A DNA stretch of 64,000 nucleotides. Origin: Actinopolyspora halophila DSM 43834. Its GTDB lineage: Bacteria; Actinomycetota; Actinomycetes; Mycobacteriales; Pseudonocardiaceae. The notes under the pieces are model-generated. The model saw only the letters and a program-made list of their open reading frames with translations. It was not told where the DNA came from and did no database searches. Location: the NCBI RefSeq assembly GCF_000371785.1, contig NZ_AQUI01000002.1:5009352-5073351 (forward strand). The letters run 5' to 3'. Below, piece after piece: positions 1-64,000 of the stretch (position 1 is its first letter; each line of letters starts with the position of its first letter). Position numbers and translations under genes: made by a program.

Positions 1-97
1 GGGCCAGCTCCCCACCGGTGACGGCGTCGTACAGCGCGGTCCCCTCGTCCGAGGGGCTTCGCCACCGACCCGCGGTGTAGCTGCGCAGCGGTTCCAT
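1..97 (-). CDS. paaZ: PaaZ N-terminus (partial): oxepin-CoA hydrolase / semialdehyde dehydrogenase
   Basis: Only the first 32 codons are inside the window; the gene runs off the left edge. The N-terminus reads MEPLRSYTAGRW and then DAVTGGELA, the usual opening of the aldehyde dehydrogenase half of PaaZ (a Leu-x-Ser-Tyr-x-x-Gly-x-Trp start and an Asp-Ala-Val-Thr-Gly stretch). PaaZ opens the oxepin-CoA ring and oxidises the resulting semialdehyde in aerobic phenylacetate breakdown. It diverges from paaI-paaK across a 251-bp gap with two TetR-type operators, which supports the call. A purine-rich stretch (GGGAGAGCGCGAGG) precedes the ATG. Confidence 0.75.
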   Translation of the reverse strand, partial: MEPLRSYTAGRWRSPSDEGTALYDAVTGGELA

Positions 98-168
98 CCT
101 CGCGCTCTCCCTTGGAATCACGTTCGCGTGGCTGCCGATCCTGCGACTCGCGCACTCGACCCACTCTT

Positions 169-190
169 GCCAACCGACCAATCGGTCAGT
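169..190. promoter_or_regulatory. PaaR-like operator 1 (paaZ side)
   Basis: Imperfect palindrome of the form (G/A)CCAACCG-N6-CGGTCAGT. Its right half is identical to that of operator 2. From memory it resembles the 22-bp PaaR consensus of Corynebacterium (ACTNACCG-N6-CGGTNAGT). It lies 72 bp upstream of paaZ, fitting repression of that arm by the TetR protein at 2215-2826. Confidence 0.65.
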
Positions 191-306
191 AGGCATTGTG
201 ACGTAGAACAAGCTCGTGCACAATCACCGCATCAAAAGCTGCCCACGACATAACCGGGATTCGAGCAGCGGATACCCCATTGACTGCCCGGTCAGGAACG
301 AAAATC

Positions 307-328
307 AGTGACCGACTGTTCGGTCAGT
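307..328. promoter_or_regulatory. PaaR-like operator 2 (paaI-paaK side)
   Basis: AGTGACCG-N6-CGGTCAGT. The inner core TGACCGA-CTGT-TCGGTCA (309-326) is a perfect 7-bp inverted repeat. It ends 21 bp before the paaI start, so binding would overlap the promoter or block the transcript start. It matches operator 1 in the conserved half-sites. Phenylacetyl-CoA, the PaaK product, is the known ligand of PaaR proteins. Confidence 0.75.
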
Positions 329-348
329 ATTCGAGGTGGTGAAGCCAG

Positions 349-786
349 TTGGACGCGGAGCGAACACCGATAGCCGCCGCGGCAGCGGCCATGTTCGACG
401 ACGACCACGCTTCCAAGGCGCTCGGATTGGAGCTGCTGGAGGCCGCCGACGGCCGAGCGCTCACCCGGATGCGCGTGACCCACGAGATGGTCAACGGGCA
501 CTCGATCGCCCACGGCGGCTACGTGTTCCTGCTCGCGGACACCGCCTTCGCCTGCGCCTGCAACAGCCACGGCCCCGTCACGGTCGCCGCGGGCGCGCAG
601 ATCACCTTCCTCACCCCCGTGCACGAGGGCGACGTGCTCTACGCCCGAGCCGTCGAACGGCACACCAGGGGTCGCGGCGGCATCTACGACACGACGGTGT
701 TCCGCGGCGGACCCGACTCCGAGACCGTGGCCGAGTTCCGCGGGCACAGCCGCAGCGTCGAATCCCGAAAGGACGGCGAAGCATGA
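349..786 (+). CDS. paaI: PaaI-type hotdog thioesterase
   Basis: 145-residue single-domain hotdog thioesterase. The PaaI signature HGGYVFLLADTAFA (residues 64-77) carries the conserved His-Gly-Gly and the catalytic Asp region. PaaI releases CoA from dead-end ring-hydroxylated phenylacetyl-CoA intermediates. A TTG start is chosen because GAGGTGG lies 8-14 bases upstream and no better start exists in frame. The stop overlaps the paaK ATG by four bases (ATGA), so the two are translationally coupled. It is the first gene of the operon controlled from operator 2. Confidence 0.9.
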   Translation: MDAERTPIAAAAAAMFDDDHASKALGLELLEAADGRALTRMRVTHEMVNGHSIAHGGYVFLLADTAFACACNSHGPVTVAAGAQITFLTPVHEGDVLYARAVERHTRGRGGIYDTTVFRGGPDSETVAEFRGHSRSVESRKDGEA

Positions 787-2132
787 CCGAGACGATCCGC
801 GGAGAAGCAGACGTCCGGGGCGCGGGAGCGGTCGAAGCCGCGCACGGGCGCACGGAGGCGGACCCGGGTGAGCGCATGAGCCGCTCCGAGCTGGCCGAGC
901 TCCAGCTCGAACGACTGCGCGAAACCCTGCGCCACGCCTACGAGAACGTGCCGTGCTACCGGCGCAAGTTCGACGCTGCCGGAATCCACCCGCGGGACTG
1001 CCGCCGACTGTCCGACCTGGCGAAGTTCCCCACCACCACCAAGGACGACCTGCGCGAGAACTACCCCGACGGGATGTTCGCCGTGCCGCAGGAACGGCTC
1101 AGCCGCGTTCACGCCTCCAGCGGCACCACCGGCAATCCCACGATCGTCGGCTACACCGAGCGGGACCTGGACCACTGGGCGGAAGTGGTGGCGCGCTCCA
1201 TCAGGGCAGCGGGCGGACGCCCCGGGCACAAGGTGCACATCGCCTACGGATACGGACTGTTCACCGGCGGGCTGGGCGCGCACTACGGAGCCGAACGGCT
1301 CGGCTGCACGGTGATTCCCGCCTCCGGAGGTATGACCGAGCGCCAGGTCCGGCTCATCCGCGACCTCCGGCCCGAGATCATCATGATCACGCCCTCGTAC
1401 ATGCTGACGCTGCTGGACGAGTTCCGCCGCCAGGGGATGGACCCCAGAAGCACCTCCCTGCGCATCGGCATCTTCGGAGCCGAACCGTGGACCACCGAGA
1501 TGCGCGCTGAGATCGAGGAGGCCGCCGGGATCGACGCCGTCGACATCTACGGCCTGTCCGAGGTGATGGGCCCCGGAGTCGCGAGCGAATGCGTGGCCAC
1601 CAAGGACGGACCGCACATCTGGGAGGACCACTTCTACCCGGAGATCATCGACCCCGCCACCGGAGAGAGCCTGCCCGACGGCACGCACGGCGAGCTGGTC
1701 TTCACCTCGCTGACCAAGGAGGCGATGCCGGTGATCCGCTACCGGACCAGGGACCTGACCAGGCTGCTCCCCGGAACGGACCGGCCGGGGATGCGGCGGA
1801 TGGAGAAGGTCACCGGACGCAGCGACGACATGATCCTGCTCAGGGGAGTCAACGTCTTTCCCGGCCAGATCGAGGAGCTCGTGCTCCGACAGCCCGGGCT
1901 GTCCCCGCACTTCCAGCTCGAACTGACCCGCGACGGGCGCCTCGACGAGCTGTGCGTGCGGGTCGAGACCGACGGGGTAACCGTCTCGGGGGATCCCGGC
2001 GCTTCCACCACGCTGGCCGCGTCGATCAAGGACGCGGTGGGCGTAAGCGCCACGGTGGAGCTCGTGGCCCCCGAGACGCTGCAGCGCTCGATCGGCAAGT
2101 CGCGGCGAGTCGTGGACCTGCGCGAGAGCTGA
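783..2132 (+). CDS. paaK: Phenylacetate-CoA ligase PaaK
   Basis: 449-residue acyl-adenylate ligase that converts phenylacetate, ATP and CoA to phenylacetyl-CoA, the committing step of the pathway. The AMP-binding P-loop SSGTTGNPT is near residue 110, and a SDDMILLRGVNVFP segment at the hinge to the C-terminal AMP-ligase domain is near residue 347. It has about 20 more N-terminal residues than many PaaK proteins; the ATGA overlap with paaI fixes the start, although an internal ATG at 876 (MSRSELAELQ) matches the shorter family form. It sits between paaI and the TetR gene. The paaABCDE monooxygenase genes are not in the window. Confidence 0.93.
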   Translation: MTETIRGEADVRGAGAVEAAHGRTEADPGERMSRSELAELQLERLRETLRHAYENVPCYRRKFDAAGIHPRDCRRLSDLAKFPTTTKDDLRENYPDGMFAVPQERLSRVHASSGTTGNPTIVGYTERDLDHWAEVVARSIRAAGGRPGHKVHIAYGYGLFTGGLGAHYGAERLGCTVIPASGGMTERQVRLIRDLRPEIIMITPSYMLTLLDEFRRQGMDPRSTSLRIGIFGAEPWTTEMRAEIEEAAGIDAVDIYGLSEVMGPGVASECVATKDGPHIWEDHFYPEIIDPATGESLPDGTHGELVFTSLTKEAMPVIRYRTRDLTRLLPGTDRPGMRRMEKVTGRSDDMILLRGVNVFPGQIEELVLRQPGLSPHFQLELTRDGRLDELCVRVETDGVTVSGDPGASTTLAASIKDAVGVSATVELVAPETLQRSIGKSRRVVDLRES

Positions 2133-2214
2133 TCCCCGGAGCAGCGGGACTTCCGGACCTCGTCGCGATCGGGCCCGGAGACGCCCTCGGAACGACACTG
2201 CGAGACTGGCGACC

Positions 2215-2826
2215 ATGGTGGGTGCGAGCACGAACGACGGCACGGGGCGGAAAAAACCCGGGTACGACCTCGAATCCCTGCTGCGCACCGCCGTCAAGGT
2301 CTTCCACGAACGTGGCTACGACGGCACGAGCATGGAGGACCTGGCCAAACGGCTCGGTATCACCAAATCGGCCATCTACCACCACGTTTCGAGCAAGCAG
2401 GAGCTGCTTCGCCTGAGCGTCGACCGGGCCCTGGACGCGCTGTTCGCGGTGCTCGACGAACCGCGGTCCCGCGAGGGGGAGCCCATGGACCGGCTGCACC
2501 ACGTGGTGCGGCGCAGCGTCGAGGTGCTCATCGACGAGCTCCCGTTCGTCACTCTGCTGTTGCGCGTGCGGGGCAACAGCAAAGTGGAGCGTCAGGCCCT
2601 GGCACGTCGCAGGGAGTTCGACCACCTCGTCGGTGAGCTGGTCGCCGAGGCCGAACGGGCGGGAAGCCTGCGCTCCGACCTGGATCCCGCGCTGACCAGC
2701 AGGCTGCTGTTCGGGATGGTGAACTCGCTCATCGAGTGGTACCGGCCGCGGCAGGGACTGAGCAAGGACGAGATCGCCGAAACCGTGACCAGGATCGCCT
2801 TCGACGGGATGCGGCACAGGCAGTAG
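2215..2826 (+). CDS. TetR-family regulator, probable PaaR
   Basis: 203 residues. An N-terminal TetR helix-turn-helix (about residues 20-65, including GTSMEDLAKRLGITKSAIYH) precedes an all-helical ligand domain. It lies 82 bp downstream of paaK in the same direction. The two TetR-sized palindromes in the paaZ-paaI gap make it the likely repressor of the locus, induced by phenylacetyl-CoA. No strong Shine-Dalgarno is seen before the ATG. The TetR fold is certain; the PaaR role is inferred from position and operators. Confidence 0.85.
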   Translation: MVGASTNDGTGRKKPGYDLESLLRTAVKVFHERGYDGTSMEDLAKRLGITKSAIYHHVSSKQELLRLSVDRALDALFAVLDEPRSREGEPMDRLHHVVRRSVEVLIDELPFVTLLLRVRGNSKVERQALARRREFDHLVGELVAEAERAGSLRSDLDPALTSRLLFGMVNSLIEWYRPRQGLSKDEIAETVTRIAFDGMRHRQ

Positions 2827-2839
2827 GCACCGCTGCTCC

Positions 2840-2894
2840 GTGTTGCCGAACACCGCCTCGTGACCGAGAGTGCTAGGCAAACACTTTGGTGTTT
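2840..2894. promoter_or_regulatory. Two palindromes upstream of the first APC permease
   Basis: GTGTT-GCCG-AACAC (2840-2853) and AAACAC-TTTG-GTGTTT (2879-2894) use the same half-site letters in opposite order. They sit between the TetR stop and the permease start. They could be an operator pair or small hairpins in the leader. No regulator can be assigned. Confidence 0.35.
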
Positions 2895-2919
2895 TCAGTC
2901 ACTCGAATGGGGTGGACAG

Positions 2920-4596
2920 ATGGGAACACCGGCCGCTGCGCCGACCAGCGCCACTGTGCAGCTCGATCACGGGGTGCGCAGGGACGTCAACAAGATCAGC
3001 CTGCTGTTCACCGGAGTCGGTGCGATCATCGGCTCCGGCTGGCTGTTCGGCGCCCTGTACGCCTCCCAGATCGCCGGTCCGGCAGCGATCCTGTCCTGGG
3101 TCATCGGCGCGATCATGATCATGTTCATCGGTTTCGTCTACGCCGAGCTGTCGGTGATGTTCCCCGTGGTGGGGGGCATCATCCGCTTCCCGCACTACTC
3201 CTTCGGCTCCTTCGCCAGCTTCAGCTCCGGCTGGATCAGCTGGCTCGCCGCGGCGGCGGTCACCCCCATCGAGGTGCTCGCCACCATGCAGTACGCCTAC
3301 CCCTACGCGGGATGGCTGATGACCCCTGTTGAGGGTGAATACCTGGTCAGCGGATACGGCTGGTTGATCGCGGTAGCGCTGATGGCGCTGTACAGCACGA
3401 TCAACGCCCTGGGTGTGGGGATTTTCGCCCGGCTGAACAACATCCTGGTGTGGTGGAAGCTCGCGGTGATCGTGCTGGTCGTCATCGTGTTCTTCGCGGT
3501 CTCGTTCAACCCGGGCAACCTCACCGCCTTCGGCGGGTTCGCCCCGGAGGGGCTCGGTACGATCTTCACCGCGATCCCGGCCGCCGGGGTGGCTTTCTCC
3601 TTCCTGGGCTTCCGCAACGGTGTCGAGTTCGCGGGCGAGACCAACAATCCCCAGCGCAACGTGCCCTTCGCGCTGATCGGATCGGTGCTGATCACCGCGG
3701 TTATCTACGTGCTGCTGCAGATCGCCTTCGTCACGGGGCTGCCGCAGGACGTGCTGGGACAGGGCTGGCACCAGCTGACCTTCGCGGAGAGCGCCGGACC
3801 GCTGGCGGGGCTGTCCCTGCTGCTCGGGGTGGTCTGGTTGGCCTGGCTGCTGCGGGTGGACGCGATAATCTCGCCCGCCGACACGGGGCTGATCTACGCG
3901 GGCGTGACCACCAGGCTCTCCTACGCCAACGCCCGCAACGACAACGCACCGCAGGTGCTGACCCGGCTCAACCGGCGCGGGGTTCCCTGGGTGTCGGTCC
4001 TGCTGATGTTCGTGGTCGGTTGCTTCTTCTTCCTGCCGTTCCCGGCCTGGTCGAAGTTCATCGGCTTCATCACCTCGGCCTTCGCCGTCTCCTTCGCCCC
4101 CGGTTGCCTGGTCGTCGGAGCCCTGCGCCGCCAGCTGCCGGACCAGCAGCGCCCCTTCCGGCTGCCCGGCGGGGACACCATCCCGCTGCTGGCGTTCTTC
4201 TCCTCCAGCCTGCTCGTGTTCTGGTCCGGCTGGTCGATCAACGAGAAGATGCTGATCGGACTGCTGGTCGGCTACGTGGTCTTCGCGGCCTACAACCTGT
4301 TCGGCAAGCACGCGAAACCGCCGATCGACTTCAGGTCCGGATCGTGGTTCCCCGTGTGGCTGCTGGGCATACTCGTGCTGAGCTACTTCGGCGAGGTCAC
4401 GCCCAACGAGCCCGCCGACCCGGCTCTGGTCCTTCCCGGTGGGGACGGCCCGATCAATGTGGGGATCGGCGCGCTGATCATCGCGGGCTGGAGCGTGCTG
4501 ATCTACTACTACTCCATGGCCGTGCGGCTTCCCTCCAGGCGGGCCGCCGCCTACATCGAGAAGACACCGACCGACGCGCCGACCACGGCCGGGTGA
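2920..4596 (+). CDS. APC-superfamily amino acid permease, copy 1
   Basis: 558-residue membrane protein with about 12-14 hydrophobic segments and the APC helix-1 motif GAIIGSGWLFG (near residue 33). It probably imports an amino acid with protons; the layout recalls YveA-type aspartate/glutamate symporters, but the substrate cannot be read. The ATG at 2920 is preferred to an upstream in-frame start at 2860 because MGTPAAAPTSATVQLDHG aligns with the start of copy 2 and GGGGTGG precedes it. It is followed 382 bp later by a near-identical paralogue, so this is a recent tandem duplication. Confidence 0.9.
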   Translation: MGTPAAAPTSATVQLDHGVRRDVNKISLLFTGVGAIIGSGWLFGALYASQIAGPAAILSWVIGAIMIMFIGFVYAELSVMFPVVGGIIRFPHYSFGSFASFSSGWISWLAAAAVTPIEVLATMQYAYPYAGWLMTPVEGEYLVSGYGWLIAVALMALYSTINALGVGIFARLNNILVWWKLAVIVLVVIVFFAVSFNPGNLTAFGGFAPEGLGTIFTAIPAAGVAFSFLGFRNGVEFAGETNNPQRNVPFALIGSVLITAVIYVLLQIAFVTGLPQDVLGQGWHQLTFAESAGPLAGLSLLLGVVWLAWLLRVDAIISPADTGLIYAGVTTRLSYANARNDNAPQVLTRLNRRGVPWVSVLLMFVVGCFFFLPFPAWSKFIGFITSAFAVSFAPGCLVVGALRRQLPDQQRPFRLPGGDTIPLLAFFSSSLLVFWSGWSINEKMLIGLLVGYVVFAAYNLFGKHAKPPIDFRSGSWFPVWLLGILVLSYFGEVTPNEPADPALVLPGGDGPINVGIGALIIAGWSVLIYYYSMAVRLPSRRAAAYIEKTPTDAPTTAG

Positions 4597-4978
4597 TCCT
4601 CCCGAACCGAGCACTCCACGACCGTCGCGACGGTTTCCGCGTCGCGCCATCCACTCGCCGGGCGAGCGGCGCAGCCGTGCGCAACCACCCGGGCGGACCA
4701 AGCCGCAGGTCCTCCGAGCTTTTTCGGCGAGTGATCGCCGCGGGCCGCGCTTCCCGCGAAGGTATACGCTCCGGGTTCTCCGCTCCGACTCCGTTGCCGT
4801 CTTTCCCGAGTTCCGCGCTGTGCGCGTCCGTGCCGGGCAACGACATACCTTTGTACACGAAATGTTACTTATTGACTCGAAAGGCTAACCGTTTCGTGTT
4901 GACGATCCCGCTCGAATCCTAGAGAGTCCACGCTCACGGTAGTTATCAGCCTCACAAAGGTATGGAAAGGGCGAATAG
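4597..4978 (+). other. Intergenic leader between the two permeases
   Basis: No gene seen. A weak 14-bp palindrome followed by TTT (4621-4637) may end copy 1. The part from 4840 on is relatively AT-rich and holds TTGACG (4899-4904) and TAGAGA (4920-4925), 15 bp apart, as a weak promoter. An 11-bp inverted repeat brackets that promoter and reaches the ribosome binding site of copy 2. Confidence 0.5.
4844..4964 (+). promoter_or_regulatory. Widely spaced 11-bp inverted repeat bracketing the copy 2 promoter
   Basis: CATACCTTTGT at 4844-4854 and its exact complement ACAAAGGTATG at 4954-4964. The second arm abuts the GGAAAGG ribosome binding site (4964-4970) of the copy 2 permease. The arms could be an operator pair for a looping repressor. 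If transcription starts upstream of 4844, they could pair in the mRNA and mask the ribosome binding site. Neither arm is found before copy 1. Confidence 0.5.
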
Positions 4979-6652
4979 ATGGCGACACCAACTGCGCAAC
5001 CGACGCAGGCTAAGGTGCAGCTCGATCATGGGGTGCGCAGGGACGTCAACAAAATCAGCCTGCTGTTCACCGGAGTCGGTGCGATCATCGGCTCCGGCTG
5101 GCTGTTCGGCGCCCTGTACGCCTCCCAAATCGCCGGTCCGGCAGCGATCCTGTCCTGGATCGTCGGCGCGATCATGATCATGTTGATCGGTTTCTCCTAC
5201 GCCGAGCTGTCGGTGATGTTTCCGGTCGTCGGCGGAGTCATCCGCTTCCCGCACTACTCCTTCGGCTCCTTCGCCAGCTTCAGCTCCGGCTGGATCAACT
5301 GGCTAGCCGCCGCGGCGGTCACCCCCATCGAAGTGCTCGCCACCATGCAGTACGCCTACCCCTACGCGGGATGGCTGATGACCAAGGTCGACGGCGAGTA
5401 CCTCGTCGACGGTGCGGGCTGGTTCGTGGCGATCGGGCTGATGGCGCTCTACAGCGCGATCAACGTGCTCGGCGTACGACTGTTCGCCTACCTGAACAAC
5501 CTGCTCGTCTGGTGGAAACTCCTCGTGATCGTGCTGGTGATCGCGGTACTTTTCGCCCTGGCGTTCAACCCTGGCAACCTCACCGAGTTCGGCGGGTTCG
5601 CCCCCAGCGGCCCGGGAGCCGTCTTCACCGCGATCCCCGCCGCGGGCATCGCCTTCTCGTACCTGGGCTTCCGCAACGGCGTCGAGTTCGCGGGCGAGAC
5701 CAGCAACCCCCAGCGCAACGTACCCTTCGCGCTGATCGGGTCGATCGTGATCACCGCGGTTATCTACGTGCTGCTGCAGATCGCCTTCATCACGGGGCTG
5801 CCGCAGGAGCTGCTCGGCGACGGGTGGGCGAACCTCTCCTTCGCCGAGAACGCGGGCCCGCTGGCCGGCCTGGCCATCGCGCTGGGGGCCTTCTGGATGG
5901 CCGTGCTGCTGCGCATCGACGCGGTCGTCTCCCCGGCCGACACCGGGCTGATCTACGCGGGCGTGACCACCAGGCTGTCCTACGCCAACGCCCGCAACGA
6001 CAACGCACCGCAGGGGTTGGCCAAGCTGAACAACCGCGGCGTTCCGTGGGTGTCGATCCTGCTGATGTTCGTGGTCGGCTGCTTCTTCTTCCTGCCGTTC
6101 CCGGCCTGGTCGAAGTTCATCGGCTTCATCACCTCGGCCTTCGCCGTCTCCTTCGCACCGGGCTGCCTGGTCGTCGGAGCCCTGCGCCGCCAGCTGCCGG
6201 ACCAGCAGCGCCCCTTCCGGCTGCCCGGCGGGGACACCATCCCGCTGCTGGGCTTCTTCGCCTCCAGCCTGCTCGTGTTCTGGTCCGGCTGGTCGATCAA
6301 CGAGAAGATGCTGATCGGACTGCTGGTCGGCTACGTGGTCTTCGCCATCTACCACGCGGTCACCAATCACGACACCCCGCCGATCGACTTCAGGTCCGGC
6401 TCGTGGTTCCCGATCTGGCTCGCCGGGGTGATGGTGTTCAGCTACTTCGGTGAGGTGGACCCGAGCGCCGAGGCGGGGGCCAGCTTCCTCGGAGGAGGGG
6501 ACGGAGCCATCGGCATCGGTCTCGGCGCCGTCGTGCTGGCCGTGTGGAGCGTGCTGATCTACTACTACTCCATGTCCGTGCGGCTTCCCGCGCACCGGGC
6601 CGTCGCCTACATCGAGAAGACACCGACCGACGCACCGACGACCGCGAGCTGA
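4979..6652 (+). CDS. APC-superfamily amino acid permease, copy 2
   Basis: 557 residues, close to identical to copy 1 through most helices; differences cluster in the N-terminal 12 residues, two loops (near residues 130-145 and 270-300) and the tail before the last helix. It carries the same GAIIGSGWLFG motif. It starts at ATG 4979 behind GGAAAGG. Long stretches (for example the MFVVGCFFFLPFPAWSKFIG segment) are almost unchanged at DNA level, indicating recent duplication or gene conversion. The separate leader with an inverted repeat suggests regulation different from copy 1. Confidence 0.9.
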   Translation: MATPTAQPTQAKVQLDHGVRRDVNKISLLFTGVGAIIGSGWLFGALYASQIAGPAAILSWIVGAIMIMLIGFSYAELSVMFPVVGGVIRFPHYSFGSFASFSSGWINWLAAAAVTPIEVLATMQYAYPYAGWLMTKVDGEYLVDGAGWFVAIGLMALYSAINVLGVRLFAYLNNLLVWWKLLVIVLVIAVLFALAFNPGNLTEFGGFAPSGPGAVFTAIPAAGIAFSYLGFRNGVEFAGETSNPQRNVPFALIGSIVITAVIYVLLQIAFITGLPQELLGDGWANLSFAENAGPLAGLAIALGAFWMAVLLRIDAVVSPADTGLIYAGVTTRLSYANARNDNAPQGLAKLNNRGVPWVSILLMFVVGCFFFLPFPAWSKFIGFITSAFAVSFAPGCLVVGALRRQLPDQQRPFRLPGGDTIPLLGFFASSLLVFWSGWSINEKMLIGLLVGYVVFAIYHAVTNHDTPPIDFRSGSWFPIWLAGVMVFSYFGEVDPSAEAGASFLGGGDGAIGIGLGAVVLAVWSVLIYYYSMSVRLPAHRAVAYIEKTPTDAPTTAS

Positions 6653-6680
6653 AACCCGGCCGCACCGTCGGAGAACACAC

Positions 6681-6714
6681 GGGGGCGGGGACGCCACGCG
6701 CGAACCCCGCCCCC
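6681..6714 (+). terminator. Terminator after permease copy 2
   Basis: Perfect 10-bp stem GGGGGCGGGG / CCCCGCCCCC with a 14-base loop, 28 bp after the stop codon and followed by a pyrimidine-rich tract. Confidence 0.8.
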
Positions 6715-6844
6715 GCTTCTCGTTCCGCCCGCTGTCCCGCGAACGAGGAAACCGTGAGTAGTACGCACCACACACCGAGGAACACACGCGCCTGCCCACA
6801 TACACTGCGAAGTGTCCGGCGCAGCCGACCCGACAGGAGCAGTG

Positions 6845-7771
6845 GTGTCCACGAACGGCGAAACCGTGAACAAGGTGGCGGTGGTGGTCAACACGCTGTC
6901 CCGCACCGGCAGCATCGCCTATTCCCAGGCGGTTCGGAGTCTGACCGCCCAGGGGGTGCCCCTCGGAACGACCTATCCGCTGCGGGACCCCGCCCGGCTG
7001 GTGGAGACGGTGCGTTCGGCCGTGGACGACGGGCACGACTTCGTCGTGATCGGCGGCGGCGACGGGACCATCAGTTCGGTGGTCGACGTACTGGCGCACA
7101 CCGGAGTGCCGATGGGCTTGCTCCCCCTCGGCACGGCCAACGACTTCGCCCGCACGCTCGAGGTCCCCACGGACCTGGAACAGGCGTGCCGGACCATAGC
7201 CCACGGCAAGGTCGTCGACATCGACCTCGGCCTGTGCGGCAACAACTACTACGCCAACAGGGCTTCGATCGGCATCGGATCCAACGTCGCCACCGCAATG
7301 TCGCCGACCCTGAAGAAACGCATCGGCTCGCTGGCCTACCCGATCGCCTCGGCCAAGGGCTTCATGCGGCACCGCCCGTTCCCCGCCCGGCTGAGCTTCC
7401 CCGACGGGGACCACGAGGCCAGGGAGTACAACAGCCTGATGCAGGTCTCCGTGGCGAACGGGCGCTACTTCGGGGGCGGCCAGCTGGCGGTGCCCGACTC
7501 CGGCATCGACGACAGCACGCTGGACATAACGGTGATCAGGCACGGCAACGTCCGCGAACTGCTCACCGTCGCCCGGAACTTCAAAAGCACCGAGCTGCTC
7601 GAAACGGACCAGGCCGAACACATCCGAACCCGGAGGGTGCGGGTCGAGACCAAGCCGGACCTGCCGATCAACATCGACGGCGAACTGGTCGCCAGCACCC
7701 CGCAGGAGATGTCCGTGGCGCGCAACGCGCTGCACGTCGCCGTTCCCCGCAGCTGGGTCGACGGTGGATGA
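6845..7771 (+). CDS. Diacylglycerol kinase-like lipid kinase (YegS/BmrU family)
   Basis: About 308 residues. The DAGK catalytic motif GGGDGTISSV (near residue 70) is followed by the family motif PLGTANDFARTL (near residue 96). The C-terminal beta-sandwich ends with the conserved INIDGEL segment. It would phosphorylate a lipid alcohol such as diacylglycerol at the membrane. GTG 6845 is chosen because AGGAG (6835-6839) is five bases away; GTG 6812 and GTG 6866 are alternatives. It is monocistronic, with terminators on both sides. Confidence 0.85.
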   Translation: MSTNGETVNKVAVVVNTLSRTGSIAYSQAVRSLTAQGVPLGTTYPLRDPARLVETVRSAVDDGHDFVVIGGGDGTISSVVDVLAHTGVPMGLLPLGTANDFARTLEVPTDLEQACRTIAHGKVVDIDLGLCGNNYYANRASIGIGSNVATAMSPTLKKRIGSLAYPIASAKGFMRHRPFPARLSFPDGDHEAREYNSLMQVSVANGRYFGGGQLAVPDSGIDDSTLDITVIRHGNVRELLTVARNFKSTELLETDQAEHIRTRRVRVETKPDLPINIDGELVASTPQEMSVARNALHVAVPRSWVDGG

Positions 7772-7813
7772 CGGGGGGGGAAGTCCCCGTCCCGGTTCGC
7801 GTGGCTCGGTGTC

Positions 7814-7834
7814 TTCGGCGCTCCCAGCGCCGAA
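7814..7834 (+). terminator. Terminator after the lipid kinase
   Basis: Perfect 9-bp stem TTCGGCGCT / AGCGCCGAA with a 3-base loop, nested in an outer GGCTCGG / CCGAGCC pair (7803-7809, 7857-7863). Confidence 0.65.
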
Positions 7835-7982
7835 ACGGCCACGCCGTCCGCCGCGAGCCGAGCCGCCGAAGCCCTACGAGTGCCGTTCGGCACACGCGCC
7901 CCGGCCGGGTGGATTCGGCGCGGTCGAACCGGTAGACCGGTCGCCGAACCGGCCAGCCCCGATTTCGCAAGGGACGACCTCG

Positions 7983-8180
7983 TTGACGATGTGGAACTAC
8001 AGCAACGCGCCGCGCTGCACCGTGTGCTCGCACCGCGCGATCATCGACAAGCAGCAGGCGCAAACACTGGTCAACTCCTCGGACGGCAGGCTGGTGGCCT
8101 ATCAGTGCCCGATAGAGCTGTCCAGCTGGCACGTCTGGGCCCCCGAGTTCGACAAGGCCGCCGGAACGAGTTCGGAATAG
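7983..8180 (+). CDS. Small conserved Cys-containing protein, unknown function
   Basis: 65 residues. It carries a CTVC pair and a third Cys (residues 14, 17 and 44), and is rich in Trp and polar residues with no membrane segment. A TTG start at 7983 is preferred because AAGGGA (7969-7974) is eight bases upstream; ATG 7989 is the alternative. The pattern suggests a small metal-binding or redox protein. The function is not recognised. It converges on the flavoprotein gene with 94 bp between stops. Confidence 0.6.
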   Translation: MTMWNYSNAPRCTVCSHRAIIDKQQAQTLVNSSDGRLVAYQCPIELSSWHVWAPEFDKAAGTSSE

Positions 8181-8274
8181 GCGCTCCGGGGCCTCGGCAC
8201 CACCTCGGTGGCCGGTTCCCGGGGCTTGCCACCTCCACTTCGTCCGCGGCCGCTCTCCTCGAACGGCGCCCCGC

Positions 8275-9927
8275 TCAGCCGAGGTCCCGTGCCAGTGCCC
8301 TGCCCGCGTTCCTCCCGGAGAAAACGCACCCGCCGAGGAAGGTGCCCTCGAGGGCGTTGTAGCCGTGCACCCCGCCCCCGCCGAAGCCCGCGGCTTCACC
8401 AGCGGCGTAGAGCCCGTCCAGCACGTCGCCGTCCGGGCGCAGCACCTGGGAGTCCAGGTTGGTCTCCATGCCGCCCAGGGACTTGCGGGTGAGCACGCGC
8501 AACCGCACCGCGACCAGCGGCCCGTGCCGGGTGTCGAGCAGTTCGTGCGGGGTCGCGACACGCAGCACCCGGTCGCTGACGAACCGACGTGCCGAACGAA
8601 TCGCGGTGATCTGCGCGTCCTTGCCGTAGGGGCGCCTCATCTCGCGGTCCCGCGCCACCACCTCGCGTCGCACCCTCTCGTGGTCCAACAGCTGGTGCCC
8701 GGTCAGCTCGTTCATCCCCGAGACCAGATCACGCAGGTTGTCCCGCACGACGAAGTCCGCCCCGTGACGTTCGAACGCCTCGACCGGACCCGGCGGCCCG
8801 CTCCCCACCCTGGACAGCAGGTCCCGCAGCCTCTTGTTGGTCAGGTCCGGGTTCTGCTCCGAGCCGGAAAGGCCGAACTCCTTGGCCAGGATGCTCCGGT
8901 CGAGGAGGAACCAGCTGTGGTCGTGACCGGTTTCGAGGATGCGCCGCAGCGTTCCCATCGTGTCGAAGCCGGGGAAGTACGGCGGGGGCAACCGGTTGCC
9001 CGTCGCGTCCAGCCACAGCGAGGAGGGGCCGGGCAGGATGCGGATACCGTGTCCGGGCCAGACCGGGTCCCAGTTGGCGATGCCCTCGGTGTAGTGCCAC
9101 ATGCGGTCGCGGTTGACGAGGCTGGCCCCGGCCCGCTCCCCTGCCCCCAGCATCCGACCGTCCACATGGGCGGGAACTCCGGTGAGCATGTGTTCCGGGG
9201 CCCGGCCGAGCCGTTCCGGCCAGTTCCGCCGCACCAGCTCGTGATCGCCCCCTATGCCTCCCGAGGCCACCACCACTGCCTGCGCGTGGCGTTCGAACTC
9301 GCCGACCACCGTCCGCGCGGAGGCAACCCCCCGCCGTTCGGCCGAGGGTTCCAGCACACTGCCCCGCACCCCCTGGACCGCGCCTCCGGAGACGAGCAGC
9401 TCGTCCACCCGGTGGCGGTACTCGAAGCGCACCAGACCGGCGCGCTCGGCCTCGCGCACCCGCTCGGCGAACACCCGCACGATCTCAGGGCCCGCCCCCC
9501 AGCCGAAGTGGAACCGCGGGACGGAGTTGCCGTGGCCGGTGGCGGTGCCGTCCCCGCGCTCGGCCCAGCCGACGAAGGGCATGAACCGCATGCCCAACCC
9601 CCGCAGGTAGGCACGTTTCTCGCCCGCGGCGAAGGCCACGTAGGCCTCGGCCCAGCGGCGCGGCCAGTGGTCCTCCGGCCGGTCGAAGGCGGCCGAGCCC
9701 ATCCAGTCCCGCAGCGCCAGCTCGTGACCGTCCCTGATGCCGATCCTGCGCTGCTCGGGACTGTCCACGAGGAACAGCCCGCCCAATGACCAGTGAGCCT
9801 GACCTCCGAGGTTGTCCGCGTTCTCCTGTTCGACCACCAGCACGGAACGCCCGGCACGGGTGAGTTCGTAGGTGGCCACCAGACCCGCGAGTCCGGCACC
9901 GATCACGACGACGTCCGCGTCCGCCAC
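8275..9927 (-). CDS. FAD-binding dehydrogenase (KstD / fumarate-reductase flavoprotein family)
   Basis: 550 residues. The N-terminal Rossmann motif VVVIGAGLAGLVATYELTRAG (dinucleotide-binding, residues 6-26) leads to a long substrate domain. The GVHGYNALEGTFLGGCVFSG segment near the C-terminus is the usual FAD-closing region of this family, and GLYAAGEAAGFGGGG is the second FAD contact. Members oxidise ketosteroids or related substrates or act as fumarate reductases; the substrate is unknown here. The GTG start sits behind a perfect AGGAGG. No electron-transfer partner is adjacent. Confidence 0.85.
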   Translation of the reverse strand: MADADVVVIGAGLAGLVATYELTRAGRSVLVVEQENADNLGGQAHWSLGGLFLVDSPEQRRIGIRDGHELALRDWMGSAAFDRPEDHWPRRWAEAYVAFAAGEKRAYLRGLGMRFMPFVGWAERGDGTATGHGNSVPRFHFGWGAGPEIVRVFAERVREAERAGLVRFEYRHRVDELLVSGGAVQGVRGSVLEPSAERRGVASARTVVGEFERHAQAVVVASGGIGGDHELVRRNWPERLGRAPEHMLTGVPAHVDGRMLGAGERAGASLVNRDRMWHYTEGIANWDPVWPGHGIRILPGPSSLWLDATGNRLPPPYFPGFDTMGTLRRILETGHDHSWFLLDRSILAKEFGLSGSEQNPDLTNKRLRDLLSRVGSGPPGPVEAFERHGADFVVRDNLRDLVSGMNELTGHQLLDHERVRREVVARDREMRRPYGKDAQITAIRSARRFVSDRVLRVATPHELLDTRHGPLVAVRLRVLTRKSLGGMETNLDSQVLRPDGDVLDGLYAAGEAAGFGGGGVHGYNALEGTFLGGCVFSGRNAGRALARDLG

Positions 9928-10040
9928 GATCCCGCCTCCTGTCCGTTTCGACGACCACGGCTTCGAGAAGCTCTCGGAGCGAGTCGCGTCACGCTATCCG
10001 GAACGGGACGGTCCCGAACAGTGCTCCCGGCTCGAGCGCG

Positions 10041-11711
10041 TCAACCCGCACCCACCTCGTCGGTCGCGGGCTCCGCCCGAGGCCGACGTTGCCCCGCATC
10101 GGTGGCCAGGTAGTCCTCCGGGCTGGTGTGATCGGTTCCGCGGGAAGCCCCGGAACGACGCAGCACCGGGGTGAGCACCACGGCCACCAGCAGATTGAGC
10201 AGCAGCGCGACGGCACCGACGTAGATCTGCGTCCGCACGTCCGGCAGCGGCTGCCAACCGAAGAGGCTGAAATCCGACAGCGGCATCGCGGAGCCGCCGA
10301 AGTGCCCCCGACCGGTGACCGGGTCCTTGGGAATCAGGTACAGCTGCCACAGACCCCAGGACATCCCCACGGCCCATCCGGCGGCCAGCGCCCAGCGGTG
10401 CAGCCATCTCGTGTAGAGCGCCACGGCCACGGCAGGCAGCGTCTGCAGGATGATCACACCACCGATGAGCTGCATGTCGATGGAGAACTGCGGATCGATG
10501 AAGACGATGCTCAGCACCGCTCCGAACTTGACGACCAGCGAGGCGAGCTTGGCCTGCTTGGCCTCCTGGGCCGGGGTGGCACCCGGACGGAGATGTTCCT
10601 TGTAGATGTTGCGCGTCCACAGGTTCGCCGCCGCGATGGACATGATCGCGGCCGGGACGAGCGCTCCGATGCCTATGGCCGCGTAGGCCAGCCCGGCGAA
10701 CCAGTCCGCGAACATCCTGTCGAACAGCACGGGGACGATCGTGTTGGAGTCCGGCTCGCCGGTGGCCCCGTTGACGATCGGTTCCACCCCGACCGCCAGT
10801 GCCGCGTACCCCAGCAGCGCCAGCATTCCGAGCAGGAACGAGTAGGCGGGCAGCGCGACCATGTTGCGGCGGATGACCCTGCGTCCCGAGGAGGCCAGGA
10901 TCCCGGTCAGCGAGTGCGGGTAGAGGAACAGCGACAACGCCGAGCCGAGGGCCAGCGTGGCGTACTGGAGCTGGTTGTGCTCTCCCAGCAGGATCGAGCC
11001 GGAGGCCTGCCCGGTGTCCGGATCCGGTCGGGACAGCACGGCGGCCGAATCGTCGATGATCGAGCCCCAGCCGCCGATCTTCGTGGGCAGGTAGAACACC
11101 GCCACCAGGATGACCACGTAGATCAGCAGGTCCTTGACGAAGGCGATCAGCGCGGGAGCGCGCAGCCCGGAGTGGTAGGTGTACAGCGCCAGCACCACGA
11201 AGGCGACGAACAGCGGGGCGTGGCCCGCGAGGCCGCTTCCGTTGAGCCCCATGGTGCGCAGCACCGCCTCCAGCCCAGCCAGCTGCAACGCGATGTAGGG
11301 CATCGTCGCCACGATCCCCGTCACGGCCACCAGGGTCGCCAGCAGCGAGGAATCGTAACGACCGCGCACGTAGTCGGCCGGGGTGACGTACCCGTGCACT
11401 TTGGATACCGACCACATGCGCAGCAGCGGGAGCAGCACCAGCGGGTAGAGCACCACGGTGTAGGGCAGTGCGAAGAAACCCATCGCTCCGGCGCCGAACA
11501 CCAGGGCGGGCACGGCCACGAAGGTGTAAGCGGTGTAGAGGTCCCCTCCGACCAGGAACCAGGTTATCCACGAGCCGAACCTGCGGCCACCGAGCCCCCA
11601 CTCGTCGAGGTGCTCCATGGAGGCGGCGCGTCGCCAGCGGCTCGCCGCGAACCCCATGACCGAAACCAGCAGGAACAGCGCTGTGAAAACGCCGAACTCG
11701 GTCCACTGCAT
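10041..11711 (-). CDS. mctP: Sodium:solute symporter, MctP-type monocarboxylate permease
   Basis: 556 residues with about 13 membrane segments. The WFLVGGDLYTAYTFVAVPALV and YVTPADYVRGRYDS segments are typical of the MctP branch of the SSS family, which takes up lactate, pyruvate, acetate or alanine. The start ATG lies one base after the stop of the DUF3311 gene, the usual two-gene arrangement. The hydrophilic C-terminal tail (about 30 residues) is poorly conserved. Confidence 0.88.
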   Translation of the reverse strand: MQWTEFGVFTALFLLVSVMGFAASRWRRAASMEHLDEWGLGGRRFGSWITWFLVGGDLYTAYTFVAVPALVFGAGAMGFFALPYTVVLYPLVLLPLLRMWSVSKVHGYVTPADYVRGRYDSSLLATLVAVTGIVATMPYIALQLAGLEAVLRTMGLNGSGLAGHAPLFVAFVVLALYTYHSGLRAPALIAFVKDLLIYVVILVAVFYLPTKIGGWGSIIDDSAAVLSRPDPDTGQASGSILLGEHNQLQYATLALGSALSLFLYPHSLTGILASSGRRVIRRNMVALPAYSFLLGMLALLGYAALAVGVEPIVNGATGEPDSNTIVPVLFDRMFADWFAGLAYAAIGIGALVPAAIMSIAAANLWTRNIYKEHLRPGATPAQEAKQAKLASLVVKFGAVLSIVFIDPQFSIDMQLIGGVIILQTLPAVAVALYTRWLHRWALAAGWAVGMSWGLWQLYLIPKDPVTGRGHFGGSAMPLSDFSLFGWQPLPDVRTQIYVGAVALLLNLLVAVVLTPVLRRSGASRGTDHTSPEDYLATDAGQRRPRAEPATDEVGAG

Positions 11712-11712
11712 G

Positions 11713-11988
11713 TCAGGGCTCTCCTCCGTCCCGCTCGGCCGAGCCGGACCGCTCCGTCCCGCGTTCGCGCCGGTTGGCGGCGCGCACCACGAGTCCTACG
11801 CAGACCACGCCCAGCGGGACGAAGAGGAACTGCGCCCAGTAGAACATCGGCAACCCGAACACCCGGGGCTCGTCGTGGTTCCACAGTGGAGTAATCAGCA
11901 TCAGCAGCGGCACGAGCAACAACAGGTTCCACGGTGAACGGTCGTGGTCGGGTGCGCGCCCCGTCGCCGCGTGCTCCTGATCGACCAT
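11713..11988 (-). CDS. DUF3311 small membrane protein, partner of MctP
   Basis: 91 residues with two membrane helices (WNLLLLVPLLMLITPLW and FYWAQFLFVPLGVVCVGLVV). This is the DUF3311 protein normally encoded immediately before an SSS symporter and thought to be an accessory subunit. ATG 11988 is chosen because GGGGGTG lies 7-13 bases upstream; an in-frame ATG at 12012 would add eight residues and has only AGGA directly against it. It is translationally coupled to mctP. Confidence 0.82.
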   Translation of the reverse strand: MVDQEHAATGRAPDHDRSPWNLLLLVPLLMLITPLWNHDEPRVFGLPMFYWAQFLFVPLGVVCVGLVVRAANRRERGTERSGSAERDGGEP

Positions 11989-12135
11989 CCACAGCACCCC
12001 CAGACGCCGCATTCCTGATCACTCGTTCGAGTAGCAGCATGCTAATGGGAACCGATCTTCGTGGGAAGAGGTCCGAAACCGCGGATCCCGGCGGGAGCGC
12101 TGAGCGCACTCCGGACCGAAGTCCGTCAGCCCGGG

Positions 12136-12159
12136 GGCTCGGCCGGCGCGAACCGAGCC
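12136..12159 (-). terminator. Possible terminator after the haloacid dehalogenase
   Basis: GGCTCGG (12136-12142) pairs with CCGAGCC (12153-12159), 20 bp beyond the gene's stop. The loop is itself GC-rich, and no T-tract follows. Confidence 0.4.
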
Positions 12160-12178
12160 GCCGGCCCACCGGCCTCGA

Positions 12179-12850
12179 TCATTGCCACGGAAGAGCGTCG
12201 GGCAGCTGAGCGAGTCCGTCGAGGACCATCTCCGGCGCCGGGGCGAACGGGTAGTTCGGGCTCGCGGGCGAAGCCAGCTGCGCCACCCGCATCCCCACCA
12301 GGGCCGCCCCGGCACAGTCGAACGGATTACCGGAAACCAGCCAGATCCCCTCGAGCGGGGCCTCCAGCCGCGTGGCCAGGTGCCGGTACGTCTCCGGCGC
12401 GGGTTTGAACGCCCCGACCTCGGAGCAACCGACCACCTTCTCGAACCGGTCCGCGATCCCGTGCTCGGTGAGAATCCTGTCCAGCCCCCGGAGGTCCCCG
12501 TTCGAGAACACGGCCAGCCTGGCCCCACGGGCGGAGAGCTCGTCCAGCACCTCGGGGACGCCGTCGAACAGCTCGGGGACGGCGACCCGCTCCAGCGCGG
12601 CCGCGCGCTGCTGTTCGCCGAGTTCCACGTGAGTGGCCGCCAGCGCCATGTCCAGGGCCTGGGCCGTCACAGTGGACCAGTCGAGCCTCCTGTCCGCTGC
12701 GGTGAGCAACCAGGAGATCTCCAGCTGGTAGCGCCGCCACGATGCCGCGATCACCTCGGGTTCGCTCGTGTGCGGACGCAGCCCCAACGCGTAGCTCGCC
12801 GGATCGGCGAGGGTCCCGAAAACGTCGAACGCCACTGTCGGTGCGGACAC
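12179..12850 (-). CDS. Haloacid dehalogenase, type II (HAD superfamily)
   Basis: 223 residues. HAD motif I is [11 protein letters not shown] (nucleophile Asp near residue 8). Motif II is FSNGD, and the motif III/IV region is [12 protein letters not shown] with conserved Lys. The cap region and [18 protein letters not shown] tail match L-2-haloacid dehalogenases, which hydrolyse 2-haloacids to 2-hydroxyacids; a phosphatase role is possible. The GTG start is chosen because AGGGAG lies six bases upstream. It diverges from the dipeptidase gene. Confidence 0.85.
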
Positions 12851-13012
12851 GACCAACTCCCTCACGCGCTGCTCACGGTCGACGGTTCCGGTTCCCGCCG
12901 TCCACGTCGAAGGTCGCAGACCCGTCCGACCGCGGCAACGCCACCGGAAAGTTCCGGGGAACGAGCTGGGATCATCCGGGTGTCCACCGAAAACCGAGAG
13001 AACGGTGTTCCC

Positions 13013-14227
13013 ATGAGCGACACAGCACGCGCCGAATCGCGCGACCACGCCAGAAGGCTGCTGGCCACCACCCCTGTCCTGGACGGCCACAACGACCTGC
13101 CCTGGGCGCTCCGGGAGCAGGTGGGCTACGACCTCGCCCGCGGGGAACTCACCGAGGACCGGTCGGAATCGCTGCACACGGATCTGGGGCGGCTGGAGTC
13201 CGGTGGGGTCGGCGCGCAGTTCTGGTCGGTGTACGTGCCCACGGACCTCGCAGGCGACACCGCGGTGACCGCGACTCTGGAGCAGGTGGACTGCGTGCGT
13301 TCGCTGCTCGAGCGCTACCCGGAACGACTGGAGCGGGCCCGTTCGGCCTCCGAGGTCGAACGAGCTCGTGAGCTCGGGAGGACGGCCTCGCTGATGGGGG
13401 CCGAGGGCGGGCACTCCATCGCCTGCTCGATGGGTGCGCTGCGCGGGCTGTACGAGCTCGGGGTGCGCTACCTGACGCTCACGCACAACGACAACGTGCC
13501 CTGGGCCGACTCGGCCACCGACGAGCCCGCCGCGGGCGGGCTCACCCGCTTCGGGGCCGAAGTGGTGCGGGAGATGAACCGGCTGGGCATGCTGGTGGAC
13601 CTCTCGCACACCTCCGCCGACACGATGCGCGACGCGCTGCGGACCAGCCGCGCCCCGGTGATCTTCTCGCATTCCAGCGCACGGGCGGTCTGCGATCACC
13701 CCCGCAACGTGCCCGACGACGTGCTGGGCGCACTTCCGGACAACGGCGGGGTGGCGATGGCGACCTTCGTTCCGAAGTTCGTGCTGTCCGAGGTGGCCGA
13801 GTGGGACGCCCGGCTCGACCGGTACTTGACCGAGCGGGGCCTGCACCCGCTGGCCGACGATGGCGCGGCGTGGCGGGCTCGCCGGGAGTTCGAGGACGCC
13901 GAACCGCGCCCGAGCGCGCGAGTGTCCGATGTGGCCGATCACCTCGACCACATGCGCGAGGTGGCCGGAGTCGACCACATCGGGCTCGGCGGCGACTTCG
14001 ACGGAACGATGTTCACCACTTCGGGGTTGGGGGACGTGTCCTGCTACCCCGAGCTGGTGGCCGAACTGCTCGATCGCGGCTGGTCCGAGCAGGACCTGGC
14101 CAAGCTGACCTGGCACAACCCGATCCGCGCACTGCGCGCGGCCGAGGAGGTGGCCGAACGGCTGCGCCGCACCGAGTCCCCGTCGATAGCCACCGTGGAG
14201 CAGCTCGACGGCGGTGCCGCGAACTGA
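13013..14227 (+). CDS. Membrane dipeptidase family (peptidase M19)
   Basis: 404 residues, TIM-barrel metallopeptidase. The zinc-site motif DGHNDLPW (residues 24-31) holds the His-x-Asp ligands. A Glu in [10 protein letters not shown] bridges the metals, and the later ligands are in VDLSHTS and [18 protein letters not shown] (near residue 325) is a typical C-terminal signature. It hydrolyses dipeptides and is probably cytoplasmic since no signal peptide is seen. It is monocistronic; its stop is nine bases from the convergent gene at 14237. Confidence 0.9.
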
Positions 14228-14236
14228 CCGGTGAGG

Positions 14237-14611
14237 TCAGCCTCTTGCCGGAACGGGCAGTTTCGTCGCGACCCCGGGCACCGCCTCGAGCACCTCCGCC
14301 GGTGGTCGTCCGTCGACCGGTTCGGCCTCGGCGACCACCACGGTGCTGCCGCGCCGTTCCGAGTCGTAGTGGTGCCCGATGAACCGGGTCCCGGGCACCA
14401 CGGGGCGGATGTCGCCGGTGCCGTGCACGTCGATGAGCTCCCTGAACTCGCGGGCCCGCTGCCTTCCGGGCATGCGCACCCAGGACACCAGGACCACGAC
14501 GGTGTCGCCGTTCGCGTCGGTGAGCGGGAACTGCACGCGCTCCAATCCGCGGCACGGATTCTCCAGGAAGAAGTCCCGGACCCCGCCGTGGGAGAAAACC
14601 GCGCACTCCAC
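14237..14611 (-). CDS. Conserved actinobacterial C-terminal domain, probably truncated
   Basis: About 124 residues from a GTG at 14611. The region from ECAVFSHGG to VATKLP looks like a genuine protein domain in length, composition and codon use. Related actinobacterial proteins, as I recall them, begin with a cytoplasmic stub and a membrane helix. Here the upstream frame (to 14851) is AT-rich, Pro/Arg-rich and has no helix, and no good ribosome binding site precedes the GTG. It may be a 5'-deleted remnant or be misjudged at its start. No function known. Confidence 0.5.
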   Translation of the reverse strand: MECAVFSHGGVRDFFLENPCRGLERVQFPLTDANGDTVVVLVSWVRMPGRQRAREFRELIDVHGTGDIRPVVPGTRFIGHHYDSERRGSTVVVAEAEPVDGRPPAEVLEAVPGVATKLPVPARG

Positions 14612-15098
14612 CGTTTCACGGGGGCGAGGGGCTCCGCCCGTCGGGGGCGACCCCTCCCTGCGGAAACCGCACACCCGGTACGGTTCCCACAACGGGGCGG
14701 AAAACACACCGAACGTGTTCGAACCACGTTTCCACACCCGGGGCGCCGGATCAAGAAAATACGGGAAATCTACCTGAAACCAACAGAGTATCCGCCGGCT
14801 ACACCCGTCGGGGAAAAATGGTTTCACCGGGATTTTTGCTATCCTGGACAAGGCGATAACCGCCCGGCCCGCCCGACGAAACGGGCCACATCGGAGCGAA
14901 TGCCGACCAGAGACGACGCGGAGAAATGTAACCGACAGCGAACCCGACGCGACTCAGCCCGAAGCCGCATCCGGCCCGAAACCGCACCAGGACCCCCGGC
15001 CGAGCGAGACGCCACCCCTTGCGGCCCGTCGGTACCGTATCCTCCACGCCGCGGTGCGGCACGTTCAACGCCCCCGAGCATCCTCCAGGAGCGCGCCG
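14612..15098 (+). other. Non-coding stretch upstream of nhaC
   Basis: No convincing gene. 14740-14860 is markedly AT-rich for this genome and probably marks the nhaC promoter or the junction that truncated the gene at 14237. Both strands have open frames, but none shows protein-like composition. Confidence 0.5.
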
Positions 15099-16670
15099 AT
15101 GTCCGATTCGTTCTTATCCCTGATCCCCCCGATACTGGCTCTCGGACTCGTCGTGCTCTCACGAAAAGTTCTGCTTTCGCTGAGCATCGGAATCATTTCC
15201 GGTGCGGCTCTGCTGAACGGGTTCCAACCGCTGCCTTCCCTGGGGATGCTCTACGAGATCGTGGCGGGGATATTCGTTTCCGACGGCGGATTGAACACGG
15301 GAAACGTGTTCATTCTCGGATTCCTGATCGTCCTCGGGATGACCGCGGCGCTCATCTCGGTGTGCGGCGGGAGCAGATCGTTCGCGGAGTGGGCCGCGCG
15401 CCGGTTCGAAACGCGCCGCGGAACTCTTTCCTTCCCGGCGCTGCTCGGAGTGATCCTGTTCATCGACGACTACTTCAACGCGCTGGTCGTCGGCAACGTG
15501 AGTCGCCCGGTTACCGACCGGCACGGAATATCCAGGGCCAAGCTCGCCTACACCGTCGACTCCACCTCCGCCCCGATCTGCATTCTCATGCCCATCTCCA
15601 GCTGGGGCGCCTACATAATCTCCGTGTTCGCCGGCATGGCGACGGTGAGCGGATTCGCGGGCGTGGGCGGGCTGGAAGCCTTCATCCGCACCGTGCCCGT
15701 CAACTACTACGCCCTGATCGCACTGCTCATGGTCGGTTGCGTGGTGTTCTTCGGCCTCGACATCGGCCCGATGCGCACCCACGAGAAGCGGGCACTCAGC
15801 GGCGGGGGAGTCACCGATCCGGCGAAGGGAACCGTCGCGAAGGAAACCGGGAACGAGCCGGGCAACTCCGCAGGCAAGATCCGGGACCTCATCCTGCCCA
15901 TCGCGGCCCTGGTGATCGCCACCGTCACCGCGATGATCACGACCGGGGCGCGGGCGAGTTCCGAGATCACCCCGCTCTCGGTCCTCGAGAACACCGACGT
16001 GCCCACTTCGCTGTTGTGCGGCGGCGTCGTCGGCTGGCTCGTCGCGCTCTTCTTCGCCCGCAGCCGCGGCACCGGCAACGCGGCACTTGGCCGTGGACTG
16101 TGGTCCGGGGTGAAGTCGATGATGCCGGCCATCTGGATCCTGCTGTTCGCCTGGACCATCATCGAGGTGATCGACCAGCTGGGCACCGGGGAGTACCTCG
16201 CCGGTCTGGTGAGCGGGCGCATCGACACCGCACTGATCCCGCTGCTGATCTTCCTGATAGCGGGATTCATGTCGCTGTCCACCGGGACGTCCTGGGGCAC
16301 GTTCGGCATCATGCTGCCGATCGCCGCGGACATAGCCGCCTCGACCGACCCCGAGCTGATGTTCGCCGTGCTGGGAGCCGTGCTGGCCGGGGCGATCTGG
16401 GGCGACCACTGCTCGCCCATCTCGGACACCACGATCATGTCCTCGGCCGGTGCGCAGTCGCACCACATCGACCACGTGGTGACCCAGCTGCCCTACGCGT
16501 TGATCATCGCGGGCGTCTCCGCGGTCGGTTACCTGGCTCTCGGGCTGACGGGGAGCGGCTCGATCGGCCTGCTCGTCGCGCTCGCGCTCTTCGCCGCGAC
16601 CGTCGCCGTGCTGCGGAGGCTGTCCCGCGACACGCGCTCCCCCGCGGCCGAGCCGTCCGAAGCACCGTGA
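15099..16670 (+). CDS. NhaC-family Na+/H+ antiporter
   Basis: 523 residues, about 11-12 membrane helices. The NhaC-family segments FIDDYFNALVVGNVSRPVTD and GDHCSPISDTTIMSSAGA carry the conserved Asp and Ser residues of the transport site. It exchanges sodium for protons or, in related members, organic acids. ATG 15099 is chosen because CAGGAG is eight bases upstream. A perfect 11-bp hairpin (16676-16714) follows the stop. In a salt-exposed actinomycete this would serve sodium and pH homeostasis. Confidence 0.88.
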   Translation: MSDSFLSLIPPILALGLVVLSRKVLLSLSIGIISGAALLNGFQPLPSLGMLYEIVAGIFVSDGGLNTGNVFILGFLIVLGMTAALISVCGGSRSFAEWAARRFETRRGTLSFPALLGVILFIDDYFNALVVGNVSRPVTDRHGISRAKLAYTVDSTSAPICILMPISSWGAYIISVFAGMATVSGFAGVGGLEAFIRTVPVNYYALIALLMVGCVVFFGLDIGPMRTHEKRALSGGGVTDPAKGTVAKETGNEPGNSAGKIRDLILPIAALVIATVTAMITTGARASSEITPLSVLENTDVPTSLLCGGVVGWLVALFFARSRGTGNAALGRGLWSGVKSMMPAIWILLFAWTIIEVIDQLGTGEYLAGLVSGRIDTALIPLLIFLIAGFMSLSTGTSWGTFGIMLPIAADIAASTDPELMFAVLGAVLAGAIWGDHCSPISDTTIMSSAGAQSHHIDHVVTQLPYALIIAGVSAVGYLALGLTGSGSIGLLVALALFAATVAVLRRLSRDTRSPAAEPSEAP

Positions 16671-17023
16671 GTGCAGCGCCGCCGGTTCCGGCCGTCGTCG
16701 GCGACCGGCGGCGCCCGCCTCCTCCGTCGCTCGTCCGTTCGTTCCCGGCGCACCGCAGGATCCTCGGGCTCCGGACGCCTCCGGCCCGACCCGTTCGACC
16801 TCCTCCGACGGCCGAACAGCACGATCGGGCAGAGCGCCAGCAGAACCCAGGGCCAGTACCAGCCGTAGTTCTCACCGATGTAGCGCGCGGTCAGGTACCA
16901 GCCGACGAACAGCGCGAGGGCGGTCACCACCCAATCCGGGGAGACCCCCTCGTTCGCGCGAGTGCTCTCCCGGGCTTCGCGCCCGGAGGAATCGTTTCGC
17001 CGCACCGACACTCTCCCGTTCAC
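16529..17023 (-). CDS. Small two-helix membrane protein overlapping the nhaC 3' end
   Basis: Up to 164 residues. Residues 29-72 (VVTALALFVGWYLTARYIG, then YWPWVLLALCPIVLFG) form two convincing membrane helices followed by Arg-rich sequence. The last ~50 codons overlap the nhaC coding region antisense by 142 bp and read through its terminator hairpin, so the real protein may end earlier through an undetected frameshift. Unknown function. Confidence 0.5.
   Translation of the reverse strand: MNGRVSVRRNDSSGREARESTRANEGVSPDWVVTALALFVGWYLTARYIGENYGWYWPWVLLALCPIVLFGRRRRSNGSGRRRPEPEDPAVRRERTDERRRRRAPPVADDGRNRRRCTHGASDGSAAGERVSRDSLRSTATVAAKSASATSRPIEPLPVSPRAR
16676..16714 (+). terminator. nhaC terminator
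   Basis: Perfect 11-bp stem GCGCCGCCGGT / ACCGGCGGCGC with a 17-base loop, starting six bases after the nhaC stop. No T-tract, as is common in actinobacteria. Confidence 0.7.
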
Positions 17024-17470
17024 TCGTCCGGTTCAAACCGGGGAGAGCCCCACAACTCAGACGATCGTGTGAACTCCGCCCCTCGGGAACTCAGCACACC
17101 ATCGCGATCGTGGAGGGAGCATCAGTACTCGCACCGAGCGGAATCCGGAAAAACACTCATACAAGAACTCATGACGGCACTTTGCCTGGGTGCTCGGGTA
17201 GCCGTCACGTGAGTCGGCGCCTTGCGACGTTGGGCCGCTCTTGAGTAGCCACTACGCGGCGAGCGGCCCGGCCTTGCAATGCCTCCGACTCACGCACCGG
17301 ATCTCCTCGTCCCGCTCGGGCTGAAGCACCCGCGTCGAACGAAGCCCTTCTGCCGGAAGTTCTCAACAAGAACTCGGCGAATCGGTTCGCGCGGGTGCTC
17401 GGGTAGCCGTCACGTGAGCCGACGCCTCGGGAGCGTCGCGCGGCACCTCGAGCCGCCTGCCCTCCACGAG
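17024..17470. other. Repeat-filled intergenic region
   Basis: No gene. It holds repeat copy A1 (17208-17294), its extension to about 17370, and a decayed partial copy (17393-17470) that repeats the segment GGGTGCTCGGGTAGCCGTCA seen at 17188. It lies downstream of the response regulator stop. Confidence 0.7.
17208..17294. repeat. Dispersed structured repeat, family A, copy A1
   Basis: 87 bp. Terminal inverted repeats CGTGAGTCGG / CCGACTCACG; inner stem GGGCCGCTC (17232-17240) / GAGCGGCCC (17261-17269). The loop contains GTAG-CCA-CTAC. The flank to about 17370 (AAGCACCCGCGTCGAACG) is shared with copy A4. Confidence 0.9.
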
Positions 17471-18082
17471 TCACAACCAACCGCGCTGCCTGGCCATGTT
17501 GGCCGCCTCCGCGCGATTGCGCACCCCCAGCTTCGCCAGTGCCGTGGACACGTAGTTGCGCACCGTCCCCTCCGCCAGACTCAGCTCCGCGGCGATGTCG
17601 GCGTTCGTCGCCCCCTCGGTCACGGCCCGCAGCAGCTCGCGCTCCCGTTCGGTGAGCGGATCCTCGCCCTCCCACGCCGTGACGGCCAGTTCGGGCGCCA
17701 CCACCCGTTCCCCGGCACGTACCCGGCGAATCGCGTCCACGAGATCCCCTATCGGGGCATCCTTGAGCACGTAGCCGAACACCCCCGCGTCCATCGCGCG
17801 GCGCAGATACCCGCTCCGCGCGAAGGTCGTCACGATGACCACGCGGACCGCGGACCGCTGCTCGTGCAACCGCTGTGCCACGTCGAGCCCGGACCCCCCG
17901 GGCATCTCGATATCGGCGAGCAGCACGTGGGGGCTGTGCGACCGGACCGCCTCGAACGCGTCCTCGCCGGTGGTCACCGAGGCCACCACCGAGATGTCCG
18001 GTTGCGCGGCGAGCAGTTCCGCGAAGGCACCGAGCACCATGGTCTGGTCCTCGGCGAGCACGACGCTGATCTCCCCGTCCAT
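17471..18082 (-). CDS. NarL/FixJ-type response regulator
   Basis: 203 residues. Receiver domain 1-120: acidic pair EDQ at 11-12, phosphoacceptor Asp57 in LLADIEMPG, conserved Thr in VVIVTTFA, and Lys in YVLKDA. LuxR-type helix-turn-helix at about 143-190 (LTERERELL to VRNYVSTALAKLG). Its ATG overlaps the kinase stop by one base (TGATG). It probably controls the ABC exporter genes of the same operon, as in DesKR/LiaRS-like systems. Confidence 0.93.
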   Translation of the reverse strand: MDGEISVVLAEDQTMVLGAFAELLAAQPDISVVASVTTGEDAFEAVRSHSPHVLLADIEMPGGSGLDVAQRLHEQRSAVRVVIVTTFARSGYLRRAMDAGVFGYVLKDAPIGDLVDAIRRVRAGERVVAPELAVTAWEGEDPLTERERELLRAVTEGATNADIAAELSLAEGTVRNYVSTALAKLGVRNRAEAANMARQRGWL

Positions 18083-19194
18083 CAGACGGCCACCTCCAGC
18101 GGGAGCGTGACGGTCAACGTGGTTCCGGAAGAACTCCTCCGAATCAGTTCCCCACCCACGGCGGTGACCCGCTCCCGGATCCCGGCCATACCGTTGCCCT
18201 CCCGGAACCGTCCACCCACTCCGTCGTCCGAGATCGTCATCCGCAGCTCCCCCCGCTCCGCGCGCAGCCCCACGTGACACGTGCGCGCACCCGAGTGCCG
18301 CACCACGTTGGTGACCGCCTCCCGCAGCACCAGTGCCAGCTCGTGCTCGGTGGAGGACACCAGCGTCAGACCGCTGTCCCGCTCGACCGTCAACCGCATC
18401 CCGGCACTGGACAGCGCGTCCCGCGCGGACTCCAGCTCACCGTCGACGGTGGCGTGCCGCCATCCGCCCACGGCCGAGCGCATCTCGGACAGGGCGTGCC
18501 GCGCGGTGTCCTCGACCTCCCCGGCCACGGAGCGCGCCCGCTCCGGATCGACCCCGACCAGCTGCCGAACCAGCTGAGCACGCATGATCACCGCCGTCAA
18601 CGAGTGCCCGAGCAGATCGTGCAGCTCCCTGGCCATCCGCTCCCGTTCGGCGACGGTCGCCAAGTGCTCGATACGGGCCAGACGCGACCGCAGCTCCGTG
18701 GCGTCCCGCTCGCTCTCGGCGTGTTCCATCTGGGTGAAACCGATGATCCAGACGAACAGCACCGAGGGAATCACGCCCCACAGTCGCCACGGCATGGCCA
18801 CAGTCGACAGCATCGTCAACGCACCGAGCAGCAGGGTCAGCCCGATGAACCAACGAACGGCCACGCGCCGGGGCTCGGAGATCCCCGCCGTGGCCGCGGT
18901 GTAGACGAACAGCACTCCCGCACCGGTGTTGAACGGCACCGTGAGCGCACCGAGCACGGTCATCGGCACCATCGATCCCCAGAGCGCACGGTCCGGACGC
19001 AACCACGGCACCAGGTACAGCGGAACGGCGAGCAGCACGATGACGCCGTAGAGCCCCCACTCCCACCGTTCGGGGGAGGGGTCGAACGCGGGCTGGAACG
19101 CGGGAATGCCCAGATAAACCAGATGCGCCCAGCCGACCCTGCGCCACCACGCGCAGTTCCGCGTGCCGGACACGGTGACCGGTGTCGGGGTCAT
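18082..19194 (-). CDS. Sensor histidine kinase (HisKA_3 type)
   Basis: 370 residues. About four membrane helices in residues 24-155 with little extracytoplasmic sequence (intramembrane-sensing style). Dimerisation motif ERERMARELHDLLGHSL gives phospho-acceptor His192. The ATPase N-box is LREAVTNVVRHSGA (290-303), with DDGVGG (323-328) and a GMAGIRERV box. The ATG overlaps the permease stop by four bases. It partners the regulator at 17471 and is co-transcribed with an ABC transporter, so it may sense membrane or cell-wall stress. Confidence 0.92.
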   Translation of the reverse strand: MTPTPVTVSGTRNCAWWRRVGWAHLVYLGIPAFQPAFDPSPERWEWGLYGVIVLLAVPLYLVPWLRPDRALWGSMVPMTVLGALTVPFNTGAGVLFVYTAATAGISEPRRVAVRWFIGLTLLLGALTMLSTVAMPWRLWGVIPSVLFVWIIGFTQMEHAESERDATELRSRLARIEHLATVAERERMARELHDLLGHSLTAVIMRAQLVRQLVGVDPERARSVAGEVEDTARHALSEMRSAVGGWRHATVDGELESARDALSSAGMRLTVERDSGLTLVSSTEHELALVLREAVTNVVRHSGARTCHVGLRAERGELRMTISDDGVGGRFREGNGMAGIRERVTAVGGELIRRSSSGTTLTVTLPLEVAV

Positions 19195-19967
19195 AACCGA
19201 GCGTACCTGTACGACAGCTCGGCCGCCGTCGCCGCCACCGCGGTCGAACCGAGCAGCACCACGACGTGCCCGAGCACCTGCCCACCGTCCAACTGGGCGA
19301 GTGCGAGCCGGGCGAGGTGGTGTGTGGGCAGCAGGGCCGCCACGTCGGCGAAGAAGTCCGGCAGTATCCGCAACGGCATCCACAGCCCGGAGAACACGGC
19401 GGCGGGCATCAGCACCGCGTTCAGCACGGCCGCCGCGGCGTTCGCCCTGACCCGGAATCCCACCGCGACCCCGAACAGCGCGAACGGCACCGACCCCACC
19501 AGCAGCACACCGAGAACGCGCAGCAGCTCGACGGGCGAGGCACTGAGCGAACCGGTCAGGGCCGCGGTAACGGTCATCGCCGCCAGCACACCCACCGCGT
19601 AGGGCAGCGCGGCCGCGATCTTGGCGAGCAGCGTCACACCGACCGGAACGGCCGAGACCCGCTTGGCGCGCAGCCAGCCGAGTTCGCGGTCCTGGGCCAC
19701 GCCGACACCGGGATTCATCAGGGTCACCGACAACACCCCGAAAGTGCCGAACATGGCCAGCATCCGGGTTCCCGCGGGTATCGTCCCGGCGTCGTAGTCG
19801 CCGAAGATCGAGACGAACAGCGCGAAGAACCCGACCGGCATGAGAACGGAGAACAACAGCGCCGTCGGTTCCCGCAGGATCGAACGCAGCTCGTCGGCGA
19901 TCTCCACGCGCAGCACCGCACCGAGGCGGACACGGTTCCGCGCGGAAACATCGGTCATCCCGCTCAC
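19191..19967 (-). CDS. ABC-2 type transporter permease
   Basis: 258 residues with six membrane helices in ABC-2 layout: long first cytoplasmic stretch, then FSVLMPVGFFALFVSIFG, and the conserved NAVLMPAAVFSGLWMPL segment before the last helices. The GTG start overlaps the ATPase stop by four bases. It forms an exporter with the ATPase at 19964-20887; the substrate (drug, lipid or peptide) is not readable. Confidence 0.9.
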   Translation of the reverse strand: MSGMTDVSARNRVRLGAVLRVEIADELRSILREPTALLFSVLMPVGFFALFVSIFGDYDAGTIPAGTRMLAMFGTFGVLSVTLMNPGVGVAQDRELGWLRAKRVSAVPVGVTLLAKIAAALPYAVGVLAAMTVTAALTGSLSASPVELLRVLGVLLVGSVPFALFGVAVGFRVRANAAAAVLNAVLMPAAVFSGLWMPLRILPDFFADVAALLPTHHLARLALAQLDGGQVLGHVVVLLGSTAVAATAAELSYRYARL

Positions 19968-20887
19968 AGTGCCACCTCCGCGATTCCGGTGTCGGTTCGC
20001 GCTGCGGCGGAGTCGGTCAGCGCCATCACCGATTCCTCGAGCCCGGCCCCTTCGACCCGCAGCTCACTCAGCCCCTGGTCCGCGTCCAGCAGTTCGCGCA
20101 GCAGCGCCTCCGGGGCCCGGGTACCCAGTCGCACGGTCTCCTCGTGCGTCTCGACGGAGATCACCCCGGCGAGCCGGGTCAGCTCGGAACGGGACAGGTT
20201 CGTACGTGCCGTGACGGTGCGGTCGGGCAGCCGGTTCGCCAGCGTTTCGGGGGGATCGTCGGCCAACACCGTTCCGTGATCGACGACCACGATCCGATCG
20301 GCCACCGCGGCAGCCTCCTCGATCAGGTGAGTGGTCACCAACACCCCGGTGCCCTCCGCGCGGCGCCGCTCCACGATCCGCCGGAAGTGCCTGCGCGCGG
20401 ACACGTCCAGGCCTGCCGTCGGCTCGTCCAGAATCAGCAGCGCCGGCTCGTTGACCAGGGCCATCGCCAACCGGACACGCTGCTGCTGCCCACCCGAGAG
20501 CTCGGCTGCCCCTCGGCCCGCGAGTTCGTCCAGCCCGAGTTCGGTGAGCACCGGCCCCGCGGCCGCGGACGGGCGACCGCAACGCACGGCGGCCCCGGTC
20601 ACCAGCTCCCGCACTTTGAGCGTCCGCGGCAGACCGAAGGACTGCTGCACCACCCCCAGATGCCGCCGGACGGCGGCCCGCCGCGGATCGCCCCCGACCG
20701 TTCGCAGGGTTCCGCGCCGAGCCGACAGCAGTCCGGTCGCGAGATTCACCAGGGTGGTCTTGCCCGCACCGTTCGCCCCGAGCAGCGCCACGCACTCCCC
20801 GGCCTCGACCCGCAGGTCCACTCCCCGCAGCGCATCCGTGCTCCCGTACCGGAACCACACGCCCCGCGCGTCCAACACAGTCCTCAT
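19964..20887 (-). CDS. ABC transporter ATP-binding protein
   Basis: 307 residues. Walker A GANGAGKTT (37-45); Q-loop VVQQSFG; signature LSGGQQQR; Walker B LLILDEPTAGLD; switch His in VTTHLIEEA. A C-terminal domain of about 90 residues follows the nucleotide-binding fold, as in drug-export ATPases of the CcmA type. ATG 20887 follows GGGAGGGG. First gene of the ATPase-permease-kinase-regulator operon, all joined by 1-4 base overlaps. Confidence 0.93.
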   Translation of the reverse strand: MRTVLDARGVWFRYGSTDALRGVDLRVEAGECVALLGANGAGKTTLVNLATGLLSARRGTLRTVGGDPRRAAVRRHLGVVQQSFGLPRTLKVRELVTGAAVRCGRPSAAAGPVLTELGLDELAGRGAAELSGGQQQRVRLAMALVNEPALLILDEPTAGLDVSARRHFRRIVERRRAEGTGVLVTTHLIEEAAAVADRIVVVDHGTVLADDPPETLANRLPDRTVTARTNLSRSELTRLAGVISVETHEETVRLGTRAPEALLRELLDADQGLSELRVEGAGLEESVMALTDSAAARTDTGIAEVAL

Positions 20888-21011
20888 CGGCCCCTCCCGT
20901 CCGCTCACCTCCCACGATCGCGCCTGCCTCCCGCCGAGCGGTAGTGAAGTGACGTCACCTCTCGTGGATGACAAAAGTCAGTCCGGCGGAAGCGGTGACG
21001 GACGAGAAACA

Positions 21012-21052
21012 CCCCGGGAGGACGGTGTGCGGGACACGCCGTCCTCCCGGGG
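21012..21052 (-). terminator. putP terminator
   Basis: Perfect 14-bp stem CCCCGGGAGGACGG / CCGTCCTCCCGGGG with a 13-base loop, 50 bp beyond the putP stop. On the minus strand it runs into TGTTTCTCG. Confidence 0.88.
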
Positions 21053-21101
21053 CGGAAACGGGCCGGCTCGAAGCCGACGCGGAACGATCCGCAGCGGATC
21101 C

Positions 21102-22619
21102 TCAGGCCTCGGCGGCCGTGCGCTCCTCGACGGGCTCGGCCATGGATCCGGACCAGAGCCGTTCGGGGCGCTTGCCGAACCCGTTGAACACCACGATGGC
21201 CAGCAGCGCCACGGCCCACCCGGGGATCATCGCGTAAACGCCGGTGCCGTTGAGCGCGTCCACGTTCTGCCACACCACGACGGTGACCGCACCACCGATG
21301 ATGCCGCCGAGTGCTCCGCTCCAGGTCATGCGCGACCAGAACAGCGAAAGCAGAATCACCGGACCGAAAGCGGAACCGAAGCCCGCCCACGCGTAGGACA
21401 CGATGTCCAGCACCGCACCACCGCCGAGCGCGATCACGTAGGCGACGAGCGCCACCAAGATCACGGCGCCCCGCCCGACCCACACGAGGGCACGTTCCGA
21501 GGCGGCCCTGTTGACGAAGGCGCGGTAGAAGTCCTCGGTCAACGCCGTGGAGGCGACCAACAGCTGACTGTCGGCCGAGGACATGATCGCGGCCAGCACC
21601 GCGGCCAGCAGAACACCGGCGACCCAGGGGTTCAGCAGCTGCTGTGCCAGTGCGATGAACACCCGCTCCGGGTTGTCCAGGGGCTGGTCCAGCAAGCCGA
21701 TGCCGACCAGACCGACCAGCGAGGTCCCGGCGAGGGTCACCAGCACCCAGCCGGTGCTGATCCGGCGGGCGACGGGGATGTGGTGCACACTGCGGATGCC
21801 CATGAACCGGGCGAGAATGTGCGGCTGACCGAAGTAGCCCGGCCCCCAGGCCAGCAGGGACACGATCGAGATGAACCCGAGCTCGCTGCCGCTCGACCAG
21901 CTCCCGTCGGTGAAGCTCGCCTCCTGCCCTATGTCCAGCAGCGCCGGGGAGTGCCCGGTCAGCGTGCTGCCCAGCCCGCCGAATCCACCGAGCAGGGCGA
22001 TCCCCACCATCGGCAGCACCAGCAGCGCCAGGAACATCAGCGTTCCCTGCACCACGTCGGTGAAGCTCACCGCGAGGAACCCGCCGAGGAAGGCGTACAG
22101 CACGATCACCGCCACGGACACGCTGATCGCCAGCCTCGAGTCCACGCCGAACAAGTCCTCGAACAGCACGCCGCCCGCGACGAGACCGCTGGCGACGTAC
22201 ACGGTGAAGAACACCACGATCACGAGGGCGGAGACCATGCGCAGCGTCCTGGTCCGGTCCTCGAAGCGCGACTCCAGATAGGCGGACAGGCTCACCGCGT
22301 TGCTCGCGCGCTCGGTGTAGGTGCGCAGCCGTGGAGCGATGAACAGCCAGTTGAGATACGTACCGAGGGCCAGCCCCACCGCGATCCAGGTGGCCCCCAC
22401 TCCCTGGGCGTAGACCGCTCCGGGCAGGCCGAGCAGCAACCACCCGGACATGTCGCTGGCCTGCGCCGAGAGCGCCGCCGTCGGCGCGTTCAGGCGGCGG
22501 CCACCGAGCGCGAAGTCCGCGAGGGTGTTGGTTCGTCGGTAGACCCACACCCCGATCACGATCATGACGACCAGGTACGCGGCGAAGGTCGTCAGTACCG
22601 ACGGGCTGATTTCAAACAC
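21102..22619 (-). CDS. putP: Sodium/proline symporter PutP
   Basis: 505 residues, about 13 membrane helices. SSS-family motifs include the helix-1 segment, the LSAQASDMSGWLLLGLPGAV region (sodium site) and AAIMSSADSQLLVASTALTE near residue 330. The closest pattern is sodium/proline symport, feeding proline as nutrient or osmolyte. The GTG start is taken because AAGGAG lies five bases upstream; longer frames to 22850 have no support. Monocistronic, with a strong terminator. Confidence 0.9.
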   Translation of the reverse strand: MFEISPSVLTTFAAYLVVMIVIGVWVYRRTNTLADFALGGRRLNAPTAALSAQASDMSGWLLLGLPGAVYAQGVGATWIAVGLALGTYLNWLFIAPRLRTYTERASNAVSLSAYLESRFEDRTRTLRMVSALVIVVFFTVYVASGLVAGGVLFEDLFGVDSRLAISVSVAVIVLYAFLGGFLAVSFTDVVQGTLMFLALLVLPMVGIALLGGFGGLGSTLTGHSPALLDIGQEASFTDGSWSSGSELGFISIVSLLAWGPGYFGQPHILARFMGIRSVHHIPVARRISTGWVLVTLAGTSLVGLVGIGLLDQPLDNPERVFIALAQQLLNPWVAGVLLAAVLAAIMSSADSQLLVASTALTEDFYRAFVNRAASERALVWVGRGAVILVALVAYVIALGGGAVLDIVSYAWAGFGSAFGPVILLSLFWSRMTWSGALGGIIGGAVTVVVWQNVDALNGTGVYAMIPGWAVALLAIVVFNGFGKRPERLWSGSMAEPVEERTAAEA

Positions 22620-23067
22620 TGCTACTCCTTCAGCCGAGATGGCACATGCACTCCCGACGAGGCGGACTGCTGGGTCGACGTTCGCGTCTCGAGGCCAACA
22701 CGTGTATTCGCGGTAAGTGTGCGATGGATAGTAGGTGACCTCGGACACGGCGTGTTCATGCGGCCCTACACGAGTTGTGGCTCTTCCTTGTCCGTCCGGA
22801 CAACGAAAGGGCCGGCCAGAACGGCCGAACGTCGTAATCCGGTACGACACGCGGATTCACCCGCGCTACGTCAACGAATCCGCACGATGTGTGCCCGAAA
22901 TCAACCACGGCAGCACTTCTCGCGCACCGCGCGATCGTCGATTTCTTCCGGACCGACCGGCTCGGGGATGCGGCGGATCCCCGAATGGGCGTGCCGAGAT
23001 CCGCGTTCCGGAATCGAGTGCCCCGCCACCCGCACTACGGTCGCCCTGCGCGGGTGGCGGTGCTCCG
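22620..23067. other. Intergenic region upstream of putP
   Basis: No gene recognised in 448 bp. It should hold the putP promoter. Open frames on both strands lack protein-like composition. Nothing repeated or palindromic stands out. Confidence 0.5.
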
Positions 23068-23874
23068 CTACGAGCCGTCCCGTTCGGGCAGCCGGGCGAA
23101 GACCTCGGCGGCCGGGGAACCGGGGTCGGCCGTGACGAGGACGAGCTGCTGGTCGTCCTCCTCGATCGGCAGCACGTCGCAGTTGACGCGGAGCCGCCCG
23201 AGTTCGGGGTGGGCGAGGACCTTGCGCCGGTGTCCGGGAGCGTGGACCGGGTGGGTGCCCCAGAGCCCGCGGAACTCGTCGCTGCTCGCGAACAGCTCCG
23301 TCAGCAGCCGCGAGAGCGGTTCGTCGTCCGGGTACCGCGCACTCGCGGCACGCAGCCGCGCCGCCGCTATGGGGCCGAACGCCTCCGTCGCGGAGTTCTC
23401 GTCGGGCCCGATCCGCAGGAAGTGGCGCCGGGCGAGGTTCGGCTCGTCCCGCAGGCCTTCGAGCAGGGCCTCCGCCAGTGGGTTCCAGGCGATGGCGCTG
23501 TAGGTGGCGTCGGTGACGAGGGCAGCCGTGCCCGGGATCCGGTGCAGCATCGCGGTCACGTGGGGGCGAACCCGGCGCACCGGCCCGGTGAGTGGTGTCG
23601 CGTCCGCACCTGCCAGTCGGAAGAGATGCGTTCGCTCCGCCCACGAGAGGTGCAGAGCTTCGGCGAGCGTGTCCAGGATGCGCGACGAGGGACGCGGTCC
23701 GCGCGCCTGCTCCAGGCGGGTGTAGTAGTCGACGGACATGTGGGCGAGCCGGGCTACCTCGTCACGGCGCAGCCCCGGTGTGCGCCTGCGTTGCCCGGCG
23801 GGCACACCGACGTCGGCCGGAGTGAGGCGAGCCCGCCTGGTGCGCAGGAAGTCCGCGAGTTCCGTACGTGGCAT
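23068..23874 (-). CDS. XRE-family regulator with MmyB-like ligand domain
   Basis: 268 residues. The helix-turn-helix (about 10-80, with RTPGLRRDEVARLAHMSVDYYTRLEQ) and a C-terminal MmyB-like domain (about 100-265) that binds a small ligand in homologues. ATG 23874 follows AGGAGG. It diverges from the SDR gene with 77 bp between starts, the classic layout for a regulator of the neighbouring SDR. Confidence 0.88.
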   Translation of the reverse strand: MPRTELADFLRTRRARLTPADVGVPAGQRRRTPGLRRDEVARLAHMSVDYYTRLEQARGPRPSSRILDTLAEALHLSWAERTHLFRLAGADATPLTGPVRRVRPHVTAMLHRIPGTAALVTDATYSAIAWNPLAEALLEGLRDEPNLARRHFLRIGPDENSATEAFGPIAAARLRAASARYPDDEPLSRLLTELFASSDEFRGLWGTHPVHAPGHRRKVLAHPELGRLRVNCDVLPIEEDDQQLVLVTADPGSPAAEVFARLPERDGS

Positions 23875-23951
23875 GTCGCCTCCTGTCCACACCCGTGAGG
23901 GGGATCGTCCGTACCTGGTCGGGCCGACGGGTGGCTGGAACCGTCAGGGGC

Positions 23952-24668
23952 ATGAAGCATTCGACAGCTCTGGTCACCGGTGCCAACAAGGGTATCGGCA
24001 AGGAAATCGCCCGGCTGCTCATCGCCGCCGGGATGACGGTGTACGTCGGTTCCCGCGACACCGAGCGCGGTCGGCGAGCCGTCGAGGAGCTCGGCGGTGA
24101 CGCCCGGCTCGTGCGGCTGGACGTCACCGACTCCGCCTGCATCGCCGAAGCCGCCGGAACGGTCAGCACGCTGGACGTCCTGGTCAACAACGCCGGGATC
24201 TCGGACTCCTTCGCGGAGGCCCCCGATTCCGGGGCGGAGGAGTTCCGGCGCGTCCACGAGACCAACGTGTTCGGCGTGCTGGAGGTCACCAACGCACTCC
24301 TGCCAGCGCTGCGGCGCTCGGCCCACCCGCGCGTCGTCAACGTCTCCAGCGGCACCGGGTCGCTGACGTGGAGCACGAACACCAACCCCCAGTTCGCGAC
24401 CGGAGGAGGAGGTGCCGCCGCCTACCGGGCGTCGAAGGCCGCGCTCAACGCGCTGACCGTTCTCCACGCGCAGAGCCTCTCCGGGGAGGGCTTCAAGGTG
24501 AACGCGCTCGCTCCCGGGTTGCGGGCCACCGAGCTCAACGACAGGGCGGCGAGCGACGGCGGGGATCCGGCCGAGGCAGCCGAGCAGGCGGTCCGGCTGG
24601 CGCTGCTGGACGACGACGGCCCCAGCGGCGAGTTCTTCTCCTGGGACGGGACGACGGTGCCGTGGTGA
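23952..24668 (+). CDS. Short-chain dehydrogenase/reductase
   Basis: 238 residues. Cofactor motif TGANKGIG (9-16); NNAG at about 78; catalytic Ser in VNVSSGTGS; YRASK with catalytic Tyr and Lys near residue 157-161. The insertion between the Ser and Tyr motifs resembles carbonyl-reductase-like SDRs using NADPH. Probably under control of the divergent XRE/MmyB regulator. The substrate is unknown. Confidence 0.9.
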   Translation: MKHSTALVTGANKGIGKEIARLLIAAGMTVYVGSRDTERGRRAVEELGGDARLVRLDVTDSACIAEAAGTVSTLDVLVNNAGISDSFAEAPDSGAEEFRRVHETNVFGVLEVTNALLPALRRSAHPRVVNVSSGTGSLTWSTNTNPQFATGGGGAAAYRASKAALNALTVLHAQSLSGEGFKVNALAPGLRATELNDRAASDGGDPAEAAEQAVRLALLDDDGPSGEFFSWDGTTVPW

Positions 24669-24755
24669 GCGAACGTCCGGTCGGTCGCGCGCTCCCGGCT
24701 GAGATCCGCGATCAAGCGTTCACCGGCCGCGGGTGCGGCGGATAGGCTCCCGAAC

Positions 24756-25541
24756 GTGCGACACCACACGATCCGAGGCGCTGAGCTGGCCACCCGGCAG
24801 TCGGGCAACGGCGACCGTGAACTCGTGTTCGTTCACGGCTTCCAGAACGACCACACGGGATGGCGTCCGCTGGAGGAACGGCTCGACGGGGACAAGTACC
24901 GGTCCACGTTCTTCGATCTGGCAGGCTGCGGCGCGAGCGGGGGAGCCGAGACGTGGCGGCGTTGCACGATCGACGAGTACGGCGCCGACCTGACGGGCCT
25001 GTGCGCGGAGCTCGACATCGACCGGCCGGTCGTGGTCGGGCACAGTCTCGGCGGCGCGATCGCGCTGCGGGCCGTGCTCGATCACCCGGACCGGTTCGCC
25101 GGGCTCGTGCTCATGGCTCCCGCGTCGACCACCGGCCTCGACTTCCTGCCCGACGAGGCGAGTTTCGAAGCGCTCGCCCACCCGACGCGGGACCAGCAGC
25201 GCGCATTCGCTCGCGCGGCGTTCCGCCGGCCCCCGTCCGCGGAGCACCTGGAGGAACTCATGGGGGCGGTCGAGTCGGCGTCGCCGGAGCACATCGAGGG
25301 GTCGGCCCACGCGATGCGGAACTTCACCCCCCGATCGGAGCTCGCCGCCGTCGACGTGCCCACGCTGCTCGTCTGCGGTGATCGCGACCGGCACGTCCCG
25401 CTGCGCAACCACCTGGACACCCAGCAGGCCATTCCGCGGTGCGGGCTGCAGGTGTACTTCGACATCGGGCACGTGCCGTTCGTCGAGGCTCCCGACAGCT
25501 GTGCCGTCGACATCGAGCGATTCCTCGCCACGATCGCTTGA
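24756..25541 (+). CDS. Alpha/beta hydrolase
   Basis: 261 residues. Oxyanion segment VFVHGFQNDHTGW; nucleophile elbow VGHSLGG (catalytic Ser near residue 94); acid Asp in VCGDRDRHVP; catalytic His in DIGHVPFVEAP. An esterase, lactonase or similar enzyme. The GTG start at 24756 is the only well-placed start. It lies 87 bp after the SDR and may be co-transcribed. Confidence 0.88.
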   Translation: MRHHTIRGAELATRQSGNGDRELVFVHGFQNDHTGWRPLEERLDGDKYRSTFFDLAGCGASGGAETWRRCTIDEYGADLTGLCAELDIDRPVVVGHSLGGAIALRAVLDHPDRFAGLVLMAPASTTGLDFLPDEASFEALAHPTRDQQRAFARAAFRRPPSAEHLEELMGAVESASPEHIEGSAHAMRNFTPRSELAAVDVPTLLVCGDRDRHVPLRNHLDTQQAIPRCGLQVYFDIGHVPFVEAPDSCAVDIERFLATIA

Positions 25542-25844
25542 GCGGTGCCTCGGCGGGAACCACCAGACCGAACCGGCGTTTCGGGAACGGACAACGGGCG
25601 AGCGGCACTCGCCGGTTCGGAACGTCCGCGGGAAGTGGGCCGGATGTTCCCGACCGGCTATCGAAGTCGCACCGGACACCGTGGGGGCGTCCTGGCCGGC
25701 TCTCGTCGTTTCGCGGGGGAGAAGTGGGACGGAACCGGATGTAACCGTTCGAGTCGGACGGTAGAAGCGGCCGCGGACTCGCACCGGGTGCTACGTGATC
25801 CGGACCCGAAAACAGCGCAGCCCGCACTCGCACAGCACGATCCG
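25542..25844. other. Left junction of the accessory island
   Basis: No intact gene. The open frame continuing into the NACHT gene is low in protein signal. It contains the 57-bp toxin-gene duplicate. This marks where accessory DNA begins after the SDR-hydrolase genes. Confidence 0.5.
25757..25813 (+). pseudogene. 57-bp duplicate of the toxin gene interior
   Basis: 55 of 57 bases match 28694-28750, which encode residues inside the toxin at 28600. The same reading (VEAAADSHRVLRDPDP) is preserved here but has no start or end. It is the trace of a second toxin-antitoxin copy or of a recombination event that brought in the NACHT gene. Confidence 0.85.
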
Positions 25845-27959
25845 ATGTCTCGACGAGTCGAACCTCCCGCCCCACGACATCGAGATTCGCAACACGAGCG
25901 CGCCGCGCAACGCTACAGTGCACTGACACAACGGATGTCGACAGTGGGAATCTTCGTCGTGGCACGGTGGTGGTTTTCGAGGACTCGCATCACGTTCTCA
26001 GTGGGCGTGGGTGCCATTGCTCTGATCATCGGCACAGTTGTCACCGAGGGCTCGGGGGCTGGTAACAACATTGCCGGCATCATTGCTGGTGTCGTCGCGG
26101 TCCTGTCTTTCATGCTCACTTTCACATCGTTCACCAAGTCAGGATCGGACACGGGTGATCTGATTGATCGGCTTGCGGCAGCGGTGAGCGATGAGTGGGA
26201 AAAGGCCGCCCAGGAGCGAAAACTCGTGCATCCGTCTCCCCTGCCGATCTGGTGGTGCCGTTCGAAGCTTCCGGTGGCTGGTCCGGTAACCGCCGCCGCT
26301 GGGAGCGCATCGACAGGAACTCGGTTCGATCCGCTGCCGGGGCTGGATCCCGTGGATCGCGCACAGCTCGAGGAAGGGGACGAGGCGGCACTCCACACCG
26401 TGTACGGCGGATTGGGAACGGGGCGGCTGCTACTACTCGGTGCTGCCGGGTCCGGCAAGAGTTCGGCAACGGTCCTGCTGCTTCGCAGAGCGTTGCGCTT
26501 CCGCGAACAGGCCTCCGCGGAGGAGAGGGCACGGATTCCCGTACCGGTGATGTTCACGCTGCACGGCTGGAATCCCGAAACCGCTGTCACCGACTGGCTG
26601 ACCAACAAGCTCGTCGAGAGCTACCCGATATTTCACGGCTGCCGCGAGCACGCCGCCGAGTCGTTGTCCACCGGCCGGGTGGCGGTGTTCCTCGACGGGC
26701 TCGACGAAATGCCCGAAAACCTGCGCACCAGCGCACTCACGGCTCTGGCCGACGCCCCGTTCCGGCTGGTCATCTCCAGCCGGACCGGCGAAGCCCTGAT
26801 CACAGCCGAGAAGACGATCCTGGCCGGCGCCGTCGCCCTCGAACTCCAGCCCATCCCCCCGGATACCGCAACCCGATACCTTCTGGCACAACAACCCGAC
26901 CCCTCCCCGCCCGCCTGGAAGAAACTCACCGAGCATCTCACCGCCGACGACTCGTACAGCGCTGTCGGCGACGCACTGGACAACCCGCTGACGCTGAGCC
27001 TGCTCCGCGACGTCTACGGGCCAACCGACCCCGTCGACGAACTCCTCGACACCACCCGCTTTCCCACCGCCACCGACATCGACGATCACCTACTCGACCA
27101 TGCGATCAACGCCGCCTACAAACCCCGTCCAGGGCGTCGGCGGCCGCCCTGCACCGCGGAAACCGCCCACCGCACACTGCGTTACCTGGCCGTCCGGATG
27201 ACCGCGGCAGGTACCCGCGATCTCGCTTGGTGGCACCTCCCCACGCTGATCAGCAACGACCCCACCGCCACACCACGCCCACATCCCCAACACGTGACAC
27301 TGAACCTTCGCGGGCACATGCGGAAGCTCGTGTCCGGGCTCGTGCTCACTCTCATGGGCGGATTCACGTTCGGTCTCGGAGGTGGACTCGTGTTCGGGCT
27401 CGCGTTCGTGAGCATGTCCGTGCTCTTGGGCATGAGCCAGGAGTCGAAGGAAGTCGGGCGGGAAGCCCGGGGGCCTGTGGAAGTCTGGAGTCAAGACCGA
27501 AGGGCTGGGGTTGCGAATGGGCTCGCGTTCGGGCTCGTGGCCGGAGTCGCGACCGCAGTCGCGGGCTGGCTCACGGACGGTCTTGCGGGCTGGCTCGTGG
27601 GCGGGCTCGTGTTCGGGCGCGCGCTCGGACTCCTGGGCGGGCTCCTGGGCGGACTCGCGCTCGCGCTTGCGGCCGGGCTCGCGAGCTGGCTTGCGGACGT
27701 GCTCGTAGTCGGGCTCGTGATCGGGACTTTTGCATTCTTCAACGAAACCGCATTTGGCCTGACCACATTCGTCCTCGTTCGACTCGCGATCAAGCGAGGA
27801 ACCCCATTGAATTTGATCAAATTTCTCGAAGACGCCCGCACGCGGAACCTACTCCGGTCTGTCGGCCCTCTCTACCAATTCCGCCACGCCGACCTCCAGG
27901 ACAGACTCGCTTCCACATCGCCCAGCGCGGCAGATCGTGATCGGAACCACCCCGACTGA
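25845..27959 (+). CDS. Membrane-anchored NACHT NTPase
   Basis: 704 residues from ATG 25845, or 674 from ATG 25935, which has a TACAGT -10-like box at 25914. Two N-terminal membrane helices (about 50-66 and 76-94). Walker A GAAGSGKSS (near 199-207); Walker B VAVFLDGLDEMP (near 280), the acidic NACHT form; then ISSRTGEAL. A C-terminal Gly/Leu/Ala-rich region (about 490-640) of short repeats predicts several more helices. The tail holds LLRSVGPLYQFRHADLQDRL, common in actinobacterial NACHT proteins. Bacterial NACHT proteins include anti-phage effectors; that role is inferred from family and island context. Confidence 0.85.
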   Translation: MSRRVEPPAPRHRDSQHERAAQRYSALTQRMSTVGIFVVARWWFSRTRITFSVGVGAIALIIGTVVTEGSGAGNNIAGIIAGVVAVLSFMLTFTSFTKSGSDTGDLIDRLAAAVSDEWEKAAQERKLVHPSPLPIWWCRSKLPVAGPVTAAAGSASTGTRFDPLPGLDPVDRAQLEEGDEAALHTVYGGLGTGRLLLLGAAGSGKSSATVLLLRRALRFREQASAEERARIPVPVMFTLHGWNPETAVTDWLTNKLVESYPIFHGCREHAAESLSTGRVAVFLDGLDEMPENLRTSALTALADAPFRLVISSRTGEALITAEKTILAGAVALELQPIPPDTATRYLLAQQPDPSPPAWKKLTEHLTADDSYSAVGDALDNPLTLSLLRDVYGPTDPVDELLDTTRFPTATDIDDHLLDHAINAAYKPRPGRRRPPCTAETAHRTLRYLAVRMTAAGTRDLAWWHLPTLISNDPTATPRPHPQHVTLNLRGHMRKLVSGLVLTLMGGFTFGLGGGLVFGLAFVSMSVLLGMSQESKEVGREARGPVEVWSQDRRAGVANGLAFGLVAGVATAVAGWLTDGLAGWLVGGLVFGRALGLLGGLLGGLALALAAGLASWLADVLVVGLVIGTFAFFNETAFGLTTFVLVRLAIKRGTPLNLIKFLEDARTRNLLRSVGPLYQFRHADLQDRLASTSPSAADRDRNHPD

Positions 27960-28283
27960 CGCTTTTCCTGCCGTGTTGATGGTCTGGGTGATCGAGTCCG
28001 GCATGTTGGGAGAAAGCTGTTCAGCATGTTCGGGCAGCGTCGCACGTGGGTGACCCCGCTGTGGATGGACATGGTGAGTTCGCTGGTGGTGCGGGTGACG
28101 AGTTCTTCAGGGCTGTGCGAGTGTCACTTCGGGCGCCTGCGGATCGTGTTGCGGCAAGCCTGTGGGTAGCGCGGGAGCGCCCCTTCGAGCCACGACGTCA
28201 CAGGTGCGGCAACGACACGGAGCCGGAGTGGTTTGTGCACCTAAAGTGCACTCGTGATCTCGAAGAGTTCACACATCAACCCC

Positions 28284-28334
28284 CTGACCAGGGATTCGGT
28301 GAGCCGCCAGGACTCGACCCCTGAACCCGTGGAG
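28284..28334 (-). repeat. Attachment-site scar 1 (degenerate tRNA-Lys 3' half)
   Basis: Degenerate copy of the tRNA-Lys 3' half and its downstream flank: CTGACCAGGGATTCGGT, then GAGCCGCCAGGACTCGA and CCCTGAACCCGTGGA. It has several substitutions and single-base gaps compared with 34191-34244, so it is the oldest of the three copies. Confidence 0.8.
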
Positions 28335-28564
28335 TAGGAGTTCCGTTCGAGAAGCGGCACCGAGCAACAGGGACGCGAGAGCAGTTCCGAGGGAGCGCTC
28401 CGGATTCTCCCGTGATGTCCTCCCACTGGCCGACGCGCACCCTGGCAATGCTGTGGAAGATGCCGAACAGTATCCCTCGGTGCCGGAGGAGCGCACATGC
28501 ACGCTCGACAGCCCGCGGGTCCCTCACGTCATTCCTGGCGATGCCGCGCTGGTGACCTCACGGG

Positions 28565-28593
28565 GTGGACTCAGTAGCACATTGCGCTACAAT
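28565..28593 (+). promoter_or_regulatory. Promoter of the toxin-antitoxin operon (leaderless)
   Basis: GTGGAC at 28565-28570 and TACAAT at 28588-28593, spaced 17 bp. The toxin GTG starts seven bases after the -10 box, so the transcript would be leaderless. This fits the absence of a usable Shine-Dalgarno. Confidence 0.6.
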
Positions 28594-28599
28594 CGGAGC

Positions 28600-28908
28600 G
28601 TGACAACCGAACTCTGGTGGGATGAGGAGGATGTCGAGCACATACGTACTCGTTCGATCCGTTATCCCGGAGCGACCGACATCGAACCGAGTTGGACGAT
28701 AGAAGCGGCCGTGGACTCGCACCGGGTGCTACGTGATCCGGACCCGAAAAGCCGAGCGAGCTACATCCGGATCATCGGTTACTCCGCGAGCGCCGAGTTC
28801 GTAATCACCGTCATCGTCGACCCCGCGGACTTCTCCGGGGTCACGGCCCGGAAAACGCGCGGGGCCGACCTGCGCGACTATCTGGAGAACAAGGAGGCCG
28901 GAACATGA
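28600..28908 (+). CDS. Small toxin, BrnT-like, of a type II toxin-antitoxin pair
   Basis: 102 residues. It opens with WWDEEDVEHI and ends with GVTARKTRGADLRDY, with a central RIIGYSASAEFVITVIVDP strand pair, similar in layout to BrnT/DUF4258 small RNase-like toxins. The GTG start sits at the predicted transcription start. Its stop overlaps the antitoxin ATG by four bases. Toxin-first order is as in brnTA. The family call is from layout only; the catalytic residues cannot be confirmed. Confidence 0.65.
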   Translation: MTTELWWDEEDVEHIRTRSIRYPGATDIEPSWTIEAAVDSHRVLRDPDPKSRASYIRIIGYSASAEFVITVIVDPADFSGVTARKTRGADLRDYLENKEAGT

Positions 28909-29231
28909 CGAAAACCGAGGACAACCGGGCGAACCGCCGTGCCAGACATGCCGCGATCCGCGCCGAGGTCGCCGCGGAAGAAGCCGAGAACGCCGAAGCG
29001 GAATCAGCCGAGAACGCCACGACGTTGGACGTCCCGCTACACCTGCGCATCGACCAGCAGCTGGACGCACAACTGCGCGAGTGGGCCGCCACCGAGCACA
29101 TTCCCACCTCAGCGCTGGTGCGCCGCCTGCTGCGACAGGCCATGCAGGAACATCGCGGTGACTTCCCCACCACTACTCAGGTGGAAGAGATCGCCCGCCG
29201 CGTGGCACGCGAGGAACTCCACCACAGCTGA
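28905..29231 (+). CDS. Ribbon-helix-helix type antitoxin
   Basis: 108 residues. An acidic, Ala/Glu-rich N-terminal coil (about 20-45) precedes a CopG/RHH-like segment: beta strand LDVPLHLRID, helix QLDAQLREWAATEHI, then PTSALVRRLLRQAM. It would bind and neutralise the toxin and repress the operon. The pair lies between attachment-site copies 1 and 2. Confidence 0.7.
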   Translation: MTKTEDNRANRRARHAAIRAEVAAEEAENAEAESAENATTLDVPLHLRIDQQLDAQLREWAATEHIPTSALVRRLLRQAMQEHRGDFPTTTQVEEIARRVAREELHHS

Positions 29232-29953
29232 AACACCGAGCAACGCCCCACAGCGGATCCGTGTTCGACGACTCCGGAGCTGCCGGAGAACGAAAAACCT
29301 GACCAGGGATTTCGGTGGGCCGCCCGGGACTCGAACCCTGAACCCGTGGATTCTGAGGCGACACTTGGCAGTGTCTGACGTCGGTTGCCAGCAGCCCCGG
29401 ATACCTGCGTCGATGGCGCAAGCGAACGGCCAGTCACTGCCTGTCACTTGTGGTCCTCTGACATCGTTTCGTGGGGATAAAAGGGGGATACTTGCGGCAG
29501 GAAACGCAAGAGCGCTCTACTTCCCTCCCCTCATCCGACACCCAACCGCTTCCAGCGGTCAGTCCGGGGAGTCAAGAGCAACCAGCCACGGACTCACGTA
29601 GCGTTGGCTTCGGAACCGTGATACTCTCTTGACGCTCCGGGCTGGTCGCCATCCTTCAACGGCGGGTGAAGGCGGAATTCACTGCTAGCTAGAGATTAGG
29701 AGACGGTCCTTCGCGTGGTCTGTCGTCGTTGGTCAGTCCTTGGCGTGAGCTGGGGCGGGGCACGTAGGCGAGGACTTGTTACATGGCGGCAGCAGTGGAC
29801 GTTTGCCGTTGATTTGTGAGGGTGAAGTGGGGAGCTGAGTTTTGTTTCTGGTTCGTCATCCTCTTCGTACCATCCCAACACGGTGCTGCTTCTGCGGTCG
29901 GGGGTTCGCATCGTGGAGTCGAGGTTATGCGACGCTTCTGTGTCTGAGGTTGG
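29232..29953. other. Non-coding part of the island after the antitoxin
   Basis: No gene recognised in 722 bp. It holds attachment-site copy 2 (29299-29352). A motif GGGGATAAAAGGGGGAT (29473-29489) is repeated at 34143-34159 next to the integrase remnant. From about 29600 the GC content falls, marking entry into the low-GC segment. Confidence 0.55.
29299..29352 (-). repeat. Attachment-site copy 2
   Basis: 54-bp direct repeat of 34191-34244 with one mismatch. It covers the tRNA-Lys from the anticodon loop to base 73 plus 17 bases of 3' flank, and identity stops sharply inside the anticodon loop. It bounds the second element on the left. Confidence 0.92.
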
Positions 29954-30619
29954 ATGTATCTTCAATCTATGGAGAAAGATGCGTCTTCGGTCGAACTAGG
30001 TGGCGAATCCTGTACGACGGTGGAGGACGAGGCTGTGTCAGGCTGCGACGAAGGCACCACTTTTACGAAGGATACGGCAGAAGAGCACGCAGACCATTCC
30101 CCTCAATTTTCTGGTCTACGTTCGGGGCTGGCCGCGGCACAGCAGTCGGCGGTGGCCTCAGTAGCACGGAGCCTGGACTTCTCGGGGGTGGCCACAGCGC
30201 AGCAATCGGCGGTGGCCTCAGTAGCACGGAGCCTGGACTTCTCGGGGGTGGCCACAGCGCAGCAGTCGGCGGTGGCCTCAGTAGCACGGAGCCTGGACGT
30301 AGGCGGGCTGGCTGTCCCAACTTTCCGAGATACAGTCAATTTCGGTGACAGTGTTCCTGGGATTTCTTCGAGCTTGGTCGTGACAGACCCTGTTGATACA
30401 GGCGACTGGGAAGTTGAGACTACTCCACGTGGCTTCATTGTTAGTGTTCGCCCAGCAACGGCAGCAAAGGGGCTGACTGCCATTGGCTTGCTTGAGCTAC
30501 TTCTCGTACTAAACGATGTCGCGCCGGAACAGTTCGCAAAGTATAGTGTTCCTGTTGCCCTATGGCTTACTCTTCTTCCTCTCATGAAGGGATCGTCATC
30601 AGGCCAAGGAAACACCTGA
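29954..30619 (+). CDS. Low-GC protein with 20-residue tandem repeats and C-terminal hydrophobic helices
   Basis: 221 residues; not a recognised family. An acidic N-terminus (1-50) is followed by about three copies of a 20-residue unit (AQQSAVASVARSLDFSGVAT, about 60-120), probably helical. A middle domain (GDWEVETTPRGFIVSVRP) and two hydrophobic stretches near the end (LTAIGLLELLLVL and VPVALWLTLLPLM) suggest membrane association. GC is near 52% against about 70% around it, so it is foreign. ATG 29954 follows GAGG; ATG 29969 is the alternative. Confidence 0.65.
   Translation: MYLQSMEKDASSVELGGESCTTVEDEAVSGCDEGTTFTKDTAEEHADHSPQFSGLRSGLAAAQQSAVASVARSLDFSGVATAQQSAVASVARSLDFSGVATAQQSAVASVARSLDVGGLAVPTFRDTVNFGDSVPGISSSLVVTDPVDTGDWEVETTPRGFIVSVRPATAAKGLTAIGLLELLLVLNDVAPEQFAKYSVPVALWLTLLPLMKGSSSGQGNT
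30121..30300 (+). repeat. 60-bp in-frame tandem repeat
   Basis: Three 60-bp units. Units 30181-30240 and 30241-30300 differ at two bases; the first unit is diverged in its first half. The period is a multiple of three, so copy-number change keeps the frame. Confidence 0.95.
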
Positions 30620-31173
30620 GCAATAAGTAAGATTCTATTCTTACATCGTGGGTTGCTGTCTAAAATCCCTTCGAGGCAAGACTGTGGTCAACGCGGCTCG
30701 CCTAGCGAGCCCCGATGTCCACAGTCGCGGCAGCGATCGCCGGGCCCAGCGGGGCCAGGATGACCACATTGGCGATCGTGAGAAGTACCCAGTGTGCTCG
30801 GTTTTTCTGTTGACGGCCCCTGCCGTGGTCTCGGGCCGCCTGCCTTCCGCTCGCGTCCGGGAAGCCGCCCGCCCACCGCTCCGCGGTCGGCCGCCGGCGC
30901 CGGGACCGGGCGTGCCCGCACGCCCGGCGTCGGCCAGGCCGACGCACCAGACAAGCGGGCGGGCGGCTCTCCCTGGCGCACTGGGCAAGTAGGCAGGCGG
31001 CCCCGGCAGGGGCCCGCCCTTGATGAAGAAAAGAAACTCTACACACACGCAGACCGGGTCAGTGTGTACGCGCCCGGTAGATACTGGACACTCCTGTCCC
31101 AGATGACGTCTGACGGTGTCCGAGATTAACTTCGATGTCACCCATCGTTTGCTGGCGTGTTCGTGAGTCGAGA
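30620..31173. other. Structured GC-rich region between two accessory genes
   Basis: No convincing gene. A weak hairpin GTAAGA-TTCTAT-TCTTAC (30627-30644) may terminate the repeat-protein gene. From 30820 to 31020 the GC content rises sharply and three hairpins occur. Confidence 0.5.
30906..31014. repeat. Cluster of three perfect palindromes
   Basis: CCGGGCGTGC-CC-GCACGCCCGG (30906-30927) directly abuts CGTCGGCC-A-GGCCGACG (30928-30944). A third, GGCCCC-GGCA-GGGGCC, lies at 30999-31014. The density of perfect inverted repeats is unlike the rest of the window and recalls plasmid or conjugative-element origins. No relaxase or replication gene remains beside it. Confidence 0.7.
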
Positions 31174-32427
31174 TCAGCGTTCGATTGCGTTCAATGCGTG
31201 GGTGAAGGCATCTTCACTGACGACAGGTACACCGTACTTTCGAGCGTCCTTTGCCTTACCCGACAACGAATCCGGGTCGGCGGCAGCTACGAGTCTGGTT
31301 TTCTTACTCACGGCGGATGTCACTCGCAGGCCGGCCGCTTTGACTTGCTCTTGAATCTGTGCGCGTGGCTGATGCATCTCTCCGGTCAGGACAACTTTGT
31401 CGCCGGGGCGGAGCTTCAATCCGCCAGCGGTTACCGACATCGTCGACATGCCGCCGCCCTGCTTACCTGTGTCCTGTTCCTCGGCGAGAACTCGCTCGAC
31501 GGTCTCCTGGTTCAGCCCGAGCAGGGTGGCGACGGTGTCGATGTCCGTGCGTTCGGCAGGGGTGACGACGCCATCGAACCAGGCAGTGCGGACGAGCTCT
31601 CGCAGGTAGGAGTGGTGCAGGGCAAGGACCTCGGTCTTGTGGAGACCGAGTTCGTGCGCCAGCTCGAGCAGTCCGTCGGCTTCGGTCGCTGAGATCTGCC
31701 GGTCCAACAACGCATCATCGAGCATGGCGAAGTAGGAATCGGCGTCCGGTTCTTCGTCACGCGGCATGCGTTCGACGAGGCGGGCGAGAAAGTGGGGGTG
31801 CACATAGCCGATCGGGGGACGGTGCACTGGAATAAACGGCTGCTGCGAGGTTGCGGGCCAGGGCCACTGCGCAGCATCGAGATGCTGGTCGGTGACCTGC
31901 ACAGTCGCTGGATGTTCACGGAGAAGATAGGCGAGCAGGTCGGCTGCGGCGCGGGCATCGTCGTGGGCAGTGTGCCACCGACGGTCCGGCAGTCCTGCGG
32001 CTGCGCAACAATCAATCAGGGACCGATGCGCCGAAGGCAGCGCCTGGCCTGCGGCGCGCATGGTGCACAGGCCGGCCTTGTCGTGGAACGGTGTGTCGAT
32101 CCCGCAACGGTCGAACTCAGTCCGCAAGTGCATGGCGTCGAAGGCCCAGTTATGGGCCACGAGTACGCGGTCGCGGAGCCGGTCAATGAGCTCGCCGGCG
32201 GCGTGTTCGAAGCTGGGTGCGTGCCGGACCTCGGAGGCGTGAATGCCGTGGATTGCTTGGGGGCCAAGGTCTCGATTCGGGCTGAGCAGAGTGGTCCACT
32301 CGTCGGTGACCACCCCGGCTGTATCGACGTGAACGACGGCGATCTCGACGATGCGGTGCCCGTAACCGGCCGAGACTCCCGTAGTTTCGGTGTCGACGAC
32401 GGCGTATCCGGAAAGTTGGTCGGTCAT
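31174..32427 (-). CDS. DnaQ-like exonuclease fused to TerB-like and BRCT domains
   Basis: 417 residues. The DEDDh 3'-5' exonuclease (8-175): Asp12 and Glu14 in VDTETTG, Asp97 in HNWAFDAMH, and His152/Asp157 in HTAHDDA, so all catalytic residues are present. A TerB-like helical domain at about 230-320 contains WFDGVVTPAERTDIDTV. A BRCT domain is at about 341-412 (DKVVLTGEMHQPRAQ to VPVVSEDAFTHAL). Its ATG overlaps the upstream gene's stop by four bases. The role is probably in DNA repair or defence against foreign DNA. Confidence 0.87.
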   Translation of the reverse strand: MTDQLSGYAVVDTETTGVSAGYGHRIVEIAVVHVDTAGVVTDEWTTLLSPNRDLGPQAIHGIHASEVRHAPSFEHAAGELIDRLRDRVLVAHNWAFDAMHLRTEFDRCGIDTPFHDKAGLCTMRAAGQALPSAHRSLIDCCAAAGLPDRRWHTAHDDARAAADLLAYLLREHPATVQVTDQHLDAAQWPWPATSQQPFIPVHRPPIGYVHPHFLARLVERMPRDEEPDADSYFAMLDDALLDRQISATEADGLLELAHELGLHKTEVLALHHSYLRELVRTAWFDGVVTPAERTDIDTVATLLGLNQETVERVLAEEQDTGKQGGGMSTMSVTAGGLKLRPGDKVVLTGEMHQPRAQIQEQVKAAGLRVTSAVSKKTRLVAAADPDSLSGKAKDARKYGVPVVSEDAFTHALNAIER

Positions 32428-33146
32428 AGCGGAAGCCTCGTGTCGGCGGCGGTCTGGACTGCATCGAGCCACGAAGGCGGCAGCAACTCTGGATTGCCGT
32501 GGGCGCCGTTAACGTAGCTACGCCGGTTCTTTACCTGTTCGGTCTCGGCCCACTTTTGCGCCAGCCAATGAAGCACACGGCTCACCGTGAGTGCCTCAGA
32601 GGCCACCGGAGTTCCGGGGGCCTGCGCCACACCCGCGAGACGCCGCACCCCATCGAAGTCCTCGGGCGGAGTCTCAGCCGCCAGGTCCCGTGCCCAGCTC
32701 AAAGCGACGATGTTCTTACGCTGTTGTTTCGCTGCGGCAACTGTCTTCTCCATGGCGGCGCGACGCGCGAGTATGTCCTGCAGTGCAAACAATGGCGAGA
32801 AGGCCTGTTCTTTCCACCACGACGTGGTTCCGAGCTCTGCCGCGACGGACAACTGGTCAAGAAAGGCGTCCACGATGTCGATGTGCTTTGCTGTGATCGC
32901 CCGCCGTTCCAGCAACACCAACACGCGCCGAGCCTGCTCTCGGGAGTGCATCAGCTCAGGCAGGGCCAGCACCCATGCGCCCGTGGGACGCGCCGAGGGG
33001 CTCAGCTGCCACACAGCCAGCGCCTCGCCACCGGTCTCGTCAGACCCCAGAGCCACGACGGCGTTTCCCGGTGCAAACGCATCCGCGGTCGGCTTGGCGA
33101 GAGCAGCATCTAATTCGTCTGGCGATTCCAATGTGGTATCTGCCAC
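32424..33146 (-). CDS. Conserved protein of unknown function co-transcribed with the exonuclease
   Basis: 240 residues, soluble, no membrane segment. An N-terminal beta-rich part (NAVVALGSDETGGEALAVWQLS) is followed by helices. The pattern resembles a DUF6218-like actinobacterial family, but I am not certain. The GTG start sits behind AGGAGG. It is coupled to the DnaQ-TerB-BRCT gene by a 4-base overlap, so the two products probably act together. Confidence 0.7.
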   Translation of the reverse strand: MADTTLESPDELDAALAKPTADAFAPGNAVVALGSDETGGEALAVWQLSPSARPTGAWVLALPELMHSREQARRVLVLLERRAITAKHIDIVDAFLDQLSVAAELGTTSWWKEQAFSPLFALQDILARRAAMEKTVAAAKQQRKNIVALSWARDLAAETPPEDFDGVRRLAGVAQAPGTPVASEALTVSRVLHWLAQKWAETEQVKNRRSYVNGAHGNPELLPPSWLDAVQTAADTRLPL

Positions 33147-33358
33147 GGCGCCTCCTACCTACCAGACCCAAGCGTGTGATCATTCTCTGGATATTTCGGT
33201 GGAAGCACCTCATCGGTTACACCACAATCGGTAACGAATAGATAACATTGCGTCGTGCTGTCAACTCTTACTTGGGATGGACACGTTCGGGTTGGCCTGA
33301 TCGCGTGCACTTACGGTTGGGCTGACTCGGTGTCGGTGTTGGTGGATACGGTCGCGCC

Positions 33359-33910
33359 ATGTCGTTGTATGCGTGGGCGTTCGAGGTCTCGCGGGACAAG
33401 CTGGCGGAGAGTCTTCCGCGCCGTTGGTCGCATGTTCAGGGGGTTGCCGAACGGGCTCGTGGTCTTCGTCCGGTCTCCGGCGACAACGCTGATCTGTTGG
33501 AGGCGGCCGCGGTCCTGCACGACGTGGGCTACGCCCCGGACCTCGCGACGACCGGGTTTCATCCGTTGGACGGGGCGGTCTTTCTACGGGAACTCGGTGC
33601 TCCGGATCGGTTGGTGCATCTGGTCGCGCATCACTCCTACGCGGCGTTGGAAGCCGAACTCCGCGGGTTGTCGGGCGAACTCGCGGACTTCGTCGACGAG
33701 ATCGGCGTGATCCGTGACGCGTTGTGGTACTGCGACTTGAACACCACCCCGGACGGCACGGAGGTGGACGCGCGGGACCGTATCGCCGAGATTCAACAGC
33801 GCTACGGCCCGCAGCACCTGGTCACCCGGTTCATCAACGAGGGCTCGCCGGAACTGCTCGCGGCCGTGGACCGCACGCGCACACGGCTGAAATCGGCAAA
33901 GGTCAGCTGA
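33359..33910 (+). CDS. HD-domain phosphohydrolase
   Basis: 183 residues. HD metal ligands: His25 (RRWSHVQGVA), His54-Asp55 in VLHDVGYAP, the HHS pair at 91-92, and a later Asp in DALWYCDLNT. Such proteins hydrolyse nucleotides or other phosphate esters. It lies 90 bp before the integrase remnant, a position often held by such a gene in actinobacterial integrative elements. Confidence 0.85.
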   Translation: MSLYAWAFEVSRDKLAESLPRRWSHVQGVAERARGLRPVSGDNADLLEAAAVLHDVGYAPDLATTGFHPLDGAVFLRELGAPDRLVHLVAHHSYAALEAELRGLSGELADFVDEIGVIRDALWYCDLNTTPDGTEVDARDRIAEIQQRYGPQHLVTRFINEGSPELLAAVDRTRTRLKSAKVS

Positions 33911-34000
33911 GATACGCCCCGGAACGCTGCTGCAACGCGTGCTCGATGCGCATCCGCATGGTGCGGGTACATGGTCAGGCTTTCAACTCTCCAGTCTGGC

Positions 34001-34150
34001 CCAGTGCACCCGGCGGCTTCGCTGCTGGGGCACTCGCGGCCCTCGCTGACTCAGGACGTGTACATGGGGCGTCAGTCCCTCGACCGTGACGCCGCTGAGG
34101 CACTGGAGTCAGCCTTGGATATAGAAGACCCGAATGTTTCGGGGGGATAA
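34001..34150 (+). pseudogene. C-terminal remnant of a tyrosine integrase
   Basis: The frame reads LLGHSRPSLTQDVYMGR and continues to a TAA at 34148. The Gly-His box and the active-site Tyr spaced ten residues after that His are the last motifs of actinobacterial tour-type integrases. Upstream sequence (33911-34000) does not continue the catalytic domain, so the Arg-Lys-His-x-x-Arg part is gone. It ends 40 bp from the attachment site, where an intact integrase gene would end. Confidence 0.85.
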
Positions 34151-34190
34151 AAGGGGGATGCGGCTTCGCCGCCTAACACCCTAAAACCCT

Positions 34191-34244
34191 CTGACCAGGG
34201 ATTTCGGTGGGCCGCCAGGGACTCGAACCCTGAACCCGTGGATT
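34191..34244 (-). repeat. Attachment-site copy 3 (within the tRNA-Lys gene)
   Basis: 54-bp segment covering the 3' half of tRNA-Lys plus 17 bases of flank, repeated at 29299-29352 and, degenerately, at 28284-28334. It is the functional attB-derived end, since the tRNA is intact only here. Confidence 0.92.
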
Positions 34245-34280
34245 AAAAGTCCACTGCTCTGCCCGTTGAGCTAACGGCCC
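34208..34280 (-). tRNA. tRNA-Lys (anticodon TTT)
   Basis: 73 nt, full cloverleaf: acceptor GGGCCGT pairs with the 3' GCGGCCC side, D-arm AGCTCAACGGGCAGAGC, anticodon stem GTGGA/TCCAC with loop CTTTTAA (anticodon at 34245-34247), and T-arm around GGTTCGAGTCC. CCA is not encoded. It is the integration target of the island. Confidence 0.96.
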
Positions 34281-34320
34281 GCATGTTACAGCCTACAACC
34301 CGACTTCGATCTTGTGTATC

Positions 34321-34346
34321 GCCGGGCGGGATGTTTCCCGCCCGGC
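34321..34346 (-). terminator. Terminator of the EamA transporter gene
   Basis: Perfect 10-bp stem GCCGGGCGGG / CCCGCCCGGC with a 6-base loop ATGTTT, eight bases beyond the gene's stop. Confidence 0.82.
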
Positions 34347-34353
34347 GATCCGC

Positions 34354-35310
34354 TCAATCACGCGCGACGACCGGCTCGGCCCCGACGGCCTTGCTGGTGC
34401 CGCTCCGCTCGTTCCAGCCCAAAGCGCTGATCATGGCCACGATCAGCGCGAACCCGATCCACTGCGTGACGGTGAGCGTCTCGCCCAGCACACCCACCCC
34501 GACGACGGCGGCCGTGGCCGGGAAGGACAGCTCGGCCACAGTGGCCCGTGCCGCGGCGGTGGTGCGCATCCCGAGGTAGTACAGGCTCAGCGCCAACAGC
34601 CCCGGGATCAGGGCGAGCAGCAACAACCCGCCGAGGTTCCTCCACCCGACGGCGAGGGCGTCACCGATGTTCGACAACCCCTGCCCCGGAGAACCGTCCC
34701 GGAAGAAGACCACCAGCGCGGCGGTGGGCAGACCGACCGAGTACCGCAGGGTCGTGACTTCCATGGCGCTGAGTTCCCGGCTGAGCATCCGCCCGAACAC
34801 GGTCCCGGCCGCCCAGAGGACCGCCGCCCCCAGCGCCAACAACGCCGGCATCATGCGCGAAACGCTGACCTGGAGCGGGTCCGGAAAGGCCAACATCCAG
34901 GCCCCCAGCACCGCGGGCACCGCGAAGAACGGATACCCGCCGCCCATGCGTTCCCGCAACAGCAGGAACGACGCCAACCCGGCGAAGACGGGCTGCAGCT
35001 TCTGCAGCACCACGGGTGTCACCGGGTCACCGTAGGTGAACGCGGCCGTGAAAAGCAGGGTGGCCAGCGCGGAAGTCCCCGCACCCACCACCAGCACACC
35101 GAGACGCTCCCGCAGCCCGCAGTCCCGGAAAGCCCGCCAGGCGCGCGGCAGCAACGGCACGAGCAGCAATGTCACGATCAGGTGCTCGCACAGCACCACC
35201 GTCGTCGTCGGCAGGCTGGTGGCCAGCGGCATCCGCCACAGCGCATCGGTCCCCCACATGGCGGTGGCGATCGCGACCAGCCACGTTCGGTCACGTCCCG
35301 GATCGGTCAT
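34354..35310 (-). CDS. DMT-family transporter (two EamA domains)
   Basis: 318 residues with ten predicted helices in two EamA repeats. The first repeat has WGTDALWRMPLA and LQKLQPVFAGLASFLLLRERMG; the second has FGRMLSRELSAMEVTTLRYS and LSFPATAAVVGVGVLGETL. It probably exports or imports a small metabolite. ATG 35310. It borders the tRNA-Lys and is the first core-chromosome gene after the island. Confidence 0.88.
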   Translation of the reverse strand: MTDPGRDRTWLVAIATAMWGTDALWRMPLATSLPTTTVVLCEHLIVTLLLVPLLPRAWRAFRDCGLRERLGVLVVGAGTSALATLLFTAAFTYGDPVTPVVLQKLQPVFAGLASFLLLRERMGGGYPFFAVPAVLGAWMLAFPDPLQVSVSRMMPALLALGAAVLWAAGTVFGRMLSRELSAMEVTTLRYSVGLPTAALVVFFRDGSPGQGLSNIGDALAVGWRNLGGLLLLALIPGLLALSLYYLGMRTTAAARATVAELSFPATAAVVGVGVLGETLTVTQWIGFALIVAMISALGWNERSGTSKAVGAEPVVARD

Positions 35311-35475
35311 CCGGTCAACCTAGCGTGCCGCGCTCCCAGCACGCCGCCGCACGACTACGGGATCCTGCTCACAGTCCCCCGCTCCCGGAGTCGCCGAGCA
35401 CCGAGACACGCCGGCCCCACCCGTTCCAGTGAAAGTTCCGCACGGAGCGGCACTGCTCGGGTATGGATTGGGCAT

Positions 35476-36057
35476 ATGCGACGTTTCTCGATACCGAGCG
35501 CGATAGTGCTCGCCGTGCTGACCGCCGCCGCTCCGACCGCGGCCGTGGCCCAACCGGTGGAAAAGGCCAACCAGTCCGCCTCCACGCACTCGTACGGCTC
35601 CTTCGACCACTACGAGAAGGGAGCCACCGCGGTCACCTACGAACCGTCCGAGGTGCCCGTCGGGTCCACCGCGGGATTCCTCGCCCGCGAAATCCCCGGT
35701 AAGCACACCGGAGTCGTGGCCACCCTGCGCGGCCTGCGTCCGGACCGGGACTACGGTGCGCACGTGCACACGAAGCCCTGTGGGAAGACGGGGTCCGCCG
35801 CCGGACCACACTTCCAGCAGGAGCAGGCGCCCGAAGGGGTTTCCGGCGATCCCGCCTACGCGAACCCGCACAACGAGGTGTGGCTGGACTTCCACACCGA
35901 CGAAGCGGGCAACGCGGTCACCGGGTCCTTCGGCGACTGGGACCTGGAGCGGGCCGGAAAGGCCTCGATGGTGATCCACGAGCACCACACCCGCAGCGCC
36001 CCCGGGGAAGCCGGTGAGGCCGGGGACAGGCTGGCCTGTCTGACAGTCGAGTTCTGA
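35476..36057 (+). CDS. Secreted Cu/Zn superoxide dismutase-like protein
   Basis: 193 residues. Signal peptide 1-25 (Arg-Arg, then SAIVLAVLTAAAPTAAVAQ). SodC fold: copper ligands in GAHVHTKPCG and GPHFQ, the edge strand NEVWLDFHTDEAGNAV, and the last copper His in MVIHEH. Cys pair at KPCG and LACLTV for the structural disulfide. It detoxifies superoxide outside the membrane. The zinc-loop Asp is hard to place, so zinc occupancy is uncertain. Confidence 0.82.
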   Translation: MRRFSIPSAIVLAVLTAAAPTAAVAQPVEKANQSASTHSYGSFDHYEKGATAVTYEPSEVPVGSTAGFLAREIPGKHTGVVATLRGLRPDRDYGAHVHTKPCGKTGSAAGPHFQQEQAPEGVSGDPAYANPHNEVWLDFHTDEAGNAVTGSFGDWDLERAGKASMVIHEHHTRSAPGEAGEAGDRLACLTVEF

Positions 36058-36229
36058 TCCGCTCTCACCGCGGGGCTCTCCCGAAGCGCCCGTTCCCTCC
36101 AGGCCCTGCTCGGAGGGGCGAACCCGAACTCCGGGCAGCAGGCCGAGGGGGCACGCACGAGCGGAACACGGCACCGGCACTCCGGTGCCCGGTGCCGACA
36201 CCGCTCGAAGGGCCCTCGATAATGGAGGC

Positions 36230-37369
36230 ATGTCGCTCGCACCCGCCACCGCACCGCTGCGGATCGGCCCGTACGAGGTCGACCCGCCAATGGTGCTCGC
36301 CCCGATGGCCGGGATCACCAACATCGCCTTCCGCAGGCTGTGCCGCGAATACGGCGCAGGCCTCTACGTCTGCGAGATGATCACCTCGCGCGCGTTGGTG
36401 GAACGGCACCCGACCACCCTGCAGATGGTTTCCTTCGACGCGGACGAGTCACCGCGGTCCATGCAGCTGTACGGCGTCGACCCGGCGACCATGTACGACG
36501 CGGTCCGCATGGTCGTCGAGGAGAACCTCGCCGACCACGTCGACATGAACTTCGGCTGTCCCGTCCCGAAGGTCACTCGCAAGGGCGGCGGCTCGGCGCT
36601 TCCCTACAAGCGCAGGCTTTTCGGCGAGGTAGTGCGCGCGGCCGTGCGCGCGGCCGAACCGGCGGGAATCCCGGTCACGGTCAAGTTCCGGGTCGGCATC
36701 GACGACGAGCACATCACTCATCCGGACGCGGGCCGCATCGCCGAGGACTCGGGCGCGGCCGCTGTGGCGCTGCACGGACGCACCGCCGCGCAGCGCTACT
36801 CCGGCACGGCTGACTGGGATCAGATCGCCCGGCTGAAGGAAACCGTGAGCGGCATCCCCGTGCTCGGCAACGGAGACATCTTCCGCGCCGACGACGCGCT
36901 GAAGATGATGTCGTCCACCGGCTGTGACGGTGTGGTCGTCGGAAGGGGCTGCCTGGGACGCCCCTGGCTCTTCCGGGACCTGCAGGCCGCCTTCGCCGGG
37001 GACCCCGTACCGGAAGGCCCCGACCTCGGAGAGGTCTCGCGCGTGGTGCGCAGGCACGCGGAACTGCTGACCGACCACATGGGCGAGCACAAGGGTGTAC
37101 GCGATCTGCGCAAGCACATGGCCCAGTACCTGCGCGGGTTCCCCGTCGGCTCCGAGCTCAGGAAGCGGTTCGGCCTGGTCTCCACCCTGGCCGAACTGGA
37201 CGACCTGCTGGGCGAGCTGGATCCGAACATTCCGTTCCCGACCGAGGCGGAGGGCCCGCGCGGCAGGCAGGGATCGGCGGGCAAGGTGGTGTTGCCGGAA
37301 GGTTGGCTGGACGATCCCGAGGACTCCTCCGTTCCGGAGGGCGCGGAGCTGGACCACAACGGGGGGTGA
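36230..37369 (+). CDS. dus: tRNA-dihydrouridine synthase (DusB type)
   Basis: 379 residues. FMN-binding TIM barrel: PMVLAPMAGITN (start), catalytic Cys in MNFGCPVPKVTRKGGGSAL, substrate-site VALHGRTAAQRYSG, phosphate-binding GNGDIF and GCDGVVVGRGCLG. It reduces uridines in the tRNA D-loop. ATG 36230 is chosen by homology; GGAGG is unusually close (one base). Its stop overlaps the next gene (GTGA). It corresponds to M. tuberculosis Rv0823c in the shared gene order. Confidence 0.93.
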   Translation: MSLAPATAPLRIGPYEVDPPMVLAPMAGITNIAFRRLCREYGAGLYVCEMITSRALVERHPTTLQMVSFDADESPRSMQLYGVDPATMYDAVRMVVEENLADHVDMNFGCPVPKVTRKGGGSALPYKRRLFGEVVRAAVRAAEPAGIPVTVKFRVGIDDEHITHPDAGRIAEDSGAAAVALHGRTAAQRYSGTADWDQIARLKETVSGIPVLGNGDIFRADDALKMMSSTGCDGVVVGRGCLGRPWLFRDLQAAFAGDPVPEGPDLGEVSRVVRRHAELLTDHMGEHKGVRDLRKHMAQYLRGFPVGSELRKRFGLVSTLAELDDLLGELDPNIPFPTEAEGPRGRQGSAGKVVLPEGWLDDPEDSSVPEGAELDHNGG

Positions 37370-37824
37370 GCACCCCCGCGCTCGGACGTTGGCGGGCACG
37401 CGGGCTGCTGCTGCTCGGCATGCCGATCTGCCTGCTCTGGGGTGGTTCGGCTCCTCCGGAGGAGGGGGCACCCCCCGCGGAGCCGCGGAGCGCGGTCACC
37501 GACTACTTCGCGGCCAACAACGCGGCCGCGCGGCACGGCCCGGACGCTCAACGGGCTTTCCTGCGGCGCACCCAACACCCGGACTTCCGGGAGAACACCT
37601 GCTCGCTGGCGGACAGAACCGTCACCATCGACCCGGCGCCACGCACACTTCGGCGGGACCCCGACTTCACGGTGCGCGGCCTGCGCCCGTCGGGGCGTGT
37701 CTGGGTGGTCGCTGTGGAGGTCACCGTCCGCCGATCCGGTGAGATCGTCGGCAGGCAGATCGGCTCGAAACACCTGGTCTCGCTGGACGGAAGTGTCTAC
37801 GGGTTCGCCCCGTGCCCGGCCTGA
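37366..37824 (+). CDS. Small secreted protein, unknown function
   Basis: 152 residues. An N-terminal hydrophobic signal (ARGLLLLGMPICLLWGGSA) without a lipobox is followed by a compact alpha/beta domain resembling NTF2-like or Mce-associated proteins (SAVTDYFAANNAAARHGPDA at 43-62). The GTG start overlaps the dus stop by four bases, so it is co-translated with dus. Function not recognised. Confidence 0.72.
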   Translation: MSTPALGRWRARGLLLLGMPICLLWGGSAPPEEGAPPAEPRSAVTDYFAANNAAARHGPDAQRAFLRRTQHPDFRENTCSLADRTVTIDPAPRTLRRDPDFTVRGLRPSGRVWVVAVEVTVRRSGEIVGRQIGSKHLVSLDGSVYGFAPCPA

Positions 37825-38073
37825 CCCCGACCCGCCGTGAAGGGCGGGGCACGTCCCCCCAACCGGTGAAAACGCAACGAATTCGAACACGAACGCTGCG
37901 TAATCGCGCACGAACCTGTTCAATGAGCGGCACGCGGGGTTCGGCGAGCCGTGCACTCTTTCCCGCTCGCTCTCGGGACGAGTACGCCGGTTGAGCGAAT
38001 TCACGCACTGTTGAGCGCTACCGGCTCAAGCGGAGCACACCGTTCGACGAAACCAGGATGGGAGGTGAGTGCG

Positions 38074-38934
38074 ATGTCCGGACTTCGCGATGGCATTGCC
38101 AGGTCGAGCACCTGGCAGGACGAGGCCGCTCGGGCACGCCTGCACGACCTTCCGTGTACCGAACATTCGACGGGCAAGCACTATGCGACCGACCCGACCA
38201 CGGCGGTCGGCCTCGCCCAGCTTCACGAGGCCATAGCCGAGCTGCTCGCTACGCGTGGAAGGTGGCAACAGGCGTACCGGCATTTGCGCGCCGCCCTGGA
38301 CCTGCGGGACAGCGAGCTGGCTCCGCGCGTTCCCGAGCAGCTGCGCCACGAGGTGAACTGGCTGCGCAGGGAGCACGCCAGAGCAAAAGAGCAGAGTCTG
38401 CGGGACACCCTGACCAACAGCTACAACCGTCGATACCTGGACGAACGACTCAGAAGGCTGCCCGAGGAGGGCACCGGAGGGGTCGGCATAGCTCTGGTGG
38501 ACCTGGACTGGTTCAAACAGATCAACGACACCCACGGTCACGTGCTCGGCGACCGCGTGCTCCAGAACGTGGTGGAGTTACTGCAGGAAGAACTTCCCGC
38601 GCGGGGATTCTGCGCCAGATACGGGGGCGAGGAATTCGTACTGGTACTGCCCGAAGTGGACGTGAACGCCGCTGTCGCCGTATGCGAACGGGCACGGGCC
38701 CGAATCGAGAGTTTTCCGTGGATTCGAATAGCCAGCGGCCTGCGCATAACGGTGAGCATCGGATTGGCTTACGACACCGAGCACACCAGCGCACCACCAC
38801 CGACAACCACGGAGCAAAAAATGCTCAGCGCCGATGTGTTGCTGTACGCGGCCAAACAATCCGGACGCAATACGGTGGCATACCGCGCCGACGGCGAAGT
38901 GCAATTGACCGGAACGGCCGATCATTCCGATTAG
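38074..38934 (+). CDS. GGDEF-domain diguanylate cyclase
   Basis: 286 residues. N-terminal part (1-110) looks like a short helical/TPR-like or coiled region, with LRREHARAKEQSLRDTLTN leading into the domain. The GGDEF domain (about 115-275) has NRRYLD, DLDWFKQINDTHGH and the active site YGGEEF (GGDEF variant with Glu, active in many enzymes). It would make c-di-GMP in the cytoplasm. An RsiG homologue, a c-di-GMP-dependent anti-sigma factor, lies at 60793. Confidence 0.9.
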   Translation: MSGLRDGIARSSTWQDEAARARLHDLPCTEHSTGKHYATDPTTAVGLAQLHEAIAELLATRGRWQQAYRHLRAALDLRDSELAPRVPEQLRHEVNWLRREHARAKEQSLRDTLTNSYNRRYLDERLRRLPEEGTGGVGIALVDLDWFKQINDTHGHVLGDRVLQNVVELLQEELPARGFCARYGGEEFVLVLPEVDVNAAVAVCERARARIESFPWIRIASGLRITVSIGLAYDTEHTSAPPPTTTEQKMLSADVLLYAAKQSGRNTVAYRADGEVQLTGTADHSD

Positions 38935-39197
38935 TCACCGAAATACTACTGAACGCGATCGCTCTCCAGTATGGACGCGAACGTCCACCGCTCCTCCACA
39001 CGGGGGAACACAGCTTGTGATTTGCCCGACAAGACCCCGCGCTGCAGTGCGCATATTGTGAAGAATCCGGTGCCACTATCGTCAGTCCGAACGATCGGCC
39101 GTAGCATCTTGGCCGAGTATGGCGATACAGCATCGGGGGTGGGGATCGCCAAACATCGGGATGAACGCCAATGGCTGTAAGGTGGGAGGGAACACGG

Positions 39198-42167
39198 GTG
39201 CCGGAAAAACCCCGCGAAGGCAGTTCGGGGCACCAGAGTTCCCACTCGGAGTGGGCTTCCTCCGCCGCGGAGGAAACAGGGAACGAAACCGGCGAGCGGT
39301 CCAAGTCGCGTAGGCGCAGGCGCGCACTGGGGGACGATGGCACCGGGGGAACGCGAGTCGGAGATCTGCTGTCCAAACACGGCAAACGTCAGACTCAGTC
39401 CACCGGGTCACACCGCAGGATCGAGGAAACCGAACAGGACGCGCCCCAGGATCCACCGCAGTCGCCCCAGCCCCCGGCCGACGGCCGACGAGCAGCCGAG
39501 AGCAGTGGAACTCCCGCCCGAGCCGACGAGGGGGACACCTCCGCCCGACAACCGGCCCCGGAGGCACCGAACGCGCGTCCCGGTCGCTCCCGTCGCGCGC
39601 GGAGACGCGCACAACACGCCTCCGAGCAGGAGGACGAAACACCCCAGCAGAGCCCGTCCCCCGGTGAATGGCGGGCCCCGACGGGCGAGGACAAACAGCA
39701 GCCTCCCGCACCGAACCCGCAGGCATCCGCTCCGGCGAACGAGGCCGACGACACCACGCGGATCCCACCGTTCCGGGGGGCTCCGCGGAGGCCGAACGGC
39801 CCGCGCAACCGTCCCAACGAGCAGCGCCCGTACTCATCCGGGGCCGCTGCTCCGGAGGAAGCACCCACGGGTGTGAATCCTGCTCCCGATCCCGGGACGC
39901 CAGCCGCCTTCACACCACCCGCTCCCGCGGCGCCGCACCAGCAATTCCCCCCGGCCGCGGGACCCCGACAGCAGGAGAGCGGGCAACCCTCCGAACCCGC
40001 CGACGAGGACGCCACGCTCCAGCACCCGCCCGTGCGGGAACCGCACGCCCCGCAAACGCGGCAGATTCCCGCTTCCGGAGCACCTCCCGCGGGGCAGGCT
40101 CCTTCCGGAGCACCTCCCGCGGGGCAGTCCGCTCCCGGGGTGGTCCCCCCGGCAGCGGCCGGCCCACGACCGGGCGGCGAGGTTCCCGGTACTCCGAACC
40201 CTCAGCGCCCGCACACGGACACCTCCGCCCGAGAAACGGCTCCGGAGGAGGCACCCACCCGGCACGAGCCGCTTCCCTCCACACCCGAAAGAACACGGGC
40301 GGACGACGCCGCGGACGCTGTGGGCTCCTCCGACGGGGAGGACCTCCCCCGGCACGAGCACGCGGTCGACTCCTCCGCCGCTCAGGCGCGGGAACATCGT
40401 GGTTCCGAACCGGACTCCGCGGGAGAGGACGCGGACGAAGAGGATGTGAGCGAGGCCGCGGACGACATCGACGCCACTCTGGCCAGGTTCTCCGCGGTCC
40501 ACGACGAGATAGCCGCGGAGGAAGCCAAGCGGCGCAAGCGCTTCGCGTGGTTATTCGGCAACCACAAGGAGCCCGAACCCGGCCAGGACATGCCGTTCGA
40601 CTTCTCCGACGATCGCGGAGGCAGCGCGTCCCGTGTCGAGTGGCGCAAGGCCAAACGGCGCAAGCGCGTTCGGACGCTGGGCAAGTCACTCGCGGTCGCC
40701 GCTGCCGCGCTCGTGTTCGTGAGCACGGGTATCGGCTGGGGAGGCATGACCTGGTGGGACTCCAAGTTCAAGGAGATCTCCGCGCTCAGTCGGGACTCCG
40801 ACTCGATCCAGAACCCCGAGATGCAGGAAGGCGATCTGAACTTCCTGCTCATCGGCTCCGACACCAGGGAGGGAGCGCAGTCCGGGGACAACGTCGGCAC
40901 CAGCGAAGGGGTCGCGGGAGCACGCTCGGACACCACCATGATCGCCCACATCCCGGCCGACCGCAGCCGCGTGGTGATCGTGTCCATCCCCAGGGACCTG
41001 GAAATCGACATCCCGGCCGACACCTGCGAGTCCTGGAACGCCCAAACCGGTGAGTACTCCGACGAGACGGTCCCGGCCAGGAACAACGTCAAGTTCAACG
41101 CGGCCTACGCCAGCGGTGGTCCGCAGTGCGTGACCGAGAAGGTGCAGGCGCTGTCCGGATTGAAGATCACGAACTTCCTCGGGATCAACTTCCAGGGGTT
41201 CAAGTCGATGGTCGACGCGGTGGGAGGTGTGCGGGTCTGCTCCAACAAACCGATGATCGACCGCGAGCTCGGCACGGTGCTCAAGACCGGCGGGTGGCAC
41301 GAGCTCCGCGGGGACCGGGCCCTGCAGTACGTGCGGGCGCGCAAGGTCGTGGGCGACAGCACGGCGGACTACGGTCGGATGGAGCGCCAGCAGATGTTCC
41401 TGTCCGCGCTGTTGCGCAAAATGACCTCGACCGACGTGCTGCTGAACATGAACAAGCTCGGTGACCTGGCCAACGCCGTCATCGCCAACACTTTCGGCGA
41501 GAACGTCAACAGCAACAAGCTCATCGCTCTCGGCAAGTCCCTGGAGGGCCTGGACCCGAAGAAGGTCACCTTCGTGACCATCCCGACCACGGGTGAGAAC
41601 AACGCACGCGGCAACGAGGAGCTCCGCGAGTCGGCCACGAGTTCACTCTTCCGGGCCGTCATCGAGGACAAGCCCATAACTCCCTCCGAGGGGTCGGGCG
41701 AGCAGCGGAGTCAGGGTTCCTCCTCTTCCACGGCCAACTCCTCCATGGCCGATTCGCAGGGCGAGCCCGCGCAGACCAACCCGAGTCAGGCCTCCACCAA
41801 GCCCAGCCCCTCCGAAACGAGCGTGGCGGTGTTCAACGCCACCGAGCGCAGTGGGCTCGCGGGCAACACCGCCCAGAAGCTGCGGGAGTACGACTACACG
41901 GTCGGCGAGGTCGGTGATCTGGACTCCCCCGGCGATCGAACCGTCATCAGGTACTCGGAGGGCAACAAGCAGCGGGCCCAGCTGCTCGCCTCGTCCGTGC
42001 CCGCCGCCGAGTTGATGAAGGACGCTTCCACCGGGGAGACCGTCAGGTTGGAGATCGGCGACGATTACGAGAACCGGATCCTTCAGCCCGACACCGGTAA
42101 GGTGGAGGTCCCGGAGGGACTGTGGACCGTCAACGCGGGCAAGGACGTGTGCGGCGGGGTGAACTGA
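39198..42167 (+). CDS. LytR-CpsA-Psr (LCP) family protein with very long disordered N-terminus
   Basis: 989 residues from GTG 39198 (GGGAGGG seven bases upstream). Residues 1-490 are cytoplasmic, Pro/Ala/Glu-rich and disordered, with local repeats (SGAPPAGQAP near 295-315). A membrane helix lies at about 496-516. The LCP domain (about 540-780) has LNFLLIGSDTREG, ARSDTTMIAHI, SIPRDLEIDIP and a YVRARKVVGDSTADYGRMER stretch. A Ser-rich linker is followed by a LytR_C domain (about 873-960). LCP enzymes transfer glycan polymers onto peptidoglycan. It corresponds to Rv0822c. Confidence 0.9.
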   Translation: MPEKPREGSSGHQSSHSEWASSAAEETGNETGERSKSRRRRRALGDDGTGGTRVGDLLSKHGKRQTQSTGSHRRIEETEQDAPQDPPQSPQPPADGRRAAESSGTPARADEGDTSARQPAPEAPNARPGRSRRARRRAQHASEQEDETPQQSPSPGEWRAPTGEDKQQPPAPNPQASAPANEADDTTRIPPFRGAPRRPNGPRNRPNEQRPYSSGAAAPEEAPTGVNPAPDPGTPAAFTPPAPAAPHQQFPPAAGPRQQESGQPSEPADEDATLQHPPVREPHAPQTRQIPASGAPPAGQAPSGAPPAGQSAPGVVPPAAAGPRPGGEVPGTPNPQRPHTDTSARETAPEEAPTRHEPLPSTPERTRADDAADAVGSSDGEDLPRHEHAVDSSAAQAREHRGSEPDSAGEDADEEDVSEAADDIDATLARFSAVHDEIAAEEAKRRKRFAWLFGNHKEPEPGQDMPFDFSDDRGGSASRVEWRKAKRRKRVRTLGKSLAVAAAALVFVSTGIGWGGMTWWDSKFKEISALSRDSDSIQNPEMQEGDLNFLLIGSDTREGAQSGDNVGTSEGVAGARSDTTMIAHIPADRSRVVIVSIPRDLEIDIPADTCESWNAQTGEYSDETVPARNNVKFNAAYASGGPQCVTEKVQALSGLKITNFLGINFQGFKSMVDAVGGVRVCSNKPMIDRELGTVLKTGGWHELRGDRALQYVRARKVVGDSTADYGRMERQQMFLSALLRKMTSTDVLLNMNKLGDLANAVIANTFGENVNSNKLIALGKSLEGLDPKKVTFVTIPTTGENNARGNEELRESATSSLFRAVIEDKPITPSEGSGEQRSQGSSSSTANSSMADSQGEPAQTNPSQASTKPSPSETSVAVFNATERSGLAGNTAQKLREYDYTVGEVGDLDSPGDRTVIRYSEGNKQRAQLLASSVPAAELMKDASTGETVRLEIGDDYENRILQPDTGKVEVPEGLWTVNAGKDVCGGVN

Positions 42168-42331
42168 AAGCGGACGACTTGAAGAGCTTGCGGATGGCCT
42201 GCTTGGTGCGGGGACGCGGCCGGGGGCTCGCTCCGGCAGGCCCGACATCGAGCAGCCGCCTTCGCCGCTTGCCCGAGGAGCGGCCCGACCGGGCTCGACG
42301 GGGACGAACAGAAAACATCGGCCACACCAAC

Positions 42332-42353
42332 GTTCACCGGCGGTTAACCGCCG
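42332..42353 (+). promoter_or_regulatory. PHO box upstream of phoU
   Basis: Two directly repeated 11-bp units, GTTCACCGGCG and GTTAACCGCCG, each starting with GTT(C/A)ACC. This matches the PhoP-binding direct repeat of actinomycetes and ends 40 bp before the phoU start. Confidence 0.75.
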
Positions 42354-42393
42354 GGAACCCTGCACGACTCCCGTACGAAGTAGGCTGGAACCC

Positions 42394-43050
42394 ATGCGTG
42401 AGGTCTACCAGGAACAGCTCGACAAGCTCGCCGAGGAGCTCGCCGCGATGTCGACGATGGTCGGCAACGCGATGGAGCAGGCAACCACCGCGCTGTTGGG
42501 AGCAGACCTGTCGTTGGCCGAACAAGTCATCGACGACGACATGAAGGTGGACGAGGCCCGGGCCCGCTGCGAGGAGCACGCCTTCGGGCTGTTGGCGCTG
42601 CAGGCACCGGTGGCCGGTGACCTGCGCACGGTGATCTCCACGATCCACGCGGCCGAGAGCCTGGAACGGATGGGGGATCTCGCGCTGCACGTGGCCAAGG
42701 CCGCCCGCCGCAGGCATCCGCAGCCGGTGCTGCCCGAGGACGTCAAGACGTACTTCTCGCAGATGGGGCAGGTCGCGGTCCAGCTCGCCAACCGCCTGAA
42801 CCAGATCCTGCGCACCCAGGACGTCCAACAGGCGCGCGACCTCGAGGTCGACGACGACGAGATGGACGATCTGCACCGGCACCTGTTCAGCGTGGTGATG
42901 GGGTCCGAGTGGTCGCACGGAGTCTCCGCTGCCGTGGACATCACGCTGCTCGGCCGGTTCTACGAACGTTACGCCGACCACGCCGTTTCGGTCGCCCGCC
43001 GAATCATCTACGTCGTCACCGGAACCATGCCGACCAGCGAACGTCCGTGA
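42394..43050 (+). CDS. phoU: Phosphate transport regulator PhoU
   Basis: 218 residues, two PhoU three-helix repeats. The metal-binding signatures are ERMGDLALHVAKAARR (first repeat, near 90) and RFYERYADHAVSVARR (second, near 190). It links the Pst transporter to the phosphate sensor kinase and prevents excess uptake. A PHO box precedes it. It is the Rv0821c (phoY2) equivalent. The pst genes lie 1.4 kb away on the opposite strand, separated by an XRE regulator. Confidence 0.93.
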   Translation: MREVYQEQLDKLAEELAAMSTMVGNAMEQATTALLGADLSLAEQVIDDDMKVDEARARCEEHAFGLLALQAPVAGDLRTVISTIHAAESLERMGDLALHVAKAARRRHPQPVLPEDVKTYFSQMGQVAVQLANRLNQILRTQDVQQARDLEVDDDEMDDLHRHLFSVVMGSEWSHGVSAAVDITLLGRFYERYADHAVSVARRIIYVVTGTMPTSERP

Positions 43051-43079
43051 CGCGGAGTGGGGCGGTGCGGGGCGAGGAC

Positions 43080-43097
43080 GAACCGCTCGGGCGGTTC
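43080..43097 (+). terminator. phoU terminator
   Basis: GAACCGC-TCGG-GCGGTTC, enclosed by partial outer pairing of GTGGGGCGG (from 43057) with the CCCGCCCCAC around 43113-43122. It starts 30 bp after the stop. Confidence 0.6.
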
Positions 43098-43140
43098 CCT
43101 CCCTTCCACGCTCCCGCCCCACCCACTCGACCGGGTGAGC

Positions 43141-43152
43141 AGTATTAATACT
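43141..43152. promoter_or_regulatory. 12-bp perfect palindrome before the XRE gene
   Basis: AGTATTAATACT, strikingly AT-rich in this genome, 49 bp before the start of the XRE-DUF5753 gene. A likely autoregulatory operator or promoter -10 region. Confidence 0.55.
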
Positions 43153-43201
43153 CGGCGTTGATAACCGGGCCACGTCCCGCGGCTGTGCGAGGCTCCCGGA
43201 C

Positions 43202-44113
43202 GTGAACAGGAGTCCGACCGTCCATCGCCGACGCCTCGGTGGTGAGCTCCGCAGGCTGCGTGAGGCGGCCCAGCGGACGCACCGCGAGGTCGCTGCCCAC
43301 CTGGATTGTTCACAGGGCAAGATAAGCCAGATCGAGCTCGGACGAGTACCGGTGCGTACTGCCGACGTCCGCCTGATGGCCGAGTTCTACGGATCGAGCG
43401 CCGAACAGGTCTCGGAACTGCTCGAACTGGCCGAGGGGTCCAAGCAGCGCGGGTGGTGGCAGGAGTATCCGAGCACGGCTCGCCGCAACGGGTTCGACAC
43501 CTACCTCGGCCTGGAGACCGCGGCGACGGCACTGAGCGTCTTCGAACCGGACCCACTTCCCGAACTGCTCCAAACCGCCGAGTACAGCGCCACGCTGCTG
43601 GGCTCGAGCAGGGAGGAGTACACCGCCCCCGAGATATCGGAACGACTGGCCGTGACCTCGGAGCGCCAGCAACGGCTGCTCGGCACGGCTCCGCTGGAGC
43701 TGTGGGCGGTACTGGACGAGGCCGCGCTGCGCCGACTCGTGGGCGGCAGCCGACTCATGCGCGGGCAGCTGGAGCATCTCGTGCTGATGAGCTACCGGCG
43801 CAATGTCACCGTCCAGGTGCTGCCGTTCGACGTCGGGGCGCATCCGCTCCTGGGCGAGCGTGTCACGGTGTTCTCGTTCCGGAACAGCACCGATCAGCAG
43901 GTGGTGCACGCGGGGGATCCGACGAATTCGCGTTTCCTGGACAAGGGCGGTGAGACCGAGCCGTATCTGACCGCCTTCGAGCAGGTGTGCTCCATGGCGC
44001 TGCCGCCCAAGGAGTCGACGATGCTGATCTCGAGGATCGCCGATGAGCAGCCGTGCCGCCCGTCTCGTCGTCCGGCGCGGACGGAACAGCGGGGCTCCCG
44101 GTCACGTCGGTGA
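43202..44113 (+). CDS. XRE regulator with DUF5753 domain
   Basis: 303 residues. Helix-turn-helix (about 8-66, with THREVAAHLDCSQGKISQIE) then DUF5753 (about 95-280), including PELLQTAEYSATLL and RRNVTVQVLPFDVGAHP. This type usually precedes a small DUF397 gene in developmental gene pairs, but none follows here. The GTG start has only weak Shine-Dalgarno-like sequence. The Arg-rich last 20 residues may be read-through into the region before repeat copy A2. Confidence 0.85.
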   Translation: MNRSPTVHRRRLGGELRRLREAAQRTHREVAAHLDCSQGKISQIELGRVPVRTADVRLMAEFYGSSAEQVSELLELAEGSKQRGWWQEYPSTARRNGFDTYLGLETAATALSVFEPDPLPELLQTAEYSATLLGSSREEYTAPEISERLAVTSERQQRLLGTAPLELWAVLDEAALRRLVGGSRLMRGQLEHLVLMSYRRNVTVQVLPFDVGAHPLLGERVTVFSFRNSTDQQVVHAGDPTNSRFLDKGGETEPYLTAFEQVCSMALPPKESTMLISRIADEQPCRPSRRPARTEQRGSRSRR

Positions 44114-44306
44114 GCGTGTCCGGAGCTGAAGGTGCGGCTCCTCCACCGGAGCGCGTCACGCGCAACGTCCGAGAGTCCCGGGCCCCCAGTCGAGCAACCG
44201 GCACTGGCGGCAAGGTTCCACTCCAACGCAGGCGCTTGCGAGCCTGGGCAATCGGCACCGCCGAAGGATCCGTGCTTCAGCCTGAGCAGAACGAGAACAT
44301 CCGGTG

Positions 44307-44394
44307 CGTGAGTCGGATGCGTTGCAAGGCCGGGCCGCTCGCCGCGTAGGTCGCTACTCAAGAGCGGCCCAACGTCGCAAGGCGCCGACTCACG
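44307..44394. repeat. Dispersed structured repeat, family A, copy A2
   Basis: 88 bp, inverted relative to A1. Terminal repeats CGTGAGTCGG (44307-44316) and CCGACTCACG (44385-44394); inner stem GGGCCGCTC (44332-44340) / GAGCGGCCC (44362-44370). Loop contains GTAG-GTCG-CTAC. It sits between the convergent XRE gene and pstB. Confidence 0.92.
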
Positions 44395-44436
44395 TGCCGG
44401 CTACCCGACCACGCACACCACGCACTTCGCAGGAGG

Positions 44437-45213
44437 TCAGCCGAAGCGGCCGGAAATGTAGTCCTCGGTAGCCTTCTGACTGGGATTGGAGAAGATCTTT
44501 CCCGTCTCGCCGATCTCGACCAGCTGGCCGGGCTCGCCGACGGCGGGCAGGTTGAAGAACGCCGTCTGGTCGCTGACGCGTGCTGCCTGCTGCATGTTGT
44601 GCGTCACGATCACGATCGTGTAGTCCTTCTTCAGCTCGGCGATGAGGTCCTCGATCGCCAGCGTCGAGATCGGGTCGAGCGCGGAGCAGGGTTCGTCCAT
44701 CAGCAGGACGTCGGGCTGCACGGCCGTGGCGCGTGCGATGCACAGCCGTTGCTGCTGCCCTCCGGAGAGGCCTCCGCCCGGCTTGTTGAGCCGGTCCTTG
44801 ACCTCCTCCCAGAGGTTGGCCCCGCGCAGCGAACGCTCGGTGATCTCGTCCAGCTTCTTCTTGTCCTTCTCCCCGGCCAGTTTCAGCCCGGCGACGACGT
44901 TGTCCTTGATCGACATGGTGGGGAAGGGGTTGGCCTTCTGGAACACCATTCCGATGGTGCGCCGCACCTGCACCGGGTCGACCCCGGGCGCGTAGACGTT
45001 CTCGCCGTCGAGCAGTACCTTGCCCTCGACCCGGGACCCCGGCACAACCTCGTGCATGCGGTTCAGCGAGCGCAGCACTGTCGATTTTCCGCAACCGGAG
45101 GGCCCGATGAAGGCGGTCACACTGCGCGCGTGCACCTGCAGCGTGACGTCCTGAACTGCGTGGAACTTGTTGTAGTACAGGTTGAGGTTCTCGATGTCGA
45201 GCCGCTTTGCCAT
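44437..45213 (-). CDS. pstB: Phosphate ABC transporter ATP-binding protein PstB
   Basis: 258 residues. Walker [10 protein letters not shown] (near residue 33-41), signature [14 protein letters not shown], Walker [13 protein letters not shown], His switch in [10 protein letters not shown]. It energises phosphate import through PstCA. Last gene of pstS-pstC-pstA-pstB; 15 bp separate it from pstA. Repeat copy A2 lies 42 bp beyond its stop. The Rv0820 (phoT) equivalent. Confidence 0.96.
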
Positions 45214-45228
45214 GATTCGGCTACCGCC

Positions 45229-46143
45229 CTACTTGGTCTTTACAGCGAAGAGCTTGGACAACAGCGTCGCGATCAGGTTGATGAGCATGATCAGCAGTAC
45301 GAGGGTGAGCGCTGCCCCCCACATCCGGTACTCGCCCGCCTCGGTCGAGGTCTTGCGCGCCGTGTAGACCGTCAACGGCAACGAGGCCATGGGACCGTCG
45401 AACAGGTTGAAGTTGATCGCCCGGGAGTACCCGACGAGGATCAGCAACGGAGCTGTTTCACCCATCACCCTGGCCAGTCCGAGAATGATCCCGGTCAGGA
45501 TCCCGGACAGCGAGGTCGGCAACACGACTTTCACGATCGTTTTCCACTTGGGGACGCCGAGCGCGTACGACGCCTCCCGCAGCTCGTCGGGCACGATCAT
45601 CAGCATCGTCTCGGTCACCCGGACCACCACCGGCAACATCAGCAGCACCAGCGACAGCGAGACGGCGAAACCGCTGCGGTCGAATCCGAAGGTGGTGATC
45701 CAGAGCGCGTAGATGAACAGCCCGGCGACGATCGAGGGGAGTCCGCTGAGGATGTCCACCATGAAAGTGGTGGTCCTGGCCAGCTTGGAGTTCCTCCCGT
45801 ACTCGATGAGGAAGATTCCGACGCTCACACCGAGCGGAACCGCGATCAGCGCGCAGACCAGTGTCTGTTCCAGCGTCCCGACCAGGGCGTGGTAGATACC
45901 GCCACCGAAGTCGTTCGGCAGCAGGCCGTAGAACGAGTGCGTCCACCAGTCCGCGCTCAGCATGGGGAACAACCCACGCCGGAAGAGGGTGAACAGCACC
46001 CACAGCAGGGGGATGACGGCCACCACGAAGGAAAGGGCGAACAGCGTGGTGGCGATGTGGTTCTTGGCTTTGCGTCCCGGGCTCAGCTGCTGGAAGGCCG
46101 GGGTTTTCGCGGGCCGCTCGATATCGGCGGTGTCCGTTCTCAT
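45229..46143 (-). CDS. pstA: Phosphate ABC transporter permease PstA
   Basis: 304 residues, six membrane helices. It has the EAA-type loop ASYALGVPKWKTIVKVVLPTS for contact with PstB and LGLARVMGETAPLLILVG in the translocation path. The ATG overlaps the pstC stop by four bases. Confidence 0.95.
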   Translation of the reverse strand: MRTDTADIERPAKTPAFQQLSPGRKAKNHIATTLFALSFVVAVIPLLWVLFTLFRRGLFPMLSADWWTHSFYGLLPNDFGGGIYHALVGTLEQTLVCALIAVPLGVSVGIFLIEYGRNSKLARTTTFMVDILSGLPSIVAGLFIYALWITTFGFDRSGFAVSLSLVLLMLPVVVRVTETMLMIVPDELREASYALGVPKWKTIVKVVLPTSLSGILTGIILGLARVMGETAPLLILVGYSRAINFNLFDGPMASLPLTVYTARKTSTEAGEYRMWGAALTLVLLIMLINLIATLLSKLFAVKTK

Positions 46144-47198
46144 TCCTTCCCCCTACCGCTGCTGCTCTCGATCCAGCGGGCCAGCGCGTTGACGGCGAAA
46201 GTGCTGATGAACAGCACCAGCCCTGCCGCGATGTAGGCACCGACGGTCAGGTTGTTGTTGAACTCCGCCGAGCCGAGGGCGATGCGCGACGCGAAGGTCG
46301 CCCCGGCGTCGAAGATGCTGTAGTGCGGTCCTTCGTAGGTGTAGCTGAGGATGACCGTCAGGGCCACCGTCTCACCGAGGGCGCGTCCCAGTCCGAGCAT
46401 CGACCCGCCGACGAACCCGCTGCGGCCGAACGGCCACACGGTGGTGCGCACGACTTCCCACTTGGTCGCGCCGAGCGCCAGGGCGCCCTCGATCTGTGCG
46501 TTCGGTGTGCGGGCGAAGACCTCGCGGGCCACCCCGGTGATGATGGGCAGGATCATCACGGCCAGCACGATTCCGGCGGTGAAGACGTTGGAACCACTGT
46601 CGGCGGGCACGTTCCCGTCGCCGAAGATGGGGATCCAGCCGAGGTTGGTGTTCAGCCACACGGCGACGGGCTTGATCACCGGCGCCAGCACCAGGGCTCC
46701 CCACAGCCCGTAGATCACCGAGGGGACCGCGGCGAGCAGGTCCACGATGTAGGCGAACGGCCTGGCCAGCACGCGTGGCGCGTACTGGGTGAGGAACAGG
46801 GCGATCCCTCCCGCGACCGGCATCGCGAGGACGAGCGCGAAGAGCGAGCTCGCCACGGTGATCCAGGCGAGGTCGACTATGCCGAAGGCCAGGTGGTCCG
46901 GGTCGCCGGTCTCCCACTTGCCGGAAAGCAGGAAGTTGGCCTCGTTGGCCTGCAGGGCGGGGATCGCTCGTATGAGCAGGAAAAGTCCGATGGCGGCTAT
47001 GATCGCCACGACGAACACGCCGGATCCGGTCGCGATGCCCCGGAATATTCGGTCCCCGATGCGCACCACCCTGTCGGTGGGTGTCATCGGCGGGGTCACC
47101 GGGGCTTCGAGGACGGGGGCTTCCGTGGTGTGCACGGGATCATCGCCCACCTCGCCCGGTGGGTCCGGCCTCCGCTCGGAGTTCCTCGACTCGCTCAC
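46140..47198 (-). CDS. pstC: Phosphate ABC transporter permease PstC
   Basis: 352 residues. About 50 hydrophilic N-terminal residues precede six membrane helices. The coupling loop is EGALALGATKWEVVRTTVWPF and LGLGRALGETVALTVILSY follows. The GTG start at 47198 gives the longest plausible N-terminus; an internal ATG (MTPTDRVVRIGD) about 40 codons on is an alternative. A 12-bp hairpin lies between pstS and this gene. Confidence 0.93.
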   Translation of the reverse strand: MSESRNSERRPDPPGEVGDDPVHTTEAPVLEAPVTPPMTPTDRVVRIGDRIFRGIATGSGVFVVAIIAAIGLFLLIRAIPALQANEANFLLSGKWETGDPDHLAFGIVDLAWITVASSLFALVLAMPVAGGIALFLTQYAPRVLARPFAYIVDLLAAVPSVIYGLWGALVLAPVIKPVAVWLNTNLGWIPIFGDGNVPADSGSNVFTAGIVLAVMILPIITGVAREVFARTPNAQIEGALALGATKWEVVRTTVWPFGRSGFVGGSMLGLGRALGETVALTVILSYTYEGPHYSIFDAGATFASRIALGSAEFNNNLTVGAYIAAGLVLFISTFAVNALARWIESSSGRGKE

Positions 47199-47240
47199 TG
47201 CCGCTCGCAGCCTCTCAGTCGCTCGGCTCGCTGTCCGTGC

Positions 47241-47268
47241 GGGTGCTTCGCGGGACCGCGAAGCACCC
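47241..47268 (-). terminator. Hairpin between pstS and pstC
   Basis: Perfect 12-bp stem GGGTGCTTCGCG / CGCGAAGCACCC with a 4-base loop GGAC, between the pstS stop (47359) and pstC start (47198). It probably acts as a partial terminator or 3' stabiliser that keeps PstS more abundant than the membrane subunits. Confidence 0.8.
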
Positions 47269-47358
47269 GGCCCGGCCATCCGGTCGGCGTGTCACCGACC
47301 CTCGCGGACCGCCGCACGGGTTCGGACGGGGTGTGCTGTTCGGTCGTGTCGGCACGAT

Positions 47359-48471
47359 TCATTCCTCGATCGCCCGGACGGCACCGAGGACCTTGCTCTT
47401 GAACTTGGGAGGAAGCGGGACGTAGCCCGCCTGTTCCAGGTTCTCCTCGCCCGCGTTGGCCGCGACCTTCAGCGCGGCCTTCACGGACTTGGCGGTCTGC
47501 GGGTCGTACCCACCGGAGCACACGACCTCGTAGGTCGCGAGCACGATCGGGTAGACGCCGGGAGCGTCGTTGCCGTAGATGGATTCGAGATCCAGCTTGA
47601 GATCGTTGTCCTCGCCCGCGATCTCGGCCGATTCGATCGCCCTGCCCGCGGACTCGCTGTTCAGCTCGACCGGCCCGTTTCCACTGTCGATCGAGGCGAT
47701 TCCCAGCCCCGCGTTCTTGGGGAACGCCCATGCCGCGTAGGTGATTCCACCTTCGGTCTGCTCGACCGAGGACGTCACACCGTCGGTGCCGGAGCGGCCC
47801 TGGCCGACGCCGTTCTTCGGGCGGAAGGTCTTGCCCTCGCCCGTCCAGAGCCCTTCGGTGGCTGTGGACAGGTACTCCTGGAAGTTGGCCGAGGTTCCGG
47901 ACTCGTCCGAACGGTAGAAGGGGACGACGGGGATGTCCGGGAGATCGGTTCCGCTGTTCAACCGCTGGATCTCCGGGGCGTTCCACCGCTTGATCTCGCC
48001 CTGGTAGATCTTGCTGATCACCTCGGGGCTGAGCGCGAGGTCGCTGACTCCGGGGATGTTGTAGGTGATGGCCAGCGGGCCGAAGACCATGGGGATGTTC
48101 CAGGCCGGGTTGCCCGAGCAGCGCTCCCGGGCCGTCGCGGCCTCCTCGGCGGTGAGCGCCTCGTCGGACCCGGCGAAGTCGACCTGACCGGCGGTGAAGG
48201 CCGAGATGCCCTTTCCGGACCCGGAAGCGGTGTAGTTGAGCTTCCTTCCGGGGCACTTGACTCCGAAGTCCCTGGCGAAGACGTCCATCGCGTTCTTCTG
48301 CGCCGACGACCCCTCGGCCACTACGGAAGTGTCTCCGCAGGCGACCTCCAGCTGCCGCAACTCGGGATTGAGCTCGGCGTTGGTCACGTTCTGATCGGTT
48401 CCGCATGCGGAAAGTGCCAGCACCCCCACGACAAGGGAGGCCAGCACGGCCTTGTGCCGCCCGATGTGCAC
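47359..48471 (-). CDS. pstS: Phosphate-binding lipoprotein PstS
   Basis: 370 residues. Lipoprotein signal with lipobox LSAC at about residue 21-24. Phosphate-binding loops include AEGSSAQKNAMD, YTASGSGKGISAF, GSDEALT and RSDESGTSANFQ. It captures phosphate outside the membrane for PstCAB. The GTG start is set by GGAGGAA upstream; a longer frame to 48516 would misplace the signal. A PHO box lies 85 bp upstream. Confidence 0.96.
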   Translation of the reverse strand: MHIGRHKAVLASLVVGVLALSACGTDQNVTNAELNPELRQLEVACGDTSVVAEGSSAQKNAMDVFARDFGVKCPGRKLNYTASGSGKGISAFTAGQVDFAGSDEALTAEEAATARERCSGNPAWNIPMVFGPLAITYNIPGVSDLALSPEVISKIYQGEIKRWNAPEIQRLNSGTDLPDIPVVPFYRSDESGTSANFQEYLSTATEGLWTGEGKTFRPKNGVGQGRSGTDGVTSSVEQTEGGITYAAWAFPKNAGLGIASIDSGNGPVELNSESAGRAIESAEIAGEDNDLKLDLESIYGNDAPGVYPIVLATYEVVCSGGYDPQTAKSVKAALKVAANAGEENLEQAGYVPLPPKFKSKVLGAVRAIEE

Positions 48472-48555
48472 GTCGTTCCTCCAAGACCGGAAGTCAACGG
48501 CGTGTGCCGTCCACACCCGGCAACCTTAGGTCCATTTGGTAGACATCTACCGCCA

Positions 48556-48577
48556 TTCAGGTGAACAAAAAGTGAAC
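48556..48577 (-). promoter_or_regulatory. PHO box of the pst operon
   Basis: On the minus strand, GTTCACTTTTT followed directly by GTTCACCTGAA: two perfect GTTCAC half-sites with an 11-bp period, the textbook actinomycete PhoP site. Phosphate starvation should activate pstSCAB from here. Confidence 0.9.
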
Positions 48578-48609
48578 TCGGTACTCTAAGTAAGCAATCC
48601 CACATCTTT

Positions 48610-48641
48610 CCGGGTGAGCGGGAGCGAATCCGCTCACCCGG
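48610..48641 (-). terminator. mshD terminator
   Basis: Perfect 12-bp stem CCGGGTGAGCGG / CCGCTCACCCGG with an 8-base loop, 36 bp beyond the mshD stop, followed on the minus strand by AAAGATG. It insulates the pst promoter. Confidence 0.88.
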
Positions 48642-48677
48642 ACGCCGCTACTGGGCACACTCCGTGAACCGAACGAG

Positions 48678-49646
48678 TCACCGGCCGAACTGAGCGTCGA
48701 CGTCCCAGCGCTCGAAACCGAGACGCCGGTAAACCGCGACGGCCGGTCCGTTGTCCCCCTCCACGTACAGCATCACCCGCGAGCATCCGACATCCCGCAG
48801 ATAACGCAACCCGGCCAGCGTCAGAGCACGCCCGAGTCCGCTACCCTGCGTGTCCGGGTCCACGCCGACCACGTAGACCTCGCCGGTGCCGTCCGGGTGA
48901 ATCTTGGTCCAGTGGAAGCCGAGCAGGGTCCCCGAGTCGTCGACCGCCAGCAGGAAACCGGCCGGATCGAACCAGTCGAGCTCCTCCTTCTCGCGCAGTT
49001 CCCGCTCGGTCATACCGCCCTGCTCCGGATGCCAGGAGAAGGCGCGCTGATTCACCCTGACGACTTCCCGCTCGTCCTCGTCCTCCCGGAAGCCGCGTAT
49101 CGCCACTCCTTCCGGCAGCGCCGGCTCCGCGAGCTCGGCCCCGTCGAGTTCGCGTCCCATCCGCCACAGCTCGCGAACCCGACCCGCGCCGAACCGGTCG
49201 GCGAGCGCGACTGCTCCGGGCAACAGCCCGTGCGACCACACCCGCAACCGCCCGGCGTCCTCCGGCGGTTCCTCCGCCTCCACGGGGACCTCCGCGCGCT
49301 GGGCGAGCGCGCGGACGAGCTCGCCGCCCACTCCCCTGCCGCGAAAGCTCGGGTGAACGGCCAGTTCCGCCACGAGGGGCTCTCCCGAAGCCGACCCCTC
49401 CGTGTCCAGATGGGCGTACCCGGCCAACTCCCCCTGTTCGGCCCGGACCACGAAGTGCTCCGAACCACCGGTATCGGCCCGCACCGGTTCGATCTGCTCG
49501 GTCACGCCCCGGCGCGCACGCAACCGCAGAAGCACGTGCTCACCGGCGGGGGCCACCCCGTCGACTCGTTCGGTCTCCGCCAGCAGGCTCTCCACCTCGG
49601 CGGTCTCGGCGTCGTCCAGTCCGTTTCGCCACGTCAGCTGCACCAC
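48678..49646 (-). CDS. mshD: Mycothiol synthase MshD
   Basis: 322 residues, two GNAT acetyltransferase domains. N-terminal domain has VHPSFRGRGVGGELVRAL; C-terminal domain has VVGVDPDTQGSGLGRALTLAGL and YVEGDNGPAVAVYRRLGF. It acetylates Cys-GlcN-Ins with acetyl-CoA in the last step of mycothiol synthesis, the actinobacterial thiol buffer. GTG start. It corresponds to Rv0819 and lies next to glnR as in mycobacteria. Confidence 0.94.
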   Translation of the reverse strand: MVQLTWRNGLDDAETAEVESLLAETERVDGVAPAGEHVLLRLRARRGVTEQIEPVRADTGGSEHFVVRAEQGELAGYAHLDTEGSASGEPLVAELAVHPSFRGRGVGGELVRALAQRAEVPVEAEEPPEDAGRLRVWSHGLLPGAVALADRFGAGRVRELWRMGRELDGAELAEPALPEGVAIRGFREDEDEREVVRVNQRAFSWHPEQGGMTERELREKEELDWFDPAGFLLAVDDSGTLLGFHWTKIHPDGTGEVYVVGVDPDTQGSGLGRALTLAGLRYLRDVGCSRVMLYVEGDNGPAVAVYRRLGFERWDVDAQFGR

Positions 49647-49699
49647 ACCGACCGAGATTACCCATACTCGACCGCTGACGGGTGCTCACAACGCTCCGA

Positions 49700-49716
49700 G
49701 TGGCGAGTCTCGCCAC
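49700..49716 (-). terminator. glnR terminator
   Basis: GTGGCG-AGTCT-CGCCAC, extended by further pairing toward the loop, 70 bp beyond the glnR stop. Confidence 0.55.
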
Positions 49717-49785
49717 CGGCGGCGAGGGGCCACCCGCGTGAACTTCCTCGCACGTTCTCGAACGCCGACTTCCCGGAAGCGTCAA

Positions 49786-50619
49786 TCACTCGGCCGGGTC
49801 GTACTCGAACTCGGCCCGCCACGACGGGTTTCGCTCGGCGGGGTCCGGCTCCTCCGCGTCCTCCTCGTTCATCCGGGAGGCGATCTCGGCCTGCTCAGCG
49901 TCGTGCGCGGCCGAGTCGGCTCGGCGTGACCCACCGGTGTCCCTGCTCGTGCGGGACGGGCGCACGAACTTGTACCCGACGCTGCGAACGGTGCCGATCA
50001 TGGCCTCGTGCTCGGGGCCCAGCTTGGACCGCAGCCTACGGATGTGCACGTCGACCGTGCGCGTCCCGCCGAAGAAGTCGTACCCCCAGACCTCCTGGAG
50101 CAACTGCACCCTGGTGAACACCCTGCCCACGTGGGTGGCCAGGTGCTTGAGCAGCTCGAACTCCTTGTAGGTGAGCTCGAGGGCACGCCCCTTCAACCTG
50201 GCGGTGTAGGTCTCCTCCTCGATGACGAGGTCCCCCACGGTGACCGGTCCGCCCGCCGTCGAGCTGCCGCCGCGCTGAGCGGTACGCAGCCTGATCCGCG
50301 CGTCCACCTCCGCGGGGCCGGTAGTGGGCAGCAGCACGTCGTCCACGCCCCACTCGGCGTTGACCACGACGAGGCCGCCCTCGTTGACCACGGCGAGCAC
50401 GGGAACGCCCTCCCCTCCGGAGGACAGCATCCGACACAGATTGCGCGCCCCGGCCAGATCGTCCCGCGCGTCGACCAACACCAGCTCGTAACCGGTCGTG
50501 GTCACCACGGCCGAGGAGTTCGGCGGAACGACCCGAACCCGGTGCGGCAACAACGACAGCGCGGGCAGCACGGACTCGCAGTCGGACTCGTTGGTCAGCA
50601 GCAGCAGCTCGGAGCTCAT
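49786..50619 (-). CDS. glnR: Nitrogen regulator GlnR (OmpR-type)
   Basis: 277 residues. Atypical receiver domain (1-115) with the conserved Asp50 in [10 protein letters not shown] and the GlnR-like stretch [28 protein letters not shown]. Winged-helix DNA-binding domain at about 130-230 ([15 protein letters not shown] to [13 protein letters not shown]). GlnR controls nitrogen assimilation and works without a partner kinase, and none is nearby. The acidic C-terminal tail of about 45 residues is unremarkable. Rv0818 equivalent. Confidence 0.93.
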
Positions 50620-51069
50620 TCATGCCTCCGTAAGCCGGCTCTCACCGGCGTGGACGGTGCGGCTGGGAAAGCCGCGGGCGACGGCGAGGCTCCGTTGCCT
50701 CCGATGACGGGAAGAATACACACAACACCGCTGACAAGCACTGGTAGCGCAGCGCACATCACACGAACGCGAGAACGATGACGTCGAATCTTTCGACAAC
50801 GAACTCATGAACGGAATTTTTCCGCCCTCGAAGTTTTTCCTCCAGAATCCTCCCGCCGCGTTTCCCGGCCTCCTCGTGAACGCGCTCCACTCGCGCCCCC
50901 GGAACGGGGTGCCACGTGTGCGATCCTGGCCGACGGAAGCGGTCCCTCGAGCACGGCTCGACCGGGCGTGCCGTTCCCCCGTCCGCGAACAAGTCCGGCC
51001 CACCGACTCCGCGTTCCGCTCCGGACACGGGGCCCGGCCGGTAGGTCCCCACAGACAAGGAAGGTCGCG
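50620..51069. other. Intergenic region between glnR and the DUF2993 gene
   Basis: No gene recognised in 450 bp between divergent genes. It should hold both promoters. The stretch 50705-50830 is less GC-rich, with no clear conserved boxes seen. Confidence 0.5.
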
Positions 51070-51864
51070 TTGAAACGTGCCTTACCCGGAAAAAAGCTGG
51101 TCATAACACTGCTCGTGCTCATCGGTCTGCTGGTTGCCGCCGACTTCGGTGCGGCGGCCGTGGCCGAGAACCAGGTTTCGAGGAAGATGGGCGCCAAGCT
51201 CGGCCTCGCCGGTGATCCGGAAGTACGGATCAACGGCTTTCCGTTCCTGACCCAGGCGGTCCGCGGTGATTTCAGGGACGTGCGGCTGCGCGCCCCCGGA
51301 GTGGACATGGGCCCGGTAGAGGACGTGGACCTACAGGCCGACCTGCACCACGCGCGGGTCTCCACCTTCGCGATGCTGAGCGGCAACTCGAGCAGAATCG
51401 ACGTCGACGAGGTGGTCGGCCGTGTCCGGCTCGACGACGCCTCGCTCGGAAGGGTTCTCCCCGTGAACGACCTCCACATCTCTCCCGCCGGTGACTCCGC
51501 GGGGGAAACGGCCGACTCATCCGACTCCCCCGGCCGCGCCTCCGCGGGGGTCCGGTTGGAGGGCACGGTGGACATCGCGGGAAGCACCAACGAGGTCGCC
51601 GTGACCGGTCGACTCGTGCTGAACGACGAAGGCGGCATCCGAATCGAGCCACGTGAACTCGACCTGGACAACAGCCGGGTCGGCTCCGTGGACCTGGCGA
51701 GCCGTTTCGAACAGGCGATACTGCGCCGGTTCACGACTACACTCGATCCGGGAATGCTGCCCTTCACCGTGCGTCCGACGGCGCTCCACGTCGAGCGGGG
51801 AGCGCTCGTGGTCGAGGGAACGGCCCGGAACGTGACCGTCAACGGCGACGGAACCGTGAACTGA
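51070..51864 (+). CDS. DUF2993 (LmeA-like) lipid-associated protein
   Basis: 264 residues. One N-terminal membrane helix or signal (LVITLLVLIGLLVAADFGAAA) is followed by the DUF2993 fold: VSRKMGAKLG, then VRINGFPFLTQAVRGDFRDV. The mycobacterial homologue next to thioredoxin (Rv0817c, LmeA) is a lipid-binding protein needed for lipomannan elongation. A TTG start is chosen because AAGGAAGG lies five bases before it. Coupled to the next gene (TGATG). Confidence 0.87.
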   Translation: MKRALPGKKLVITLLVLIGLLVAADFGAAAVAENQVSRKMGAKLGLAGDPEVRINGFPFLTQAVRGDFRDVRLRAPGVDMGPVEDVDLQADLHHARVSTFAMLSGNSSRIDVDEVVGRVRLDDASLGRVLPVNDLHISPAGDSAGETADSSDSPGRASAGVRLEGTVDIAGSTNEVAVTGRLVLNDEGGIRIEPRELDLDNSRVGSVDLASRFEQAILRRFTTTLDPGMLPFTVRPTALHVERGALVVEGTARNVTVNGDGTVN

Positions 51865-52400
51865 TGTCGCCGGGCTGGTGGGCGCTGGCCGTCGCGGTGG
51901 CTGCGGGGCTCGCGCTCGGCGCGCTGCTTCGAACGCGGGAGGGCAGGGTCACCCAGGGCAGGGTCACCCAGGGCAGGGTCCCCACGAACGGTACCGATCG
52001 CGGAGACGAGATTGGACGGGAGCGAACAGTGTTCGACCAGCTTCCCCCCGAGATAGCCGATGCGTTGCACGGCGCTCTTCGTGGTTCCGGGAAGGACGGG
52101 AACGCCGCGGCAGGAGAGCCCCCCGAAGGGGATGTGACCCTGCTGCAACTGTCCACCGCGTTCTGCGCCCCCTGCAGGCACACTCGCATCCTGCTCTCCA
52201 CGCTGGCCGAGCGGACGACGGGGCTGCGGCACGTCGAGTTCGACCTCACCCACCGCCCGGAGTGGTCGAAACCGTTGCGGGTGCACACCACACCGACCAC
52301 GCTCGCGCTCGACCCGGCGGGACGTGAGCTCTTCCGGCTGTCCGGGGTTCCGCGGCGGGACGGACTGGACACCGCGCTGCGCCCACACCTCGCCCACTGA
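51864..52400 (+). CDS. Membrane-anchored thioredoxin-like protein
   Basis: 178 residues. An N-terminal helix (WALAVAVAAGLALGALL) anchors a thioredoxin fold with CAPC active site (Cys101 and Cys104) and the cis-Pro in VHTTPTTLAL. Residues 27-39 carry a small GRVTQ repeat from a 15-bp DNA repeat. A thiol-disulfide oxidoreductase, the Rv0816c (thiX) equivalent. The ATG shares one base with the DUF2993 stop. Confidence 0.88.
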   Translation: MSPGWWALAVAVAAGLALGALLRTREGRVTQGRVTQGRVPTNGTDRGDEIGRERTVFDQLPPEIADALHGALRGSGKDGNAAAGEPPEGDVTLLQLSTAFCAPCRHTRILLSTLAERTTGLRHVEFDLTHRPEWSKPLRVHTTPTTLALDPAGRELFRLSGVPRRDGLDTALRPHLAH

Positions 52401-52771
52401 CGCCGTCCCGGCGGAGCGGAGCGAACCGGGTACACGCCACGACCGGAACGGGCCTTCCCACCTCCGGAGCCACGGCTGTCCCGAGATCACCGCGGTGATC
52501 ACCCAACGTGCTCGCTCGCACCGACAGATCCGTCCCACAGGGTGAACAATCTTTCCGATTGACGGTCGTGGCAGGTAATCTCCGAATCGTGCACGTACTG
52601 CTGACCTCCAGGCGCGCGGTGGACCTGTGTCGCGTTGGGAGCAGCCTGTGTTGCAGGCGATGACCGGGCGGTGACGACACCGGACGCGAGCGGACCCCAC
52701 GTCCGTACCCGGCGCGTTTCGCTGCCACGCACGACGGACCCGACAGCACCGTCCACCGGCCAGGAGGTCCC
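52401..52771 (+). other. Leader region of the sulfur operon
   Basis: It contains the cysteine-rich leader peptide (52589-52663) and 108 bp between its stop and the DUF4395 start, enough for an attenuator. TAATCT at 52576-52581 is a -10 box. Nothing else recognised in 52401-52550. Confidence 0.6.
52589..52663 (+). CDS. Cysteine-rich leader peptide (attenuator uORF)
   Basis: 24 residues: starts VHVLLTSRRAVDLCRV and ends SSLCCRR. The (K/S)RRAVDLCR core and terminal tandem Cys match the 'putative leader peptide' class found upstream of actinobacterial sulfur-assimilation genes. TAATCT (-10) ends seven bases before the GTG, so the mRNA is probably leaderless. In mycobacteria such polycysteine uORFs act as cysteine-responsive attenuators; low Cys-tRNA would stall ribosomes at the Cys pair and let downstream genes be expressed. 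Confidence 0.85.
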   Translation: MHVLLTSRRAVDLCRVGSSLCCRR

Positions 52772-53221
52772 ATGCCCACCGATGCCCGTGTCGATCCACG
52801 CGGTGTTCGATTCACGGCATGGGTCACCAGCGGCATTCTCGCCGTCGGGCTGGTGACGGGGAGCTGGCGCGTGCTCGCGGCGCAGACCGCGTTGTTCGCG
52901 CTCTGCGCGTTCGTCGGACTGCGCTCGAACCCCTGGGGACACCTGTACCGGCGGACGCTTCGACCTCGCTTGCGCGAAGTCCCCGAGCCGGAGCACGAGG
53001 ACCCCCGACCGGTCCGTTTCTCCCAGGGGATCGGGTTCACCTTCGCTCTGCTGGCCACTGTGGGGTACGCGGCGGGGTGGACCTCCTTCGGCGTCGCCGC
53101 GAACGCGCTGGCCCTGGTGGCCGCACTGCTCAACGCCGCCTTCGGCTACTGCCTGGGATGTCGGCTGTATCCGGTGGTCAGGCGGCTGGTGCCCGCCGGA
53201 TCACCCACCGAGACCCACTGA
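52772..53221 (+). CDS. DUF4395 membrane protein
   Basis: 149 residues, four membrane helices. The DUF4395 features are VDPRGVRFTAWVTSGIL at the start, LRSNPWGHLYR in the loop, and FGYCLGCRLYPVVRRL near the end with a Cys-Leu-Gly-Cys pair. It is regularly beside thiosulfate sulfurtransferase and thioredoxin genes and may carry sulfur or thiols across the membrane. ATG behind CAGGAGG. Confidence 0.87.
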   Translation: MPTDARVDPRGVRFTAWVTSGILAVGLVTGSWRVLAAQTALFALCAFVGLRSNPWGHLYRRTLRPRLREVPEPEHEDPRPVRFSQGIGFTFALLATVGYAAGWTSFGVAANALALVAALLNAAFGYCLGCRLYPVVRRLVPAGSPTETH

Positions 53222-53259
53222 GTTTTCACTTCGCAGATACGAGCAAAAGGAGCCACTCC

Positions 53260-54105
53260 ATGAGTCGTGAACAGGTCCTGGTCACAACCGACTGGGCCGA
53301 ACAGAACCTGGACACCGAAGGGGTCGTGTTCGCCGAGGTCGACGAGGACACCACGGCCTACGACAACGGACACATCAGGGGAGCCGTCAAGCTCGACTGG
53401 CGCAACGAGCTGCAGGACCACGTCCGGCGCGATTTCGTCGGGCGCGACGACTTCGGCGAGCTGCTCTCCTCCAAGGGGATCTCGAACGACGACACCGTGG
53501 TCCTCTACGGCGGCAACAACAACTGGTTCGCCGCGTACGCCTACTGGTACTTCAAGCTGTACGGCCACAGCGACGTCCGGTTGCTCGACGGCGGCCGCAA
53601 GAAGTGGGAGCTGGACGGCCGCGAGCTGACCAAGGACGTACCGGAGCGCCCGCGTACCAACTACGTCGCCGCCGACCCCGACAACTCCATCCGCGCGTTC
53701 CGCGACGAGGTCGTCGACGCGATCGACAACCGCAACCTCGTCGACGTCCGTTCGCCCGACGAGTTCTCGGGCAAGCTGCTCGCCCCCGCTCACCTTCCGC
53801 AGGAGGCGGCCCAGCGCGGTGGGCACATCCCCTCCGCCATCAACGTTCCGTGGAGCCGCGCGGCCAACGAGGACGGCACCTTCAAGTCGGACGACGAACT
53901 GCGCAAGGTCTACAACGAGGCCGGCCTGGACGAGTCCAGGAACACCATCGCCTACTGCCGGATCGGTGAGCGTTCCTCGCACACCTGGTTCGTGCTCCAC
54001 GAGCTGCTCGGTCACCAGGACGTGAAGAACTACGACGGATCGTGGACCGAGTACGGCTCGCTGGTGGGCGTGCCGATCGAGAACCCGAGCGAGCAGGAGG
54101 CGTGA
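53260..54105 (+). CDS. sseA: Thiosulfate sulfurtransferase (rhodanese)
   Basis: 281 residues, two rhodanese domains. The N-terminal domain lacks the Cys (DTVVLYGGNNNWFA); the C-terminal domain has catalytic Cys233 in the loop YCRIGERSS. It transfers sulfur from thiosulfate to cyanide or thiols. Start ATG behind AAAAGGAG. The equivalent of M. tuberculosis cysA2 (Rv0815c); the gene name varies between annotations. Followed two bases later by the DUF1416 gene. Confidence 0.93.
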   Translation: MSREQVLVTTDWAEQNLDTEGVVFAEVDEDTTAYDNGHIRGAVKLDWRNELQDHVRRDFVGRDDFGELLSSKGISNDDTVVLYGGNNNWFAAYAYWYFKLYGHSDVRLLDGGRKKWELDGRELTKDVPERPRTNYVAADPDNSIRAFRDEVVDAIDNRNLVDVRSPDEFSGKLLAPAHLPQEAAQRGGHIPSAINVPWSRAANEDGTFKSDDELRKVYNEAGLDESRNTIAYCRIGERSSHTWFVLHELLGHQDVKNYDGSWTEYGSLVGVPIENPSEQEA

Positions 54106-54107
54106 AC

Positions 54108-54410
54108 GTGACCAGTGGGTGCGGAGCACCGGACCAGTCCGGCGCAGCGGGCACGGACACCGGTGACCAGACAGTCCTCGCGGGCAAGGTCCGCTCGGCC
54201 GGACAGCCGGTCGGTGGAGCCTTCGTTCGCTTGCTGAATCCCTCCGGCGACTTCACCGCCGAGGTCGTCACCTCGGACGAGGGGGACTTCCGGTTCTACG
54301 CCGCCGAGGGGACCTGGACCGTACGGGCCCTGCATCGGGACGGCAGCGGCGAGTCCACTGCTTCCCCCGAAGGTCCCGGCCTGCATCGAGTGGATATCGC
54401 GGTGGCTTGA
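54108..54410 (+). CDS. DUF1416 protein (SseC-like)
   Basis: 100 residues with an early Cys (SGCGAPDQ) and a single beta-sandwich domain (VLAGKVRSAGQPVGGAFVRL to WTVRALHRDG) resembling a carboxypeptidase regulatory-like fold. Always next to the sulfurtransferase (sseC2 in mycobacteria). GTG 54108 is chosen because AGGAGG lies seven bases upstream; GTG 54102 overlaps the previous stop. Probably in sulfur transfer, mechanism unknown. Confidence 0.9.
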   Translation: MTSGCGAPDQSGAAGTDTGDQTVLAGKVRSAGQPVGGAFVRLLNPSGDFTAEVVTSDEGDFRFYAAEGTWTVRALHRDGSGESTASPEGPGLHRVDIAVA

Positions 54411-54438
54411 TCGGAGAGTTCGGCGGCTCGGTTCGCGC

Positions 54439-54477
54439 GGCGGTGCCGACTGCTCGGACGAGTGCGTCGGCGCCGCC
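54439..54477 (+). terminator. Terminator of the sulfurtransferase operon
   Basis: GGCGGTGCCGAC / GTCGGCGCCGCC, 12-bp stem with one G-T pair and a 15-base loop, 28 bp after the DUF1416 stop. Confidence 0.75.
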
Positions 54478-54540
54478 GGAGCCGCGGTTTCCGCGCTCGG
54501 GCAACGAGCGAACGCACCTGCCGAAGCTCCGCCGACCCCT

Positions 54541-54573
54541 CGTCCCGCTCGGACGTCCGGTCCGGGCGGGACG
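54541..54573 (-). terminator. Terminator of the methyltransferase gene
   Basis: CGTCCCGC / GCGGGACG stem with a self-complementary interior (GGAC / GTCC), 24 bp beyond the stop of the convergent gene. Confidence 0.6.
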
Positions 54574-54597
54574 AGTCGCTCCCGGGGATCGGAACCG

Positions 54598-55350
54598 TCA
54601 ACGGTCCTGGGCCCACCTGGAGCGCAGCAGGGCGAACGCCCGTTCGTCGCGGTCCTGGGCCGCGGGATCGGAATCGGTGCGGCAGCCGACCGTGGTGAAG
54701 TCGAGCACCTCCCAGCCGGTGCGTTCGAAAAGCCTGCGCAACCCCGCTTCCGAGAAGATCCAGTAGTTCGTGGGGTCGTTGTTGGCCTCGGTGGGGTGCA
54801 GCAGATACGCGACGGGCTGCTCTGCCAGTCGGGTTCCGTGATCCGGACTGAGTTGTGCTATCCGCGTGGACACGAAGCAGAGATCACTGCGCCGGGCGAG
54901 CGTCTCCAGCACGTAGAACGGGTTCCTGAGGTGGTACAGCAACCCGAGGAACAGCACGGCCCCGTAGTGCTCCGCGGGCAGCGCGAACTGGTTGTCCAGG
55001 TCCACATCGTGGATCTCGGCGGAGGAGCCGAGGCTCTCGGCCAGCAGCCGCGCGCCACGTAGCCGGTTGTAGTTGGGAGCAGCCGTGTCCACCACGTCGA
55101 TGTGGCAGCCCAACTCCGATTCCAGGAAGAATCCCAGATCCCCGTCTGCCGCCCCGATGTCGGCGATCCGGCGTCCGGCCAGCTCGCCGAACACGTTCCT
55201 GTTGTCCTCGGAAAGCAGACCGTCCAGGTGCAGCACGTTGGCCAGCGTGTCGAAGGGATACCAGTCGAAACCGGCGTCGATCTCCTGCTTGCGCGCGAGC
55301 AGCCATTCCCGGTAGGAAAGCGCCTTGTCCCGCAGCGTGGCGAACTCCAT
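54598..55350 (-). CDS. SAM-dependent methyltransferase (CmoB/DUF1698-like)
   Basis: 250 residues. Motif I IADIGAADGDLGFFLES (near residue 70), acidic motif IDVVDTAAPN, motif IV VLFLGLLYHLRNP. The N-terminal WYPFDTLANVLHL resembles the CmoB-like/DUF1698 group that modifies tRNA wobble uridine, but small-molecule methyltransferases share it. The substrate is undetermined. ATG 55350 has AGGA upstream. Its start is 120 bp from the small membrane gene on the other strand. Confidence 0.8.
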   Translation of the reverse strand: MEFATLRDKALSYREWLLARKQEIDAGFDWYPFDTLANVLHLDGLLSEDNRNVFGELAGRRIADIGAADGDLGFFLESELGCHIDVVDTAAPNYNRLRGARLLAESLGSSAEIHDVDLDNQFALPAEHYGAVLFLGLLYHLRNPFYVLETLARRSDLCFVSTRIAQLSPDHGTRLAEQPVAYLLHPTEANNDPTNYWIFSEAGLRRLFERTGWEVLDFTTVGCRTDSDPAAQDRDERAFALLRSRWAQDR

Positions 55351-55470
55351 GTGAATCCTGTCTCTCCCGCGTGAGCACCGGTGCCGCTGAGCACCGAAAC
55401 GCGATCCCCTGAGTCGTTGTCCGCCCAGATCATGCCTCAGCCCACACCCCACGACGCGCGGGTGGTGGTT

Positions 55471-55593
55471 ATGCTCTCGGGCATGACCCTCATCGACTTC
55501 CTGCACTACGGTCTGGTCAGCCTGGTGGCGCTCGCCGCCATCGCCACTGTGTGGTTCGCCTTCTACGTGGTGTATCGGCTGCACAGCGACTGA
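55471..55593 (+). CDS. Very small single-helix membrane protein
   Basis: 40 residues from ATG 55471 (GGTGG close upstream) or 36 from ATG 55483. One membrane helix, LIDFLHYGLVSLVALAAIATVWFAFYVVY, split only by a Gly, with a short charged tail. The distinctive sequence and position before the nitrobindin gene suggest a conserved small protein. Function unknown. Confidence 0.55.
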   Translation: MLSGMTLIDFLHYGLVSLVALAAIATVWFAFYVVYRLHSD

Positions 55594-55659
55594 CTCTCAC
55601 CCGAGGGAACGGGGGTCAGGCTACGACTGCCGCGGACGGACGCGGTAGTCTCGACAGCG

Positions 55660-56334
55660 ATGTCTGCCACCCCCAACCAGCCGTCCGAACAGCCCGGTCC
55701 GTCCAACGGTCAGCCGCAGCCCGGCAGCGGTGACGAGGCGGTGCGCGCCCAGGCCGAGCGCGCCGAGAAGACCCGTGGGCGCAACATTCCCGAGTTCGAC
55801 GACCTCCCCGGCGTCGGGGACACCGCGAACCTGCGCATGGGTCCCGACCTCAACGACGCCTGCCTCGGACTGCTTCCGCTGATTGGTGTCTGGCGCGGTG
55901 AGGGCGAGGCGAACCACCCCTCGTTGGACGAGAAGTACCGCTTCCTCCAACAGGTCACGTTCGCCCACGACGGCAGGCCCTTCCTCTACTACGAAAGCCG
56001 GGCTTGGAAGCTGGACGGCGAAGGCGGCGACATCGTGGAGCCGGCCTTCCGCGAGCTCGGTTGGTGGCGGCCCCAGCCGGACGACAGCATCGAGCTGCTG
56101 ATCGTGCACTCCTCGGGGATCGCGGAGATGTTCTTCGGCAAGCCCCGCAACCAGACCAGCTGGGAGCTCTCCACCGACGCGGTGCTGCGCACCCCGACGG
56201 CCGAGGACGTGACCGCGGCGAGCCGCCTGTACGGGGTCGTCGAGGGATCGCTGGCCTACGTCGAGGAGCGCGCCACCTCCGAGCACGAGCTCCAGCCCCG
56301 GCTGTCGGCCAAACTGGAGCGCGTGGCCGGCTGA
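55660..56334 (+). CDS. Nitrobindin-like heme-binding beta-barrel protein
   Basis: 224 residues. A disordered N-terminus of about 70 residues precedes a THAP4/nitrobindin (FABP-like) barrel: LLPLIGVWRGEGEA holds the GxWxGxG motif, and LIVHSSGIAEMFFGK is mid-barrel. Family members bind ferric heme b and isomerise peroxynitrite. The likely heme-ligand His near the C-terminus is in SEHELQPRL. Rv0813c equivalent. Repeats A5 and B1 follow its stop. Confidence 0.88.
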   Translation: MSATPNQPSEQPGPSNGQPQPGSGDEAVRAQAERAEKTRGRNIPEFDDLPGVGDTANLRMGPDLNDACLGLLPLIGVWRGEGEANHPSLDEKYRFLQQVTFAHDGRPFLYYESRAWKLDGEGGDIVEPAFRELGWWRPQPDDSIELLIVHSSGIAEMFFGKPRNQTSWELSTDAVLRTPTAEDVTAASRLYGVVEGSLAYVEERATSEHELQPRLSAKLERVAG

Positions 56335-56450
56335 GCGAACCGCACCGCTCGGCAAACCGACCCTCCGAAAGCCCGAGGCAAGAACTCCTGGCAGAGGGGC
56401 ACCGTTCCGACGCGGGCGCTTCAGCCCACCTGGAAAGAGAAGCTCCGGTG

Positions 56451-56510
56451 CGTGAGTCGGATGCATTGCAAGGCCGGGCGTTTTCGAGCGGCGCCAGCCG
56501 CTCACACCCA
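56451..56510. repeat. Family A repeat, partial copy A5
   Basis: The left arm CGTGAGTCGG with ATGCATTGCAAGGCCGGGCG is as in A2 and A3. It then departs into its own hairpin GAGCGGC-GCCA-GCCGCTC, and the right terminal arm is missing; B1 begins instead. Confidence 0.75.
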
Positions 56511-56547
56511 CCCGAGCAATCGGCACCGCCGCGGGTTCTCTCGTGGT

Positions 56548-56615
56548 GCTCTCGCGAGAACGGCCCCGACGTTGTGTAGGCCGCTACCCGATGTCGGGGC
56601 ACCCGCAGCGAGAGC
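56548..56615. repeat. Family B structured repeat, copy B1
   Basis: Outer stem GCTCTCGC (56548-56555) / GCGAGAGC (56608-56615), extended outward by CTCTCG / CGAGAG. Inner stem CCCCGAC (56564-56570) / GTCGGGG (56593-56599). Loop contains GTAG-GCCG-CTAC. Confidence 0.88.
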
Positions 56616-56670
56616 CCGCGAGAGGTTCCGCCACGCAACCATCCACGCGAACCGAGCCGCCGAACCCCCG

Positions 56671-57519
56671 TCAGTACTGGGATTCGTAGAGTTTGCTGAT
56701 CCTGTCGTGCAGCTCGGGGTCCGCTTCGGTCGCCGCGCCGTCCACCGCGTGCACCTGGACGATCCTGCGGATGCTGGAGGCCAGCCACACCCCGTCGGCC
56801 CGGTGGAGACGCTCCACGGAGACGGGTTCCACAGCGGTGCGCCATCCCGCCTCGGAAGCCGCTCCGAACAGGGCTCCCTGGGTGGTGCCGCGCAGGATCC
56901 CCGCGCTCGGAGGCGGCGTGACGAGAGTGTCGCCCTCGGCCAGCACCACGTTCGAGGTGGGTCCTTCCAGCACCGAACCGTCGGTGGCCGTGAACACGAC
57001 CTCGTCGGCCCCGCGACGTTCGGCCTCCCGCAGGGCGGCCATGTTCACCGCGTAGGACAGCGTCTTGGCCGAGAGGAGCAGCCACGGCGCGCGTTCCATC
57101 ATCCCCGGGTCGATGCCGCGTTCCAGCGTCACGACCGAAATCCCCTCGGCCCTCTTGCGCAGCAGTTCCGCGGAAATCGACTGCCCGGATGCGAAGGCGG
57201 TGGGGGTTCCGTCACCACCGTCGACCCCTCGGGTGCAGACCAGTTTCAGCGCCATTTCGGACTCCGCGTCCCACGGCCACCGGTCCGTCACCGCACGCAC
57301 GGCGTGTTCCCACTTCGCACGTTCCGGAAGCGTCATTTCCAACAGCCGAGCGGAACGTTCGAGCCGGTCCAGATGGGCTTCCAGCTCCCGTGGACGACCG
57401 TCGACCACCAGGATCGTCTCGAAAACGCCGTCACCACGCTGGACACCGAGATCGTCGGCCCGCAGCAGCGGACTCTCCGGATCGACGATGCTGCCGTCGA
57501 GCAAAGCCAGAACACGCAT
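56671..57519 (-). CDS. pabC: Aminodeoxychorismate lyase / class IV aminotransferase
   Basis: 282 residues, fold-type IV PLP enzyme. VQRGDGVFETILVVDGRP is the family opening; the PLP Lys is in LLLSAKTLSYAVN (near residue 150), and VFTATDGSVLEGPTSNVVL holds the Glu region. Most likely makes p-aminobenzoate for folate; a branched-chain or D-amino acid aminotransferase is possible. The folate-binding YgfZ gene is close by. Rv0812 equivalent. Confidence 0.85.
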   Translation of the reverse strand: MRVLALLDGSIVDPESPLLRADDLGVQRGDGVFETILVVDGRPRELEAHLDRLERSARLLEMTLPERAKWEHAVRAVTDRWPWDAESEMALKLVCTRGVDGGDGTPTAFASGQSISAELLRKRAEGISVVTLERGIDPGMMERAPWLLLSAKTLSYAVNMAALREAERRGADEVVFTATDGSVLEGPTSNVVLAEGDTLVTPPPSAGILRGTTQGALFGAASEAGWRTAVEPVSVERLHRADGVWLASSIRRIVQVHAVDGAATEADPELHDRISKLYESQY

Positions 57520-57709
57520 AACAGCAGCTTAGTAGGGATTCGCCGAGTCGGTCCTCGTAGGTTCACCGGGGAAGCCGACCAACGGCCCGTGAGCGGCGCC
57601 CTCGGGCCGGTAGCGACGAGCAGCACACGCCCGAACGGGCCATACCTGGCAACGCGGTCGTACGATCGTGGAGAGCAGCACAGGGACACGACCACAACGG
57701 GAGCATGCC

Positions 57710-58267
57710 GTGACCGACCGGGGAGCTCGCACGGCTCGGGACGACGAGCGAGCCGCGAACGACACACCAGCCGACGGCGGCACCGGACGCGGCGGAGCGC
57801 TCGAGGGCAAACCGGCGCTCCGCAACACACTGCACCGGCGCGGTATGCGCATGACCCCCCAGCGGCAGTTGGTGCTCGACTCCGTGCGCGAACTGGCCCA
57901 CGCCACTCCGGAGCAGGTGTGCAAGCACATCCAGCGAACGGCCCCCACGGTCAACATCACCACCGTCTACCGTGCGCTCGATCTGCTGGAGGAGCTCGGA
58001 CTCGTCCGACACACTCATCTGGGGCACGGTGCGCCCACTTACTCGGTCGAGGAGCACGAGCACGTGCACCTGGTCTGTCATCGTTGCGGTGACATAGACG
58101 AGGTGCCGTGCGAGCTGCTCGACGACCTGGGCGAGTCGCTCGACCGGGAACGCGGATTCGCCCTGGACGCGACCCATCTCGCCCTGTCCGGCACTTGCGG
58201 CCGGTGCCGCACCGCCGAGCAGGAGGACCGGAACGCCTCCGAGGGGCGGTCCCACCGGGACACGTGA
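57710..58267 (+). CDS. Fur-family metal-dependent regulator
   Basis: 185 residues. About 35 disordered N-terminal residues are followed by a winged helix (MTPQRQLVLDSV to VNITTVYRALDLLEELG). The dimer domain has the His-rich EEHEHVHLVCHRCG. Structural zinc Cys pairs are at 123/126 and 163/166. Metal (Fe, Zn or peroxide sensing) cannot be told from sequence. GTG start behind GGGAG. It precedes ygfZ by 69 bp and may be co-transcribed. Confidence 0.9.
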   Translation: MTDRGARTARDDERAANDTPADGGTGRGGALEGKPALRNTLHRRGMRMTPQRQLVLDSVRELAHATPEQVCKHIQRTAPTVNITTVYRALDLLEELGLVRHTHLGHGAPTYSVEEHEHVHLVCHRCGDIDEVPCELLDDLGESLDRERGFALDATHLALSGTCGRCRTAEQEDRNASEGRSHRDT

Positions 58268-58336
58268 ACCGTCGTCTGCGTCCCGTTCGGTTCGAACACC
58301 GAGCGGACCCTTCGCAACAACCGCCGAGGAGCGGAA

Positions 58337-59485
58337 TTGAACTCACCTTTGCTCGAACTGCCGGGCGCGGTCCCCGCGCCGGACGACTCGCCGGATTCGG
58401 GAGTGCCGTGGCATTTCGGCGACCCGTTCGGCGAACAGCGCGCGGCCGTCCGCAACGCCGTCGTGGTGGACCGCTCGCACCGCCAGGTCATCGCCGTGCC
58501 CGGCGAGGAACGTCTGAGCTGGCTGCACCTGGTGCTCTCCCAGCACCTCACCGAGCTGGCCGAGGAGCGGGGCACCGAGGCCCTCGTGCTGGACAACCAG
58601 GGACGGGTGGACAGCCACATGCTGGTGGCACACCACGACGAGGTCGTCTACCTGGACTGCGAAGCGGGTTCCACGGCTACCAGTGCGCTGCCCAGCATGG
58701 GCACGGACGGCACGCAGTCGCTCGTGGAGTACCTGGAGGCGATGCGGTTCTGGTCCGCGGTCGAACCGCGCGACGCGACCGGGGAGTTCGCCGTGTTCAC
58801 GGTCATCGGCCCCAAGGCGACCGACGTGCTCGAAGAGGCCGGAGTGACCGAACCGCCCACCGAGCCCTACGGGGTTGCCGCGCTGCCCGGGGGCGGGCTG
58901 GTGCGGCAGGTGCCGTTCCGGCAGGTCTACACCGCCGACCTGCTGGTCCCGCGGGACTCGATGGTCGACTGGTGGATGCGGCTGACCGGCAGCGGAGCCC
59001 GCAGGGCGGGAACCATGGCCTACGAGGCACTGCGGGTCGAGGCCCTGCGCCCCCGGGTGGGGATGGACACCGACGAGCGGTCCATCCCGCACGAGCTGGG
59101 GTGGATCCACACGGCCGCCCACGTGGCCAAGGGTTGCTACCGCGGCCAGGAAACGGTGGCCAAGGTGCACAACGTGGGCAAGCCTCCGCGCCGCATGCTG
59201 CTGCTGCACCTCGACGGTTCGCTGGAGATCCGCCCCGAAACGGGGGATCCGGTGCACCGCGGGGAGCGTTCCGCGGGCCGGGTGGGCAGCGTCGTGCTGC
59301 ACCACGAACTCGGCCCGGTGGCGTTGGCGTTGATGAAGCGCTCGGCCCCGGTCGAAGAGCAGTTCACGGCCGGTGACTCCGAGCAGGAACGAGCCGTCGC
59401 GGCCACGGTCGACCCCGACTCGGTACCCCCGGACACCGGGGAACCGCCGGGGCGGGTGGCCATGCAGGGGCTGCGCGGACACTAA
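58337..59485 (+). CDS. ygfZ: Folate-binding YgfZ/GcvT-domain protein
   Basis: 382 residues. The YgfZ signature KGCYRGQETVAKV (near residue 265) contains the redox Cys. It uses tetrahydrofolate in maintenance of iron-sulfur enzymes. The N-terminal GcvT-like part shows VVVDRSHRQVIAVPGEERL. A TTG start with GAGGAG seven bases before it. The pairing with a Fur regulator fits an iron-sulfur role. Repeat A4 begins right at its stop codon. Confidence 0.92.
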   Translation: MNSPLLELPGAVPAPDDSPDSGVPWHFGDPFGEQRAAVRNAVVVDRSHRQVIAVPGEERLSWLHLVLSQHLTELAEERGTEALVLDNQGRVDSHMLVAHHDEVVYLDCEAGSTATSALPSMGTDGTQSLVEYLEAMRFWSAVEPRDATGEFAVFTVIGPKATDVLEEAGVTEPPTEPYGVAALPGGGLVRQVPFRQVYTADLLVPRDSMVDWWMRLTGSGARRAGTMAYEALRVEALRPRVGMDTDERSIPHELGWIHTAAHVAKGCYRGQETVAKVHNVGKPPRRMLLLHLDGSLEIRPETGDPVHRGERSAGRVGSVVLHHELGPVALALMKRSAPVEEQFTAGDSEQERAVAATVDPDSVPPDTGEPPGRVAMQGLRGH

Positions 59486-59897
59486 TAACTCATAACGGAG
59501 CTTTGCGTAGCCGCCTCGGGTGACCGTCACGTGAGTCGGCGCCTTGCCGGCGTTGGAGGGCACCTCGAGTAGCGGCCTACACAACGTGCCCTCCCCGCCT
59601 TGCAATGCATCCGACTCACGCACCGGAGCTTCTCGTCCTTCCCAGGCTCAAAGCACCCGCGTCGAACGGAGTCTTTGGTCAGAAGTTCCGGGAGGGGCGG
59701 CGTTGCCGACTGCGTAGGCGGTGAAAAGCGGCTGCGCCGCTTGCTCGACGATCGCCCCAGCCGAACGAGTACTCATCCCAATCCGCACGGGCCCTTACCC
59801 GACAACCCGTACGACCGAACGAGTGCTCGCCCGATCCCCGGCGGCCGGACGGGCTGCGGGGGATCGGCGGAGCCACCCGCTGTGCCAAGATCGGAGT
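59486..59897. other. Repeat-containing intergenic region after ygfZ
   Basis: No gene in 412 bp. It holds repeat A4 with its flanks: the segment ATAACTCATAACGGAGC just after the ygfZ stop is matched on the other strand beside copy A3. 59700-59890 has nothing recognisable beyond a promoter for the next gene. Confidence 0.7.
59530..59620. repeat. Dispersed structured repeat, family A, copy A4
   Basis: 91 bp. Terminal repeats CGTGAGTCGG / CCGACTCACG as in A1-A3, but the inner stem is GGAGGGCAC (59555-59563) / GTGCCCTCC (59586-59594), different in sequence yet fully paired. Loop contains GTAG-CGGC-CTAC. Confidence 0.92.
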
Positions 59898-60671
59898 ATG
59901 ACAGCGTCGTCAGCCGAGACAGGCGGATCTCCGGACCAAGCTGGAACGATCATCACGGTGGCCGTGACAGGGGCCCACGCGAAGGCCGACGTTCCCACCC
60001 TGCCGGTCGGGAGCGAGGAGGTGGCCGCCGCTTCCGCCGCCTGCGAGCGGGTGGGCGCTTCGGTGGTGGATCTGGAGCCCCGGCACGACACCGCCGTTCC
60101 GGACGTGGTCAGCGCTGTCCGCAACCGGACCGACCTGCTGGTGCGGGTTGCCGCCTACGCGCGTTCGGAAACCCTGGCCACCCTGCTGGATTCGGGCGCC
60201 CAGGTGCTCACGTGCCCGGTGGACGCCCCGGCCGACTTCGTCTCCGACCTGCGTACCGGGGCGAGCGAGCGGGGACTGGCCGTGCACTACGAGGTGCGGG
60301 AGCTGGCCGACCTGCCGAAGCTGCGTCAGCTGTGCGCCGCGGATTCGTTGCCGGTACACGTCGTTCTCGTCTTCGGCGCCGGGATGCCCGGCGACATCAG
60401 CACGCTGACCGCGGCCGTTGAAGGGCTCCCGGCTGGCGCTGAGTTCACCGCGACGGGGCTGGGCGAGGCCTCGTTGCCCGTGATGCTGGGGTCGCTGGCC
60501 GCAGGTGGGCACATACGCGTGGGAATGGCCGACACACTGGAGTACTCCAGCGGTGTTCCGGTACGGGACAACGCGCAGTTGGCCGCTCGAGCATCCGGTT
60601 TGGCCAAGATCGCACAACGTCTGCCGCTTTCGGTATCCCACGTTCGAGGGTTGTTCGGGCTGACCGAGTGA
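59898..60671 (+). CDS. BKACE-family (3-keto-acid cleavage) protein, possibly inactive
   Basis: 257 residues. TIM-barrel of the beta-keto acid cleavage family: FGAGMPGDISTLTAAVEGLP, ATGLGEASLPVMLGSLAAGGHIRVGMADTLEYSSG, then DNAQLAARASGLAKIAQ. Active members have an N-terminal His-x-His metal site (HLHVRD type) and RVGxED near the end. Here the corresponding stretches read VVDLEPRHD and RVGMADTL, so the usual zinc ligands are not apparent. Shorter than typical (about 275-310). It may be a divergent or non-catalytic paralogue. Confidence 0.75.
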   Translation: MTASSAETGGSPDQAGTIITVAVTGAHAKADVPTLPVGSEEVAAASAACERVGASVVDLEPRHDTAVPDVVSAVRNRTDLLVRVAAYARSETLATLLDSGAQVLTCPVDAPADFVSDLRTGASERGLAVHYEVRELADLPKLRQLCAADSLPVHVVLVFGAGMPGDISTLTAAVEGLPAGAEFTATGLGEASLPVMLGSLAAGGHIRVGMADTLEYSSGVPVRDNAQLAARASGLAKIAQRLPLSVSHVRGLFGLTE

Positions 60672-60792
60672 CTCGCTCGGCGGCACACCTCCAACTCCCC
60701 CCAGCACGCCACACCGCTGCCCTAGGATGTGGGAAGCAGCGCCGAAGTGCCGGCTCCGGCGAACTCAGCGCCAGGATGCAGAGGTTGTAGCC

Positions 60793-61353
60793 GTGATCGA
60801 AGTGCGCCCCGGAGGCCGCCGACGCATCGACCGGGTTCTCTCCCCGGACTACGTCGGCGATGTCGAACAACGCGGTCTGGACGAAGTGCGCGAACTGCGC
60901 GACGAAGCCGCACAGGAGGAGACCGACCTGTCCTATCTGCGGAGAATGCTGCACGCGCGGATCGACATCGTCCGTGCCGAACAACGCAGACGCGACGAGG
61001 ACGGCTCGGCGACCGTGGTCGAGGAGCTGGTCGGGATCCTCTCGGACAACGCCGTGGGGCCGGCTACCGGTTCCGGTCGGTACCAGACCATGGAGCCGTC
61101 CAGGGCGGAGTCGCACCGCAGACACGTGGAGGCGCTGGTCTCCGACGTGGATCTCTCCGACGTGATGTCGCTTTCGGGTGAGAAGCTGGACGCCACCCTG
61201 CTCGCCTTCGAGTCCGAGGAGGAATCGGTCTCCACTCGACGCAAGCAGGTCCAGACCGTGGTGGACCGACTGAACGAGGAGATCGCGCGCCGATACCGTG
61301 AAGGGGTCGCCTCGGTGGACGAATTACTGGCGGCGGAAAGGGACGGACATTGA
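60793..61353 (+). CDS. rsiG: RsiG-like c-di-GMP-dependent anti-sigma factor
   Basis: 186 residues, helical. RsiG proteins carry two copies of E-x3-S-x2-R-x3-Q-x3-D that clamp c-di-GMP and sequester the sporulation sigma factor WhiG. Copy 2 is complete: E143, S147, R150, Q154, D158. Copy 1 has E43, S47, R50, H54, D58, a Gln-to-His change. GTG 60793 gives MIEVRPGGRRRIDR. Its stop overlaps the asparaginase start. Presence implies a mycelial, sporulating lifestyle. Confidence 0.85.
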   Translation: MIEVRPGGRRRIDRVLSPDYVGDVEQRGLDEVRELRDEAAQEETDLSYLRRMLHARIDIVRAEQRRRDEDGSATVVEELVGILSDNAVGPATGSGRYQTMEPSRAESHRRHVEALVSDVDLSDVMSLSGEKLDATLLAFESEEESVSTRRKQVQTVVDRLNEEIARRYREGVASVDELLAAERDGH

Positions 61354-62318
61354 ACGAGCACGGTAGCCCGGTTCCGCTGGTCGAGCTGGTTCGCGGGGAG
61401 ATCAGGGAAGGCCTGCACCACGGCTCTGTCGTCGTCCTCGCCCCGGACGGCCGGGTGAAGCACTCGCTCGGCGGGGCCGATCACCCCATGTACCCCCGTT
61501 CGGCGAACAAACCGGCCCAGGCCGTCGGCATGATCCGTTCCGGATTGGAGCTGCACGAGGACGCCGACGTCGCGCTGGCCGCCTCCTCGCACAACGGCGA
61601 GCCGGAGCATCTGCTGCGTACGCGTGAGCTGCTCAACCGGCACGACCTGACCGAGGACGCCCTGCGGTGTCCGACGGACTGGCCGCTGCGGGAGGCTGAA
61701 CGGGACCAACGCGCCGCCGAGGGATTCGGCAAGCAGCGCATCACGATGAACTGCTCGGGCAAGCACGCCGCGATGCTCGCGACCTGCGTACAGCGGGGAT
61801 GGGCGTTGGAGGACTACCTCGACACCAAGCACCCGCTGCAGGTGGATCTGCACGAGACCGTCTCCGAGCTGGCGGGCGAACCGGTCGCCGCCACCTCGGT
61901 GGACGGGTGCGGCGCTCCCCTGTTCGCCGTCTCGCTGACCGGTCTGGCACGCACGTTCCGGACGATGGTCACTTCGGGATCGGGAACTCCGCAGCGCAGG
62001 GTGGCCGACGCCATGCGCGCGCACCCCTGGCTGGCCGCGGGGACCGGACGGGAGGACACGCTGCTCATGCGCGCGGTCGACGGTCTGCTCAGCAAATCGG
62101 GGGTCGAGGGAGTGTTGGCTCTGGCGCTGCCGGACGGTCACGCGGTGGCGGTGAAGATCGCGGACGGTTCGGCACGGGCGAGACTGCCCGTGGCCGTCTC
62201 CGCGTTGCGTTCGGTCGGGGTCACCAACGAGGAGCTGGACGCGCTGGTCGAGGAGTCCGTGCTCGGCGGCGGGCGTTCCGTCGGCAAGGTTCGCCCAGTA
62301 GCCGACCTCTTCGACTGA
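61350..62318 (+). CDS. L-asparaginase (type II, AnsA-like family)
   Basis: 322 residues. VELVRGEIREGLHHGSVVVL opening, SSHNGEPEHL, and NCSGKHAAML (near residue 132-141) are features of the thermolabile/R. etli-type asparaginase family, with the conserved Ser-Gly-Lys-His. CGAPLFAVSL follows. It hydrolyses L-asparagine to aspartate and ammonia. The TTG start overlaps the rsiG stop by three bases. Repeats B2 and A3 lie downstream. Confidence 0.88.
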   Translation: MNEHGSPVPLVELVRGEIREGLHHGSVVVLAPDGRVKHSLGGADHPMYPRSANKPAQAVGMIRSGLELHEDADVALAASSHNGEPEHLLRTRELLNRHDLTEDALRCPTDWPLREAERDQRAAEGFGKQRITMNCSGKHAAMLATCVQRGWALEDYLDTKHPLQVDLHETVSELAGEPVAATSVDGCGAPLFAVSLTGLARTFRTMVTSGSGTPQRRVADAMRAHPWLAAGTGREDTLLMRAVDGLLSKSGVEGVLALALPDGHAVAVKIADGSARARLPVAVSALRSVGVTNEELDALVEESVLGGGRSVGKVRPVADLFD

Positions 62319-62361
62319 GAGAGTGCACGGGTCGGTCTGCTCGGGTGGTTCCGTGGGGAAC

Positions 62362-62448
62362 CTCAGTCGGGGTCTCGCTGCGGGTGTCCCGACATCGGGT
62401 AGCGACCTACACAACGTCGGGACCGTCCTCGCGAGACCCGCGACTGAG
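62362..62448. repeat. Family B structured repeat, copy B2
   Basis: Three nested perfect stems: CTCAGTCG (62362-62369) / CGACTGAG (62441-62448); GGTCTCGC (62371-62378) / GCGAGACC (62431-62438); GTCCCGAC (62386-62393) / GTCGGGAC (62416-62423). Loop contains GTAG-CGAC-CTAC. Inverted relative to B1. Confidence 0.92.
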
Positions 62449-62603
62449 AACCCCCGGCGGTGCCGACTGCTCAGGCTCGTAAGCGCCTGCGTTGGCGTGG
62501 GCCTCTTGGTTGGGAGTGCCTGTCCGGGTGCTCTGCGCACTTCCGGCGAAAGGCCTCGGTCGATGCGAGCGCTTCAGCCTACCCGGAACGAGAAGATCCG
62601 GTG

Positions 62604-62691
62604 CGTGAGTCGGATGCATCGCAAGGCCGGGCCGCTCGCCGCGTAGGTGGCTACTCAAGAGCGGCCCAACACAGCAAGGCGCCGACTCACG
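62604..62691. repeat. Dispersed structured repeat, family A, copy A3
   Basis: 88 bp. Terminal repeats CGTGAGTCGG (62604-62613) and CCGACTCACG (62682-62691); inner stem GGGCCGCTC (62629-62637) / GAGCGGCCC (62659-62667). Loop contains GTAG-GTGG-CTAC. The flank runs to the stop codon of the gene at 62735. Confidence 0.93.
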
Positions 62692-62734
62692 TGCCGGCTA
62701 ACAAGCCAGCTACGCAAAGCTCCGTTACGAGTTA

Positions 62735-63619
62735 TCAGTTGTAGCGCTCGTGCGCCGCCAGTTCCGCCCAGAACTCGCGCAGCGCCTCGTAGCGCTCCGC
62801 CACCTCGTTGGTGTGCCCGAGTTCCATGGCGTCCACGATCGCGTGCACGTCCTCGGCCGAGGTGTCGGCGCGCAGGTCCTCGTCGCGCATCATGCGCACC
62901 AGACCGCCGTAGTCGAGTTCGACCGCCGAGTGCGGGTGGAACCGCTCCAGCCAGCGACCCGTCTCCCGCAGGATCTTCGGCGGGCCCTCGTCGCCCAACG
63001 TGTTCCTGGTGACGGTGTGCGCCCTCGAGACCCTGCGCCTGGCCTCCGCCATCGGCGTGCGCCAGTAGAGCCGCTCGATCCCGCCGTACGAATCGTGGAC
63101 GAGCACGCGCTGTTCCGGATCCACCACGGCGAACCACGGCAGCGGGATCGTCCAGGTGGACGAGATCACGTGCACCGCGCTGTCGGACAGTTCGTTGACC
63201 ACGGCCGAGGCCTTGGACTTGGCGGTGTCCTCGGGCATCGTCAACGCCGCCGTGCGCAACGGCGGATCGGCGGCACCGATGAAGCCGACCAGTGCGGCGG
63301 CCGCGCGCCCCCTGATGTCGAGCGGGCAGACCAGCGGCCCCGGGCCGATGGTGTCGGCGGACTCGGCGGGAACGTCCTCGGGGTCGAGGGCGAGCACCTC
63401 CTCCTGCCCCTGCGGTGTTCCGTCGATCCCTTCACCGGGAAGAAGACGCGGTCGGATGGACAGTTGGCTACGCAGCCACCTGTTCTGCTCGCGAGCACCG
63501 ACCCCGACCGGATCCACAACACCCTGATCCAGCGCTTCGGCGAGTTGTTCCTGTCGGGGCGACTCGAACGATGACAGGGGCTCGTACACCCTCATGTAGG
63601 CGACGAACGGCTCCGGCAC
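62735..63619 (-). CDS. Conserved actinobacterial protein, unknown function
   Basis: 294 residues from GTG 63619, or 286 from ATG 63595. Soluble, mixed alpha/beta, with ALVGFIGAADPPLRTAAL, VISSTWTIPLPWFAVVDP and SYGGIERLYWRTPMAEARRR as its most distinctive stretches. By position next to DUF3073 it would be the Rv0811c equivalent. No catalytic motif recognised. Confidence 0.78.
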   Translation of the reverse strand: MPEPFVAYMRVYEPLSSFESPRQEQLAEALDQGVVDPVGVGAREQNRWLRSQLSIRPRLLPGEGIDGTPQGQEEVLALDPEDVPAESADTIGPGPLVCPLDIRGRAAAALVGFIGAADPPLRTAALTMPEDTAKSKASAVVNELSDSAVHVISSTWTIPLPWFAVVDPEQRVLVHDSYGGIERLYWRTPMAEARRRVSRAHTVTRNTLGDEGPPKILRETGRWLERFHPHSAVELDYGGLVRMMRDEDLRADTSAEDVHAIVDAMELGHTNEVAERYEALREFWAELAAHERYN

Positions 63620-63865
63620 AGCGTGTATGTTGCCATGTCCGCGAGCTCGTTCCGGCGGCGGCCGCCCCACGCTCCACACCGACCGGTTCCACGCCTGTGT
63701 CCAGTGCGGTTCATATCACTGTGGCGGAGTCGGCTCGCTGGGCGTACCACGTCGCGGAGAACCGCATCGGCACGGTACGGTAGTTACAGGAAAAGGTTGT
63801 TGAGATTCATGCGGGGCCGCCGTTCCCCTGGCCGCCCCGCAAACCCTGCGCGAGGGGGTCGAGCC

Positions 63866-64000
63866 ATGGGGCGCGGCCGTGCCAAGGCCAAGCAGACAAA
63901 AGTGGCCCGCGAGCTGAAGTACAACTCCCCCAGTGTTGACCTCGATGCGTTGGAGCGTGAGCTTTCCGCTGACTACACCCCGGAGTGGTACGAAGAGGAC
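63866..64000 (+). CDS. DUF3073 protein (partial at window edge)
   Basis: The first 45 codons are present. MGRGRAKAKQTKVARELKY is the highly conserved DUF3073 opening; the sequence after it (LDALERELSADYTPEWYEED) is acidic. A small actinobacterial protein of unknown, possibly nucleic-acid-related, function. GAGGGGGTCGAG precedes the ATG. In mycobacteria (Rv0810c) it is followed by purM and purF, so those may lie beyond the edge. Confidence 0.93.
   Translation, partial: MGRGRAKAKQTKVARELKYNSPSVDLDALERELSADYTPEWYEED

Follow-up and report, generated by a model that had tools for sequence, protein, structure and literature searches.

MIRU of mycobacteria are actinobacterial interspersed units found at gene junctions with a fixed polarity, and to our knowledge they have not been described as covarying rods; the attC sites of integrons carry conserved R and L boxes recognised by IntI. 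The rod-shaped repeats that we describe here in an Actinopolyspora genome are of a kind already known, that of REP/BIME- and MITE-like mobile repeats. They share with REP and BIME sequences a high copy number, an extragenic palindromic nature, mosaic assembly and a position behind genes; according to PMC12306157, some REPs of E. coli are found no more than 15 nt from a stop codon. However, REPs are 20-40 bp long and bear a GTAG or CGTC tag at one of their ends (PMC3733652), whereas the rods measure ~104 nt, have three helices, carry GTAG in the apical stem where it is replaceable, sit 25-60 nt from the stop and do not require a RAYT. IS5-family MITEs resemble the units of another genus (genome G390), which are ~240 nt long, non-coding, bounded by terminal inverted repeats (TIRs) and TNA duplications and accompanied by a full-length partner with near-identical ends, but unlike those MITEs the rods have an internal structure conserved across genera whose unit ends differ. 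These MITE traits (terminal repeats, duplications and partner) were seen in G390 and not found in Actinopolyspora.

The element was not found described in the open-access literature searched, which included portions of PMC3733652, PMC12306157, PMC2267715 and PMC8794818. New with respect to that literature is a ~104-nt rod of conserved shape, with free helix letters and fixed loops, lying one way behind stop codons within one family. Rfam returned only a tRNA for the window at the gathering score, and for seven loci at E <= 5 only two microRNA-family matches in L120, both sub-gathering and outside its rod at 1501-1603, so that no known RNA family was matched in either set.

The window is a 64,000-nt stretch (C2:5009352-5073351) of the 5.35-Mb genome. 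All seven copies that a first-pass annotation had reported in it (four of family A, one partial A and two of family B) are present where it placed them, and each stem that it named matches its own complement, including that of A1 with its three-base spacer. The features are as follows.

17197-17301, minus strand: family A rod (A1), stem GGGCCGCTC/GAGCGGCCC, three-base core spacer
17398-17452, minus strand: truncated, diverged family A copy (family D7)
44300-44405, plus strand: family A rod, with the 3' side next to a minus-strand gene's stop codon at 44437
56444-56479, plus strand: partial family A, 5' arm only, cut off at the start of the B unit
56486-56503, plus strand: small hairpin S (GAGCGGCGCCAGCCGCTC), upstream of the rod
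56530-56633, plus strand: family B rod, with the 3' side next to a minus-strand gene's stop codon at 56671
59519-59627, minus strand: family A rod, second stem GGAGGGCAC/GTGCCCTCC, just behind a plus-strand gene ending at 59485
62353-62456, minus strand: family B rod, behind a plus-strand gene ending at 62318
62597-62702, plus strand: family A rod, with the 3' side next to a minus-strand gene's stop codon at 62735

The truncated copy at 17398-17452, the copies in the rest of the genome, the small flanking hairpin and the tails had been overlooked. Small hairpins resembling S also occur upstream of rods in other genera, and the convergent gap with the rods at 62353-62456 and 62597-62702 holds two rods, one per gene. 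The motif GTAG-N4-CTAC occurs six times in the window against 0.11 expected; five of the six occurrences fall in repeats, the one at 48539 lies outside them, and A1 departs from the pattern. Single copies folded much more stably than their shuffles, with z values of -7.2, -9.0 and -6.3.

Within the genome the repeats form a high-copy family, with 93 distinct sequences at 94 places in the genome stretches fetched first, ten position/strand matches having been removed by eye. A search with one A copy gave 40 scored matches from 119 candidates and one with a B copy at least 44 (40 of 327 candidates scored), and the pattern GTAGGNNGCTAC is found at 110 places as against 15 for a backwards control. 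Among the 100 listed of these 110 places two lie between 1.70 and 3.75 Mb, dnaA lies at 0.165 Mb, and in a sample of 20 chosen 20-kb stretches the covariance model R1 (E <= 0.01) found 8 distinct places in 14 arm stretches and 0 in the six stretches opposite the origin. Among relatives R1 has matches in 82 of 390 family genomes, in 15 of 46 genera, and in a class-wide search of 296 genomes only the window's own genome, both searches having been run with stricter filters under which weak matches are lost. The search of genome and relatives that the first-pass annotation had proposed returned many matches with strong covariation and, in place of a few copies from one duplication, a high copy number in the genome and matches across genera.

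Comparison of close species illustrates the turnover of these copies. The alignment with A. biskrensis, 93.0% identical across 182 kb, is broken at 26 points where the two species differ in length by 60 nt or more (20 of them listed individually). By a loose pattern rod-like sequence is present in both species at 10 of these breaks, in one only at 12 and in neither at 4; most one-species cases could be explained by loss as well as by gain. That species has an intact A at the site of the partial copy at 56444-56479, and it is missing the unit of the rod at 59519-59627. A. alba (L214) has an A unit between TGA and the B unit where A. mzabensis (L148) has B only, and in G002 ten identical 104-nt rods have differing or shuffled flanks. 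In these alignments copies are gained, lost and swapped between close species, and they are either mobile or in fast turnover. Neither possibility had figured in the earlier reading.

Movement is best seen in G390, and in Actinopolyspora we infer it. The G390 rods lie within ~240-nt units whose ends are CTGAGTGCCTGTCTTTGAAC and its complement; units with a rod measure 240 nt and those without one 127 nt, they are nested in one another's arms, and 13 of 20 have an identical TNA triplet at both ends. The TIR motif GCCTGTYTTYGAA occurs 192 times in G390 against 0 for the control, and 0 times in G000, G002 and G022. Locus L351 holds a ~0.96-kb element that encodes an IS5-family transposase and whose terminal repeat, GTGCCTGTCTTTGATCTTGG, is 1 nt in 20 off the unit repeat. 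Nine full copies of it are present in G390, with TNA duplications at all nine and with eight of them inside rod-arm sequence, and on these sequence matches the IS5-family element is likely to be the mobiliser of the G390 units. G022 has 13 homologs of this transposase, with TNA duplications in 7 of 7 aligned, and its rod tails are unlike the ends of its own IS. In three Actinopolyspora genomes (G000, G001 and G002) no homolog was found at E <= 1e-15; target duplications were not found in the genus, and a search of its units for terminal repeats gave a best 14-mer match of 9.9 as against 9.4 in controls.

On balance, and with modest confidence, we favour the view that the repeats are MITE- or REP-like mobile mosaic units at gene 3' ends, with a selected fold, and that they make up a structured rod element found family-wide. 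Each short, non-coding, mosaic unit would comprise a small hairpin, a spacer, the rod and a ~38-nt tail, and such units would spread to and exchange between gene 3' ends in a single orientation, with the tail against the stop codon. Elsewhere in the family, in at least one genus, the units have TIR ends and TNA duplications and an IS5-family IS has nearly the same ends. The GTAGG strand, whether as RNA or as single-stranded DNA, would be under selection for its fold, with helix letters free if paired and internal loops kept, and rods at gene ends would probably be structural barriers to polymerase or exonuclease. In favour of this view we counted the copy number, the patchy spread through the family, the covariation, the spacing from stop codons, the turnover, the identical rods of G002 and the units and IS5 copies of G390. 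Against it we counted that the Actinopolyspora genomes yielded no homolog of the G390 transposase, no convincing terminal repeats, no TNA enrichment of stop codons and no G-U excess in variable columns, that the G390 TIR motif is absent from G000, G002 and G022, that the rod tails of G022 are unlike its IS ends, and that orientation would be left free by a simple TIR element.

The position of the rods relative to genes was assessed with genes called from codon usage by our own gene finder, on 93 copies (104 core matches with a stem, of which 98 came with a family label and with neighbours on either side, less five dropped by eye). In 63 of these the distance between the rod end and the stop codon of a gene running in the opposite direction is 25-60 nt, as against 8.6 (sd 2.7) for random placement in the same spacers and none of the 93 on the mirror side, and in four other genera by our own count the spacing falls in this range in 20 of 31. 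Some convergent gaps carry two rods, each behind its own gene, and at 19 of the 93 copies the downstream gene, as called, runs the same way as the GTAGG strand, some of these resembling gene-finder miscalls. Of 98 listed places, the GTAGG strand opposes the fork at 67. A split of the list picked after it was seen gives 55 of 72 for places far from the origin and 12 of 26 for those close to it. Relative to the rate of fork-oriented genes (112 of 196 in the 14 arm stretches) this bias has p 0.015 for all 98 and 5e-4 for the far set. In G022, where the halves were assigned by position and the origin was not located, the strand opposes the fork at 79 of 102 listed places. The stop codons at the Actinopolyspora copies (TGA 44, TAG 15, TAA 4 against 53.6, 6.7 and 2.7 expected) are without TNA enrichment, and the stop codon as a TNA target in this genus is not supported. 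Anchoring through a TNA target would account for TGA and TAA, yet the copies favour TAG, and a symmetric target would leave the orientation free.

This fixed spacing and orientation, the paired rods of convergent gaps and the bias to genes read with the fork would also be expected of an element serving its host and maintained by host selection, in which the rods insulate genes by ending or blocking opposite-strand transcription or protect mRNA 3' ends, and in which turnover is gene conversion between gene ends in place of transposition; the retention of shape across genera and the shuffled flanks fit this too. We consider it a real though minority possibility, in that no U-tract was seen in the one region checked, the patchy presence across genera and the frequent loss between close species disfavour an essential role, and the G390 units carry TIRs and TNA duplications.

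Each copy is a ~104-nt rod-shaped hairpin with helices of fixed length (about 18, 9 and 4-6 pairs) whose letters vary in compensated pairs. In 58 Actinopolyspora B copies 92.7% of cells pair, and the outer and inner helices occur in several versions, each with its matching complement; an alignment of 45 copies from seven genera, six rows being from Actinopolyspora, pairs in 96.8% of cells, with double changes in 22 of 40 pairs. The covariation claimed from the window extends well beyond it, with 160 double-change cells against 54.5 in shuffles for the B copies and 272 against 82 for the seven genera, where the structure was derived from the same sequences so that slid controls favour it; in each case 0 of 500 shuffles reached the observed values. 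Alignment A3 had 51 matches, many being the opposite strand of one place, and 31 were used. GTAG-N4-CTAC is not the constant part, as had been proposed, because other genera show GTAT..ATAC, GAAT..ATTC or GACC..GGTC with pairing kept. Constant instead are the internal loops, namely G-U/U-U/U-G near the foot, GAGGACAG opposite AUCCCGGAG, and GUGG opposite UCGAUG or UGAUG. The conserved feature is the shape rather than this core.

Such a shape could be read by a dedicated protein that recognises, on the GTAGG strand in its folded state, the internal loops at fixed helical distances and leaves helix letters free, the rod then being a mobile insulator that homes to gene 3' ends with replication-tied orientation and blocks opposite-strand transcription, a proposal that we regard as speculative and rather improbable.

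That covariation reveals a selected fold, as the first-pass annotation had argued, is borne out in so far as the covariation is strong, but compensation is not sufficient alone, with mismatched-arm hybrids present and template switching able to restore arms. The repeats might then be selfish palindromes in which template switching during replication, together with gene conversion, maintains the match between the arms while the fold is unselected, and PMC8794818 describes how such template switching can restore complementary hairpin arms. In keeping with this, whole arms change blockwise and three of the 58 B copies are clear mismatched-arm recombinants; the outer arms are concordant in 51, and four copies are unclassed on one arm. 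We nevertheless judge it quite unlikely. Pure template switching is improbable because mismatches are conserved at fixed places, and selection on the fold is likely because they are conserved along with the pairs, the non-canonical spots (the G-U, U-U and U-G near the foot and the GAGGACAG/AUCCCGGAG loop) persisting across genera while the flanking helices are perfected.

Wobble pairs bear on the same question and on which strand folds. Across genera the helix columns hold 80 G-U against 10 A-C, which speaks against unselected palindromes, whereas the variable columns within Actinopolyspora show no G-U excess on the GTAGG strand (G-U 32 and 14 against A-C 46 and 25), as such palindromes would lead one to expect. 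In 81 of the 93 copies, comprising 23 of 35 in family A and all 58 in family B, the GTAGG strand has a better fold than the complementary strand. Taken together these counts give us moderate confidence that the folded molecule is the GTAGG strand, as RNA or single-stranded DNA, as the mobile mosaic view supposes.

Strong hairpins behind stop codons could also be ordinary intrinsic terminators that share sequence by chance, and in some G390 units a T-rich run comes after the small upstream hairpin on the GTAGG strand. This is very unlikely, given that the sole terminator-like site between 56300 and 62900 (at 62485, against 2.6 in shuffles) is not a rod, and that the ~104-nt three-helix shape, internal loops and common tails are needless for termination. 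A scan of the same interval for a hairpin plus T-run terminator flagged no rod.

That the rods are REP elements moved by a RAYT (Y1/IS200-type) transposase we find barely credible: they are extragenic, palindromic and high in copy number, stand behind genes and carry a GTAG motif, and PF01797 is found in 11 of 17 rod-bearing against 2 of 20 genomes (Fisher p 0.001, but 10 of the 17 are of one genus), yet 6 of the 17, including G002 and G390 with their identical rods, have no PF01797 match, none of the seven such matches in the Actinopolyspora genome lies within 1.5 kb of a core, A or C match, and GTAG sits in the apical stem rather than the foot and is altered in other genera. A RAYT partner as necessary mobiliser was rejected on its absence from those six genomes. 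A few loose B-pattern matches near the PF01797 matches of the Actinopolyspora genome are not rods.

A wider caution is that covariation in dispersed repeats needs to be weighed against recombination and template switching. The rods represent an abundant, apparently unnamed structured repeat of one actinomycete family, whose covariation is clean enough for every copy to serve as a natural mutant of one fold. Their fixed spacing from stop codons makes a role at gene 3' ends directly testable, and the nine-copy IS5 element of G390 offers a system in which the movement of a covarying hairpin may be measured.

In G390, a genome from another genus of the same family in which the rods (hairpin-forming repeats of about 104 nt) lie within units of about 240 nt bounded by terminal inverted repeats, two loci (L364 and L365) carry 127-nt units without a rod. 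GGCACCGCC is present as a single copy in these 127-nt units and is found on either side of the rod in the 240-nt units, which suggests that the rod might itself be inserted, or be a cassette that can be deleted. An unlikely rival reading is that Y1/IS200-type (RAYT) transposases of the PF01797 family move the rods. Such genes occur more often where rods are present (11 of 17 genomes) than in genomes of the family that lack them (2 of 20); the PF01797 transposases of A. halophila itself have no flanking rods.

A third palindrome family, built around GGCGATTTCTCGCGAAATCGACGCC, is located at gene ends in the congeners A. alba, A. righensis and A. mzabensis (loci L175, L176, L177, L197, L203, L220 and L240), and none was seen in the window. 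Elsewhere on the A. halophila contig NZ_AQUI01000002.1, a 490-nt stretch at 4994282 is missing in A. biskrensis and may be what is left of a further insertion sequence.

The window also contains a tandemly duplicated gene at 2910-6652 (identity is 89% between 2910-3209 and 4969-5268, and 79% between 4438-4596 and 6494-6652) and three copies of a 60-base repeat at 30122-30312 that are 86-93% alike. Two further stretches resemble the end of a tRNA gene:

34206-34280, minus strand, tRNA-Lys

One is near-identical (29299-29352, 98%) and a second is weaker (28307-28340), and they are placed around the G+C minimum of the window (0.619, at 28001-32000). The region 28307-34280 possibly holds an element integrated at the tRNA-Lys gene.
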